Below, piece by piece: positions 1 through 64,000 of a stretch of DNA of 64,000 bases. Below the pieces are notes generated by a model, which was not told the DNA's origin, did not search any database, and worked only from the letters and a program-made list of their open reading frames with translations. The stretch covers positions 19,107,418-19,171,417 of the forward strand of contig NC_092570.1 in the NCBI RefSeq assembly GCF_037975245.1, given 5' to 3'. Numbering within the stretch: the stretch's first letter is position 1; each line of letters begins with the position of its first letter. A program made the translations under genes and the position numbers. The DNA is from Apostichopus japonicus. Its lineage: Eukaryota; Echinodermata; Holothuroidea; Aspidochirotida; Stichopodidae.

Positions 1-1221
1 AATTTGAACATATCTATTTGCAATTGTCTGTTTGATCTCTACGGACGCTACAGACTCTGTGGTTTACTATTTCATCCTTAGCTACATATGTAAAATATGA
101 TATTTTGAAATCACTTTTATATTTGCAAACTTTCGTCTAAAAATGTTGGACTCTTCATTTCATATATTGTTTATTAAAACAAAGTGTCTACATGTATATC
201 ACTTACTTTTAACATGTTTCTACCTTCAACATATACAAAAACCGAAGCAGCTAGTTTAACCCGAGTCTTTACTTGTCTCTGTAGTAATTTCATTTCTTTA
301 TTAAATTTAAATGATTCTTAATCCATATTTCCCCATGCCTCCACAAGCCTGGGGATATACCCCTACTCCAGGGGTTATGCCCCTTTCCTTGGGCTATACT
401 GCTTCCCTGGGGCTATACCTCTTCCGACCTTCCCCAGTTCCATACGTCAGGCCTGTGGTAATGTCAAAGTACCAAAAGGTGGTTGCACGCATGTCTGCAT
501 TTATTTGACTATTACCAGCGATGTGCAATATAATTTTATCACATGAATGTATTCTTTTATTATCACAAACCATTTAAACTTACCCAGACATGTGTTATCA
601 CGTACCACAGAGTTGTACATAATAGCTACCTTTATGCATACTTTCCACTAAATCGTCAAAACTAATTTAGATTCCAGACTTGTTTCGTAGAAATAAATCA
701 TTAGCTAAAAAAACAATACCTTACATTAGATCCGACATGCTTAAACTTTTATATCACAATTTAAAGATCCTAACTAATTTTCAGTCCAACAGCAGGAGTC
801 CTGCTTTTAAAATTTGGTCATATATGTCAGATTAACATTCAAACGTGCTCTACATATAATTCTTAACATGTCAAAATCTCTTCAACCGTATTTCCGATGT
901 AATTTATACTTGGTATGGTGATGAAACTACCACAACAACCACAGTATGAAGTGTCATATAGGCAAAATAGAGGTAAAATGATATCACCCATTGACAAAAT
1001 ATCAGCTAAACTTCAAGGGGGAAAAAAACCCTGGCTTTTTCTTTGCTTAGAGAATTCCGTTTGCAGTCCGCTCTATTCGACAGAAGCAACACGAATGCTT
1101 GGAAACATTTCTTTCAACCTTGAAAATCGATTTTATTGTCACCCATGGCATTCGCCAATTTGATTGAATTCCGACAGTTCCCGCTTGTTTCGTGACGTTA
1201 GCGAGCCACAAATTGCATTTC
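1..1221. other. Non-coding stretch, no gene recognised
   Basis: AT-rich sequence with no coding signal that I trust. The one open frame, at 311-508, overlaps an imperfect short repeat (about 335-430) in which phrases such as GGGGATATACCCC and GGGGCTATACC recur every 20-30 bases. That low-complexity origin explains the frame better than a gene does. Confidence 0.5.
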
Positions 1222-1956
1222 ACAGTATCGTAGGAAGGTACTTTTGAGTGTGGGGGGGGGGGGCTGAAGAATGATGACCGGCCTGGGGGAGGGGTCTTTT
1301 TTTTGCATTTCCAGGTGGCCTCAGATGCAATTTGCTGCAATATAGCACACTTCAACATCCCACTCCATTTTGTAAATAATTTTGCATTTTCACCTGGCCT
1401 TAGATGCAATTTGGTGCTCCAAATGAGATTTTTTTCTCATTTGGAAATGAAAAAGGGGTTTTCTGACTTGCGGAGCAGGGGCGGAATGATACTTCCGCCC
1501 GGAATGATACTTCCGCCCCCCATATTTTTCACCGGGGGGGGGCTGGCATTTCAACACATACGTTAGGATGCGCCGTTCACAATACCTAAGGCAACGTCTT
1601 GTCAATTTTCCTTTTCATGTAGATAATTTGTATATAAATACGGTACATTTAACATCGTGAACAACAAACAAGGAAAGATCATTTACCATGTAGTAGCTTA
1701 AACTAAATGCTGATGTAGTTAGTCCTTTGTAAAAATAAGAGAAATAAATAAGAGAATTAGAGAAATACGAATGAGAATTCCTAAACAAATAATCAGTTCA
1801 AAGCTTTGCCAAAAATTGCACAATTTTGCGTCTAAGCCATCTTAAATAAACAAAAATTTATCAAGGGGAAGGGGACACCCCCTCCCCTTAGACCCCTCCC
1901 CCAGGCCGGCCATCAGTCTTCAGCCCCCCACTCAAAAGTACCTTCCTACGCCACTG
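1222..1956. mobile_element. Non-autonomous DNA transposon-like element with long terminal inverted repeats
   Basis: The left end (about 1222-1290) and right end (about 1881-1956) are inverted copies of each other over roughly 70 bases. Both contain the phrase TAGGAAGGTACTTTTGAGTG, a run of G, then GGCCTGGGGGAGGGG. The right terminus read inward begins CAGTGGCGTAGG, like other CAGTGGCG ends in this window that I read as hAT-like. I do not see a matching 8-bp target duplication (flanks GCATTTCA and GTTACATG), so the outer boundaries are uncertain. There is no transposase inside. The interior includes a segment (1598-1735) found again at 8716-8845. Confidence 0.5.
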
Positions 1957-1959
1957 GTT

Positions 1960-2291
1960 ACATGTGTAGCTTTTTGAACGACGTGACTCTCGCTGAACAG
2001 CCAATAGGCAAAGAGGCAAGAAAATCGAAGCAAATCAAAGTAAGGTAAATATCCAATCACGACCCAGCAGATAAACACACTGATTGTAAAAAAAATATAA
2101 AACTTGTTGAGGTTGAAGTTCAAGTTCAAACAGTATATGTTAACAACAAATCACAGTTATTTAAATACCAGCGCCACATTTGAAAATCATTTCATTCAAT
2201 TCAACGTTCGTTTGTGAGGGATCGTCGGTCTGGCAGATGAAAACTCGAGTTCTTTATATCACCGACAGATTTGACGAACTGAATTCTAACC
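1960..2291 (+). promoter_or_regulatory. Putative promoter and 5' UTR of LRR gene A1
   Basis: This block is almost identical to 17098-17426, upstream of LRR gene B1, and the similarity runs through the leader exon and into the intron. A TATA-like TTATTTAAATACC sits near 2156-2168. It is followed after about 30-40 bases by an AT-rich stretch and then a G/C-mixed segment (GTGAGGGATCGTCGGTCTGG) that would be 5' UTR. The equivalent TATA-like element in the second copy is TTATTTTTATATCAG. Promoter identity is inferred from position and conservation. Confidence 0.45.
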
Positions 2292-2308
2292 ATGGATCAT
2301 AGATTCAG
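2292..2308 (+). other. Predicted leader exon of LRR gene A1
   Basis: The ATG lies in a good context (CTAACCATGG) and is followed after 17 bases by the donor AG|GTATGT. The same structure occurs at 17427-17443 (donor GTATGT) and, with a different 5' flank, at 25059-25075 (donor GTAGGT). All three end in phase 2 with AG, and all three are 2-4 kb upstream of an LRR exon whose acceptor is in the matching phase. Three independent matches make chance unlikely. Confidence 0.65.
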
Positions 2309-5300
2309 GTATGTCCTTACTTTTACCTCAGTCCTTGACAGACTTTCGGCATAACGTAACTTTAGTACTAGTCCATATTAGTGTATTTATGATGCTTACG
2401 AGAAGAAAAAGCCGTTTGCCAAAGTCTATTCGTATAAGGTATACGATTCCGTTCAGCGCAACGTTCTCTTTGATCGTTTGGCATCCGATGTCCTTCTAGC
2501 TATAACAGATTGTATAAACAGGCGTGTTTCCAGGAGGTGACGAGAACCTCCTGCCTCCCCCCTTTCCAAACCCACACAAGAAAGTGGTTATAGCACACTA
2601 CCTCCCCTATTAGCCTAATTATATATGAAATGTATAGCCTATATTTGCTCCAGAATATACTATTTCACGTCTGAGGTTTGTGTTGGGAAAGAGGGGGGGG
2701 ATGAGGACCCCCCACACCTCTTAAAATCCTCCCCACTCATATGGGAGTCGGCTTCAACGATCTCAGGGCTACAGCCCCTCCTACTTAAAATCCTGGATCC
2801 ACCCTGATAAAGATGAGCCAAAGTAAGGTAATGTAAGGGTTTGTGTACAATGCTTTCTGTTATATTTTCATATAGGAAAGTCTTTCTTGAGCGAAGCTTT
2901 TCTCTGTCTTCGCACCATTATGTATGTATACGCATCTTAAATGATGAATATGACTACAAATATGCAAAGGGATTCACCTCACGTAACTTTAAGTATCTTT
3001 CCGGTATCTTAAGTCTTGTTTTCCAACACAGAGTGAAAACGAAAGATTATTTTCGTGACTAGAACTTAAAATATTCGTCGGTTTAGTCTCCACTACTATA
3101 CAGCCTCCACTACTTCTTGTATAGGAAGTTTGTTAAACTGAAAATGAACTTCGTACGTTTGTTTGTTCCATTGCAATTAAATCAACTGTATAAATACCGG
3201 TTCACAGTCCAATTTCGACCGCTATATACATAAAGCGTGAACGGTAGATGTGAACAAAACATATTTATCGTAAAAACATATTCATCACAGTCTCTTACTA
3301 CTTCCGTCTGTCAAAAGTAACTGTCTGTGCATGCCAAGATCATATATTACTTTTGACTCAAATAAAAAACAAAGTCGTTGTGTTTGTTGGTCAATTTTCC
3401 CCAACCTGAAGGAGCTGCAGCTCCAACAGGATCGCATCACAACAAAGTTGTTCCAGGGAGTTGTTCCATAACAACTCCCTGGTTGTTCAACATTTCTATA
3501 GTACTATATCGCGCTATAAACGTCTCTGATTGGTTCAAAAAACGTCTGAATTCCCAACCTGAGACCGATGACAACTAGGTGGCCGACCAATTTAAGAAGC
3601 GATGGTTACAAATGTTCAGGGTTTCCTCGCACTTGCGACCACCAAAGACCTGAGTACAAAGTATCGAAGTGGGTGAATAGGTCGACAGTAGGAGCTCCTC
3701 AAGTAGGACTTGATGATTATAATTTGTTTTATTTTCCAAGTTTATCGTGATCGTAAGAAGTAGTTTAAAGAGAGGCCGTTAAACTACCTACATAAACCTT
3801 TCTGTCGCTGAGAAGATCGTTATCCATGCACTCCTCCTTCAACTAGCGTGTTGTGCAACTGCAATGTCCCGAATGCAATTACAATTTCCCGAGTGCGTGT
3901 ACAAACCCATGAGTACATGTACAATACTGAAACGAGTACATGAGTCCGAGTCCGAGTACAAGAACAATTAATTTGGTTTCAAATCATAATCGTGCATGCA
4001 TTCAGCGGTAATTGTACTTTCGTGTAGGCTAGATGTCTTTATGCTGCAAGGTCCATTTTAAGGAAGCAAAGTTTGCTCTTTGTTTACATCAGATCAGATC
4101 GTATTTCTTACATATTTAAATTGTATTATTATGTTGAGAAATTTGTTGGTCCGGGTGGAGGGAGGGAATCTGGCCAGACTTTCTGGATGACTTTCCCTTC
4201 GTGCACAATTATTTTCTTTCTTTTGAATAATTTCGCATAATTCAGACTCATGCTGTATCAAAAAGTTGAAGGTTTACAGTCTTGTATGAGGCTAATGCCT
4301 CCTCACATGACTTTACAACTTAACCCCTGGTCATTGGTAACTTGTCACACCCACACACCAAAGTGTGCACAATTCAATCAATCTCTCCTGGGGCACCACA
4401 GTGCACCACAACCACGTGTCCCCCGGGGGACTTCCCATAGGGTGCAGCCACAAACCGGCGCACGCAACTATATTTACAAGTTACCTCGCAGGTCCCCATT
4501 TATACACCTGGGTAAAGAGAGGCAATGGAGATAAAGCGCCTTGCCCAAGGACACAACGCAATGATCTGGCCAGGGCTCGAACCTGTAATCCTTAGATCAC
4601 AAGTCCACTGCCTTAACCACTTGACCACAACGCCCTCCATATCAGCCGTTTCATAAATGTTACAACACATGACAACAAATATGCAACCTGACTTTCTGGA
4701 TGACTTTCCCTTCGTGCACAATTATTTTCTTTCTTTTGAATAATTTCGCATAATTCAGACTCATGCTGTATCAAAAAGTTGAAGGTTTACAGTCTTGTAT
4801 GAGGCTAATGCCTCCTCACATGACTTTACAACTTAATCCCTGGTCATTGGTAACTTGTCATACCCACACACCAAAGTGTGCACAATTCAATCAATCTCTC
4901 CTGGGGCACCACAGTGCACCACAACCACGTGTCCCCCGGGGGACTTCCCATAGGGTGCAGCCACAAACCGGCGCACGCAACTATATTTACAAGTTACCTC
5001 GCAGGTCCCCATTTATTCACCTGGGTGAAGAGAGGCAATGGAGATAAAGCACCTTGCCCAAGGACACAACGCAATGATCTGACCAGGGCTCGAACCTGTA
5101 ATCCTTAGATCACAAGTCCACTGCCTTAACCACTTGACCACAACGCCCTCCATATCAGCCGTTTCATAAATGTTACAACACATGACAACAAATATGCAAC
5201 CTGCCGAACCTGAATAATTGTTTCATATGCCTTTATGATGATGTGGAGGATTAAATGACCTGGCCACAAAATTAAAATCACATTTTATAGATCGTTACCA

Positions 5301-7661
5301 ATATACTATGGGTGGTGTATGGGGTACAAAAACCAGCCGGGTTTGGGCCCTTCCTAAGAAGAATGTTACTTATGTAGTTGTCCAACGATCAATTAAAACA
5401 GTCACTTTAGCATGCAGCATTGTAATGCTTTCAGTAGGCACAATACTACTGCGGGTATATATTATCCCAGCGGTAGCCCTTGTATATTATTAAAGATACT
5501 TTATAGGACTATGAAATTTATGAGCTATACATGTATGTAACAGCGATACCAAGGAGGTCACAATTGGTTAGAATATATTACGGAGAGTGGGAGGGAGGGG
5601 TATTCATACACTTGCATCTTCACTTGGTTCATCACTGTAACATTTGACTTTGGAAGTTCAAGTTACATTTAAGTACTACAAGATAGCAATTTGAAGTTGA
5701 TAACGATTTTACACCGAAATAGAATAGAAAGAAATCGTTCAGATATCAAAGCGAGTACAACCACTTGAGTAAGAGTTCGAGTACACCCTGTAAATACTCG
5801 CAAATGATTCCGAGACTTCCACTATATCTTCAGTGAAGTATATATTGACACACAAGCAATGTTATTAGTTGATTTACAAGTCAGACATTATAACATTATT
5901 ACTCTGTCCTATTTGATCCCATAGGCTAGTAACCTTCGAGTAAGAAGATGGAAAGGTCTCAAACACACATATCATAAGACAATCTAGAATGCTTCGTATT
6001 TAAATGTCGCTCACCCAAGTTATGAATAGCATTGATATCAGCAAACCCTCTCGTTTGTTCATAAAAGCCCCATGATTCATTCATTACTATGTGTTTACGT
6101 GACCTCATATTTCACTTATCTTTGCTGTATCGCATTTCTGATTCTATTTTCATTAAGTTATAACTGTTTTGAAAGATTATATCGTTACGCCTGATTATAG
6201 AATAAACAAAACATGATATTGTTTTCCCTCTTCATTTTTAGGCTTTACAACGATGTAGTCGTGGTGGTTCTTATCATTGGAACACTTAAATATCAGGTAT
6301 TTGGATCTACTTCCGAGCAGCTGACCTCAACAACTTTGAAAGATTTGATGGAAAAAGAACGAAGGGTGGAAGGATACCTCCAGATTACACAAACATGCGA
6401 GTCAGTTTGTGAATATGACGATTGGTATCAACGAGCGAAATGTAATAACCGGGGTCTTCAGATGATACCTTACTCAACAGGGTGTGAGGAAGCCGACATG
6501 TTGGAGTTGCATGAAAATGTTATTACAAACATAACGTCTGATCTCTTGTCAGGTTATGGTAATATTGAAACTTTAGATTTGTCCCATAACAAAATAGCCT
6601 CCGTTCAACCAGGGACATTTGATTCAACGAGAGTTCTAGAAAACATATTTTTATCTGCGAATTTAATTACCGAGCTGGAAAATGGAACATTCAGAGGAAC
6701 TGAACACCAACTGGTAAGACTTTTCCTTGACAATAACAAACTAACCGAAATTCATTCGCTTGCATTAAGGAAACTTAGAAAGTTAAAGACGTTAACTTTC
6801 AGCAACAACAAGTTAACTTTCCTTCCTGAAAACGTATTCATTGATCTCGCTGAGATGCAGTACCTCCATCTCAGAGGCAACAGGCTTACATACCTTGATA
6901 GCAACATCTTCAGTGGCTGCTCCCAATTAAAGAGCATTTCTATGGATCGAAACTATCTAACCCTTGTACCTGCTGGGCTATTTAGAGGACTGACGTCACT
7001 AAGCTCTGTGGATCTATCATACAATCAAATTGAAGACATTCCCAGCCCCATAGATCTTGGAATACATAACAATTTGCAAACTTTGAATCTTTGCAATAAC
7101 TACTTTACATCTTCTGCCACGATCACGACTTACCTCGACAACACCGGCTTATTAGTCATGTGTGGAAGTAATCCTTTCGAATGTGACTGCAGCTTTCAGA
7201 GACTACAGGATTGGTTTAACCGTCAATCAGAGGAGAACCGAAATTTGATAACAAGTAGAAGTCCTCTAGGATGTAAATGGAATGCTTCGCTTATCAGCAT
7301 TGATGATGACTTGCCCAGCGTTTGCCTCTTACCAACACCGACTCTGATAGGATCACCAGTAACGTCCCAGGAACCAATTCCCGCTACAGGTAGTACTACT
7401 AGTCAAGTGTTAGCTGCAGCATCGTCTAATACACGAAGATATTCTGACCAGGAACCTTTAGTATCATCTTTAGACTATGAAAGGAAACCAACTCCAGAAA
7501 CATTAAGAAATAACTCTTGCTATGGTAAATCGTCGGATACGGTAAATTTCGAATTGTTGACAGTTTTAGGAGTTGTTAATATATGCTTGGTTGTAGCAGT
7601 AATTGTTATTTTAACTAGAAAATTGCCAGAAAAAAATGCTAGAAAATGTGAAAGTGTATAG
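2292..7661 (+). CDS. LRR transmembrane receptor-like protein, gene A1 (two exons)
   Basis: Model: exon 1 is 2292-2308 (ATGGATCATAGATTCAG, then GTATGT) and exon 2 is 6242-7661, after a pyrimidine-rich TTCATTTTTAG acceptor. The join restores the Arg codon and gives 478 residues beginning MDHRFRLYNDV, with a hydrophobic leader (about 9-22). In order follow an LRRNT cap (about 58-90, with C-x3-C and a DDWYQRAKC motif), about nine 24-residue LRRs (91-315, LxxLxLxxN pattern), an LRRCT cap (about 316-367, NPFECDC plus two later Cys), a Ser/Thr/Pro-rich stalk, a membrane helix (about 443-463) and a tail of about 15 residues. An in-frame ATG at 6213 lies in the predicted intron and is probably not used. 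The plan matches secreted or surface LRR recognition proteins; no ligand or signalling motif is visible. Introns and flanks hold SINEs and duplications. A single-exon gene starting at 6213 is the alternative. Confidence 0.75.
2512..2803. mobile_element. Short interspersed repeat in the A1 intron (copy shared with B1)
   Basis: The right end reads CCTGGATCCACCCTG. The left end has a degenerate inverted version (TTTCCAGGAGG), followed by C-rich sequence and an ACCCCCCACACC-type tract. The same insertion occupies the same place downstream of the B1 leader exon (about 17660-17915, with GAATCCAGGGGG and CTGGATCCACTCCTG). It was therefore present before that block was duplicated. Confidence 0.45.
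3010..4176 (+). other. Intron of gene A1, no further gene seen
   Basis: Non-coding intron sequence. The only marked structure is a perfect 13-bp hairpin at 3453-3465 and 3470-3482 (CCAGGGAGTTGTT and its complement) with a four-base loop. A short GAGTCCGAGTCCGAGTAC repeat lies near 3945-3960. Confidence 0.4.
4177..4689 (-). repeat. tRNA-derived SINE, copy 1 of a 513-bp tandem duplication
   Basis: On the minus strand a tRNA-like head starts near 4637. Its A box (TGGTCAAGTGGTTAAGGC) is complementary to 4610-4627 and its B box (GGTTCGAGCCC) to 4573-4583. These are pol III internal promoter elements. The head continues into a body with CCTTGGGCAAGGCGCTTTA, a phrase I know from conserved central domains of invertebrate SINEs; I do not name the family. 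The whole unit, including flanking sequence, is repeated immediately at 4690-5202. Confidence 0.7.
4690..5202 (-). repeat. tRNA-derived SINE, copy 2 of the 513-bp tandem duplication
   Basis: Nearly identical to 4177-4689; only a few single-base changes are visible, for example the SINE phrase AAGGCGCTTTA becomes AAGGTGCTTTA on the minus strand. The repeat boundary falls at GACTTTCTGGATGACTTTCC (4177 and 4690). The flank is duplicated with the SINE, so this is a segmental tandem duplication and not two insertions. Confidence 0.75.
5203..6241 (+). other. Rest of the A1 intron
   Basis: AT-rich intron with no gene, RNA or repeat that I recognise. It ends in a pyrimidine-rich tract and AG at 6240-6241, the predicted acceptor of the main A1 exon. 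Confidence 0.4.
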
Positions 7662-8238
7662 CATAAGAGTTGTACATATGTATGTCAATATATACTACAA
7701 GAGGTAGACACTAGTCCACAAAAAGAAAAGGATGTGTCATTAACAAACTAGTGAATATTCATGCATCCTGTAAATTTTAGCCTCGTATCAAAAGGTATGT
7801 TATGATAGATACATATAATTCGTGTGTATCTTGTATTATATTATGTAGAAATATATTGAAACAAAACTTCAGAAAGAATTTTCAGATTCTCCAAAAAGTG
7901 ATGTTATGCGATAATGTTAAATACATACGGATTTATTCTTATGTAAATTTTTTGTACACATAATTGTACCAGAAAAAAACAAGAAATTTGTGAGGAATTT
8001 TGTTTTAATTTTGACAAACATTTGATAGGATATATGTTTCATGATATATTAGATACAAATCTAAAAAAACAAATTGTGGATCTAACTTCCAGTAGATATT
8101 AGGTTCTCTGGACTCACTTGATCAGTTTGAGCACCGCCTTAAACCTCAACTTTTGTCAAATTGTTATTAGATATATCCTTCTTGTCATCATCTGTTAAGC
8201 ACATGGAGCAACTGTCGTCAGATTCTGCGCAATATGGA
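7662..8238. other. 3' flank of gene A1
   Basis: AT-rich sequence after the A1 stop codon, presumably 3' UTR and intergenic DNA. No further coding potential is visible. Confidence 0.4.
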
Positions 8239-8386
8239 ACTAATTATAATTATATTATTAATTATTATTGTTTCTGTATTTATTATTGTTGCTATGATTA
8301 TTATTATTGCTATATTTGTCATTATTGTTACTATTACCATAATTGTTCTTGTTGTTATATGTTTTAGTTAAAACAATATCTATCTA

Positions 8387-8425
<39 letters not shown>

Positions 8426-8444
8426 TATTTATATATATATATTT

Positions 8445-8516
<72 letters not shown>
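8239..8516. repeat. AT-rich microsatellites: TTATTG-type tract then long (TA)n
   Basis: From about 8239 to 8360 there are irregular ATT/GTT repeats. From about 8380 to 8516 there is an almost pure TA dinucleotide array with a few interruptions. Reading frames here (Tyr-Ile strings) are artefacts of the repeat. Confidence 0.9.
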
Positions 8517-8715
8517 TGTGTGATCCAGGATATCTCTCAAACGGAACAATATATCTCTTGCTTGTTTTAGCAATTCAACAGAAGCCACTCTATCATATAA
8601 GATGACGTTTCGATTTGCTTCCAATTGAGCCTGTAATGCTGTACAGCAACTTTACTAGAAAGAACTAAACCTATAGTCATCTGGTCACGGGTCCAAATCT
8701 CTAGCTCAAAATTTC

Positions 8716-8845
8716 TTGTCCATTTCATGTAGATAATTTGTGTGTAAATACGGTACATTTAACGTCATGAACAACAAGCAAGGAATGATAATTAACCATG
8801 TAGTATAGCTTAAACTAAATGCTGATGTAGTTAGTCCTTTGTATC
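8716..8845. repeat. Second copy of the 1598-1735 segment
   Basis: Shares long exact stretches with 1598-1735, including TTCATGTAGATAATTTG, AATACGGTACATTTAAC and AAATGCTGATGTAGTTAGTC. In copy 1 the segment lies inside the inverted-repeat element at 1222-1956, so this is probably a remnant of the same repeat family or of a wider duplication. Confidence 0.65.
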
Positions 8846-11168
8846 AAGCCACGACAATATCTGAGCGTAGGAAGTATTTATTCAGAAATGAAATCTCATT
8901 TTTTAGATCAGTTGTTGCTAACTATACTTGTACTCGTTCTTGTGTTGTTAATTTGTTTCTCTCGAACCTTAGTTATATAACGCAAAGTCACCACGACTAG
9001 AAAGTAAATTGTTTTATAACAGATATTTATTTATATACTGTATATAACAGCATTTGTAACAGTGGAGGATTTGGGAAGGCCCGGAGGGCGGGGGGGGGGG
9101 GTAATGGGGTGGAAGGGGGTTTGGGATCTGCGTGTCCGTTTGTATTTCAGGAATGATGGGTGGGGGAGTGGTGCCATCAGGCCCATGACAGAATGTACCT
9201 GACGAGGTCATCTGTGAGAGACCTATTGATCCATTAATATTTCCAAAAATAAATAATCCAGTGGATTCTATTTCTACCTGATTCATCTTATCTTTGGATG
9301 AACTTACCTTCAGATTAATACCATCGATAACTTGGCATTTTGCTAGGATGCTAAAATGGATAGGAATGACGCTAAGCTACCCTCAAGTACAGTGGGATAA
9401 ACGTAAAGGTTACGATTAAAACTCAATTTATGTTGCACGTCTAGAAAATTATTTCAAAACTCATACACGAACTTCGTCGGGAGAACTTGAACTGAAATTT
9501 ACTCTGCCTGGAAAGATTCTCTCGGCCGTAGTTTGCTCAAATAAGACATTTCTCTAATGGGGGGGGGGGGGGGGGGGAGAGCATCATTTCAAAATAAAGC
9601 CTTATCACGTCCGTTAGGACACAGGTTCCCACGCAAAATGCTCCGAGACCAGAGTCGTTTAACAGGCGTGTCATATTGAACAGTTGAACCTGAAGGGCAA
9701 TCAAAGATTCTCCACAGCACACCAATTGCAGAACACATGTATGTATGTATGTATATCAGGTTACCACATATTATATTCTTCTGTCTTACGTGAGCGTCGG
9801 GTTTATTCAATAAAGGTAGGTAGTTCTGACAAAGTTCTAATACGTAAAGTGCAAATTATTTATCGACGGTGTTTCGACCATGTAGCAACAGTACATGCTC
9901 GTTTACAGTGTTTGTTAGAGGCTGATGTTGCAACTTTAAATCTGTCAATGGGTCTATCAGAATAACACTCTTAGTTGAACTATTTAAGGAATCTCTAATT
10001 ATGTAACTGCAGTATCTCATTTGCATAAATGTGTGTGTAACAATAGACTTAATACTAGTAGTATACCTTTAAATTCCTTAGGCGGTTTTTGGAATGTTGT
10101 CTCTGTGGAAAATTAGGCATAGAGATACTCACTTCGCTCACTGACGTCCCTCTGTAGAGATTGGGAGACGATTTGGTCGGGGACCAGCACAGTGAAAAAG
10201 TGATAAGTTTTGAAAGTGAAGTCAACGTATTGTGAAAGTCAATACGTATTGCGTGAACCAGGTTTTGGATTGGAGCCGTGACCTGTAAGTTTGTTTAATA
10301 TATTATTATACTAAGTCACGGGGAAATAGAATTCGTGGATATCAATTTGCGGGGGATGAAAATTTCGTGTTTATTAATTCAAGGGAAATTAAAATTTGCG
10401 TTAATTGCTTTATGAGAAATCAAATTTGTGTACGAAAAGTACCGGACAAATTTACAAGTAATTGGCTTCTTTCACATAAAATGTGTATAATGTTATTTAA
10501 ATTCTTGACATGTGTAAATTCAAGTTATTAGAAATTAACGAGTTTAAAATCTGTCGTTAAACAGGTGAATTAATTTTTGGGAAGTCATTCCGCAACAGAA
10601 ATTTTGCGATATGTATTTATGTTTCAATCATCTCCAAAAAGAATGTGCTGTCATGCGTATTACTATATGAAAATGTTAATACTGGAATAGGGTTCAAAGG
10701 AATTAGATATTAGACAACTTCTTCCTTTTTAATTCATAAGGTGGTAACTTGTGACCTGAGAATTAGGTCAAACATTGGCTGAGAGGCGACATGCGATGTT
10801 CCTTTCGACTGCTTGAGAGGCAGAGATAGCTTTGAGTCTTTATCCTGGAACTTGAGAGAAAGCCGTGTCGAGCCTAACCTGTATATTCGTATTATTATTA
10901 TTATTATTCATTTGTATTCTAAGTATTATTGTAGGAGGCCTCAAGTAACTTATGGTTTCGTATAATAAAGTACATTTTTGTGTTTAAAACTCGTATCGCT
11001 TCTTTTATCGATTCTATGTGTCAGACCTGCACCTGTTCCAAGGACCTTGTTTAGGGGAACCTTGTGACAAAATCATATGGTAGCATTTTTATGTTTAAGG
11101 TACCCTTCAAAATCAATTGTTTTCCATATATCAAAGGAGAGCAGCGACTCTTCTACTCCTCAGGCTAA
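8846..11168. other. Non-coding stretch with G-run repeats
   Basis: No gene recognised. It holds long G homopolymers at about 9090-9102 and 9559-9577, typical of the repeat ends in this region, and an ATT microsatellite near 10885-10910. The stretch from about 10740 to 11070 has some look of a solo LTR (an AATAAA motif about 100 bases before a TGACA end), but I could not define its ends. Confidence 0.4.
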
Positions 11169-12164
11169 CAGTGGCGTAGCGAAGGTTTCAGGGGTCCCGG
11201 TTCAAGAGTGCAAACCTTGAGGCCTTTCCCCATACTTCTTCTTAACTGCTCTTGACTCGAAGCCAAAAATTGTCAAATCCACAAGAAACACTGGTGCTTA
11301 TTATGCGTCATGGAACACGGAAAATCGCCTTTCGGAAGACTGAACACATTCTGCGCCAAAGTTCAGCGACTACGCGATTTTTTCCACCGATTCTGCGTTC
11401 TATCATTCATGCAGGGGCGTCATTCCGATTTGAAACGTGGGGGGGGGGGGGGACGGAATCGACTCCAGTATTCCGGCCGTAAGTACTATCTAAGCGGAGC
11501 GCCACCATCGGTTGGCGCGCAGCGTACAAGAAAATTGTTCTTCTGGCAGACCCCTCAGATTGCAGGAAACGGCACTTCCCGTGCATTATGGCAGAAAGCA
11601 ACACCCCTAAAATTGATAAAAATTTCCGGCAATTTTTTTATTTTGGGAAATATTCTCGAAGGAAGTGATCGCCATTTATTCCTAAGCTTACCAATTCCTC
11701 GTCTTTCAGAAGCGCCCAAGATTTAAGATATCGAAACATTGTCGTGTTGGCTGATCCATGATCACCGCCCATCAAGGTCGGCGGAAGCACTTTTAATCTG
11801 GGGGGGGGGGGGGCACCGACATCAAAGGGCACTTTGCAGCAATTCGATTGGACTGATGCAGCCTTATAGTATATTTAGTACCCTTTACAACTCTTATTGT
11901 ATTATCTTATTTGTGTACACACATCACTCCATCAACGCCCCCCCCCCCCCCTCTCAAAGAAAATATGCATACTAGCACTGCAATATGCAATGTACAAATT
12001 GGGAAACAAGGAACAAGTTTTCTTTTGAGACAAAATGAGGCGAAATCATGCTAATTGCTAATGTAGGAATCTTCCGAATTAGAGTTTATTTCTTGTTAAT
12101 ATCTTAACAAATTTGTTTCATTCGAAATAGCTTTGAGTTTGACCCACAGAAGTTCACTAAGATT
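11169..12164. mobile_element. Cluster of hAT-like terminal fragments with G/C runs
   Basis: Several element ends are crowded here: CAGTGGCGTAGCG at 11169, CAGGGGCGTCATTCC near 11412, and G or C homopolymers at about 11440-11453, 11801-11813 and 11938-11951. A module shared with three other elements lies at 11485-11590. Whole elements cannot be delimited and no transposase frame is present. Confidence 0.4.
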
Positions 12165-12804
12165 CAGAGGCGTAGCCAGGAGTTGCAAAGTTGTATGCAC
12201 GACTATCTGAGCGGAGCGCCACCATCGGTTGGCGCAGAGCGTAGTAGAAAATTTTTGGTTTTACAAACCCCTCAGATGGCCGGAAAAAGGCCCTTCCCGA
12301 GTGTTCATTCTGGTTCCCTGGCCTCTTGCTAACTTGAGACACCTCAGTTTTTATGTAGAAAGTGGGCACATTTTTAACCTGGGAAAAAAGTGGGGGCACG
12401 TGCCCCCTGGTTCCGCCGCCCTTGCCGCCCATGCCCGTGAGAAGTGGTGACTGGGTGAAGAAAAAGCCATGCCGTTTGAAAACATGCGCAGAAAAAGTGA
12501 AAGTAGCGAAACCTAAGGTAAAACGCGCGATAACGAAGTGATTATTTTCCAGGTTAATTGAGACTGTATCAAACGCGAGCTTAGGACAAACATATTCAAA
12601 GGTAATGGCATTACTAATCCCGATATGTCGTCTTTGAGGTATGTGGAAAATCCGCAACGACCTTCAAAGAGCAATTGAATATTTAGTCTACTTTTCGATT
12701 TCGAAAACACTTTTTTTAATTTAAATTATGACAAAATTTTATGACACCTTTGATATTTTTGAGGGGCCTGTGCCCCCCGGGCCCCAATGGGCACGACGCC
12801 ACTG
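12165..12804. mobile_element. hAT-like non-autonomous element (640 bp)
   Basis: The left end is CAGAGGCGTAGCCAGG, and the right end read inward is CAGTGGCGTCGTGCCC. They share the CAG-GGCGT core of hAT-type termini. The interior has the shared module (12198-12305) and a C/G-rich right arm. The 8-bp flanks (CTAAGATT and ACCCCAGG) do not match, so this may be two fragments and not one insertion. Confidence 0.4.
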
Positions 12805-12833
12805 ACCCCAGGGCCTCAGATATATGCCCATTG

Positions 12834-13194
12834 CAGGGGTGGGCAACCTTTTGAATGAATGGGCCAGATTTTAGGAGTGAAAGATTGACAGGGCCGCACC
12901 TAACCAACGGCCTGCTGCTGATTTCAAACCTTTGATTCCGAGGACGTTAAAGCAATAGGTGTGTGTACTTAATCTGTATTCACAAAACCATAATGTCAAT
13001 ACAGTCCTGTTGATAATTAATGGTGATAATAGACCAACCTGACAGCCTCATAAGTGCAGATAAATTCTAAGCAGCTAGCTCGTTTTTGGTGATGATGCAA
13101 AATAGATTGATTTTTTTCTTTTTCTTGAGACATCTCACGGGCCGCAAAAAAATCACTGGCGGGCCGCATGTGGCCCGCAGGTTGCCCACCCCTG
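12834..13194. mobile_element. hAT miniature element with CAGGGGTGGGCAACCT termini
   Basis: Perfect 16-base terminal inverted repeats (CAGGGGTGGGCAACCT at 12834 and its complement ending at 13194) enclose 361 bp. The arms are rich in GGGCC and GGCCCGC, as is typical of hAT (Charlie-like) elements of many animals. Flanking octamers are GCCCATTG and GTCTATAG, matching at five of eight positions. The right one fits the usual hAT target form nTCTAnAn, so this looks like an old target duplication. No coding sequence. Confidence 0.8.
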
Positions 13195-13583
13195 GTCTAT
13201 AGGAACGATGTCCCGAAATTTCCCCGGACATATAGGCGAAGGAAGCTATCCGCCGCGACTGCATGTGAGTTTCTCGACTTTCTGTCCTGGGAGTCATACC
13301 ACAAAATGGTGCATTTCCTCATACGCCATTATTAATATTTTAAATAACTAACTATTAAGGCACAGCCCATATCCGAGTTCGTATAGCGAGCTTAGCGCAA
13401 ATTTGGCGCCAGCATGTTAAACCAGGTTGCTAGGTCTACGAGAATACATTTACATGAAATTTGAAAACAAGGATAGCATGACAAACAACTTTTATTACAC
13501 TATTTACATTGTTTTCAGGACCTCACACATGCGCATGTATCGTCAGACTTAGAATAGGTCCCATGTGAGTGGTGGCTAAAGTG
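13195..13583. other. Non-coding gap between elements
   Basis: No gene or defined repeat seen. It is the original flank into which the next element inserted. Confidence 0.4.
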
Positions 13584-13591
13584 ATGAAGGC

Positions 13592-14683
13592 CAGTGGCGG
13601 CGGAACCGGGGGGCTTGGGGGGGGGGGCTCAGCCCCCCAATGAAAAAGTTGAGGGGGCAAATGCATGATAAGCCCCCCCAATATTTACCAAGGCTCCGAA
13701 ACGTGCACCTGCCCATTTTTCAATGCATACTTGTCGATCTGTCCGATGCACACGTATACTATGTAGGTGTAATAATTTTAGTAATTGCTGGGGGCCCGTC
13801 CCCTGGCTATAGACCACATTGTCACCCCAACCGCATCTTCACGCCCCGTGAAAAGTGGAAGCAGCGAGTGTGAGTACCGTAAGCGTAACACAACTTCGTC
13901 TTAGGCCAATGACTTGCCTCATTTCAGCCAGTTCTCCAACATCCCACTACTTAGTGGCGGAGCGTCCATATAAACAGTCAGGGCGGATGCCCACCCCGCC
14001 CCCCCCCCCCCCCGGACGGACTCAAATGGACTGCTGGCGCCCTTTTTTAGCTTTCCACTACTTTTTACTTATTCGCGATTATTGACTATTTTATTGCGCT
14101 CTCATATACCTATTGACATTTGTCATATTCTGTTGGTGTAATTTTCCGACAAAATGGCGACGACACCTACTTATTCTCCGTTTATCTTCAAATTAGCCAG
14201 GCTCGGAAAGGGTCATTTCCTGCAATCTAGGGAGTATCTTTACTCAAAAATTGTCTGTACGTTCCGCGCCAACCTGTGGTGGCGCTCCGCTTAGATAGTG
14301 TCGAAAGCGCCCCTACAGACCATTCTTGCCCCCCCCCCTGACCAATACCCCTAGCTCCGCCACTGCCCTTACTACACTCAAAAACGTCTTTGCGAGTACA
14401 CTACGAGTAAAAGCTACTCTCTTAAAACACCATCGAATATACAAATTAAAATGTTTTTCAGACTTTTACGTGCAATCTGAGAAATTGCAGGCTTGAGATC
14501 CATATTTTAGGGCTAGGTATTCGCAGCATAAAACACTCGGGAAGTGCCGTTTCCGGCCATCTGGGGGTTTGAAAAAAACCCAAATTTTTCCTTGTACGCT
14601 CCGCGCCAACCGATGGTGGCGCTCCGCTTAGATAGTCTCCACACAATAGCCCCCCCAATAATTATTCCGTTCCGCCGCGCCTG
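13592..14683. mobile_element. hAT-like non-autonomous element with perfect 8-bp target duplication
   Basis: The left end, CAGTGGCGGCGGAAC, and the right end read inward, CAGGCGCGGCGGAAC, are imperfect inverted repeats (13 of 15). The element is flanked on both sides by ATGAAGGC (13584-13591 and 14684-14691), a perfect 8-bp target-site duplication characteristic of hAT transposition. It carries no transposase. A second element (13952-14365) is nested inside it. The right arm holds the shared module in minus orientation (14528-14640). Confidence 0.85.
13952..14365. mobile_element. Second hAT-like element nested in the 13592-14683 element
   Basis: The left end is TAGTGGCGGAGCG (the CAG presumably mutated to TAG), and the right end read inward is CAGTGGCGGAGCTAGG. 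Flanking octamers CCACTACT and CCCTTACT match at six of eight positions. It carries the shared module in minus orientation (about 14205-14300) and C homopolymers near 14000-14014. The nesting shows that this insertion is younger than the host element. Confidence 0.65.
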
Positions 14684-14691
14684 ATGAAGGC

Positions 14692-15590
14692 ATGAAAATA
14701 AATCAGTGGTTGTTCGTTGGAGTCCTCAAGCAAGTTACCTCGGTTGCTAGGTGGATTTGCATCTGGTTATCGGGTGAATTCTGGTCGGAGCGTACTATGT
14801 AACCACCATGTACCCAGGGACGTAGCTAAAGCCTGATGATTGGGGAGGGGGTGTATTGGCTGAAAATCGGTTTTGAAGCCAGAAAATTCCAACTGCTGCT
14901 TTATACCCCCCACCCTCCCGCTACTCGTCAACGATACGGTCAGTGTCAGTCAGAAAACCCAATCTTTCGCGACTGCACTTCTGTTACGAACTTGTTGCGA
15001 TACATTTGTACCCACTGGCACTCATTTCAAAAACTTATTGCCCCCCCCCCACCCCAACCAAATATTTTTGTGAAATTCGGGCAATATGCTGATAGCTTTT
15101 TGGATAATTTGCAATGTGTTTTTCAGTGGTTATACTGATATTATTATTACCCAACAATTATCACCAATACGGAAGGGTAATAAGACGGAAAATGATTGTA
15201 TGCTATTTGCATGCGATGTAAAAACCGATGCATGCCTGTATGATATGCACATGATCATGTGTGATGCGCGCCTAGCGCGAAGAACTTCGGTTATATTTTT
15301 CGGGCAAGTCGTTACAACCCCCCCTCCCTCCACAAAACAAATTGGGCTCCTTCGCCTATGACGGTAGTTCTATTAGGCATTTCTTTGTAGTATTCAAAAT
15401 CATAAGAAGTTTTGTACGGTGGAGTATAAGAATCGCGAGAAACAATTTCCCAAAGTGGCAAGGAAAACGTGGTAAATATGATAGGTTAAAGGTCAATTTT
15501 GACCGGAATTTTAATATTTTTTTACATGAAAAGGCCTAGATAGTCGGAAATTCCGACTGTCGCACTCCAATTTTCCAACTAGCGTCAGTT
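14692..15590. other. Repeat-rich non-coding stretch
   Basis: A terminus-like CAGGGACGTAGC begins at 14815. A C-rich tract lies at 15040-15052. No gene is recognised. A matching inward-facing end, CAGGGACGTCG, lies at 15643, inside the hAT coding remnant, but the flanks do not form a target duplication. Confidence 0.4.
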
Positions 15591-15985
15591 TTACCATGGC
15601 TTGGGGGTGAGACACACCCACACCCCCTCTAACGACGTCCCTGCGCGGTGAATATGGAACACGATCACATGGTTCAGCCTCTGTTGAGTCATGGTGCTCC
15701 GTAGCCTTGTCTTCAAACGCCTCAAAGCACTAAAAGATCTCTCGGCTTCCGTCGAACTGGCGGAGGAGACGAGGAGCAACCGCAAGAGAGCTTCGACTTT
15801 ACCAAACATAGCCCGTACCGCTGGATTCATCGACTTGAATATTTGTCTATACCCTTCAACCGACGACGAATGGAACTGGCCTCGAAAGAAAGGCAGACTA
15901 AGCTTAAGATTGTTGGAGAGCTCAGGGTACCAACTCACGAGATCTGGGTGGAATTCTCCATTCAGCAACATTGAGTGATATTCGA
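15591..15985 (-). pseudogene. hAT transposase C-terminal (dimerisation domain) fragment
   Basis: A minus-strand open frame of 126 residues contains SSASSTEAERSFSALRRLKT followed by RLNHVIVFHIH. This is the conserved C-terminal dimerisation block of hAT transposases (also found in ZMYM1/TTF-type host proteins). Only this end of a protein that is normally 600 or more residues long is present. Just after HIHR the frame runs into a repeat terminus (CAGGGACGT at 15643), so the gene was cut by another insertion. A dead fragment that may be related to the non-autonomous elements nearby. Confidence 0.8.
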
Positions 15986-16039
15986 GGATATGAATCCTAA
16001 GATGTGTAAGCCGTAACCAAATAGAGCCACAACACTACT

Positions 16040-16145
16040 CTTTTTCCAAATGTGTGGGGGGGACATTTGATATTGTTTCCCCCATCCATCGATATGTGGG
16101 GGGACGTGTCCCCCCGTCCCCCCCCCCCTCTGGATTGACGCCCAT
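16040..16145. repeat. Transposon end resembling the 23.6-24.6 kb satellite
   Basis: Alternating G and C blocks with GATATTG and CCCCCCGTCCCC, then GACGCCCATGCAT. The order and wording parallel the 200-bp satellite unit (GATATTAG, CCCCCGTCCCC, GCCGCCCATGCATG). The two are related, and this single copy lies in a transposon-rich context. Confidence 0.5.
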
Positions 16146-16554
16146 GCATTCATGGAATGAGTGGTTAGCTCCTTTGAGCACACTTCTCTCACAAGATTGC
16201 CGAAAATGCGTGAGTTTTGTGGTTAAATATAACTGCCACAGCAACCAAAGCGAGAATTCTATAATTTAGTCGCTTTAGAGTTCAATTTGTTACCGTTATT
16301 TGATTTTGTATATTTAACATTTTACCGCTCAAAGTCCAGACATTCAGCTCTCGCATACACAACCACGTGATACAGATTCGCAAGATGTTGTAAGCGAAGG
16401 ATTGGGTTATATCATAAATATTTTGAGGTACAGAAAAACCACACACCTAATAACAAACATCACGAAAAATGAACGTTTAGTATTTTTACAATTTGCAGTA
16501 ACCTTTTTCCGTTTTCATAGAGCATAGATTCAACAGCCCCTCCCCCACCCCCAC

Positions 16555-18125
16555 AAAAAAAAGAGAAATAAATAAGAGAAATAAGAATGAGAATTCCTAA
16601 ACAAATAATCAGTTCAAAGCTTTGCCAAAGATTGCACAATTTTGCGTCTAAGCCATCTTAAATAAACAAAAATTTATCAAGGGGAGAGTGACACCCCTAC
16701 TCTTAGACCCCTCCCCCCCCCCCCAGTACGGCATCACCGACCGGGGTGACAAAGAAAAGTTTCGACCCGGGTACCAAATGACAATTTCAATACATTATAC
16801 TCATAACCGGCATCAGGATGTTTCATGCGACTCGTGTAGTAGGCTATTTTTCTTCGGGCAAGGTTTCAAACATCTGGTTAAAACATATTGGGACGGCCCC
16901 GTACGCCTATGTATACAGCATTGCTAGGTATAGGTGAGTAATAAGGTTTTCGTCCGATTGTACAATACAATTAATCGATGTAGGTTCTGATAGGATTTTA
17001 CTTTTGTAAAGAATTTGATTATATTATATATTTTGGAGTAAGGATACTTTACCCCTGTGGTATACGCAAACGCCTGTTTGGACTGGCTGTTTTATGTTAC
17101 ATGTGTAGCTTTTTGAACGACGTGATTTAAATCTGGCTGAACAGCCAATAGGCAAAGAGGCAAGAAAATCAAAGCAAATCAAAGTAAGGTAAATATCCAA
17201 TCACGACCCAGCAGATAAACACACTGATTGTAATAAAAAAGATAATACTTATTGAGGTTGAAGTTCAAGTTCAAACAGTATATGTTAACAACAAAACAGT
17301 TATTTTTATATCAGCGGGATATTTGAAATGTCATTTCAACGTTCGTTTGTGAGGGATCGTCGGTCTGGCAGATGAAAACTCGAGTTCTTTATATCACCGA
17401 CAGATTTTACGAACTGAATTCTAACCATGGATTATAAATTCAGGTATGTTCTTACTTTTACCTCAGTCCTTGACAGACTTTCGGCATAACGTAACTTTAG
17501 TACTAGTCCATATTAGTGTATTTATGATGCTTACGAGAAGAAAAAGCCGTTTGCCAAAGTCTATTCATAATTGGTATACGATTCCGTTCAGCGCAACGTT
17601 CGCTTTGATCGTTTTGGCATCTGTCCTTCTAGCAGTCCTTATAACATTTTGTATGAACATTGGTGAATCCAGGGGGTGACTAGGCCCCCCCCCCCTTCTT
17701 TCCAAACCCACACAAAAATTGATAATTAGCACAACATTGCGTGTAAGTATAACGATAGAATTCATGTATAACCAATATTTTGCCTCGGAATGCACCATTT
17801 CACATGAGAATTTTTTTGGGGGGAGGGGTGAACCCCCACATCCCTTACATGGGAGTCGGCTTAAACGATCTCAGGGCTACACCCCCTCCTGTTAAAAATC
17901 CTGGATCCACTCCTGATAAAGGCGAGCCAAAGTAAGGTAAGTGGGCTGGTTCGTGTACAATGCTTTCTGTTATAGTAACATATATAGGGCAGTCCTTGCG
18001 CGAAGCTTTACTCTTGTCTTCGCACCATACTGTGTGTAATACGGTGGCGGCAAGGGGTGTCCATATTTCGTACATAATCAGAGGTTTATTCACCTTTAAT
18101 TTAAAAACACTTTCCCACCCGTACG
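16555..18125 (+). repeat. Second copy of the 1740-3010 promoter/leader block
   Basis: Matches 1740-1880 (at 16561-16715) and 1960-3010 (at 17098-18125) at high identity. Unrelated sequence lies between (16716-17095), where copy 1 instead has the right end of the element at 1222-1956. The copy contains the promoter, leader exon and proximal intron of gene B1, including the interspersed repeat at 17660-17915. Similarity decays gradually after about 17940. Confidence 0.8.
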
Positions 18126-20780
18126 GTGTTTGCATGTCTTCACTGACAGTTTTCTGTGAGGGTTGAATCAAACACTCTGTATGTTTTCAAGTTATATTTT
18201 GCTTGTGGTATAGACTTGTTTATTGCACTGACAGAAAAAAAAGTGGACCAGAAATTGACCAAGACATTTAAATGAAATGTTATGTTAACCATTGCCTAGT
18301 GTTATCTTAATGTTGGGAAGACACCAGCCACTTTTCTATAGGAGAGTACGAATCATAAACTCACTATAAGTGGCAGTTTGTTCTCAGAGCAAGCACGAGG
18401 GTAGGCTACTTACTGTTCCATAGTGCTCTGCATCTCCATCCTTAGCCTAGCCTATCAGCAACAACTGACTCAAAGTCTGACACGCGTATTCGCAGGAAAG
18501 GGATAAGAAATAATATATCATTCATAGTTATTTGTTGAACCAGAAAGCCAAGATCTTGAGTTTAGTTGAGACTTGACTTTACAAGTCATTATTGGAACAG
18601 TGACCTAACTTGATTTGTTGATAAAATAATTTGTTTTGCATAACTTCATTTGAATAAATTATACATCTTGAAATTTCTAGAATAACGCTGCCAATTGCCT
18701 GGTTTTATTGAGTATAAATACTATGCGCAATTCACACAAATATTCGGTTTAGCTTGTTTTGACACTTAGATTCCACTTGAAAAAGGGGGGAAGAGATGAA
18801 GAAGGGGCGGGGGGTGGCCAAATGTCGTTACTTGTACGAATGGTTCATAGTTAATCATTTTTATTTACTAATTAATGTGTTTAGCATATTATAGCATATT
18901 TCAGTCTGATAGTTAAATACGAATTTAGCATTGACCTTCTGGCTTTGACACCACCACAGTGAAGTAAGTAAAAATGAACCACTGGGTTGGCAGCTTTTTT
19001 TCGTGAAGTTTTCCCCACTGGCAGTCGCACCACTCTGGGGTTTCACGAATAAAACTGTATAGTTTTAACAAATGTAACCAACACATGTTCATCACTTGTG
19101 ACCTAAACGAGCGTCGTTCGTTAAAACAGCGAATAGTTGCTGTGTGCGCTGATCAGTCGATCAGTGTTCGGGTCAATCGTAGGACTATTAGTCTCCACAC
19201 ATAAAGAGTTTTTCGAGTAAGGACGGTCGAGTTGGGTCGAGTCGGAATCAGCCGTAAAGTGTGCGCCGGGCTTTACGTGAGACAAAAAACCATAGATGCA
19301 GTGGTGAGCAATCCCCCTTATATAATAATGATCGATGCAATTTCTTAAGAAGAATGCCATGGTTTCATATTTCAAAGGCCTTTTTTTTATTCCCAGACTG
19401 TGGTGCGGCACCATGATACGGATCATCTTTGGAAATCCTGAAAAGCAGGTCCTTCGGTCTTCCTTACTCTGTCTTACAATCCTAACCATTCTGGACGCTG
19501 CAACAGCAGAGCGAACTATGAGAGAAGTACACCCGTCGTCTTCCTTAACATGTGGGTCACTTTGTGTATACGATGATTGGTTTCAACGAGCAAAATGTGA
19601 AAACCTGGGATTTATGGCAATTCCTAATTCAACAGGGTGTGAAGGAGCAAACATATTAGACATACAAAATAATAACATTTCATTGGTAAGTTCTGACATT
19701 TTGTCAGGCTACAGCAATATTGTAATTTTAGATTTGTCAAATAACAGCATTGTCCACATCAAACCAGGAACATTTAAGAACACACACTACATAGAGAACA
19801 TGTTCTTGTCTAGAAATCAAATAAGGAATCTAACAGATGGAACATTCATTGGTCCTGAACATCGGCTGATAAGACTTTTTCTTGATAATAATAAACTACG
19901 GCATCTTCACGAGCTGACGTTAAAGGGCCTCAGGAAGTTAAAGACTTTAACGTTTAGCAACAACCTTCTTCATGACCTGCCAGATGAACTCTTCAAGGAC
20001 CTCACTTCGCTACAGTACCTTCATCTCAGTGGAAACAAACTGACACATCTGAAAAGTAACATTTTCAGTGGTCTCGTTCGATTAAAGAGCATTTCTTTAG
20101 ATCGCAACTACTTGAGCTCCATACCTGTCGGATTATTTAGTGGATTAGAATCTCTTACCTCAGTTGACCTTTCTTACAACCACCTCACTGTCGTTCCGAC
20201 ACCAGAAGATCTTGGCATCCAAAGCTGTCTAAAATTTTTAAATCTCTACGGTAACAATTTTAATTCTTCGTCCAGTATCATTCCATATCTTGAAAGAAAT
20301 GGTTTACTAGTTACGGTTACAAGCAATCCGTTTGAATGTGACTGTAAGTTTAAGGCACTGCAAGAATGGTTCCAAAGGATACCCGAGGAGAATCAACATT
20401 TGGTCACTGACAGAAGTCCCCTAGAGTGCAGATGGAATGGTTCACTTGTACCAATCCTTGAAGATTTATCACCAATGTGTCTAATTCCATCGGAATATAC
20501 CACCTTTTCAACATCAACTATGGGTCAACAAAAGTCATTTACTTCGCGAGCACAAACTAGCTCTTCAAGACAACGGCCAATTGAAACATATGATGCTGTG
20601 ACTACTGTGTCGTCTGGAAACCACGATGAAACCCAAAAACTATCATCTTCTCAATCGTCGGGTAATTGTGACGCTTATTCATCATTTGACAAAGCTCTTG
20701 TTCTACTTTATGTTGTAATTACTATTCAATTAATAATGTTGATTGTACTTTTAACAATGTTTTGCAAGTCTAAAAAGTGA
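17427..20780 (+). CDS. LRR transmembrane receptor-like protein, gene B1 (two exons)
   Basis: Model: exon 1 is 17427-17443 (codes MDYKF plus two bases, donor GTATGT) and exon 2 is 19397-20780, after TTTTTATTCCCAG. The product is 466 residues. A hydrophobic leader core (SSLLCLTILTI) precedes an Ala-rich likely cleavage region near ATAE. Then come LRRNT from about residue 58 (C-x3-C, DDWFQRAKC), about nine LRRs, LRRCT (NPFECDC), a Ser/Thr-rich stalk, a membrane helix near 438-461 and a four-residue KSKK tail. It is about 85-90% identical to B2, with equal length, and far less similar to A1. An ATG at 19335 in frame upstream of exon 2, close to a TATATAATAATG string, is an alternative start. The equivalent ATG in B2 is out of frame, which favours the spliced start. 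Confidence 0.75.
18126..19396 (+). other. B1 intron, remainder
   Basis: No gene seen. The last 280 bases (about 19100-19396) are clearly homologous to the end of the B2 intron (about 27690-27958), so the B1/B2 duplication included intron sequence. Confidence 0.5.
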
Positions 20781-21831
20781 AACTCTATAATCCTTAATCT
20801 ACTGTACAATTTCATATAACATATAAAACTAATCAGATATGTAACCATACATGGCAACCTCCTTCGCGTATTGGATACACTAAGGTAATGCTACTTGTTG
20901 AAGATCTTAACATTTCGACATTTCAACAATTTAACGTATCGTAGCAAAATAAATTCAATTGCTTCCTTAAAGATCGTTGAGGTTTTTTCGGATCTGTATT
21001 TCTCAAAGTATGACCAAATGGATTATAAAGTAAGGATTACAGAGTAAATAAATATTGTTGCCAATAGCCAAGGAATGTACATATTTTCGTTGTATTTAGA
21101 AATGTTTGTTAAATGAACAAAGCATCTACTCAACAACGTGTTGCAGTTAAATGAACTAACCTTCATGTGTGTTTTTAAATATTAATAGTTACTCATTGGA
21201 CATTTTGCGAAGAAATGTTTCAGTGGTCATTGTTTCTTATTTCTACAAATTGTCGATAAAAAATTAATATTATAAAAACACCTATATCGTAATGCACGAA
21301 GAGGATTAAATACAAATTATTTCGTTATACTCTCTAAATAATGAAAAGTCGCTCACTTGTGAGCGAACGAATGAATATATGACAAAAATGTGGTTTCTTC
21401 CTCGACTTAAAGGCTTAAAATTGGCGTTTTAAAATAAAACCACAAGAACAACAACAACAAATTTTAGACCTTTATTGCGAGTACGATTTCAGACTGGTTC
21501 ATTAAATGTGCGTGAATTTCTTCCTGCGAGAACATAACTGGCAGTTATTATCTGTTGACTCAAATGTTGGAACGAATTCACGGGGACTCTAGACAATTGG
21601 TGCCCTGGTGGTTTGATGAACAGCCTGAAACGTCTATTTCTACACCTCTACAGGTCATCATAACTTTGTCCTCCTTTCAACAGACAAAATATGTTAACCC
21701 AACATATCGATCTGCATTATACTGGTTACTCCAGAAGTGCTTGACACTTCCCATTATATACCAATTGTTGTTTCGAGCTTTATGAAAAACTTCTATGGTG
21801 CGCCTAGTGTGCCATAAGTACTTAAATCAGA
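20781..21831. other. 3' flank of gene B1
   Basis: The first 70 or so bases match the flank of B2. Candidate AATAAA signals lie near 20948 and 21046. Otherwise AT-rich, with no gene recognised. Confidence 0.4.
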
Positions 21832-22910
21832 TTCAGATTCTCTTTATTGCATCCCAAGCTGGGCAATTGATTGCTCACAATATAAAACATACGTACAGTA
21901 CATAAAATACACAAATACACCAATATACAAAATATATCAGACTTTCAAATACTAAGACATAAGACATGAAACAAAGCTGGCAAGATACGTAAAAACGATA
22001 AAATACAAAATACAGTAAAACAGCACCAGAAATGCTTGTGAAACATTGGATTGCACAATGAGCAAGATTACTGACCTAACGAGTAAAAGATTCATTATGA
22101 AGTTTAATACAACGAGGGATAAAGGAGGATTTGTAACGATTCGTAACGGCAAGGGGTAGTCTCATCCGCCCACTGCAGGGTATTATTGCACTTTCCAAAT
22201 TAATGTGTAGAGGGTGGCTACTGTTGTTGAGAACCCCAGCAAGTTTACTTTGAAGGTGAAGATGATATGACGTGTTCACTGACTGCTGACGTTCACCTAG
22301 GATGCGACTGACATGGCTTATAATAATCTATCCGTTTTCTGTCGGTACCATTGACATTACCTCCCCAACAATTAATGCAACATGACCACACACTGAAAAT
22401 CACAGAATTGTAGAAAATAGGAAGAATGTTTCTACTGATGTTGAAGGTGTTCAATTTTCGCAAGCAATAGAGTCTTGGATTGATCCGTCTTACCAAATAA
22501 TCAATGTGGTCATGCCAATTCAGCTGATCATCCAAAACTACGCCAAGGTACTTATAGGACGAGACACGGTTTACAGCCAGGTCTTTGATAACAACAGGAG
22601 GAGGTTCATGATCTCCTTTCCTAAAATCAATCACCATTTCCTTTTTCTTCTCCACGTTAAGCTCAAGGAAATTTTGATCACAATAGTCTACAAACCAATT
22701 TATTTGAGACAAATATTCACCTCCATCATCTCTAGTAATCAAACCCACTAATGCAGTATCATCAGCAAATTTAATTAGAGGGCAGCTGTCATGTGATGAT
22801 CTAGCATCTGAAGTATAAACAGTGAATAAAAACGGGGCAAGAACAGCTCCCTGTGGTGCACCAGTACTCGAAACTAATATGTTGGACACACAGTTGGACT
22901 GGTTGAAAAA
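21832..22910 (-). pseudogene. 5'-truncated non-LTR retrotransposon (reverse transcriptase, CR1/L2-like)
   Basis: The minus-strand frame 22889-22293 reads GAPQGAVLAPFLF, then IKFADDTALVG (the catalytic FADD box), then YKYLGVVLDDQLNW, the conserved order of a non-LTR reverse transcriptase. A frameshift near 22290 moves the end of the protein to another frame (22279-22076, YKSSFIPRCIKLHN). The 3' end at about 21832 carries a short repeated GAATCT tail after an AATAAAG-type string, as in CR1/L2-group elements. It is truncated 5' of the palm domain near 22910 and cannot be active. Confidence 0.85.
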
Positions 22911-23128
22911 AAATCGACATATGTCGAATTAAATTGACATTTGTCGGTTTCTTCCAATCAGAGACCAAAAGAACAACAGGTGACACTAGTCGTCCAATGA
23001 GAGCACGAGGCGCACCATACACTTTGATCATTATAACACATCACTTGGCTATGGAACGCCAAAACCGACAAAAATGCAGAAACATATTATGTAAACCTAA
23101 GTCATTACGTGAAAACAAAGCTATCGCC
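22911..23128. other. Flank of the retrotransposon fragment
   Basis: Begins with a short inverted repeat (CGACATATGTCG) followed by ATTTGTCGG, next to the 5' truncation point. Otherwise non-coding. Confidence 0.35.
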
Positions 23129-23420
23129 ACATAATGACGAAGAACAATTTAAGTCCTTATAGGGCACTAATAGCACCTCCACATAATGACCAAGAACATT
23201 TTAAGTCCTTATGTGGCACTAATAGCACCTCCACATTATGACCAAGAACATTTTACTTATCATGCGATCCTAACACTGACACATAATGACCACCAATACC
23301 GACAATATTCACAAGTCCTTATGTAGGGATCACTCATATCGCCGCCACATAAGGACTAACGCAGTTAGTTGGTCCTTATGGGGATCTCGCATGTCGCCAC
23401 ATAAGATTACAGGCTCATAC
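23129..23420. repeat. 52-bp tandem repeat and degenerate fold-back
   Basis: ACATAATGACCAAGAACATTTTAAGTCCTTATGTGG-type units start at 23129, 23181 and 23233 (exactly 52 bases apart). They then continue as scattered CCACATAAGGAC and GTCCTTATG phrases in both orientations up to about 23410. The two half-units are partly inverted (CCACATAA and TTATGTGG), so the array can fold back on itself. Confidence 0.75.
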
Positions 23421-23574
23421 ACAAGAGATGTACAGACATTATGATAGTAATAATGAGTGACAACATGCTAAACGGTCACAGGTCACAGAAACGACCACGA
23501 AGAGTTTATATTTGCACTTACCTCATGCAGCATTTGTTGGATGAAGTTTTAGCCACCGCCAAATATGAATCTCA

Positions 23575-24585
23575 CGCATTATTTTCTATTTATGGCCACA
23601 AAAAAACCTATGCCAGCAAATATTGGGGGTGGGGATATTAGATACTATATCCCACACCTAAATATTGGGGGAAGGTACCCCCGTCCCCCCCCCCCACATG
23701 ATCGCCGCTAATGCATGTGTCATAGATACCAAATTCCTTGAGAAGCTACGCGAACAATGGAATTTAGCTAAGTGGTACTTTTTTCTATTTATGGCCACAA
23801 AAAAAAAACTATGCCAGCAAACATTGGGGGTGGGGGATATTAGATACTAAATCCCCCACATAAAATATTGGGGGAATGTACCCCCGCCCCCCACATGATC
23901 GCCGCCCATGCATGTGTCATAGATACCAAATTCCTTGAGAAGCTACGCGAACAATGGAATTAAGCTTAGTGGTACTTTTTCTATTTATGGCCACAAAAAA
24001 AACTATGCCAGCAAATATTGTGGGTGGGGGATATTAGATACTATATCCCCCACCTAAAATATTGGGGAAATGTACCCCCGTCCCCCCCCCCCACATGATC
24101 GCCGCCCATGCATGTGTCATAGATACCAAATTCCTTGAGAAGCTACGCGAACAATGGAATTTAGCTAAGTGGTACTTTTTTCTATTTATGGCCACAAAAA
24201 AAAACTATGCCATCAAATATTGGGGGTGGGGGATATTAGATACTATATCCCCCACCTAAAACATTAGGGGAATGTACCCCCGTCCCCCCACATGATCGCC
24301 GCCCATGTATGTGTCATAGATACCAAATTCCTTGAGAAGCTACGCGAACAATGGAATTTAGCTAAGTGGTACTTTTTTCTATTTATGGCCACAAAAAAAC
24401 TATGTCAGCAAATATTGGGGGTGGGGGATATTAGATACTATATCCCCCACCTAAAATATATTGGGGGAATGTACCCCCGTCCCCTCCCCCCACATGATCG
24501 CCGCCCATGTATGTGTCATAGATACCAAATTCCTTGAGAAGCTACGCGAACAATGGAATTTAGCTAGGTGGTACTTTTTCCAATG
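23575..24585. repeat. 200-bp tandem satellite, about five copies
   Basis: The phrase ACATGATCGCCGC recurs at 23696, 23893, 24093, 24290 and 24492, spacing 197-202 bases. Most length change lies in the C homopolymer and the A run. Each unit has paired G5 and C5 blocks (GGGGGTGGGGGATATTAG and TATATCCCCCACC) that can form a hairpin. Frames reading FLEKLREQWNLAKWYF recur in each unit, but frames shift with the homopolymers and I treat them as non-coding. Confidence 0.9.
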
Positions 24586-25058
24586 TTAACCGCAGTTTTC
24601 AATTCCAGTAATGCCATTTTGGGTATTTTTCTTTCAAACAATCGAACTGCAGCTGGAATTTACTCAGCTTATCAGGACTGTAGACATAATTTATATATAG
24701 ATTTAGTGCTCAAGTATTTGTGTTCGAACTTTGCGGTTCTTTGTCCTGTGTTAATAAATATCTTACAGTATATGACTGGTATGTAAATAAGCAAACGACG
24801 CTCAAGATTGTGTGTTTAGTATCAATCGATTACTCGGATGTAAATAGAAGAGTAAATATACCGGTCATATTGTAATACAAAAGATACTAAGGTGCACAAG
24901 AGTTCTTTGTTGTTTCTTTTTTTGTCACGTTTTGAAACTGGCACGAAAAGTTCATACTGCATGCATTTCAGTCATTTAAACATTCGCGTTTGTTGTTTGA
25001 AGTTGCTGCGCTAACTTTCACCGCCAGGTTTCCAAGCTGAGTACTCACTGAGGCAGAC
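24586..25058 (+). promoter_or_regulatory. Upstream region of LRR gene B2
   Basis: AT-rich then mixed sequence leading into the predicted B2 leader exon. The part at about 24920-25010 (GCATGCATTTCAGTCATTTAAAC, then TTCGCGT) has a diverged relative at about 25815-25890 (GCATGCAATTCAGTCATTAAAAT, then TTCGCGT), suggesting a duplicated regulatory segment. It does not resemble the A1/B1 promoter block. Confidence 0.35.
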
Positions 25059-28000
25059 ATGGATATCGATATCAGGTAGGTTGCATGTTCATCTGATAAC
25101 ATCTTCAATATACGAACATTCGGAATGAATACAGTTATGAATCAGTATAGTGCTATACAAAAGAGAATATGATCTTCATAGACTGTACATGCACAGGTAA
25201 TACTATCTTGTTTCTGTATCATCATTTTTAATGTACTGAGCATAACATATGTTGGCCATTTTGTGCTAAAACGGTCCTTAGCTTGCTGCGTCCACCTTAT
25301 ATAGTATTTATCAACATATAATACGTGTTTTGGTGATGTGCACGATTTCAATAGTTGGCTATTCTGGCCTCTTTCTTAGTGAATTAAAAACGATATTGTT
25401 TGCTTCAAATGCCAATAATTCAAGATATATCTTTCATTGTAACTTAAAAATGCCAGTGAGGCTGTAGGAGTTTTTGAGTTCCTTCACTTCCAGTCTGATG
25501 TTTTGATTCCAGTCAAAATGACTAACAAAATTGTTAGCAGATCTTGGACAAAGGCCTCAGTCTATGATAGTTATCTATATAACCAGTGTATGATTTGTCC
25601 ATTAATGGAACCTGCTGGCATATGTAAAACATACCAAGATGTGTAGACTTTTAAGTTCTGAAAACCCCACCGTACGATTTGGTCCACAAATTAAATGTAC
25701 ATGTTTAAGGTCCGTTAATGATTACTTTTAGAGGGAAGAGTAAACATGTCATAGGTTATATGGTAAATATAATACCAGAGTAAATCCATTGAAACGATGT
25801 TTACATGCATGCCTGTCACGTGTTATATTTTTGCGCGAAACGTAAAAAAAGCATGCAATTCAGTCATTAAAATCTTCGCGTATTTTACTGTTTAGACGTT
25901 CTTCGGTCTCACTGTAAAATTGGCAAGTTGAATATTTCTAGCAGGAATAAATGACTTACCTTATGCTGCACAGTCTCGAAAGGAAAGTTTTAATCATCAG
26001 GAGAGAGAGAGTTAGTATTTGGGAATTAACTTTGAAGCTCCTATACACTTTGAGTCCAATGTATTGTCGTAAGTTATCCTTATATATGTCATATGCGGGG
26101 TACAGAAAGTTAAACCTGGTACTTGTTTCCTAATACCAGGTACTTTTATCAATGCACGCGTACATCGACGCTATATGTACCATGCACGGCAAATGGCAAG
26201 GTACCAATGTAACTCATCAGACGACTCATGCAGGATTGAGGCTAATAACTACAGTCTTCCGGATTCAGTTCTAACATACCGACGTTTGATATGCAGCATG
26301 CAGTCCTGTTATTCAGGATATTGTGTCCAAATATATTGAATAGATGGATATAAAGGTCACAATCTGTAATGCGTTGGCGTAAAGTTTGTTGAATTTTTCT
26401 TTGCTAAAGGATATATATAATAAATTCATTGATTTTCAGCTGTTCTGTCCTGAACCACAAATTTAAGTATATGCTATAAGGGTCCATTATGAATATTCTA
26501 AACGGTTTCTAAATGGTGTTATGGATATTCTAGAAAAATGGCCAGCTGCAAAGTCCCCCAGGATCCTAGCGGTCTACAATGCAGCAGGGATGCCCTCCCT
26601 CATAACACTTTACCCCAGTTCCAGGCCTATTATCTAGTACTGCTGAGGCGGGTCACTTCCATATGGCGATGGCGTCGGATTAATACATAATCGTCACCAT
26701 GGGTCTCTGAATAGTTCGTTTCATCACTCAACCGCACCATCGATCTCTTTCTACACTATACGATACATACGCAGGACAATATCAGCCAGTTTGGCAAGTC
26801 TATAGATGAGTTATAAAGTGACGTCATACGTTTTAATACACTCAGTAATTGTGTGTAACACCAAAACTTTATATGTTACAAGGAAAATTTCTGTCTACAG
26901 ATTTGTTTCTATTTCTGACATGTTACTACGTAATTTTGTTCTAGAACTTTCATCTTTGTACAATGGCAATTGATTTAGTGGTATTGGGTGAAGAAAGAAC
27001 CAGGGTCACCAAGTGGGACTTATTCACGTGATTATAGTCAGGTCACTAACAGTCTGGTTTAAATGATTTGCTTTGACTGAAGATTGTCCCATATTCGGCA
27101 GAGAGAAAGATGATGCTTTTGCTGGTCGAAATATGTATTGCAATAGAGGCATGGATTATAAGACTGCGTTTTAAATAATACAGCTGAAAGATATGTAAGT
27201 TCAGCTAATTAGTTAAAGTTGAATAATTTACTGAATAGTAAAGATGACGACTGCATTTCATTCAAAAAGTAAAGAACCTTACGATAAATGTGTATTCCTC
27301 TTCATTACCTCATTGCCCATTCAAGTGTCTAACACTGGAAATGGAAAGATTATTAACCTATGAAAGCCGCTAAAAATGGTCACATTGTGCAGACAAGCTA
27401 AATTTGTCAATGTGAACTTATTAGATCATTGAAAGGCATTATGTATGCCATCTTGACAACGTCCCTGTCGTTCCGGTGTATTACCCCAACAACAAACTTA
27501 AAGTCTTAAAACTTGGTTCGATAAAACTTATTTTTACGATGATCAGTTTCTGTATTTCGGGAACTATAGACAATCATGTGTAAAGGGAAAAATGCGTGTC
27601 AGTCCCTAATAATATCGTCTTTATCTCTATTAATTCATCTCTCTTACTGATGTAAAATGGAGACTTATTGGACTTTTTTTTTTGCTTATGCATGTGACCT
27701 AAACAAGCTCCAGTCGTTAACAGCATAGTCGTGTGCACTGATAAGTTGGTCAGTGTGGAGAGGCCTGTTTTTGGACTTTTAGACTCTACGACGTAACAAC
27801 GCCGGGTCGAGTTCAGTCGTGTCGGTATAAATCGCAGAGGGTAAGACGGGCTATACATTAGATAGAAAACTGGAGATCCAATGGTGATACCACTCATGCA
27901 ATTTTCTAAGAAAAATGCCATGATTTTCTCTGTCAAAATTCTTTTCTTTCATTCCCAGACTGTGGTGCGGCACCATGATACTGATCATCTTTGCATGTCT

Positions 28001-29342
28001 CGAAAAGAAGGTTCTTCAGTCTTCCTTACTCTGTCTTACAACCCATACCATTCAGGACGCTGCAACAGCAGAGCAAATTATGGGAGAAGTACACCCTTCG
28101 TCTTCCTTAACATGTGGGTCACTTTGTGAATACGATGATTGGTTTCAACGAGCGAAATGTGAAAACCTGGGATTTACGACAATTCCTAATTCAACAGGGT
28201 GTGAAGGAGCAAACATGTTAGAAATTCAAAATAATAACATTTCATTGGTAACTTCTGAAATTTTGTCAGGCTACAGCAATATTTTAATGTTAGATTTGTC
28301 AAATAACAGCATTGTCCACATCAAACCAGGAACATTTAAGCACACACACTACATAGAGAACATTTTATTGTCTAGAAATCAAATAAAGCAGCTAAAAAAT
28401 GGAACATTCATTGGTCCTGAACATCGGCTTATAAGACTTTTTCTTGATCATAATAAGCTGAGGCAAATTGGTGAGCTGACGTTAAAAGGCCTCAGGAGGT
28501 TAAAGACTTTAACGTTCAGCAACAACCTTCTTCATGACCTGCCAGATGAACTATTCAAGGACCTTACTTCGCTACAGTACCTCCATCTCAGTGGAAACAA
28601 ACTGAAACATCTGAAAAATAACATTTTCCATGGTCTCGTTCGATTAAAGAGCATTTCGTTAGATCGCAACTACTTGAGCTCCATACCTGTCGGATTATTT
28701 AGTGGATTGGAATCTCTTTCCTCAGTTGACCTTTCTTACAATCGTCTCACTGTCGTTCCGACACCAGAAGATCTTGGCATCCAAAGCCATCTAAAAAATT
28801 TAAATCTTTACGGTAACAATTTTACTTCTTCATCCAGTATCATTCCATATCTTGAAAGAAATGGTTTACTGGTTACGGTTACTAGCAATCCGTTTGAATG
28901 TGACTGTAAGTTTAAGGCACTGCAAGAATGGTTTCAAAGTGTGCCTGAGGAGAATCAACATTTGGTCACTGACAGAAGTCCCCTAGAGTGCAGATGGAAT
29001 GGTTCACTTGTACCAATCCTTGATGATCTATCACCAATGTGTCTAATTCCATCGGAATATACCACCTTTTCAACATCAACTATAGGTCAACAAAAGTCAT
29101 TTACTTCGCGAGCACAAACAAGTTCTTCAGGACAACGGCCAATTGAAATATATGATGCTGTGACTACTGTGTCGTCTGGAAACCACGATGAAACCCAAAC
29201 ACTATCATCTTCTCAATCGTCGGGTAATTGTGACTCTTACACATCATGTGACATAGCTCTCGTTCTCTCGTCTGTTTCAATAATTTTTCAATTCATAACT
29301 TTAATTGTACTTATAACAATGATCTGCAAGTCTAAAAAGTGA
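25059..29342 (+). CDS. LRR transmembrane receptor-like protein, gene B2 (two exons)
   Basis: Model: exon 1 is 25059-25075 (ATGGATATCGATATCAG, donor GTAGGT) and exon 2 is 27959-29342, after TTTCATTCCCAG. Joined product: 466 residues, the same length as B1, with the same plan (leader, LRRNT from about residue 58, about nine LRRs, LRRCT, Ser/Thr stalk, helix, KSKK tail). An internal ATG at 27975 would truncate the leader. Differences from B1 are uneven: LRR5 and LRRCT are nearly unchanged, while LRR1-LRR4, the leader and the membrane helix differ strongly, mostly by amino-acid replacement. The leader exon is supported by phase and by analogy with A1 and B1, but its 5' flank is unrelated to theirs, so this boundary is the least certain of the three. 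Confidence 0.7.
25076..27958 (+). other. B2 intron
   Basis: No gene seen. The distal part (about 27690-27958) is homologous to the end of the B1 intron. Confidence 0.45.
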
Positions 29343-29408
29343 AGCTCTTTTATCCATAAACTATACTGTACAATTTCATATAACACGATATAACTAAACA
29401 GATATACA

Positions 29409-30198
29409 TGGAAATTCACCCGTTTGCATTCAGGAAACTTAGAAAGTTAAAGACGACTACTTTCAGCAACAATTACCAGTTAACTTTCCCTCCTGAAAAC
29501 GTATTCAGTGATCACTTTGAGCTGCGTTTCCTCCATTTAAGCGACAACAGGCTAACATACATTGATAGCAACATCTTCAGTGGCTGCTCCCAATTAAAGA
29601 GCATTTCAACAATTTACGATTTTTGAATCTTTGCGATAACTACTTTACAACTACTGCCACGAACATAACTTACCTCAATAAAACCGGTATATTAGTCATG
29701 TTTGGAAGTAATCGTTTCGAATGTGACTGCAGCTTTCAGAGACTACAAGATTGGTTTAATCGTCAATCAGAGGAGAAACGAAATTTGATAACAAGTAGAA
29801 GTCCTCTAGAGTGTAAATGGAATACTTCGCTTACCAGCATTGATGATGACTTGCCCAGCGTTTGCCTAATTTTACCAACACCGTCTCTAATAGGATCACC
29901 AATGACGTCCCAGGAACCAATTCCCGCTGCAGGTAGTACAACTAGTCAAGTGTTAGCTGCAACATCATCTACTACAGGAAGATATTCTGACCAGGAACAT
30001 TCAGTATCATCTTTAGACTATGAAAGGAAACCAACTTCAGAAATATTAACAGATAACTCTTGCTCTGGTGAATCGTCTGATATTGTAACATTCGTGTCGT
30101 TCACAGTTGCAGGAGTTGTTAATTTCATCATTTTATGCTTGGTTGTAACAAATCTTAGTTTAACAAGAAAATTGAAAGAAAAGATTGCTAGTGATTAG
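29409..30198 (+). pseudogene. Truncated A-type LRR gene fused to the B2 3' flank
   Basis: From 29409 the sequence follows A1 from about 6747 (EIHSLALRKLRKLK region, mid LRR4) to its end. It lacks the leader, LRRNT and the first LRRs. A deletion of about 127 bases relative to A1 (A1 6941-7067, parts of LRR7-LRR9) breaks the frame after SQLKSIS. The remaining 3' part is open at 29623-30198 and keeps LRRCT, stalk, helix and an A-type tail. The first Cys of LRRCT (FECDC) is kept. The closest relative is A1, not the adjacent B2. Confidence 0.85.
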
Positions 30199-30215
30199 CA
30201 TAAGTGGCCGGTGCT

Positions 30216-31840
30216 GTGGATGGGTAGATAAAGGCGGTAGCATTTGCAGCAATGAGGCTTAGCAGTCAGTGGGCGGGGGGGGGGGGGGTCGATTCCCGTT
30301 CGGGTCATAGTTCGGTTGGTTTTCATCCAAGAACAATCTATGGTTCTCCCATCTGAAATCTATAAGCATGACTTGTATATATTTTTCTATTAAGGTACGT
30401 AATACTTTTGTAAAAAGAGGATATTCAAGTCAGCGCCTTGCAATCTCACTTCACTGCATGTCTTACGTACCAGACACTTTCCTACTATGGAATCTATGAC
30501 CCAACTCATAGTTTCTTCCCTTTGTACTTTTATATTTTATATTTTGGTATTTTTGTTTCTACATCATAAGGGTTTTTACATCTTGAAACATCTTTAAACC
30601 ATCTTAAAAATATGTGGCCGAGTAGATCAAGGCGGTTGCATTTGCAGCAATGAGGCTACGTAGTCGAGGGGGGGGGGCGGAGGGGGTCGATTCCCGGCCG
30701 GGTCATAGTTAGGTTGGTTTTTCATCCAAGACCAATCTACGGTTCTCCCATCTGAAATCTACAAGCATGACTTGTGTATATTTTTCTATTAAATTACGTA
30801 ATACTTTTGTAAAAATAGAACATTCAAAGTCAGCACCGTGCAATCTCACTTCACTGCATGTCTTACGTACCAGACACTTTTCTACTATGGAATCTATGAC
30901 CCAACTCATAGTTTCTTCCCTTTGTACTTTTATATTTTATATTTTGGTATTTTTGTTTCTACATCATAAGGGTTTTTACATCTTGAAACATCTTAAAACC
31001 ATCTTAAAAATATGTGGCCGAGTAGATCAAGGCGGTTGCATTTGCAGCAATGAGGCTACGAAGTCGAGGGGGGCGGAGGGGGTCGTTTCCCGGCCGGGAT
31101 ATAGTGGTTATTCATCCAAGACCAATCTACGGTTTTCCCATCTGAAATCTACAAGCATGACTTGTGTATATCTTTCTATTAAATTACGTAATACTTCTGT
31201 AAAAATAGAACATTCAAAGTCAGCAACTTGCAATCTCACTTCACTGCATGTCTTACGTCCCAGACACTTTTCTACTATGAAATCTATAACCCAATTCATA
31301 GTTTCTTCCCCTTGTATCTTACCTTGTATAGTTTTGTATTTTTGTTTCTATATCATAAGGGTTTTTACATCTTGAAACATCTTTAAACCATCTTAAAAAT
31401 ATGTGACCGAGTAGATCAAGGCGGTTGCATTTGCAGCAGTGAGGCTACGTAGTCGAGTGGGGGGGGGGGGGGGCAGAGGGGGTCGATTCCCGGCCGGGTC
31501 ATAGTTAGGTTGGTTTTTCATCCAAGAACAGTCTACGGTTTTCCCATCTGAAATCTACAAGCATGACTTGTGTATATTTTTCTATTAAGTTACGTAATAC
31601 TTTTGTAAAAATAGAACATTCAAAGTCAGCACCGTGCAATCTCACTTCACTGCATGTCTTACGTACCAGACACTTTTCTACTATGGAATCTATGACCCAA
31701 TTCATAGTTTCTTCCCTTTTTAATTTTATCTTGTATATTTTTTGTATTTTTGTTTCTATCATAAGGGTTTTACATCTTGAAACATCTTAAAACCATCTTA
31801 AAAATATGTGGCCGAGTGAATAAAGGCGTTATCTTAACTA
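30216..31840 (+). repeat. 400-bp tandem array headed by a class II tRNA-like sequence
   Basis: Unit starts (GTGGCCGAGTAGATCAAGG) fall at about 30216, 30614, 31014, 31403 and 31808, spacing 389-405 bases; the last unit is cut off after about 30 bases. Each head has an A-box-like GGCCGAGTAGATCAAGGCG and a B-box-like GGTCGATTCCC, as in tRNA-Ser/Leu-derived pol III promoters, with a G homopolymer of variable length where a long variable arm would be. The downstream body (about 300 bases, with CATTCAAAGTCAGC and CTTCACTGCATGTCTTACG) is well conserved between units. Frames inside it are shadows. Confidence 0.8.
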
Positions 31841-31989
31841 GTCAATTCGTTTTAATTGTTAACTCTTGTATTATAGTATTTTATGTTCGATCATAGGACT
31901 CCCGAAACTCGTGATGAGATGCGATCAATCCAGGCATGCTCTTACTATACCAGTGACGATTTTCGCTAACTTTTCACTGATTCTGCAAA

Positions 31990-33270
31990 AAAAAAATCAT
32001 ATTCAGTATTACACGTAAACGCAAGAAGCCTAACAAAGAGTTACGAAGCTTTAATTTAGCTTTTAATAACACTAAATTTTATTGCATTAACTGAGACCTG
32101 GCTAATTATAGTAATACGATTGCAAACCTCCTAATTGATATTGATGGGTATAGATTCTTACAATTACGATAGAAATTCAAAGCGATGTGGTGTAGTAATA
32201 TATGTTAAATATGACCTAAGCGTTCTTCTAAGACCTGATTTAAGTAATTGTTTTGCAATAAGTGCTTAAAGTTTATTTATTGAAGTTATTAATGACAATT
32301 ATACAAAGGTATAGTCGGGTTTATCTACAGACCAACAAATATTTCTGTTTGTCTTTTCTACCATGAACTTGATGAGTGCTTGAGTATCATTGATACTGGG
32401 GATAATAGTATTGATATCTGTCAAAATCATATAACTACGGAGTGGAATAATTTATCAACACCATGACAAATGTATTCCTTAGTAATATACCATTGACATG
32501 CCTATATGAGTTACAAGTGAAACTTCTACTTTGATTGACAACAGTTACACAAACATTCCTCTGTCTAATTTTAACTCCGGTGCTATAATAAGTTATATAT
32601 CTGATCATTATCCGATTTTTCTTGTTTCAAATTTAAATTGTTCACTAAATAGTAAAAATAAACCCCAATCCTTTAGACATAATTACCAGTGACCGAAACA
32701 TTAAGCTCATTACAGAGCCTGCAGCTTTTGTCTGGTCTGTTATCGTGTTAAATGATCATGTAGATATTGCTTGCTTGTGATCGCAAAGCTCATTATTCCA
32801 ATGATCAAAATAAGCTTACTTAAAAATGTACTATAGCAACCTAATTGACTTAAACAAGAATGACAGTGATAAAGTGTGGAAAGTAATCAATGTATTCTTA
32901 AAAAAAAGTGAACAAACTAGTAGTGTAGTAAAGCCTTTGTTTGTAAAGATGTTCTCACGGAGGATCCGCATATAATTGCTATTAATTTTTATCTGTATTT
33001 TTCTACAGTTGCCAAGTCTTTGGCAGCCAGGCTGCCGATGGGAACAAAAAATGCTTTAAGCTACGTCAACGTAAATGTACAAAGCTCTCTTGTTATAATG
33101 TTTCCTACTATACCTTCATGTTATTTCTAAGCTAAATGATGGTAAAAGTCCTGGTTACGATCAAATTCCCAATGCCATTCTTAAGAAAGCTGGGCATACT
33201 ATCATAGTTCTTATAAGACACATCTTTTGCAAAGGTGTTTTCTCATCGCAATGTATAAATGTGTATATAA
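31990..33270 (+). pseudogene. Decayed non-LTR retrotransposon (endonuclease and start of reverse transcriptase)
   Basis: Translation in shifting frames shows VLHVNARSLTKSYEAL, NFIALTETWL, KRCGVVIYVKYDLSVLL and ISDHYPIFLVSNLN, which are the ordered motifs of an AP-type endonuclease domain. Near 33125-33250 it reads KLNDGKSPGYDQIPNAIL, the start of a reverse transcriptase. Stops and frameshifts are many, and the element breaks off before the catalytic region. It is therefore an inactive remnant, on the strand opposite to the 21.8-22.9 kb fragment. Confidence 0.75.
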
Positions 33271-34020
33271 TGTATAGTCATGCAGTTCAAGCAACTCTCC
33301 CATACAATTCAGAAAAGCTTCAGAAAAGCTTGCTTCGTTCGATAGACATGGCAGTTTAAAAGTCGTGTCTCGGAGCGGTCACTTTGTAAATAATTGGTGT
33401 AATACTAGAGCCACAAGTATCAGTGAACTGTTATATTTTCTCTTTGTTACGTTAGTGTTATATATACGTACATTCCGTCCCGGATGTTGCGAAGTATATA
33501 TGCTTGCAGTGAAGCTCTTATTCTACCTGGAACCGGCTGGGACGGTGAAAACGGGCAGCGACACAAAGGCACGTGGGCCCTATACCTAGAAAAAGACGTA
33601 ATTGAGAGTTATCCTTTTGTTGGAAAATATTGAAAATGCTGGGATTTGTGGTACACTGTTCACAGAGAATTCACTTTGTCGACAAGCTTTGATGTAATTT
33701 TGTGATTTGCGCCATGTCGCATATGTCCCACTACCCTCGGTGTGTGCTCCCTGTGCCACATCGATTAGCCCTCTTCTGCCAACCCACCCCGGTATAAACT
33801 ATTATTTCTATCCATTAACCCCATAACAATACCCCACCACCCCACACACACACACACCGATTCCGCGGCCTCAGTGCATATATAGCTTCGGACAGCTATC
33901 CTGACTCGTTGACGTGTAATGAACAAAAAGTACCTCTTCTGTTTATCAAAACGAACCTAAACGAATTTGCGTGCCATGGTCCGTACATATCTGATAGAAG
34001 TCTAGATATATATTAAAATA
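33271..34020. other. Non-coding stretch
   Basis: No gene recognised. There is a small (CA)n tract near 33844-33858 in a C-rich context. Confidence 0.4.
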
Positions 34021-34220
34021 AAATAAAACGGTTAGCAAACTGCTTGTCCACTAGAGAGCCCGTGTAGGAGAATGTGTAATAGCAAGTTGGCCAGACGTTT
34101 CGATCCTAGCAGGATCTTCTACAAGGCTAAATGACAAGTAACTGTAACTGTTACTTATACATTTAGCCTTTGAAGAAGATCCTGCTAGGATCGAAACGTC
34201 AGGCCAACTTACTTTTACAC
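34021..34220. repeat. Palindromic fold-back element, copy 1
   Basis: Arms at about 34084-34120 and 34172-34210 are inverted copies containing GATCCTAGCAGGATCTTC, with AAGTTGGCC at the outside. A one-sided outer extension (GCAAACTGCTTGTCCACTAG) reappears inverted beside copy 2 at 37598-37655. Each arm also has a small internal hairpin (GATCC-TGCTA-GGATC) followed by GAAAC. Confidence 0.75.
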
Positions 34221-35628
34221 AAGATATATATTAGTCAGTTTCAGTAATGCAGCGTCAAGTGATTAACTTAGGGGAGGGGGCACGATTATCTAAGACCCTA
34301 AAGAGGGCTGCGTACCATATTAGCGAAGTTAGATTCGAGTCCCACATCTTCTTGATGATAATGAAGTTGTCACATTTGAACGCAATGTGCTGCAGTCTGC
34401 GCCGTCCTTATTTATAGTCGCGGGTCCCTAAGGGTCAGGTACACGGGAAGTTCGGGCCTTACCAATCCTCTAGCTGGTTGTGAAGTTAAATTTCGTTGTT
34501 CATCCAAGCAGCCCACCCTCATAGATGGCAAATCCTTTGTTCATGTTGGTCGTCTCATTTTATACTCAGCATATACAAATGAAAAGTGACCAGAACTCAT
34601 TAGGCGTATATGCATGTTATTCCTTACTACTAAGTTGTATCATGACGTGTTACAGCCATAGCGAGTCTTGATATAGGCATACCATAGAGAAAGTATATAC
34701 TGCAGTTCGTCGGGTCATGACAATGTACGTGCAGATTAATGTTTGTATGATGAACTTGAAAATATCACAAAATCGACAATACTAAGATCAGTTTTCAATG
34801 AAATCTGTTGAATATAACTTCAATTGAAAACATTCATCAACATGCATGTAACTTTACTTCTTAGGCTACATTTATATGGAAATGTTAACATGACGCTATG
34901 TTAACATCTTTATGTTAACATAACGTCATACGTGTTAACATCTTTATGTTAATAAATTAGCAATGTTCAACAACTTAAAGGCATTGAAGACTCGCCCAAA
35001 CCGCGTGCGGCCATCTGAAAAAGTTAACTTTCTGTTGCTTGCAAGTGACTTTTTGCTTGTGTCGCTACAAAATGCAGACAGTAATGTAATACCTTGTTAT
35101 CTTTAGCTGGACCTGAGATACCCATGGCTGTATCGTTTATACAATGTGCTGTGGGTATTGACCGCAGCTGTATGTACTGACTGTACACTAATGTCTAACT
35201 ACCGACGGTAGAAAGCTGTGTGTGTATTTTCTGGGATCGATGGTGGTGTCTAACACTTCTGTTACACCTCATTCGAAACTAGGTCAGATTACCTGCATTA
35301 GACGTTTCTTTTTGCGCGAGTCTTCACACCCTTCAATGAATAATTATCAGTAAATATGTTACAATTTTACACAATCTCCTAATATAAAAGACATCAACCA
35401 ATTTTCTACCAAATGTCAAATAGCGATTAAACAACATTTCGTTCTCTTCATGTATTGTGAATCCATTGATGAATCCGGTGATGAATCTGCACATATCTTC
35501 CGCATGGTGGCATTGATTAGGGTGTATCACAGAAATCAAATTACCGTGGAATATACACTATGATCCGTTGATTTGTTCACTTCATTTAGGTTTTTCCACA
35601 CTACCGGAACATTTTTACAGATTACAAA
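34221..35628. other. Upstream region of COMMD2
   Basis: No gene seen. Short repeats of TGTTAACATCTTTATGTTAA lie near 34888-34955. A 5' UTR exon of COMMD2 could be here, but none can be placed with confidence. Confidence 0.4.
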
Positions 35629-38600
35629 ATGTTGCTCATTCTTGCCGAGGAGCACAAAGCACACTTGAAGTATTTGCTTGATGCAGAACAACAAGGTGTG
35701 TGTTAGGTTAATTGATTTCTCCTTTAGGCTTTACCAAACGAAGGCTATTTACCCTAGCAATATCCATGTTACTTTTTAGCCCGTCTACGCTAGGCCGGTG
35801 AGACTAACCATGTAGATTTGTGTCAACTCTAGTCTAGGCCTAGTTTGGTGCTGTTTGATGGGTTATGCGAAGCTTAATAGCTTAGGCTACAACGTTTTAG
35901 GTAAAGGTGCATTTTGTAAATGTTCAAGTTCATGCAATATTTGCCTTGTAAAATTTAGTAAAACATAACAACAACAAAAGTTATGTATACCGTCTGTAGT
36001 GTAAATGTAAAGCCTAGGCTAGGCCTACATCGTAATAATTATGACCATAATTATGAAACTTAACTTTGTTTGCGATATTATTTGGAAATAGGTAATCAGA
36101 TTCTCATTCTTATTTTAATTTAGCAGTTTTGTGAAAGTGCAATTTTTGGGGGGTAATTTGGTAACCTAGTTTGAGCGACAGTGTATCTAGCCACAGAGTG
36201 GAGCTTGTGTGATGTGTCATAGAGTATTCTGCAATTAAGTCAAAAAATAAACAAAAGGGAGGTGGCATATGACCACTTTCTCAAATATTCAGGGAGTTGA
36301 GGGCACCCTCATTGATAATTATTGCAGTGTGTGAATATTGGAATATTACTGCCAGTGAAGGATGCAACAACCTTGTTCTTTCAAGAAATTATTTGATACT
36401 GTCTAGAATATAACTTGATACATTTATTATGAATGTACACTTGTGACTATACAATTGTTAACTGTTTAATTTTGTTGTTGTCCTGAACAGTTGTAGAAGA
36501 ATTTGGACGGATAGCTGTTGAGTTTATACGAAATGGACCAAATCCTAAACTTTACCAGTCAGCTGCACGTGAGTAACCTATCAATTAGCACAGAACAGAT
36601 GCTCTGCATTATCTGCTCTAAGATAAGGCCAAGGTTCTCTGGATCTTTCCACACAACAAAAATTGAACAATCTGCTAACAGGGAACCACTTTGTCCATGA
36701 TTTAGTCAAGTTGGCATGTGTGGCTTGCAATGCCCTAACTTGATAAAATCTCATGAAGGAAAAAGTCCATGATTGTCATACTGTACTTAGCATAGAGTTT
36801 GCCCATAGTGAAAACAAAGTCTGTAATATTTTCCCGTTGTGATGAAAGGATTGTGAGGTCGACAGAGGTGAAAAGGTGTAAATTATCTTTTAGTAGCTCT
36901 ATATCTCAAGAGCCATAACCTTGAAGTGGTTTGTACAGTCTTCATTATTGATTAGCCGTTATATATATAATAAAGCAGATAAACTGCACTGATTACTTCC
37001 AGTTTAACAGAATCAGTACCTAAAGCTGTGTTTTATGAAATTCAGGTTTTCTGAGAGTACTCTTGGAGAGTTGTCACTTTAATTATTTAAATTTCAAAAA
37101 TTCAGCTGGTAAACATGTAAAGTTCTGTCTTGCTTTCAGTATGGATTTGTTTGGTACAAATGTTTTGGTATGTGAACATTACATTTGTGTTTGCTTAATT
37201 ATTTCCTTTGTGTTCTTCTCCTACAGAAAAGCTAGAAAGTGATGCAAGAAAGGTGAAACAAGCAGTAGAGGGCCTGATGCACCTTCTAACAGAGGCCACA
37301 AGACTTGATGTAAGTGTTGGACTGGGTGAGATGGCTTTCACCAAATTCGCCTAAAAGATGCGCAAAACTCATTTTTAGGTTTTGACCTTTTCGTTTAAAT
37401 CTATATAGTTGTGAATGTGGTATTTCTTAGCAAGTTTATTGTTCATTTAATTGCTCCTTTTCAAATTGTTTATAATTTTTTTTCAAAAGTAAGTTGGCCT
37501 GACGTTTCTATCCCAGCAGGATCTTCTTCAGAGGATCTTCTTCAGAGCCTCTGAAGAAGAACCTGCTAGGATCGAAATGTCAGACCAACTTACTTTTTCA
37601 CATTCTCTTACACAGGCTCTCTAGTGTATAAGCAGTTTGCCAACAGTTTTATTTAATATTAATTTTTTTTAGTCAGTTTTTCTATTGTGATTTTCCGAAA
37701 CACATTTGAAGGTTACAGTAAATGAAATGTCAAAATATTGAGTGTTCTGTTTTAATTTAGTGAGCTTGTTACTTTCCTAGACAGCTAGAAAGCTACAACA
37801 TGGTTTGCTCATTCAGCAATGAAACAATTAGGAAGGGGACTTTTACTTTTCACCAGACTTGCATTGAGTCTGTACATGTATTCCGGCATAGTTACCTGTG
37901 CTCATACTGTACTCACCTCTTTGGATTTGTACTCGTGCTTGCAGTATTTTGGAAACCCAGTATCTATAGATACCAAAACTAGAATGTTACTGGCACTCCC
38001 TTGGATCCTTGCACTCTAACTATTACTTGTATTCATACCTACAGTAGGTCGATTCATTCTTATGCTAATACTACTGCTGTACAAGTCTGACTTTGAATCA
38101 GTATGCCTGCTACTTTGATTGTTGAACCACCAAAAGTTTAGTTAAATGGGATAAAGTTATGGACAACTCAAAGTGGTGTTGATATGCAACCTGCACTTAT
38201 AAATACCATTTGTGATTTTCTGTAACATATATAACAATTATTAGTTTATTTGATTGTGCCATTAAAATAAGCCTGTACCATCAATATTGTCTATATTCCG
38301 TATGTGATGGAAGTTTGGATTATTTTGATATTCCTGCATATGACACCAAAATATAATGAATACAACAAGTTTTTAATGCCAGTCTCTTTTAAATCTCTCC
38401 ACAGTTATCAGATATAGACTTCCAGGATTCTGTAACAACACTGGGATTTAGTGAGGAGAAGAAATCACAACTTCTCAGTCTGTTTTTGGATAATAAGAAA
38501 GAAGTGAGAGATATTCTTCTGGCAATGTCCATGGACGTTCCTCACTACTGTAACTTAGAATGGCGATTAGATGTCGAGGTAAGACAAACAAATACTAATC

Positions 38601-39370
38601 CATCTCTTTGTTTTTGCATCAGTCTATCCAACAGAGCATGTTTCATTCTTTATCAATATGCATATTATGGTAATTGAATAATTATGAATATTCTTGGCTG
38701 TGAATCCTCTTTATAGTCAATCATCTTTCATTTGTTTTTAGTTTCACAAAGCGATAGCTTTGTTGTGGTGTCAAGGGTACATCGTTCACAAATTGAAGGT
38801 CAATTGAGGTCACTGAAAGTACTTATAGAATAAGTTTATATTAACAAAAATTTTATTCCTGAAATGCAAACAAATAAAGCTTTAGTTTTAATGTTGGGCC
38901 ATATACAGTAGGTTGTCACTTAAAAGAATTGTCTGTCAAACATACTTGTGAAGTTCTGATGTAGTAAGACCCGCTTTGCAGGAACTTTGGCGGTGTCCTC
39001 TTACACTTTACGTCATCATTATAGTTTTAAATTCCTACGACAGGAGACCTAACCCCCTTTCTAATGCATTAGAGTTACACACAGATCATATCATCTGTTC
39101 ATCACAAATCATGTAAGTACATTCAATTTCAGAACCAACAAGTAACATGCCAATACATTTGTATTTCAGTTTGCCAGTAGGACATTAAGACACCAAGCCA
39201 TACCATCAATTCTGATGAAACTTCACACAGAAGACGAAGGACAGAAAAGTACTCAAATCTTACAGACTGATCCAGTAAATCTCGTCCACCTCACAAAGTC
39301 TCTAGAACAAGCCTTAGCCGAGGTCAAGAGTCAACATTCCCGTCGAATAATAAGGAACATTAACAAATGA
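35629..39370 (+). CDS. COMMD2: COMM domain-containing protein 2 (five exons)
   Basis: Exons: 35629-35695, 36491-36568, 37227-37309, 38405-38578 and 39170-39370. All have GT-AG introns, phases agree throughout, and the protein is 200 residues; the human protein is about the same length. It starts MLLILAEEHKAHLKYLL. The helical N-domain contains VEEFGRIAVEFI and LDFQDSV-type wording (LSDIDFQDSVTTLGFSEE). The C-terminal COMM domain (about residues 125-195) has the conserved Trp in NLEWRLDV and ends ALAEVKSQHSRRIIRNINK. COMMD proteins form the Commander (CCC plus Retriever) complex that recycles membrane cargo from endosomes and modulates NF-kB and cullin-ligase control; that role is family knowledge. 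A candidate AATAAA lies at 39750. Intron 3 carries a fold-back element. Confidence 0.93.
37485..37655. repeat. COMMD2: Palindromic fold-back element, copy 2, in COMMD2 intron 3
   Basis: Related to 34021-34220 but in the opposite orientation. The left arm is AAGTTGGCCTGACGTTTC; the right arm has CTGAAGAAGAACCTGCTAGG, then ATCGAAATGTC, and the outer extension with CTAGTGTATAAGCAG. A 20-base block with GGATCTTCTTCAGAG is duplicated at the centre. Confidence 0.7.
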
Positions 39371-39596
39371 TGGAGATAATGTAATTATTGTAAAATAACA
39401 ATGAGAATGCTGTCCATTGCCATCAACACATAACTCATTAGAAGAACATTTTCTTCCTTAAGGAGAAGCAAATTCTACTTTTTGAACATTTCTTATTATA
39501 AATATATTTTTACAATCGCTGTCAACATACATTTTGGACTTCTTTCATATTACTACCACAAAGTGGCATATTCGTAGGGCCTTGTTTAAGTTGAAG

Positions 39597-39700
39597 AAGT
39601 CATATTGTGTCCTGTATTGAAAAAAGTAGTAGTCATATTGTGTCCTGTATTGAAAAAAGTAGTAGTCATATTGTGTCCTGTATTGAAAAAAGTTACAATC
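39597..39700. repeat. 33-bp tandem repeat, three copies, downstream of COMMD2
   Basis: CATATTGTGTCCTGTATTG starts at 39601, 39634 and 39667, exactly 33 bases apart. It lies in the likely 3' UTR, between the stop at 39370 and the AATAAA at 39750. Confidence 0.9.
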
Positions 39701-39759
39701 TAGTGTCTGACATCTTCTTGTCAATTGTTTAATGAATGTAGATCTGCATAATAAAAATT

Positions 39760-42010
39760 TATGAATTAACAAATCTTAATCCGATGGCCAATAAATGTGA
39801 AATGTCTCCAATCCAAACAAACTAAATCCTTGTTTTTCCCTTGCAACATGCTGACATTTATTTTTGTAAAGCAGTAAAATATTTCTGTTTGGTTGATAGA
39901 AAGATAAAAGAATTGAAAAAGAAAAAGTGCAAAATGCTGCATACTGTGCAAATGTTGTAAACCATCTGGTATAAGTGTGCCCAATAAATTTTGTGATCAG
40001 TTTGAATAATAAGGGTTGAAAAAGCAAGTTTAACTTTAAAACACTTCAATGTCTATGGTACTGCAACAAAGTTTGGGGAAGACAGGGTTGCACTTACTGG
40101 TACAATATGCAGTCTACGAATGCCATATACTTTAAATTTCGTAGCAATGTCACTTTTGTTTAAGCAAGTATTGAAAGCTTTCTGGATGCTATGAAATAGG
40201 TATTATTTACTATTTCATTACTTTTGATTATCAAAGGTTAGGTAGTGGAGTATGGTATTTCAACAGCTGGTAGTAAAACAGTAAATAGCTACAGTAGGAC
40301 TAGAACACTGAGTAAAAATGTCTGTTATATTTTGGAGATTTCTGCAAAGGCCATTAAGAAAATGTTTTCAATGTAAAATTGGTTTGTAGGATAAGTCAAG
40401 TGAAGAGTGTTAAATTATTTGAATCCATAATGAAAGACTTCTTAAAGCTTAGTTGCTCAACTTATCTTCAATTCAGTCTGCAGCCCTTTTTATCTTTTTC
40501 AATCTTTATTTTCTGCTAGATATCTTGTGATAAGGGTTGTCCCACATATAATATTAGTGTTTTGGGTATGCAATTCCATATAGATTTCCCTCAAGTCCAA
40601 AACATGTCATATGAAGATATTGAGAACAAAAAAAGAATCAATATGATATGTTGCTGAAAACATTGCAGAATATATTTTCAACTGATTGAAATTTCCAGAC
40701 CATCAGTATATATATGCACAAATATTGATACCGGATATTACAAGCTAAAGACAGAAACAACGATAAATAGTTTTTATTTACTGTACAGATTGTATACAGG
40801 CTGTGGTGCAGCCCATGCTGTGAAACCTTGGAACATTACTGACTGTATTTGAAAAACACACATGTGCATAAAAGCCTCAATGAGTCGTGATAACGATAAC
40901 TTTTCTCGAACCTAGTAAAACTTTGATGAAGAGTGAGAGAGACGTAGAGTGTATCCTTAAGGATAATAATATACTAATAATAATTTCACAATAACGTGAG
41001 TGTAAGATATGAAGAAAAAAGTTACTAAGTCCTAGTGCAAAGTGCATAGAACATTGTTTATATGATTAACAATGTGATATTTCACACTTAGCTTCTCCAA
41101 ATGTACCAGAAATGAAATACAATTCATGACAAATTTTTAATCTAAGAGTCTACCCACTGTTATGACATGGATTCCTGTGCTAATTTCAAGCTTTAGTTCA
41201 AGCCCTGGAAAATCTGGTTTTGCTTGAGCACTTCATGCTTTAGCACTTTATTTGTCCTTTCTGATATGAAATAATAATTGTAAGTCTATACTAGAATATA
41301 ATATATCTAGAATGTATATGCAATATTAATTTTGTACTTACTTTTGTGCCAGGCAAAGTGACACAGCTCAATTTGTTTTGATTATTGCAAACAACAGAAT
41401 AAAAGTGGTTTTTAATGTTGCCAGTTTTATGCACGCTAGGAAATAAAATGGCGTGTACCAGTTGTAAAAGCTAGTAATCAGTGTACTTTACTTATATGAT
41501 GAAGAGACAGTTTAGTTTATGCTATCATCAGTGTAATTGAAGCAAGCATTAATGCTGGAGTACTTGAAGCTGAAACCAGCAATATAAACCAAAAATTATT
41601 TTGTACCATGGATATACTAAATAATAAAACATTTGTTATTGGTACAGAAGTAATTGTCCCATTCTTAAAAGAAAGGGAAAATAAAGGTTTTTCACTGTTA
41701 AAATGTACAGTACTGTATATATCACAGTTGGAAAAGAAAAAGTCAAGACAGAAGTAACAAATTTTTGTCTCATCAGTCAGGTCTTAGTCTATTTCTTCTC
41801 ATTGTGTAGCATTAATTGTGTAGAAATTACTGCGTGCTAACCTCAACTTGACATACTGAAAATAGGATACGGATTGGTGACCCTTCATTTATTCCTTGTT
41901 ATCAAAACTAGTTTTTGTAAGCAATGGAGTGAAAAAAGAAGACTCAGTTAAGCATCAGAACTTGTTTCATCTCAGTTCTGGTCAGATAACCCAGGGAATC
42001 ATTTATCCAG
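39760..42010. other. Intergenic region between convergent COMMD2 and CEP295
   Basis: AT-rich, with many poly(A)-signal-like strings on both strands, as expected between two converging 3' ends. No open frame shows family resemblance. Confidence 0.5.
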
Positions 42011-42340
42011 TATCTGCATCACAAAATGCTATACAAAATGGTCAAGTTGCTATACAAGTGTAAAGATGTATAGCAGTTATCTACATAGGATCTATATAGT
42101 ATTCAATGAGAGAAAGGAAATTCAGAGCCTTCGAAAGCACTACCCAAAGTTTGAAAGCTAAAATATTCCCTGTATCGCATCGCAAAATGCTATACAAAAT
42201 GGTCAAGTTGCTATACAAATTGCGTAAAGATGTATAGCAATTTTCTACACAGGAACCTTGTAATATTCAATGAGAGAAAGGAAATTCAGAGCCTAGGAAA
42301 ATGCTACCCAAAGTTTGAACGCTAAAATATTCCCTGTACC
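42011..42340. repeat. 161-bp tandem duplication
   Basis: CAAAATGCTATACAAAATGG and AATGAGAGAAAGGAAATTCA occur twice with a 161-base offset (about 42011-42172 and 42173-42340), with small indels. Non-coding. Confidence 0.85.
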
Positions 42341-42814
42341 TCCCAGAGATTATTTCCTTATCTTCCTAAGAAGTACATTTATTCATTTAATATTACATAC
42401 ATGAACAAAAGTATTAATTAACATTAATTTCAAGTGCTGGAAATAGAACATCAAACCTTACGATTGGATATGTTCACTGCTGTGAATGCGTCTCGTAGCC
42501 CTGATGCCCGATTCTTGGAGAACAGAAACATTAGACTAATCCAATAACAGGAGCAAATCCATTGAGGGGGTGGAGCAGGCCCAGATCTTCCTCTTCTGAA
42601 GTTTTCTTCCCACTAAAAATTAGTTTGCTAGGAACAAGGTACATCATGGAAAAATTTTGCATGCAGCAATTTCTTAGTTTTGTGATGGTTTCTTATGCAC
42701 CACTATTTCTATAGTACTTTTGCTTTTGGTATCTACTGCTGTTTGTCTCCTGGGGCCCATCTTCTGAGAAATCTGAATGAGGACACAGCTTTACAGTTAA
42801 TTTTATTTAATGTC

Positions 42815-45800
42815 TCATGTTTTTGACTGAGCCTGACTCTTTATCAGTATTCTTCTCTTCTTTAACTTTTCTTCATATTCCTTCCTTTTCTTTCTGTTTT
42901 CCGCATATTTCTTCTGTCTCTCTGCTTCCGTCTGTCTCTGTTTCACTTCATCCAACTGGTTGTACAGCCTTGATTAAAGAAAATGATACGGAAAGCTTTG
43001 GCACTATTGTAGATAATGAACTGTACTGTTTATACAGAAGTTTGGTTTAAATCAAATAATATTAAGAAATGTTACAAACTCAACCTTGAATTGCTGCTTG
43101 ATAATTCTACTGAGCAACAGTAGTGCAGATGAACTTCAAAACAGACTCAACATAGATCGGAGATACAATAACTTATTGCTTCAGAAAGTTTTATAATAAT
43201 TAAAACCAAAAAACTGTCATCAGACCAAAATTAAGAGAGAAAATACAGTTAAAACCCATAAGCAAGATTTCTTGAAATTAAAAAAGAAAATATCGAATAA
43301 CAAAAAGATCAGGTACTTTTGAAAAAAGTCAATGTAAACCAGAATTTTCACTAACTTATTAAGCAAATGTAATGCATTGACTTCCTAAACTAGCTAGCAT
43401 GTAGGTAGCGATTAGCTAGTGCAGCAACTTTGCACTGCAAGGATGTCTTGGTACAAATATCTCAGAGATAGTAACATTTCGTTTGCAATAAGGGTTTATG
43501 AATATGTAAACAATACAACAATACCTTTTTGTTCTCTCTTTGTCTGCCTTCTGTGCAGCTTTCCTGTCCAACATTGTCTTCGCCCTTGGTGCCGTTCTTA
43601 TTTTCTCCACATTTTCTTTATTTCCAGATTGTGATTTCTTCACCACTAAAGGAATGAAAGACAACATAATAACAAGGGTTTCCTAAAGTTACTACATATT
43701 AAGACATCGTTTACACGAAGAGTCACTGAGGGTTTCAAGCATTGTTGTTTGCTTTTGCTGAAGCAGCTATCTCTGATGAGGTTTCTACAATTCCAAAACA
43801 TTTTGACAATGCAAATCCACGATAATTTAGTTCAAAAGTTTGACTGATCAAGCTGAAAACTTTTTTGGAAATGAGAAAGAAAAGATAACAAAATTGTGAA
43901 AATTTCAATTGTTATTGAAAATGATTGGAGAAAGTGGTTAGATGACAAATGCTCTTGCATCAAATGAAATAATTTATCAAGTACTCATTAATAAATGTTC
44001 ATTTGTTGAAACGGATCCACATGTTACAATTATAAATAATTAACAAACAAAAGCAACTATGGAGATGCATTGTCGTATTACTTCTAGAGGATTGAGACTA
44101 ACAAAGACAAATTTATAATTAAACACCCAAATTGTTGAAGTATTCAGTTGTATTCTTTTCTCTTTTCAAGAAGACAGGGAATAAATGTCGAGAGCCTATT
44201 TCTCACCTTTCGGTCTCTGCTTCTTCTGTTGAGCTTGCAATCTAGCTTTCTGCCAGTTCTTAATGGTCATTGCAAAAGCCGTTCCTGGCTGTGATGTACC
44301 ACCTTTCTGAACTTTGACCTCAGCCTGTCTGGTTTGAGAAGCTTTGATAAAACCAGCCTTGTGTTTAGCAAGAGCTTCTTGCAAAGTCAAAGGTCCACTT
44401 TGAGCATCTAAATATATTACATTGCGGAAAAAAATACAAGGAAAACAAGAAAAGAAATTTATCACCAAATATTAAACTGGGACAGAAGACGAGCCTGAGA
44501 TTAAGAAAGAGCCATTTTCCTCATGATAGTAACTTAAATGAAGATAAAATAAAAAGACAAATGAATCTGATTTTAGCAAACTATAACATTAGCAGAATTA
44601 TAGAATATACCAGCAAATTTTTATTATTATGCACATAATTGTAAATAAACTTCGATAACATATTCTAAACATTTTTCAGTCCCTGACAAATATTGTTGGA
44701 TCAGGTGCCACCAATGAAACAATACATTGTCCCACCATTTTATCAAGCCTCAAACACTTCCCAAACCTATCCCCCCACTTTATATAGCCTCAAACACTTC
44801 CCAAACCTATCCACCCCCACTTTATCTAGCCTCAAACACTTCCCAAACCTATCCACCCCCACTTTATCTAGCCTCAAACACTTCCAAAAACCTATCCCCA
44901 CCCCCAAAAAAATAATAAATCATATCTGGCTCTATTCGTGATGTTAATGCTGTTAGCAAAATAACGAATTTAAGACGTTCAAAATCTGTGAGATATTATT
45001 TGGCAACTTTGATGGCTGAACTTTCTGTGGATGATTTTTGTCATATCCCTGACTGAGTGTGGCAAGTTGTTTAAACGAAACCCCTGCATGAGGGTGAAAA
45101 TCCCCACTGCAACCATGAATCGATATCAAACAGTAGAGCAGTGACTATTGTGGGACCTGTCGAGCCTCCAAAAATATGTCCTAAACAGCCTGGCAAATGT
45201 GATCTCTACTCAGTGGCTGACTGTTTGACAGTGCCTAAATTTGCTATAAAATATGCTATAAAAATTCAGCGATACATATTATTTGTTCCACTCACTTGAG
45301 TTTTGATTCAATCGGTCTGTGTTTTCTGGTCCGACAACAACCCCATCCTGAGCATGACGGGTCTGACTATCTGACTTCATTGGTGTGGAATGAGCGAATT
45401 GTTCCTCATGCTTCATGAAAGAGAGTAGAGACTCGCTGTGGCTCGCAAAATTACTGCTGCCTTCTGCGTGTTCCCCCACTACAGACTCTAAGGTCATGTT
45501 GGTGTCGAAGGTCGTCTGAAAGGTCAACTCCGGCTCTTCCATTATGCCTGTTTCAACAGTCATCAATTGCTGAGAAGAAACAGAGCAAATCTTTCATTTA
45601 CTTTTTCAATTAATAAATTCAATTAATAAATTTCATTCAATTAATAAAGATTCAATTAATAAATAGTCAAACTTTGAAGTTGACTCTTGAAAGAATCTTC
45701 TAATTAAAGCAATATTTAACATTGAATCTGAAGAGTCTTCGTTAGGGTTGGCATATAATTAGTAATATGTAATGGAAATGGCTCACAACAAATATAACAG

Positions 45801-48800
45801 AGTTGTAACTGAGTGAAATAACCAGCACGTTGTTTCACTGGAACAATTGGAATGATATTTAATGGACACTGTCGATGCTTTTGATCAGTGCTTTTAAGGT
45901 AAGATTTTGTAAACTAACGCTAAATGAAGAGGGATGTTTCAATCTTTGAAAGTTTACAGCTACTTGGTTGTTCATCTAAGATGGCACAAAGTTAACCAGT
46001 AAAACAGTGAAAACACTAAACCACTTGTGCAATGACACATAATTATGGTCCATATATACATCTATGAATTATTCCCTTTAACCAAATTAAATCAAGAAAT
46101 AAATGTACAAAGAATAATGCACTTGAGTAACTTTCTAACAGAGAGCAAGAAAATGCAAGATCATCCCAAAATCCTAGTATCCGGTCGTTATTTCCTCTTT
46201 ATTGAACTGTAAACAAACAGTAAGATCAAACAGGACAGAGAGGAATATTTTTACAATAATCAGACTCACCGAAGACATTTCACTTCTTTCACTGCCATGT
46301 TGGTGAGACTGTTCTTCCCTCATGCTATCCAAACTTCCACCTGACTGGTGACCTCTGACCTCCGTAAAGAACCTTGCTGGTGACACTGCCGGGTGAAAAG
46401 ATCTTCGGTCTATGCCTAAATTTTGGACGGACTTCACTCCTTTATCTACATCATGACTGCTCCTGTTAACCTTTGATGGGGTTGTGTCCAAGCTCTCTGA
46501 AATTGTCTCTTGTGGAACCAAAGAATGAAAGGTGTAATCCTCTTCTGTGTTTTCCGTACCTCTAGTCTCCTCCAGGGTATCTTCAAGAGGACCTTCCTCC
46601 ATCCTAGCGATTGCAGCTTGTGATACGTTAGACCTATCACTCATAAAAACCTGGGCAAACTTTGCATCCGACAGTTCTTGCATACGTTCATCCTTTCCCT
46701 CTTGATGGATGCCGGAAGAGAGATTTCTTGGAGTCAGAGATTCTTCCATTCTCTGAGATTCTTGGAAGGATGGAACATGACCACTATCATAGGAAGTCAC
46801 AGAACGATTATAACCAACTTCTAAAGGTAATTCTGGGTCATTATCTGTACCTCGTAATAAGCTTATGCCTCCATCAGTGGCTATTGCTTCTTGAGACATG
46901 AAACTGGAAGACTCAAGTGATTCTGTAGTTATTCCAGACTGTTTCAATTCACGACTCACCAAAGAATCGACAACCATACCATCTCTTGATTCCATTTGTG
47001 AACTACCTTGTTGGTAAGGATCGGTGAAGTATGGTTTGGATTCTGCAGCTCCAAGTGCAGTATTTCTCATATTGATTGCTGTCAGTGAGAGAGGAAACAT
47101 TTTACTATGCTGGGACAAATCCTCCACTGGTTCATCTTCTCCTTCTGTGATTTGACTCTCATTGATGGATATATCAGAAGAACTATTGATGGGACCCTCT
47201 GAAATAGTCACATCCTCATATACTCTTTCTTCATGGCCAACCTCTGGAAGACTTTCCTTTGGTACTAAATTTCCTTGCTGCATTGAAGTTTGAACTCTAA
47301 TACCTTGCTGAGGGATTGGATTTGTATAAGTATCAGTCGTTATTTCTGACAGTGGATGGTTGCTCTGTAATAAACTTCTCTCATCAGTTTGGGAGTCTGT
47401 TATTCTACTTGCTGTCGATAAATGGGAGTTTCCTCCATCTTCGAAGGGTTCTTCATCTAAAGAGAATGCTTCTGTAGGTTGATGGATGTAAATCGCTCCA
47501 GGATTATCCGAACCGGATGACATCGACAAAGCAGATTTGTGATGCTGCGGGGTTCCCCAACTGGAGGAAGAGGTACCATCACTGCTGAGAGGTACTGCAG
47601 GAGCACCTTCCTTCCCAAATCTACTGGTGTCTTTGCCACCTGTGAAACTTAACCCTGGCAAGGCTTCAAACTGAGGAGATTCTACCTCAATGATAGTACT
47701 CAACTCATGAGGAGCAACTTCATCAAATGCCATCAGTTTGGAGAAACTTGCCACAGGAGGTCGATGGTGCAACCTCTGCCTGTCAATCATCATCTTCGCT
47801 TCCTCTTCAGCCTCCATCTCGACCTCAGCAATATCTTGATTATCTTCTTCATCAATTTCTTCTTCCTTTCTTACTTCTGGAGCACTTTCTGTGCTTTCTT
47901 CATTGTTATCACCTTTCATCTCCACAGCACCTCTTTCACTTAGCCCAGAGTTTGTCAAATCAAGGTGACCAAAGTAGTTGCTAGTAACTGTTACAGCTCC
48001 AGGTACTTGACTCCGTGCTTTAGCTAACATCAAGTTCTTCAGAGCTTCAAGTAATCCTTTATCAGTCGGCTCTTCTAAACTTTCCTCTCCATCATTCAAC
48101 AGTCGATTACTTGCTTCTAGCACACTGTCATCTCTTTGGTCCGTATGGTTTGGTTTATATTTCACTCTAAGTATTCCTGCACCATTTGTCTCATTCGAAT
48201 CTAAAGTTCCCCCTACGACGGCGTCTTTTTCTGGTACAGGGCGATATCTAACATTATGCAAACTTTGCATTTCATCATTTCCAGAGAGAACCTGTGTCTC
48301 ATGCCAATTATGGCTAAAATTTGCTGATTTTCTCCCAAATCTGGATGCTCCAACATTTTGGAAACCTTCTACCTGGTTTGATGGTGGAATTGGAATTGGA
48401 TCATTCTGATCAATAGGTGACTGTGTTACCTGAAAAGCAGACCGAACTTGACGTTGAGTAAAATCACTGGTTGTGCTTTCAGACAATTTACTTTGTTCTA
48501 AAGTGACATTACTGTTTGTGCTCATTCCGTTCTCCTCCCTCTGGAGCATGACTGGATTATCTTCATCATCACTAACTTGGTCAGGTATGTCATAATGAGG
48601 TCTTTGGGAGATGGAATGGACCATCATTGCATCAACGTTGCCTGTGGCAGATGGCAAATGACTTTCGCTCATCTTGGTAAAGTCGCTTTCACTATCGTCT
48701 ATTCGATTCCCCAAAAGCATCCTTGGTGTGATTAACATTCCCGGTGAAACTGGTTCTACAGGAGCTAAACTTTGAGATGTAGTAACCACTTCTCTCTCTG

Positions 48801-51800
48801 TTAATGGGTCTTGATTTGGTGGGAAAAAATAATTTCTTTCAGTTTGTGTTAGCTTTCTTGGGGTTAACAAACCTTGCTCTAAGACAATACCATCCAACGT
48901 CTTCATCTTGGCGGGAGATGATGGAGATTTAGAGGTAAAGGTGTTATCATCTGTTAAAGGTGATGAAGTAAGGTGGAGGGGAGACTGCTCATCAAGTTCA
49001 TTTGATGCAGTTGGCAAGGACACATGTAACTCCCTAACAGGTCTCCATGTGACTTGCGTACTTGTTAGGCCATCTTTGTTGCTCGAGTCTTCTCTCGGTT
49101 GGGTGGAATAAGGAGCTACCCATCGATGGCCATCTGACTTGCCTGAGGGATGACCCAGTTGGTCTTCTATTGAATACCTCTGTTGTGGAGCTTCATGAAC
49201 TATTCCTTGAGTTGAAATTACTCTAAAGGCACTTGATGGTAACCTTTCTAGATTCTGTTGTCTGGGTGAGCTTGGACTGCTTTCCTCTGTACTTACTGAT
49301 ACCTTTGGAGAAAGAGGCAGGAAATTGGTGGTCTTTGATTGAGGTCTACTTTCAGTTTGGTCATAGTAAAAAGGAGGGGTTCTTTGATTATGGCTGTTCA
49401 TCACATGCTGAGGGCCACCAGGGTGAAGATTAGATGATGGTGTGATGCTGGCATTATGTTTGTAAGCAGTGTTGTAAGATGGATGCCCAATGGGTTGATG
49501 CTTCATCATCCCAGGAATGCTCAAATCTATAACACTGGAAGGACTTGCCTTGATCCCTTCATCATTTGATGTATCATTAGTACTGTGTTCTAATTTACTG
49601 TCAGAATTCCTGCTCTGACTTCCAGTTGACCCTGACGATGAAATGTACCCTTGTTCTCCATCTCTTAGACGTCTTGATGATATTCGACTTTCATTTTCAT
49701 TTCTCAAATTGTCACCCTGTCGCCCTGCTCTTCCACCTACAATATCCCTCATATTTGTCTGCTTTCCGGAGGTAACATCAGAAGACTCGGAGTGTACCTG
49801 CGACAGCGGATAAAGTTCCAGGAGCCTCTGTCGTCTCTCCCTGAGATGAGACTGAGCCTGGAGTATCTCAGCCTCATTTGTCCTCTGCAGTTTCAAGAGT
49901 TGTTGCTGGTAGTCATGAAGGAGCGATTGAAATTCTGAGCCGTGTTCTCTTCCATTACTAGTTTGCTCAAATGGTAACGGCTGCTGTAGAGTCATTTCCT
50001 GATCATGAGAGGTAACATAATCACTTGGAATTCTCATATCATCGCCCTGTCTTTGATGTTGAAACCCTTTCGTTAAGTTACCACTTGGAAAATGTTGTTC
50101 AGGGGACACTTCTCTCACATTTCTACCTAGGACTTGTCTTCGACGTTTATCAAAACTCACTTGAGAACCATACCCTTTGACTTTATGATATGGTTGTGCA
50201 GGGAGAGAGTCCTTTTCTGACGAAGAATCTGCTATTTCTTTGGCATGTGGTTTTCTTCCAGTAAGTGTTTCATAAATATTTGGATATTTTTGTCTCACAG
50301 ATTCCAAGTGGCCCTGAGGCATGGTTTCTAAGGAGCGTGTGCCATTTTCACAGGCAATATCAGCCGGCTCCTGTCGTACTTTTTGAGGAGACCCACCTGA
50401 GCATCTGTCTGAACCCTTTTCAGTTCTTTTAGAAACATCTCTTCCTCTTCCTGGAAAGGTAGTTTGATTGGTATCCAAGTATGGATAAATGCCCTCTATA
50501 GGTTGCCCTACTGTAGCCTGACTTCTGTATTTATCAAATTCTGTTTCTGGGTTTCTTTCAATATCAGTATATTGCACCTCATCATGTCCATAGTTTCCAT
50601 CACTCATAGGTTCAAAATGTTCTCTAGCAAGGTGATGACTTTTTTGCGTATGATTAGAAATTCCCAGTGGTATCCCATTAGCTAAGGGGATGGAATAATG
50701 TTGAGACAAAACTGCAGCATGTGTCATAGATAATTCATGCTGATTTGCCAGACCTCCCTCCAACTGTGTCCTCAAATAATGACCACTGCCATCATCATCA
50801 CCCGGAAAGGGTCCTCGACCTCCATTCTCCTCTCTGACATTCCCGCCAATCGGGTGCATGTATGGTGGAACTGGATGATACCCATCAAGTGGAGGCAATG
50901 TTTCGAGTCCATTACCCAGATTACCTCTTCTGGTTCTACTGTCTTTGATCTTACCAACATCTCTTGAATGGGGTGCGTATTGGTCACCTGCATCTCGCAA
51001 CGCTTGGTCCTCTTGTTGTTGCCCGGATGCATTGCCACTGGTGTGATCATAGCGTTGCTGTTCAGACCCCTTATCGTCCCTATCAGCGATTTCACCGTAG
51101 TCAAAAACTGGGACAGGTGTTACTGGTGTTGATGCCTCTGATGATAACCGCCTAAAGGTTTCAGGATGTCCCTCTGTCTGTCTGATATCCAAACGTTTAA
51201 AACGGTTGTGACCATATGTGTCCCCCTGAAAAGACAGAAAAAAACAATAATACAACCTTGGAAGATTCCATAAATACACTAAAATTAATACATATGCTTT
51301 TTTGGAGAAAAAAAAGTTGACAATTGTATTAGGGAGTTGGAACAAACTTTGGGAATAATCTGAAATGGCAATTGCAAACTTCTCTATTCAAAGTTGTCTT
51401 TTTTGTAGTATTCTCTGCTCTGTGATAGCACAAGTGACATCATCATGCAATCTGGATATGGATTTTAAAAACTTACGTGAGATTTAAAAATAATCTATTT
51501 TCAAGCACAAAATTCAACATACTTAATCTACACATAGGTATGAGTGGGAAGCAGGAATAAGTTACATTGATATGTAATATTTAATACATCATTATATGCA
51601 AACTTCTATTCCATAAACTTTAGCATCGCATGAAGCAAACCAACAATGCAGCCAGACAGCACCATGTCTTTATGTCAATGCAGCCATTAAAAAGTGATCA
51701 AGGTATTTGTATGTTACCAAAACAAATGGTTACAAACTTGCTGACAGACTTTGGTAAGTTATTTTGCAGTCATGACTAAGGGCAAAAATAACAGACTGGT

Positions 51801-54760
51801 AATTTATACACAAGGCACTGTTCATTACGACAAAACAAAGGCCATCACTTTTCAAGTTGATCGTATATTTCAGTGCTTTTTTATCTGTTCTTGTAACAGA
51901 ATAGTTCTAAGCAATTTATTGAGAAAACAAAACAAAATAAAGACAAATGAGTATAGTTTTGCGGAGAATGTACAAAAATGATGGTAAAATAACAACACAT
52001 CATTGCACGTACAAATGGTTGATTTGCCATACCTCTACGCCTCTGACCCTCCTGGCTTCCTCCAAGGGGTGCATTAAGGTCCCCCCACCAGTGACAACAC
52101 TACCCTCTGAGATGGTACCCGTCTCCATGGCATCACTCCCATCTGTGGTAGTCTGAGATGAGGCAGCTCCATTTCCACTGCTGAGAGGATGCTGGGAGAG
52201 CTGTGATGAGGGCTGAGATGAAGATACCTCTGATTTATTGGATCCACCTGTCACAGAGGAAGGAGTGACATCAGATGATGTCACGTATGAAGGAGTAATG
52301 GAAGTGATGGAATAAGGTTGCGAGTCGACTGACTCTCCTACAAGTTCTGCCTTCTTTCTGATTTTGTGATCTTGTTTCTGTGAGTGTATTTTCAAGAGCA
52401 ACTTCTTCAGAGTATCTGTATGGACAGAGAAAGAGGAATAGCATATTTATATCAGATTGATCAAACTACAGCAAGGGTAGGAGAGAATAATAGTATTTCA
52501 TTGCAGTCACTTTACACTCAAAAGTGGTGCCAAAAGGAATTATTAAAAATGAATGTCCTCTTCAGTTTATATAAAAAAAACTACCCCAAATATTGCAGCA
52601 AAGCCATGCTCTGATTGGGAAACATCAGGGAATTCATTTAAATCAAAACGTTGTCTCGGCTAATGATGAACAGTTTCACAGAATACCACAAATAATCTGA
52701 TTTATTTTTCAGGTAATCCGAAGGAAAATGTGTGAACAAAGTTGAACATAATACCTTTCTTTACTGGTACAGGTTTTTTGCTATGATCTCCATCCAGACC
52801 TTGAGGAAATTTTCTGGGTATTTTTCTGCCTGGTATCTGGAACTCTTCTCCAGGTGAGTCAGAGGATAGATCTAAGTCTGCCTCTACTTGGGGTAGAGCC
52901 GGCTCTAGAGCTAGCTCCAGGTCTCCAACATAGTCTGTTAGAAAAGACAAGGACCATAAATGGATACAAAAAGAAATATGGCTTATGAAGCGGTTCTGCT
53001 GGAGTGAGATTGATTTTAAAGCTTAGCATATTCTCAATTAAAAGGCAAACTTTGAATATACTTTCAAAGATAACAGTTTCAGTAAGTTGTCATTCTCATT
53101 GTATTTTTCCTTTTTTTCCTTTTGTAGTTTGTAAATCCACGTAGTTATCGTGTAAATAAATGATACCCACACAATTTTCCCTGAACCCCAAAAATTGTCT
53201 TAATTCCTTCAAAAATGAAATTCTAATGTACTCATTAGCAATTTTTGAAACATTAAATCATTTAAAAAAAACGTTGTACAATTATCTCCAACTATCAGTT
53301 GTGTTTCACAGTTTTTGGTATTAGTCGGGTATTTTAAGCAAAGAACATTATCTCTGAGAAACTATTTGTATATTAAAGGCTTTAAAATCACTGTTAATCA
53401 ACATGGTTTGTACTTCTTCATGTACCTGTTTTGGCCATGTACATGTTTTCAAAGGCTTCTTCTAAATCCTTCTGGTAATCTTCTTTCTCTTCCAATCTCT
53501 TATGAGGAGGTTGGAATATTTGTTTCTACGATGGACGAAGGAAGAAATAAGAACAGTGCGATATCAAATAGATTGAAAGGAAGAACGGTATACTTGACTT
53601 GGCACAAAGGAGCGTCAAATTTAAAAATTGTTTCTGAGAAAGATTTCTTTGTAACACTTGGCTGTCCTTCAAGGATAACTTTGGCCATTTGCCCTTAAGG
53701 GGTTAGCGTGCAGTTTATATAGTCTTATATCTGCATTCGACTAAGTTTGCACTTCTTTATAAACTTGAAATTTTCAATAGGAATTTCAATATGACAGATG
53801 CCACACTATGCATGCTACTCCCTTCATTTTATTGCCTACTATAGCAACCTGTGGCAACATTATACAATAGTCTTATAACTAATTCTAAACTTCATTTCTC
53901 TCAAGATAACAAGACTCACAGGAATATTAGAGACAATTAACTGCCTCCTCCTCCTGTCTGCTTGCTCCATCTGGTCCAGTTCTTCCAACAGATCACTTTT
54001 GGCCCTTTCCATCCGTTCCTTCTCCTGAGCATGTTTCTGCCTCAGTGCTGCTTTCGTCTGTCTCTCCTTCAACTCCTGTTGCCTCTCTCTGGTCTCCTCC
54101 TGTAACCTCTCTTCCTCATCGACGGCAGCCTTTTTAGCGTCACCCTGAAACACAAGGATCACCAAACAGGTAAAAATTATTGAAGGCCCAGAGGCATACT
54201 TAGAACATTGGGGCCATAAATGTTGTGTCTCTCAAACTGGGACACCTTACAGAGACATTATAAGATTGAGCTATGTTCAGTTTGATAACATCAACAATAG
54301 CCTGACATAATCTGAGAAGTAAAATCATGAATTTATGTCCAAGATTAACATGTTACCTGTTCCTCAGGATCTGCTCTCTCAGCATATTCTGTGGGGATGG
54401 TGTAGTGGGTCGTGGAGAAACCCTCGTGGTGTAAGACTCTTGTGGGTTGTTTAACTGGATCAGGTTGACTGATATCACTGTTACGATGAGGTTTTTTGGC
54501 TATCAGGGCAGCTCTGGCTCTGTTGGTACATATATAAAGATAAGTATATATATATATATAATTAGTTTCAATTCCTGCTACTCCTTGTCACTTTTGGTGA
54601 TCATGCACTGAAGAAGAGCTAGTTTTGCTCGAAAGTTCTGCAAAAACCAAACATTGGCTGTTTCACTTCCAATCACTTACCTAATTCAATTATTGTATCT
54701 CACTCGAGATCCAGCCTTTCTCTAAATGCAGCATAGTTGTTTAACAGTTCTGCCGTTATT

Positions 54761-54817
<57 letters not shown>

Positions 54818-56590
54818 CAGAATGATAATATGTTGTGTTAATGAATCAGACTCATCCAGCATCAGAAGAAACAAATGCATGTTAGTATGGTTAGTTTTTG
54901 CAATATTTAACATGGATCAAAGTTTTTGTTTTAAAAAATATATTCAAAATACAGAGTAAGTACAAAGAAACATTCATCACACTTAACTTCACAGCTTGTT
55001 CCATTACCAAGACTTAAGCTATTGAAATTTATTCATTTTATTTAGAAATGTACATTTCACCATAGTTTGTGATGTCATATACAGTACATACACAATACAT
55101 CAAACTACCTTCGACCAATTGAAATCACCTGGTTAAATTTGATGACATCACTTACAGTAATCATACCTAAAAATTGACTCTTGTCACGAAGTTGAATTAT
55201 TTTCAAAGGTTGTATGAACATTTGTTTTTCTAAAAGTACTTTTTGTTGTAGTCCATGTATGACACTACATATTATTGAGAGATTGTCTCATCTATTAAAC
55301 AAAATATATACATGTCAATATTTCATATCTCACTAACCATACAAGCTACTGTATGAAGGTGAGAGTTGGATCAATGTAAAACTATTTTACACAAGAGTTT
55401 CATATACCTTGTTGAATCTCAGATTTCATTCTTTTCTTTAAAGTGACTCATTGCTTTTCACAGGCACCAAACTCAGTACCTGTTAGTGTAAGTTTGTGAC
55501 ATTTCGAATACCTATCAATAGTGATACATGGTGTAGAACACCAGGATTCTGAAGGTAGATTCATGAAGTGTTATTAATGACATGTAAAACGCATAAAACA
55601 GCTCCAAACCTTTCTATTTCAAGAGCTGTTTTCCTGGCCATGATATGAGCAAACTCTTCTTGAATCTTGTCTTCGTCATCTTCCTGTTGTTTCTCAATTG
55701 CCTTCCGTCCCCTCTCCTTTGCCTTCCTGGCATTTTCAACTTTTGCTCGTTCTCGGATCTCTTGAAGAGGAGGCTGATGTGGAGACAAACGGGTAAATCA
55801 TCAAAAGCTGAGAAAACTCGACCATATGAAAGAGTACCAACATGTGAATACAACCCAAACCCTGTTTAGAGAAAACAGTTATAGTATTCAAACTGGAGAT
55901 AGTCAAACACTATAGTGACTTAAATGCATCTATCTATACCACATACCATGTAGCTCAAGCATATTTAAGAACATTTTGTGGTAAAAAATACTCATAGTTC
56001 AAATCATTTTTACTCCTCCCTCCTTGATACATGTGCCTGTGAGAGTGTTGCTCCTCTCATAACCTAATATAGTACAAAATATTGTTAGTATTCACTTGTT
56101 CCTGAGCTGATGTGTGAGCTTTGCCAACTGTCTCCAATGTTCTCCTATAGACCTCGTCGAGTGTTTCCTGCTTTTCCAGTTTCGTCTCTAACCATTCTTG
56201 TTCCAGCTGACCGGCTAGGATACACAGCTCCTGTTTCCTTTTAACTTCAACCTGCTTTCTTACCAACTTGGCAAAGGCTCTTTCTTGTTCCCTAACCTGA
56301 GAGAAAATTTCAAGGAATATCGTGTAAATCTGTATCAAATGTTGTGAGTAACACTTGCTAGTTTAGTAAAAGCCACAGGTAATGTAAATGCTTAAGCTGC
56401 TTTATAAATTTTTGTCTACAAATAGATTTGGTAGGCCTATGGTAGTCATGCAAAAGTACTTGCACTTCCAGAAGGGGCTATATAGGCTTACCTGTTGAAT
56501 ACGCAGTCTCCTGCGACGGTCTCTCTCCTTCTGAAGAACCAAAGCCTCTTCGTTAGGGCTAAGCCTGAAGGTGACTTTACTGGTCTTCAT
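42815..56590 (-). CDS. CEP295: Centrosomal protein 295 (thirteen coding exons)
   Basis: Coding exons in gene order: 56590-56492, 56296-56096, 55773-55610, 54519-54357, 54144-53920, 53525-53426, 52934-52755, 52415-52033, 51225-46270, 45569-45296, 44407-44207, 43645-43525 and 42968-42815. All junctions are GT-AG and in phase; the total is 7,221 bases, 2,406 residues (human about 2,600). The N-terminus (MKTSKVTFRLSPNEEALVLQ, then VREQERAFAKLVRKQ) is the diagnostic CEP295/Ana1 start, followed by long charged coiled coil through exon 5. The middle is low-complexity Ser/Gln/Glu-rich. The C-terminus (TMLDRKAAQKADKERTKR, then RQKKYAENRKKRKEYEEK) fits the basic ALMS motif. CEP295 acts at centrioles in centriole-to-centrosome conversion; that is family knowledge. 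A minus-strand AATAAA lies 8 bases past the stop. The start is set by family alignment; the exon extends 5' to about 56631. Confidence 0.93.
44741..44905. repeat. CEP295: 40-42 bp minisatellite in a CEP295 intron
   Basis: GCCTCAAACACTTCCCAAAC recurs at 44747, 44787, 44829 and 44871 with C-rich spacers, in the intron between exons 10 and 11. Frames through it are repeat artefacts. Confidence 0.9.
45600..45670. repeat. CEP295: TTCAATTAATAAA short repeat in a CEP295 intron
   Basis: Four to five irregular copies of TTCAATTAATAAA lie just inside intron 9, upstream of exon 10 in gene direction. Confidence 0.7.
46270..51225 (-). other. CEP295: Giant internal exon of CEP295 (4,956 bases)
   Basis: Codes about 1,652 residues without a break, bounded by a TTTTCAG acceptor at 51226 and a TCTTCG|GTGAGT donor at 46269. 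The protein is largely disordered in appearance. It has one conserved-looking coiled segment, LLHDYQQQLLKLQRTNEAEI followed by LRERRQRLLELYPL. Acidic runs lie near the middle (VRKEEEIDEEDNQD, VEMEAEEEAKM). Open frames on the plus strand within it are shadows. Confidence 0.92.
54765..54812. repeat. CEP295: (TA)n microsatellite in a CEP295 intron
   Basis: A pure TA array of about 46 bases between exons 3 and 4; a shorter one lies near 54545-54560. Confidence 0.9.
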
Positions 56591-57773
56591 TTTCAGATGA
56601 CAAAATTTATTGTCTAATGAATGATGCAATTCTGCAAATTAAAAATATATTTTTGTTAGGGTTGTCAATAGGTACATGTGATTCATTACCTTTGAAAACT
56701 TGCATAACAATTCAAAGAAAAAATACCTTAAGTACTGTACATTCTAGCACAAAAATTATGCTGGCTCAGTCACACACTATACAGCACTAGCATAAGTATT
56801 CCACACCAAATTTTTCAATGCAAATACTGTGATATTGTAGGACCGCATCATCATTAGTGTTGGGCAGAGGGTAACAGATTAGGAAAATTATCCTGGGATG
56901 GATTAAAAGTAAGGCTATTCAGCCTGTAAATTACATACTGATTTGCCACTTGTTCAAAAAGTTCTAAATATTTCCAGCTTCAGAGTAGCTACAGTATGAA
57001 GGACTTACAGAATTATTTAGATTACCATATTTTGCCATATACAGTATATTTGTACATGACAATATGTAGTTGAAACTGTTGATTATAACATAAACATAAT
57101 TGCTAAATAGTCATAGTATTGTGTATATTCTAACCTGTCAATGACAACAGAGCAGAGCAGGTAGAGCACTGATACTTCAATGAGCCATTTACTCTTTGTA
57201 AAGACTTCATGGTCATACATTAATTATTCAAATGCATCAACAAATTATTATAAAGTTTCTTACTTGGACTGAAATTTTTTCAATTTCATACTTGTCACTG
57301 TGAGTTGGCTAGTCTTATGCCAAGATGTGTGGTGCAGGTGGGGGGGGGGGTGGTTATCCCCTCCCTCATTATGGTGTTTCAATATAAATATCACTTTAAC
57401 TTTATATATCAATGAACCTTAAGCATTGGGTAATACTTTCAGCTTGAATCTTATCTAGGCTAGGCCTAGGCTAGTACTAGTACTAGGCCTAGAACTAATC
57501 TACCTAATCTATCAACCAAGCATATACCATTTGCATGACATTCAACTTAAGGCAGCAAAGTTAAGAGAACTGTCATTCTTGTTCTATATTCTATGGTGGA
57601 TACCTGTTGCGGTGTATATTATTCATAAAATAAATTTAGTACCTAAGATAAGATTATTTAGGCAAATTAACGAAGTCTAGGCCTAACGTTATGCCATGGT
57701 TACACATTACTCATTGGACTACAAATTTATGAAAACAAAGTACTGACTGTAACGTAGGCTAGGCACAACTTAC

Positions 57774-57985
57774 ACATGGTTGAAATCAAGCGAACAGTCA
57801 GTCAACTATTTTGAGAGTTTAGTAAGTGTGAAATTGCAACACATCTTGTAACTTGCTGGTCAAGACTCACTACGGTTTGAAGTACTTTTATTTGAATTTC
57901 GTTCAATCGACCTAAACAACATACTTGCTAAAAGTCGTTTCAGTGTGACGGTGTGATTTCATGTTGGATGCGCCCTCTATCGTCC
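57774..57985. promoter_or_regulatory. Putative bidirectional promoter and 5' exons of CEP295 and RPL8
   Basis: On the minus strand a strong donor (AACCATGT|GTAAGTTG, exon end 57774) marks a likely non-coding first exon of CEP295. It can splice to the acceptor TTTGCAG before 56631. On the plus strand a TOP-like RPL8 exon begins near 57984. The space between the two inferred transcription starts is at most about 200 bases, with no obvious TATA box on either strand. Promoter activity is inferred from the divergent arrangement only. Confidence 0.5.
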
Positions 57986-58013
57986 TTTTACGTTCCAAGA
58001 CTCATCGTTGAAG
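57984..58013 (+). other. RPL8: Predicted non-coding 5'-TOP exon of RPL8
   Basis: CCTTTTACG fits a 5' terminal oligopyrimidine start, the translational control element of ribosomal protein mRNAs. The exon ends GTTGAAG|GTAAAG (donor at 58014), and the next acceptor is ATCATAG at 58754, seven bases before the start codon. The resulting 5' UTR would be about 37 bases, typical of ribosomal protein genes. Confidence 0.6.
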
Positions 58014-58761
58014 GTAAAGGCTACGACACTCCTATTTATACTTTCGATTATCGCGGCCTTTCTTGATGATCATGGAATGTTGCTGAATCCATGTTTTTTC
58101 CAAATGATAAAACGTTCCTCCGATGATGATATTATTCATTTCTGGTCTAATTTCGTGGTAAAAAAGTCGTGGACTGCCACACTGCTACTATTACAATATT
58201 ACTTGATATCAACCATATTCACAACATGGCCTAATTTGCTTATAGTGTTAACGTTAGGCTAATGTAAGTGAAAAATGGTTAGGCCTATGCCTAGTACTAT
58301 TGATGTTAACACTGTTCAGTATTCCCCACATTTGCATGTTTTCACATGGCCAGTATTACGACTCAGGACAGCAGACTAAGGTTAATTGGGAACAATGTAG
58401 ACTATTCTACATTATTATTTAGCCTATGCCTTGTCCAAGTTACACTCAGCCAGTTATACTGTGAAGTGTGAGTAGGCCTAGGCCTAGCACTTATTTAGCA
58501 TACCTAGCCAAACATCACTTGTACTGCACTAATGTTAAAGTAACCATAGGCATAGGCCACCATGTAAAGTCAGTTATAATTTCAAACTTTTATCCCTTGT
58601 TAAGGTTTTCCCTTGATAGCCTACAGCCCTAACTTAAGGCTGCTCTGGAGTTACAACATGGCAGAACATGGAATGTAATACTTTAAACAGAGCAGCCTTT
58701 CTATCTGATACCAGCAACCTTTTTGTTCCTGAACAATTTTTGCTTTTATCATAGATCAATC

Positions 58762-61700
58762 ATGGGTCGTGTGATCAGAGGTCAACGTAAGGGTCGGGGA
58801 AGTGTCTTCAGATCCCATTGCCACCATAGGAAGGGACCAGCTAAATTGAGGTCCCTTGACTTTGCTGAGAGGAAAGGATATATCAAGGGTGTTGTTAAGG
58901 TAAGTTTTTCACCATTTCCTTTCTTCCTTTGGGGAATCTGAACTCCTGACAAATGAAGTCTTAGTGTGAGATATTAGGAATGTAGGAGACAAGACAACAT
59001 ATGTTACTCCTCTGGAAGTAACATAGGCCTATATTGAATTAAATAGCATGGTTGTGTTTTCACTAACATATTTTTTTATTGTAAAACAGCAGCTTTGCAT
59101 GGTTATCAAATGCCATTGACAATTTAATCAAACATGCCAAAGATTTTCAAAAGATTGCAGTCGATCAAAATTCCCTCCCCCTATATCCTACTCAAGTAAT
59201 TTTGCCATGACTTGGATGTTGGTAAACTCTGTCTGAAATTATGGTACTTGGTTAAAATTTGTTGTTTATCAGACATTTTGTACATAACCTAGGATTTTTT
59301 TTTCTTACATACAAGAGTAAATCAGAAATTGCAAATTGTTTTTCTTTCCATTAAATGTTTGAGATAAAAAATGCATGCATTTAGTTGCTAATTGCCATCT
59401 AGTCAACTTAAACAGCATGGGTACAGGAATGTTGCAACAAATGATTTGTTAATTTACCAATATCAGTCCAAGAATCTGGATTGTCTTAGTTTGATTTAGT
59501 GTTCAGCTCAAATTTTTTAACGTTTGTCCAGTTTTCTGTTCCGACAAACAAGATTTGGAGGTGGTCAGCGGATGACTAGTGGTTAACTGTACATAAAATT
59601 CAGATTGCATTTATGTAAATGCCTAGCCCAAAGTAGGTAAAGTGATAATTGGTATCGCCCTCAAAAGCTGGTGTACTACACAACACATCCACACATCTCT
59701 CCTACAACACAGTGTGTACATAATGGCATTGTTTTTTTGCTACGTTTTTCGAGCAACTTAACTTGTGCTTCGGACAACTGAAAAGTGATGGATACTAAGG
59801 GTCATCATGATTCACGATACCATTCATAATACATCTTCAGTGAGTCAAATTTGATTTGTTTGTTCTGTCAGGACATCATCCATGACCCAGGTAGAGGTGC
59901 ACCCCTGGCTACAATTGTCTTCCGCGACCCCTACAGGTACAAGAAGAGGAAGGAACTGATGATTGCTGCAGAGGGAATGTACTCTGGACAGTTCATCTAC
60001 TGTGGGAAAAGAGGTCAGTGATTCATATCAGTGCACAGTATAACCAAGGAAGAGCTTAGGAGATCAAAAGTCTTTTACGGCAGTTTCGGGATCTATCGTC
60101 AAGTGTTTCTTCTCACATGAAGAATTAAACCATATGTTTTTGTAAGAACTCTGGAAGGAAGATTCACACACAAGACTGTGTTGACAACTGAAATTGACAT
60201 TAAAATGTTTCATTGCAAATTATGTCAAAATGTTTCTTAAAAGTTGTTGATAGTGCTATTTGTGGAACCATCAAGACAGACTTTGGATTTCATCTACATT
60301 GGGATAGAAATGCATTTAAATTTATTTTATCATAAAGCTTATCTTCTCTAAGAAAGAATATTTGAAAGATTCTGGAAGAAGTGAATTTAAACATGTAAAT
60401 TTAGTGTTGTCACATGATATTTACACATTAAGTTTTCAAATTAATAATAACAATAGTGTTATCTACAAACTATTTATGTAGGCTCTGGATTTCATGTACC
60501 TTGACAAAGTACATAATCGAATTGAATTTGGATTATTCTGTAAATGCCTCCAAAATCATAATCGCAATATTTCTGATGAACCACACAGCTACCCTGACCA
60601 TCGGGAATGTCCTACCCATCGGTCAGATGCCCGAGGGAACCATCGTCTGTTCTGTGGAAGAGAAGACCGGAGATCGAGGCAAGCTGGCCAAGTGCTCTGG
60701 CAACTACGCTACAGTGATCTCCCATAACAGGGACACTGGCAAGAGCAGAGTCAAGATGCCCTCTGGTGCAAAGAAAGTGATTTCATCAGATAACAGAGCC
60801 ATGGTCGGTGAGTACAAAAATCAGAAAATGTTTATGTGCGGGTTCTGTATATAAAAAGAAACTGCCTTTCAGATTTATTAAAGCACCAGTGAAGAGCAAG
60901 TTTACAAAACCTTCAGTTGAGAAAGCTACCTTAATATTACTTCTATATTACAGTGGTGTAGAGAGAACTGGAGTAACTTCGATATGGCCTTAAAGAAAAG
61001 CTCTTTGTTAGCTCAAGTTATTTCCAAGCTGATGGAGTTGGGGGTCAAGGAAGGTCCAAACATGAAAGAAATCGTTTTCAATTTTTCACTTACTAGGGAT
61101 TTGAACTGACATGGTGGCAATGTTCAGTTGATGACCGGACATAAAAGTTATCAACAAAGGTCAAAGTTCTGTCATTTTAGGTTATAATTGCCCTAAATGG
61201 GAAATAGGTTTCAACAAATTTCCTTTATAGCACTTTGACTTAATTTTTACAGATGTTGGTAACATGGATCAGTTGGAAGTGGGTTAGAATAAAATGCACA
61301 GGATTAGGAGGTCAGGGAAGAAAGAAAGATCCATTCAAACCCATATCTCTGGTCGAGGCTTGCTAAGATTCTCAGCAACTTTGGTGTAAACAAGTCAATT
61401 CGTGAACATTAAATCATACAGAAAAGTAGGTCAGAGGTCATCATGTCCTTGTTAGGGTGAAAACATGATATCAGTTGCAGCATGAAGTTATTTCATTTGG
61501 TCAGCCTTTGCAGCTTCTCTTTAACAGACCCGGTAATTCTTCTCATCAATGTTGGGTGTATATATTAAAGAGAAACTGCAAACATTTGTGCGATGTGTCG
61601 AAATTGGTCTCCCATCGTTTACTGTAGTGTATCTCGTGCACCAAATGCCACTCCCCTCTTTGCAAATTACATGATCTGACAAGCATTACAGCACTTGGTC

Positions 61701-63544
61701 TGTGTTAGCCACTAATACAATTTAGCCACCACATGGCATTAGAAGTAGCAAACGTTACCAACATGTAGTTACTTTTACATTAAAACTGGAATTTAAATGA
61801 CAGGAAACACAGGTGAAGGTGCAAGGTTTGAAGTTTATCTGCTGATTGAATTTATTTGGAGTAAATGGTAGCCTTACCTAAACGATGAATTGTTGTAAGA
61901 ATACGTTTTTATGGATACTAAACATGTGAAACTGATGTATGTATAAGTTGTTATATTGTAAAGCCAGCAAACTGGCGCGGCCAAAATCTTCATACTGCTG
62001 GTATCCGTTTTGCAGGCCATACCAGTAATATGGTTTATAACTGCCTGACAAAATCTTGAGAAGTATATCTCTTCCCAAGGAAATGGAGGTTTTTCCATAT
62101 TTTGTTGTAAAAGACAATAGTATATCAGACTTTGGTAATTTCTGTCACAGGTACAGACAGTCCACCCAAAATGATTATTGATCATGGTGTGTCACCCATG
62201 GACATTACTGCTTGTTTCTTTGCAAAAAAGTGAATTCTCATTGGTGATGTTCTAGTACAATCAAAGGCAAGTGTGTTCTTTGATTGAGGAAACTGTTATA
62301 CCGCCTTCATTTCCAACTAACATATGGCACAGTTTTTGTCGCCTCTTGAAGTTAAATAATTAAAATCTCTTTTTTCTTTCTTCCAGGTATTGTCGCTGGT
62401 GGAGGAAGGATTGATAAACCTCTCCTGAAAGCCGGACGTGCCTATTACAAGTACAAGGTCAAACGTAACAGCTGGCCAAGAGTACGTGGTGTGGCTATGA
62501 ACCCTGTTGACCATCCCCACGGTGGTGGTAACCATCAACATATTGGGTCTCCATCGACTGTACGCAGAGATGCATCAGCTGGTCGCAAGGTAAGTGAATC
62601 TAATTTACATATGGCATCCTTTAAATTTCCAGGCCCATTATTGGGCTGGGTGGGCCTATATCGTATTTCCACCATGAATGCATTATGGCACACACATTTT
62701 TTGGGCTCGAATTTGTGGGACCATTTGGGTTCACATTTTCTTTACATTGCATTAACTCCACAACCTTAAGTTGGATTGTTATACAGTTGATGGATAATAG
62801 CAGGTACATGTAGGTCAAATATTTTGGGACCATCTGGGCCCAAAAAAATTGTGACCTATATTTGGGTTATTTTCATCTCAAATGCATTTTGGGTCTGAAT
62901 TTGTGGGGCCCAATATTTTTGGGAATATTTGGGTGCAAAATTTTATTGGGCCCAATTTTTGGGGAGGGGCCAAAACTTACAAAATTGCAGTAACTCCACA
63001 ATCTCAAATCAGATTGTATCCAACTTGGAATACAGTTGTTGTGTAGTAGCTGGCACTTGTGTTCATAAATATTATGATATTGGGTGATGACATACATTAC
63101 TTTTATATTCAACTAAGCAAGGAACCATAGGGCACATTGGAATCCTTTGAAGCAGGTCTTTAGTATGGTTTGAAATGCAGTTGGAAGTTGTTGGTGTATA
63201 TTTTGTCATTTGGATAGAAATCAAGCTGGACTTAAAAAGGCAGCACATTGGTTTCAGGCTCTGTGACATATGCTTGGGTACTACCTTCTTCATGCATTTG
63301 GATGTGTGCATTGTGTGAGTGTGGTTAATCCAATAGTTCTGTTTGGAAGTAATGAAGGCTATTGAGACTCTTTACATGAAGTCATTTGCCTGTTGGTCCC
63401 CTGTTATGCTCGCCTGGTTTTTCTGACCTTGGCTGGAATAGGAAAGGAGTAATTTATCTTTTGCTCTCTTCATAGGTCGGTCTGATCGCTGCCAGGAGAA
63501 CTGGGCGACTGAGGGGAACCAAGAAGATCAAGGACAAAGAATGA
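58762..63544 (+). CDS. RPL8: 60S ribosomal protein L8 (uL2), five coding exons
   Basis: Coding exons: 58762-58899, 59872-60013, 60589-60807, 62387-62589 and 63476-63544. All junctions are GT-AG and in phase; 256 residues (human 257). It starts [19 protein letters not shown] and continues without gaps through [43 protein letters not shown] and [18 protein letters not shown] to [20 protein letters not shown]. uL2 is a core large-subunit protein near the peptidyl-transferase centre. The GGGNHQHIG loop with its invariant His is intact. Human has HPFGGG just before it; here it reads HPHGGG. An AATAAA lies at 63663. Each exon is clearly conserved, so this model is secure; only the 5' non-coding exon is inferred. 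Confidence 0.97.
60808..62386 (+). other. RPL8: RPL8 intron 4
   Basis: A 1.6-kb intron with no gene recognised. I looked for box C/D and H/ACA snoRNAs, which often sit in ribosomal protein introns, and found only weak partial matches. Confidence 0.4.
62640..63075. repeat. RPL8: Imperfect duplication in the last RPL8 intron
   Basis: Two diverged copies of about 220 bases follow each other. Each has TTTGGG-rich sequence (GGGCTCGAATTTGTGGGACC and GGGTCTGAATTTGTGGGGCC), then TAACTCCACAA, then TACAGTTG and GTA-GGCA-type wording. Non-coding. Confidence 0.6.
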
Positions 63545-63662
63545 AAATAGATGAGAGACCATCAACCAGACCTGTTGTTATACCTCAGATGATAACATCT
63601 TTGCTAATGATAATTAAAACAAGATATCTGTGGTGTTTGGTCATACACAAAAAAGAGAAGTA

Positions 63663-63668
63663 AATAAA
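63663..63668 (+). terminator. RPL8: RPL8 polyadenylation signal
   Basis: AATAAA about 120 bases after the RPL8 stop codon, in an A-rich context, the first such hexamer after the stop. Confidence 0.7.
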
Positions 63669-64000
63669 AAATGGAAAAATGACAGTTTGACTTTTTCTGG
63701 CTTTTTATTTTTGTTTGCTGTAATTCAGATATAATTTATGCAGTTTGTTGCAAACAGGAGGGAGTTTGGCCATGCATCTACAAAGGCCATAGTTAGTACA
63801 TTTAATGATGATTTTCTATAACTAATTAATTTTACATAATTTTGATAATCTAGATGTCTTGTTAAAGCAGCATTCACAGTTTTATTCTAACTTAGCAATA
63901 AAAGATCAGTTTTGCTATATTATTCACATGCAAACAGTGATATTTCCTTTTTGACTTCAAATTAGAAGAAAAAATGTTTCTTTTTTTGTGGCCTGTCTCC
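63669..64000. other. 3' flank of RPL8 to window end
   Basis: AT-rich sequence with no gene or repeat recognised. Confidence 0.4.

Follow-up and report, generated by a model that had tools for sequence, protein, structure and literature searches.

Conflicting ancestry of front ends and LRR bodies in a tandem receptor gene array of Apostichopus japonicus

The window analyzed here is a stretch of 64,000 nucleotides of the Apostichopus japonicus genome, and positions refer to it unless C10 is named. It covers part of what is, from its sequence, a tandem array of predicted two-exon LRR receptor genes, in which the paralogues D1, D2, B0, A1, B1, B2, and A2psi all lie on the + strand (C10:19.03-19.14 Mb). 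B0, a third B-type copy immediately upstream of the window, is the most informative copy of the array, and between the C10 genes the sole LRR fragment seen is A2psi. The features of the window are as follows.

1..1222, + strand: distal 5' flank of A1, with about 97% identity to the B0 5' flank
1223..1956, + strand: stretch with inverted ends (1223-1297 / 1890-1956), directly 5' of the A1/B1 core and common to B0 (95%)
1957..2479, + strand: A1 copy of the core of front end L1, comprising the putative promoter, the 5' UTR, the leader exon, and 171 nt at the start of intron 1 (identity 96% with B1, 95% with B0)
2292..2308, + strand: A1 leader exon, 17 nt, MDHRF plus a phase-2 split codon
2480..2932, + strand: A1 intron zone, about 75% identical to the B0/B1 intron, an older homology past the breakpoint
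6242..7661, + strand: A1 exon 2 (A-type LRR body, stalk, hydrophobic stretch, and short tail)
17096..17614, + strand: L1 core in B1
17427..17443, + strand: B1 leader exon, 17 nt, MDYKF plus a split codon
19397..20780, + strand: B1 exon 2, B-type LRR body
24964..25075, + strand: L2 front of B2 (5' UTR trace colinear with L1 at 24964-24993, and leader at 25059-25075)
25059..25075, + strand: B2 leader exon, 17 nt, MDIDI plus a split codon
27693..27940, + strand: end of the B2 intron, with about 70% identity to B0/B1
27959..29342, + strand: B2 exon 2, B-type LRR body, 88% amino acid identity with B1
29411..30195, + strand: A2psi, an A-type LRR exon of which the 3' half is present, its frame broken by a deletion at 29607/29608

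Predicted splicing of the leaders to positions 6242, 19397, and 27959 gives open frames of 478 (A1), 466 (B1), and 466 (B2) amino acids, with Pfam LRR_8 matches at E 6e-33, 1e-32, and 5e-31, respectively. Exon 1 codes for five codons only, and most of the predicted hydrophobic leader is encoded by exon 2. We infer both the promoter function of L1 and the use of the 17-nt leaders from sequence features. An acceptor of the same phase was present in all six C10 genes examined (B0, B1, B2, A1, D1, and D2); thus, any of these bodies can take a 17-nt leader, as the first-pass annotation had proposed, and since the leaders found are all 17 nt long, joins between fronts and bodies preserve the frame. 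Among eight rows of distant paralogues (C1 and C17), three have candidate acceptors of this phase (L012, L017, and L025) and five have none or acceptors of other phases. An in-frame ATG ahead of the acceptor, at the end of intron 1, is present in A1, B0, and B1 and absent from B2, D1, and D2. Thus, a single-exon body starting there is possible for A1, B0, and B1 alone and is no feature of the family.

We compared the predicted proteins with well-known receptor families. Toll-like receptors combine an LRR ectodomain with a cytoplasmic TIR domain; at a Pfam threshold of E 0.001, A1, B1, and B2 gave LRR families only, and we rejected this identity. All three have a short predicted tail beyond their last hydrophobic stretch. 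The variable lymphocyte receptors of jawless fish start from an incomplete germline gene, which is filled in somatically with copies of flanking LRR cassettes. In A1, B1, B2, D1, and D2, the LRR exon already forms one open frame without interruption in the germ line, which argues against this identity too. The sea urchin Sp185/333 proteins are not known to be LRR proteins, and the LRR_8 matches of A1, B1, and B2 place these genes outside that family. A literature search with narrow terms found no account of this array.

The front ends of A1 and B1 align by blastn between 1957-2932 and 17096-18043 (83% identity overall). Earlier reading of the sequence had described a near-identical block here (1960-3010 versus 17098-18125). 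The block is indeed shared; its identity is not uniform, with 22/512 differences in the core (1957-2479) and 99/418 in 2480-2932, and no convincing alignment was found beyond 2932. A change-point falls at 2479 against both B1 and B0, with a signal that 0 of 2000 shuffles reached in either comparison, and so the boundary lies inside intron 1, as had been suggested. Homology between the A1 and B0 fronts extends further, with gaps, over about 2.5 kb to window position -46, beyond the left edge of the window. The two differ at 39/1257 positions in -46..1222 and at 28/579 in 1223-1915, and identity drops to 66% in one 100-base step (1854-1953) because B0 and B1 carry about 360 bp there that are missing from A1. 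A match to A1 1731-1902 also occurs in B1 at 16555-16717. Given the similarity of its far flank to that of B0, the A1 front belongs to a longer duplicated segment. An L1 probe of the genome gave three matches, all inside this array. B0 and B1 are colinear over 4.5 kb at 91%, B0 matching B1 along its whole length, so L1 before a B body is the ordinary arrangement; the 2.5-kb match to B0 thus makes A1 a B0-like front joined to an A body.

The bodies have a different history. Those of A1 and B1 share 52% amino acid and 67.6% nucleotide identity, in keeping with the two LRR types of modest similarity recognized earlier, and their synonymous sites are near saturation (dS ~1.4). Differences in the A1-B1 core (22/512) contrast with those at synonymous sites (194.8/307.8; Fisher 5e-80). 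By these comparisons, A1 evidently carries a front shared with B0/B1 (3-5% divergence) on a long-separated A body, the breakpoint lying about 170 nt past the start of intron 1. In two young pairs, divergence is lower in the intron than at exon synonymous sites (72/1743 versus 32.5/311.5 for B0-B1, and 12/267 versus 37.5/302.7 for D1-D2). The intron and exon clocks differ, so the age of the A1 zone 2480-2932 is uncertain.

In B2, the conflict lies elsewhere. The LRR exons of B1 and B2 agree at 88% of 411 residues, within the 85-90% first estimated, and have a dS of 0.13. Their intron ends were also thought to be shared, and they are homologous but not close, with 79/246 differences in 27693-27940 (80/265 up to 27960). 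The B1-B2 change-point is at 27940, 19 nt ahead of exon 2 (0/1000 shuffles), and the intron end is far more diverged than synonymous sites (80/265 versus 36.5/313.3; Fisher 5e-8). The B2 front scarcely aligns with the L1 fronts. By sequence, B2 has a B-type LRR exon behind an intron end diverged by about 30% and a much-diverged front, the boundary falling at the start of exon 2. Outside the LRR exons, A1 (1-9000) and B2 (24501-30400) had no shared stretch of at least 40 bp (blastn E 1e-3), in a comparison that filtered out shorter and one-base-rich matches. We had considered L2 as the native leader of A2psi, which adjoins B2, and this result does not support it.

The first-pass annotation called the B2 leader unrelated to those of A1 and B1, which is too strong. 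The L1 and L2 leaders are both 17 nt long, have equal phase, and match at 15/23 bases in register. A pattern common to both occurs at four sites in the genome, which are the four leaders (44 sites for the pattern read backwards as a control); as it was built from these same leaders, it shows rarity elsewhere and no independent discovery. Shifted by one base (an 18-nt exon), the pattern matched eight genome sites, none of them on C10. The colinear 5' UTR trace is weak; 1/6160 overlapping background windows reached the A1 score and 23/6160 the B1 score (blast E 0.065 and 0.10). On these features, the leaders of L1 and L2 resemble homologues that have diverged.

An earlier leader pattern was drawn mainly from A1, with the B2 leader already known. 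An ATGGA-type 17-nt pattern was not found in the 9.4 kb upstream of D1 or the 13.4 kb upstream of D2. A looser 17-nt candidate for D1 (C10:19026565, MKLYS plus a split codon) was unconvincing, with no D2 counterpart reported, as were one conserved 11-nt candidate, two inside the exon, two in D2, and one in D1. The searches upstream of D1 and D2 gave no settled leader, and we do not treat the 17-nt leader as universal to the array. Alignable front ends number three, without an outgroup, and a supported leader tree can therefore not be built.

The body tree, based on nine of ten rows (L010 from C1 had too little aligned length), gives full support to A1+A2psi (100/100) and to B0+B1+B2 (100/100). 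It settles no order among the B copies (B1+B2 bootstrap 58%, nucleotides). The B exons are themselves mosaic among B0, B1, and B2 in the best of six ordered tests (2/5000 shuffles; 214, 1078, 1573, 2655, and 2777 of 5000 in the remaining five).

Different parts of one gene thus conflict in kinship, with sharp boundaries at the change-points 2479 and 27940 and with agreement from the divergence tests, and the separate histories of front and body proposed earlier hold. We consider it probable that non-allelic exchange between neighbors in the array, by unequal crossing over or gene conversion, brought together fronts and LRR bodies that differ in ancestry. The A1 front would have arrived by duplication of a B0-like segment including about 2 kb of 5' flank. 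The B2 LRR exon could have been overwritten from a B gene or donated to one, and the exchange may have run either way. Tandem duplication with internal deletion and no conversion, in which A1 is an extra L1-B gene that was fused to a neighboring A body after losing its own body and the distal intron, and a deletion fell between two genes (B2/A2psi), has somewhat less than an even chance. It overlaps with non-allelic exchange regarding A1, and our confidences in the two do not sum to one. The long colinear 5' homology of A1 and B0 fits it, as do a low-copy repeat on both sides of B0 that could mediate such events (C10:19098009-19098768 and 19105458-19106214, 92%) and the start of A2psi within 6 bp of 29405, where the B-type homology of B2 ends; the similarity of the B1 and B2 exons beside an old intron end and the mosaic within the B0/B1/B2 exons are left unexplained.

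The mechanism first proposed was promoter swapping, in which intronic recombination would have replaced L1 by a foreign promoter and leader in B2 or in its ancestor, and A1 would have gained a new kind of promoter likewise. The fronts do differ, since L1 is common to B0, A1, and B1 and not to B2, and a genome search for the L2 flanks gave no second full copy; however, the likeness of the leaders and the colinear 5' UTR trace speak against a foreign origin, and with an old intron end (30% diverged), B2 has its sharp boundary at the exon and not at the leader. A boundary 19 nt before the exon with old intron alongside favors an exchanged LRR exon, and an old paralogue with such an exon is a better reading of B2 than a gene with a newly captured promoter. 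In A1, the homologous front of which the 75% zone (2480-2932) is part may be what the acquired DNA replaced, and the type of promoter need not have changed. As stated, promoter swapping is unsupported, and we regard it as unlikely. Far less credible still is that purifying selection kept an ancient promoter and leader near-identical while the bodies diverged, without exchange. The block 1957-2479 does contain the putative promoter and leader, but the identity of A1 and B0 stays at about 97% over a flank of more than 1.2 kb and at 95% across the inverted-end stretch; because of this continuation into flank and repeat, we rejected selection alone as the explanation of the shared block. Moreover, A1-B1 core divergence is no different from that of B0-B1 (24/509), near the level of plain intron, and the leader exon is conserved no better than its surroundings (3/17, 2/17, and 1/17 differences within L1). 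More tentatively, the constant phase of the leader junction might make this a modular receptor array, in which L1 fronts evolve in concert across neighbors and LRR exons are exchanged independently (B0/B1/B2). Regulatory and recognition modules would then recombine in the germ line, with joins inside intron 1 and at the exon border, and selection may have favored their separability.

Similar hybrids are described in other tandem arrays. The chicken BG report presents immune-type receptor genes in one orientation with two promoter/5' UTR groups almost without mutual identity, either of which is joined to 3' ends of either group; unequal crossing over or deletion is the origin inferred by its authors, who see the 5' UTR, V-like region, and 3' UTR as having independent histories (PMC4046983). 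The conflicting front and body ancestry in a tandem array of one orientation is as we find here. However, BG proteins are Ig-like whereas ours are LRR, the BG 5' end tracks measured cell and tissue expression whereas our array is described from its sequence, and homogenization was not obvious to the BG authors whereas the A1, B0, and B1 fronts are near-identical (PMC4046983). A study of human KIR3DP1*004 and KIR2DL5A describes a tandem-array receptor gene that gained a paralogue's promoter by recombination, the same kind of hybrid, although KIR3DP1*004 is an allelic variant within a species and reported as expressed, whereas we describe one assembly (PMC3443818). The sea urchin Sp185/333 (SpTransformer) genes are likewise clustered echinoderm genes of two exons, with diversification proposed by exchange and microsatellite-bounded duplication and with exon 2 an element mosaic (PMC3091723, PMC8634487). 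In contrast to our array, their exon 1 encodes the leader and exon 2 the remainder, and their intron tree follows the exon-2 tree in the 2021 paper, whereas front and body disagree here (PMC3091723, PMC8634487).

Birds and mammals had already provided cases of hybrid formation in tandem immune genes, so the advance lies in clarity and setting, not in kind. In this probable echinoderm LRR receptor array, the recombination of fronts and bodies can be seen in compact form, with breakpoints closely placed and relative ages measured. Its mosaic is clear at the level of sequence. If different fronts drive expression in different cells, the array would allow a direct test of whether a receptor is re-deployed by exchange of its body or of its front.

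Three intact LRR receptor genes in the window, A1, B1 and B2, are each built from a leader exon of 17 nt and a single large exon 2, which we call the body and which is of A- or B-type. LRR families are their sole Pfam matches (E 0.001), no TIR domain was detected in any of the three at that threshold, and because each has a strongly hydrophobic 19-mer close to the C-terminus, their sequences suggest short-tailed LRR transmembrane proteins. We searched the organism's own genome (671.58 Mb, 35 contigs) with the B1 and A1 bodies. Of the 413 and 365 candidates, 101 and 99 were scored, which makes the counts lower bounds. Among these, the close relatives lie on C10, the contig of the window (C10:19107418-19171417), every one on the plus strand; LRR genes on C1, C17 and other contigs are more distant.

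Genes and gene relatives of the array (window positions for leader exons and exon 2; C10 positions where so marked)
2292-2308: A1 leader exon; exon 2 from 6242; open frame of 478 aa if so spliced
17427-17443: B1 leader exon; exon 2 from 19397; open frame of 466 aa if so spliced
25059-25075: B2 leader exon; exon 2 from 27959; open frame of 466 aa if so spliced
C10 19027882, plus strand: D1, from the body search, outside the window
C10 19072648, plus strand: D2, from the body search, outside the window
C10 19103492, plus strand: B0, with two in-frame stops, outside the window
C10 19136825-19137606, plus strand: A2psi, truncated A-type copy

The bodies of A1 and B1 are of different types, as the first-pass annotation had proposed. 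Synonymous divergence (Nei-Gojobori count with Jukes-Cantor correction, own script) is 1.39 for A1-B1, 0.112, 0.127 and 0.144 for B0-B1, B1-B2 and B0-B2, and 0.135 for D1-D2. In a protein tree of nine of the ten rows (the omitted one is from C1), in which A2psi covers just 40% of the columns, A1 + A2psi and B0 + B1 + B2 form separate groups (100/100 each). The front end L1 (putative promoter, 5' UTR, leader exon and start of intron 1) is found with both types: a probe from it (window 2196-2479) has three genomic matches, at A1 (100%), B1 (96%) and B0 (94%). B0 and B1 are colinear at 91% over 4.5 kb, from 5' flank through 3' flank; L1 with a B body is therefore the ordinary arrangement, from which A1 departs.

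The A1/B1 block, initially described as near-identical over 1960-3010, is so in its core (window 1957-2479; 22/512 differences from B1, 25/519 from B0) and not in 2480-2932, where A1 differs from B1 at 99 of 418 sites and from B0 at 108 of 425. In the matching stretches, B0 and B1 differ at 24/509 and 27/516 sites. A single change-point at 2479, inside intron 1 as had been suggested for the boundary, was found against both B0 and B1 and reached by 0 of 2000 shuffles in either; past 2932, intron 1 of A1 gave no blastn alignment before exon 2. Core divergence is alike for A1-B1 and B0-B1 (P 0.77), and for A1-B1 the core and the synonymous sites are hugely unlike (Fisher 5e-80). Upstream, gapped A1-B0 similarity reaches window position -46 (39/1257 differences in -46 to 1222, 28/579 in 1223-1915), with one 100-base step down to 66% where B0 and B1 carry ~360 bp absent from A1; the duplicated segment is therefore longer than the shared block, which forms its end. 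Of the 40 matches listed for segment 300-1220, a single further copy, at B0, reaches high identity (95%); C8 holds weaker relatives (70%), and the final 210 bp are part of a dispersed repeat.

Several repeats occur around A1. Positions 1010-1220 have relatives on many contigs. The ends of 1223-1956 form an inverted repeat (84%), G/C runs are present in this stretch, and its part 1606-1731 occurs again at 8716-8843; judged by sequence, 1010-1956 is probably transposon-derived. Intron 1 holds two tandem copies of ~513 bp, 98.6% identical (4174-5203). At C8:18.50-18.69 Mb, 70-75% relatives of the low-copy repeat that flanks B0 (see below) and of the B0/A1 5' flank are paired at ~18.506 and ~18.689 Mb, with no LRR body on C8 among the matches listed from the B1 and A1 body searches; repeat and flank are perhaps a mobile element.

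B2 and B1 had been said to share their LRR exons and the intron end. The exon bears this out (107/1379 sites differ), the intron end much less so (27693-27940, 79/246), with a change-point at 27940, 19 nt 5' of exon 2 (0/1000 shuffles). The match drops again in the transmembrane stretch (20/99) and the 3' UTR (8/60), and therefore the LRR part of the B2 exon is young and common to both genes, its flanking parts old. Informative sites in exon 2 are clustered (80 with B1=B2, 64 with B0=B1, 35 with B0=B2), and six ordered switch tests gave 2/5000, 214/5000 and, in the other four, 1078 to 2777.

In the genome, no second copy of the B2 front, L2 (24600-27700), was found; the hits were to a dispersed repeat, in the first 100 bp of L2, and otherwise short and weak. 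The L2 leader, previously considered unrelated, has the length and phase of L1 and 15 of 23 bases in register. The pattern common to both has four genome sites, the four leaders from which it was derived (backward control, 44 sites). A colinear trace of ~30 nt lies about 65-105 nt 5' of the ATG (blast E 0.065 for A1, 0.10 for B0), its score being reached in 1/6160 (A1) and 23/6160 (B1) overlapping background windows. With moderate confidence, we regard L1 and L2 as diverged homologues. A phase-constant leader would fit any body, and the C10 acceptors are in line with this: the six genes whose exon start is complete (B0, B1, B2, A1, D1, D2) all show a pyrimidine-rich acceptor, always in the same phase. 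The eight C1 and C17 rows are mixed (same-phase candidates in 3/8, none or other phases in 5/8). Searches 9.4 kb upstream of D1 and 13.4 kb upstream of D2 settled no leader; a looser 17-nt candidate was seen for D1 only.

Exchange between neighbouring genes is the best account of these patterns. For A1, the long 5' duplication speaks for unequal crossing over or a duplication whose junction falls in intron 1, rather than for a short conversion tract. One low-copy repeat on both sides of B0 (19098009-19098768 and 19105458-19106214, 92%) is a possible substrate; it partly recurs 5' of A1 and otherwise occurs near D1 and, with 75% identity, on C8, its last 150 bp being widely dispersed. For B2, conversion or double exchange confined to the LRR exon fits best. 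B2's B-type homology stops at 29405 and A2psi starts at most 6 bp further on, at 29411, a further junction. Intron divergence is below synonymous exon divergence in both young pairs (B0-B1, 72/1743 vs 32.5/311.5; D1-D2, 12/267 vs 37.5/302.7), against a simple clock; thus the 75% zone 2480-2932 could go back either to the initial homology of A and B or to an earlier exchange.

In both pairs the LRR exon has thus diverged further than the intron beside it, at synonymous sites too, and a variance test shows the differences to be clustered (1/1000 shuffles in each pair; weaker values from a longest-run test, 0.054 and 0.015), which hints that LRR exons take in sequence from other copies. A2psi itself (window 29405-30195) is an A-type half-exon pseudogene adjoining the B2 3' UTR (<=6 bp), with 127 bp lost relative to A1, breaking the frame; ~four tandem 400-bp units follow directly (30215-31828), and a tandem array of ~five 197-202 bp units lies upstream of B2 (23582-24603). 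The minus strand carries a reverse transcriptase fragment (22293-22928; Pfam RVT_1, E 6e-9) and a 1737-aa open frame (46174-51387).

The closest parallel is chicken BG, with two promoter/5' UTR groups almost without identity, hybrid genes and fronts that track expression (PMC4046983). KIR3DP1*004, an expressed allele, acquired its promoter via recombination with KIR2DL5A (PMC3443818), and among the gene duplicates of C. elegans and D. melanogaster, partial and chimeric ones are frequent (PMC3449122). Sea urchin Sp185/333 has the same plan of leader exon and body exon; unlike in this array, its intron tree agrees with its exon-2 tree (PMC8634487, PMC3091723). Hybrid receptor genes are thus already known as a kind, and this array is a clear further case.
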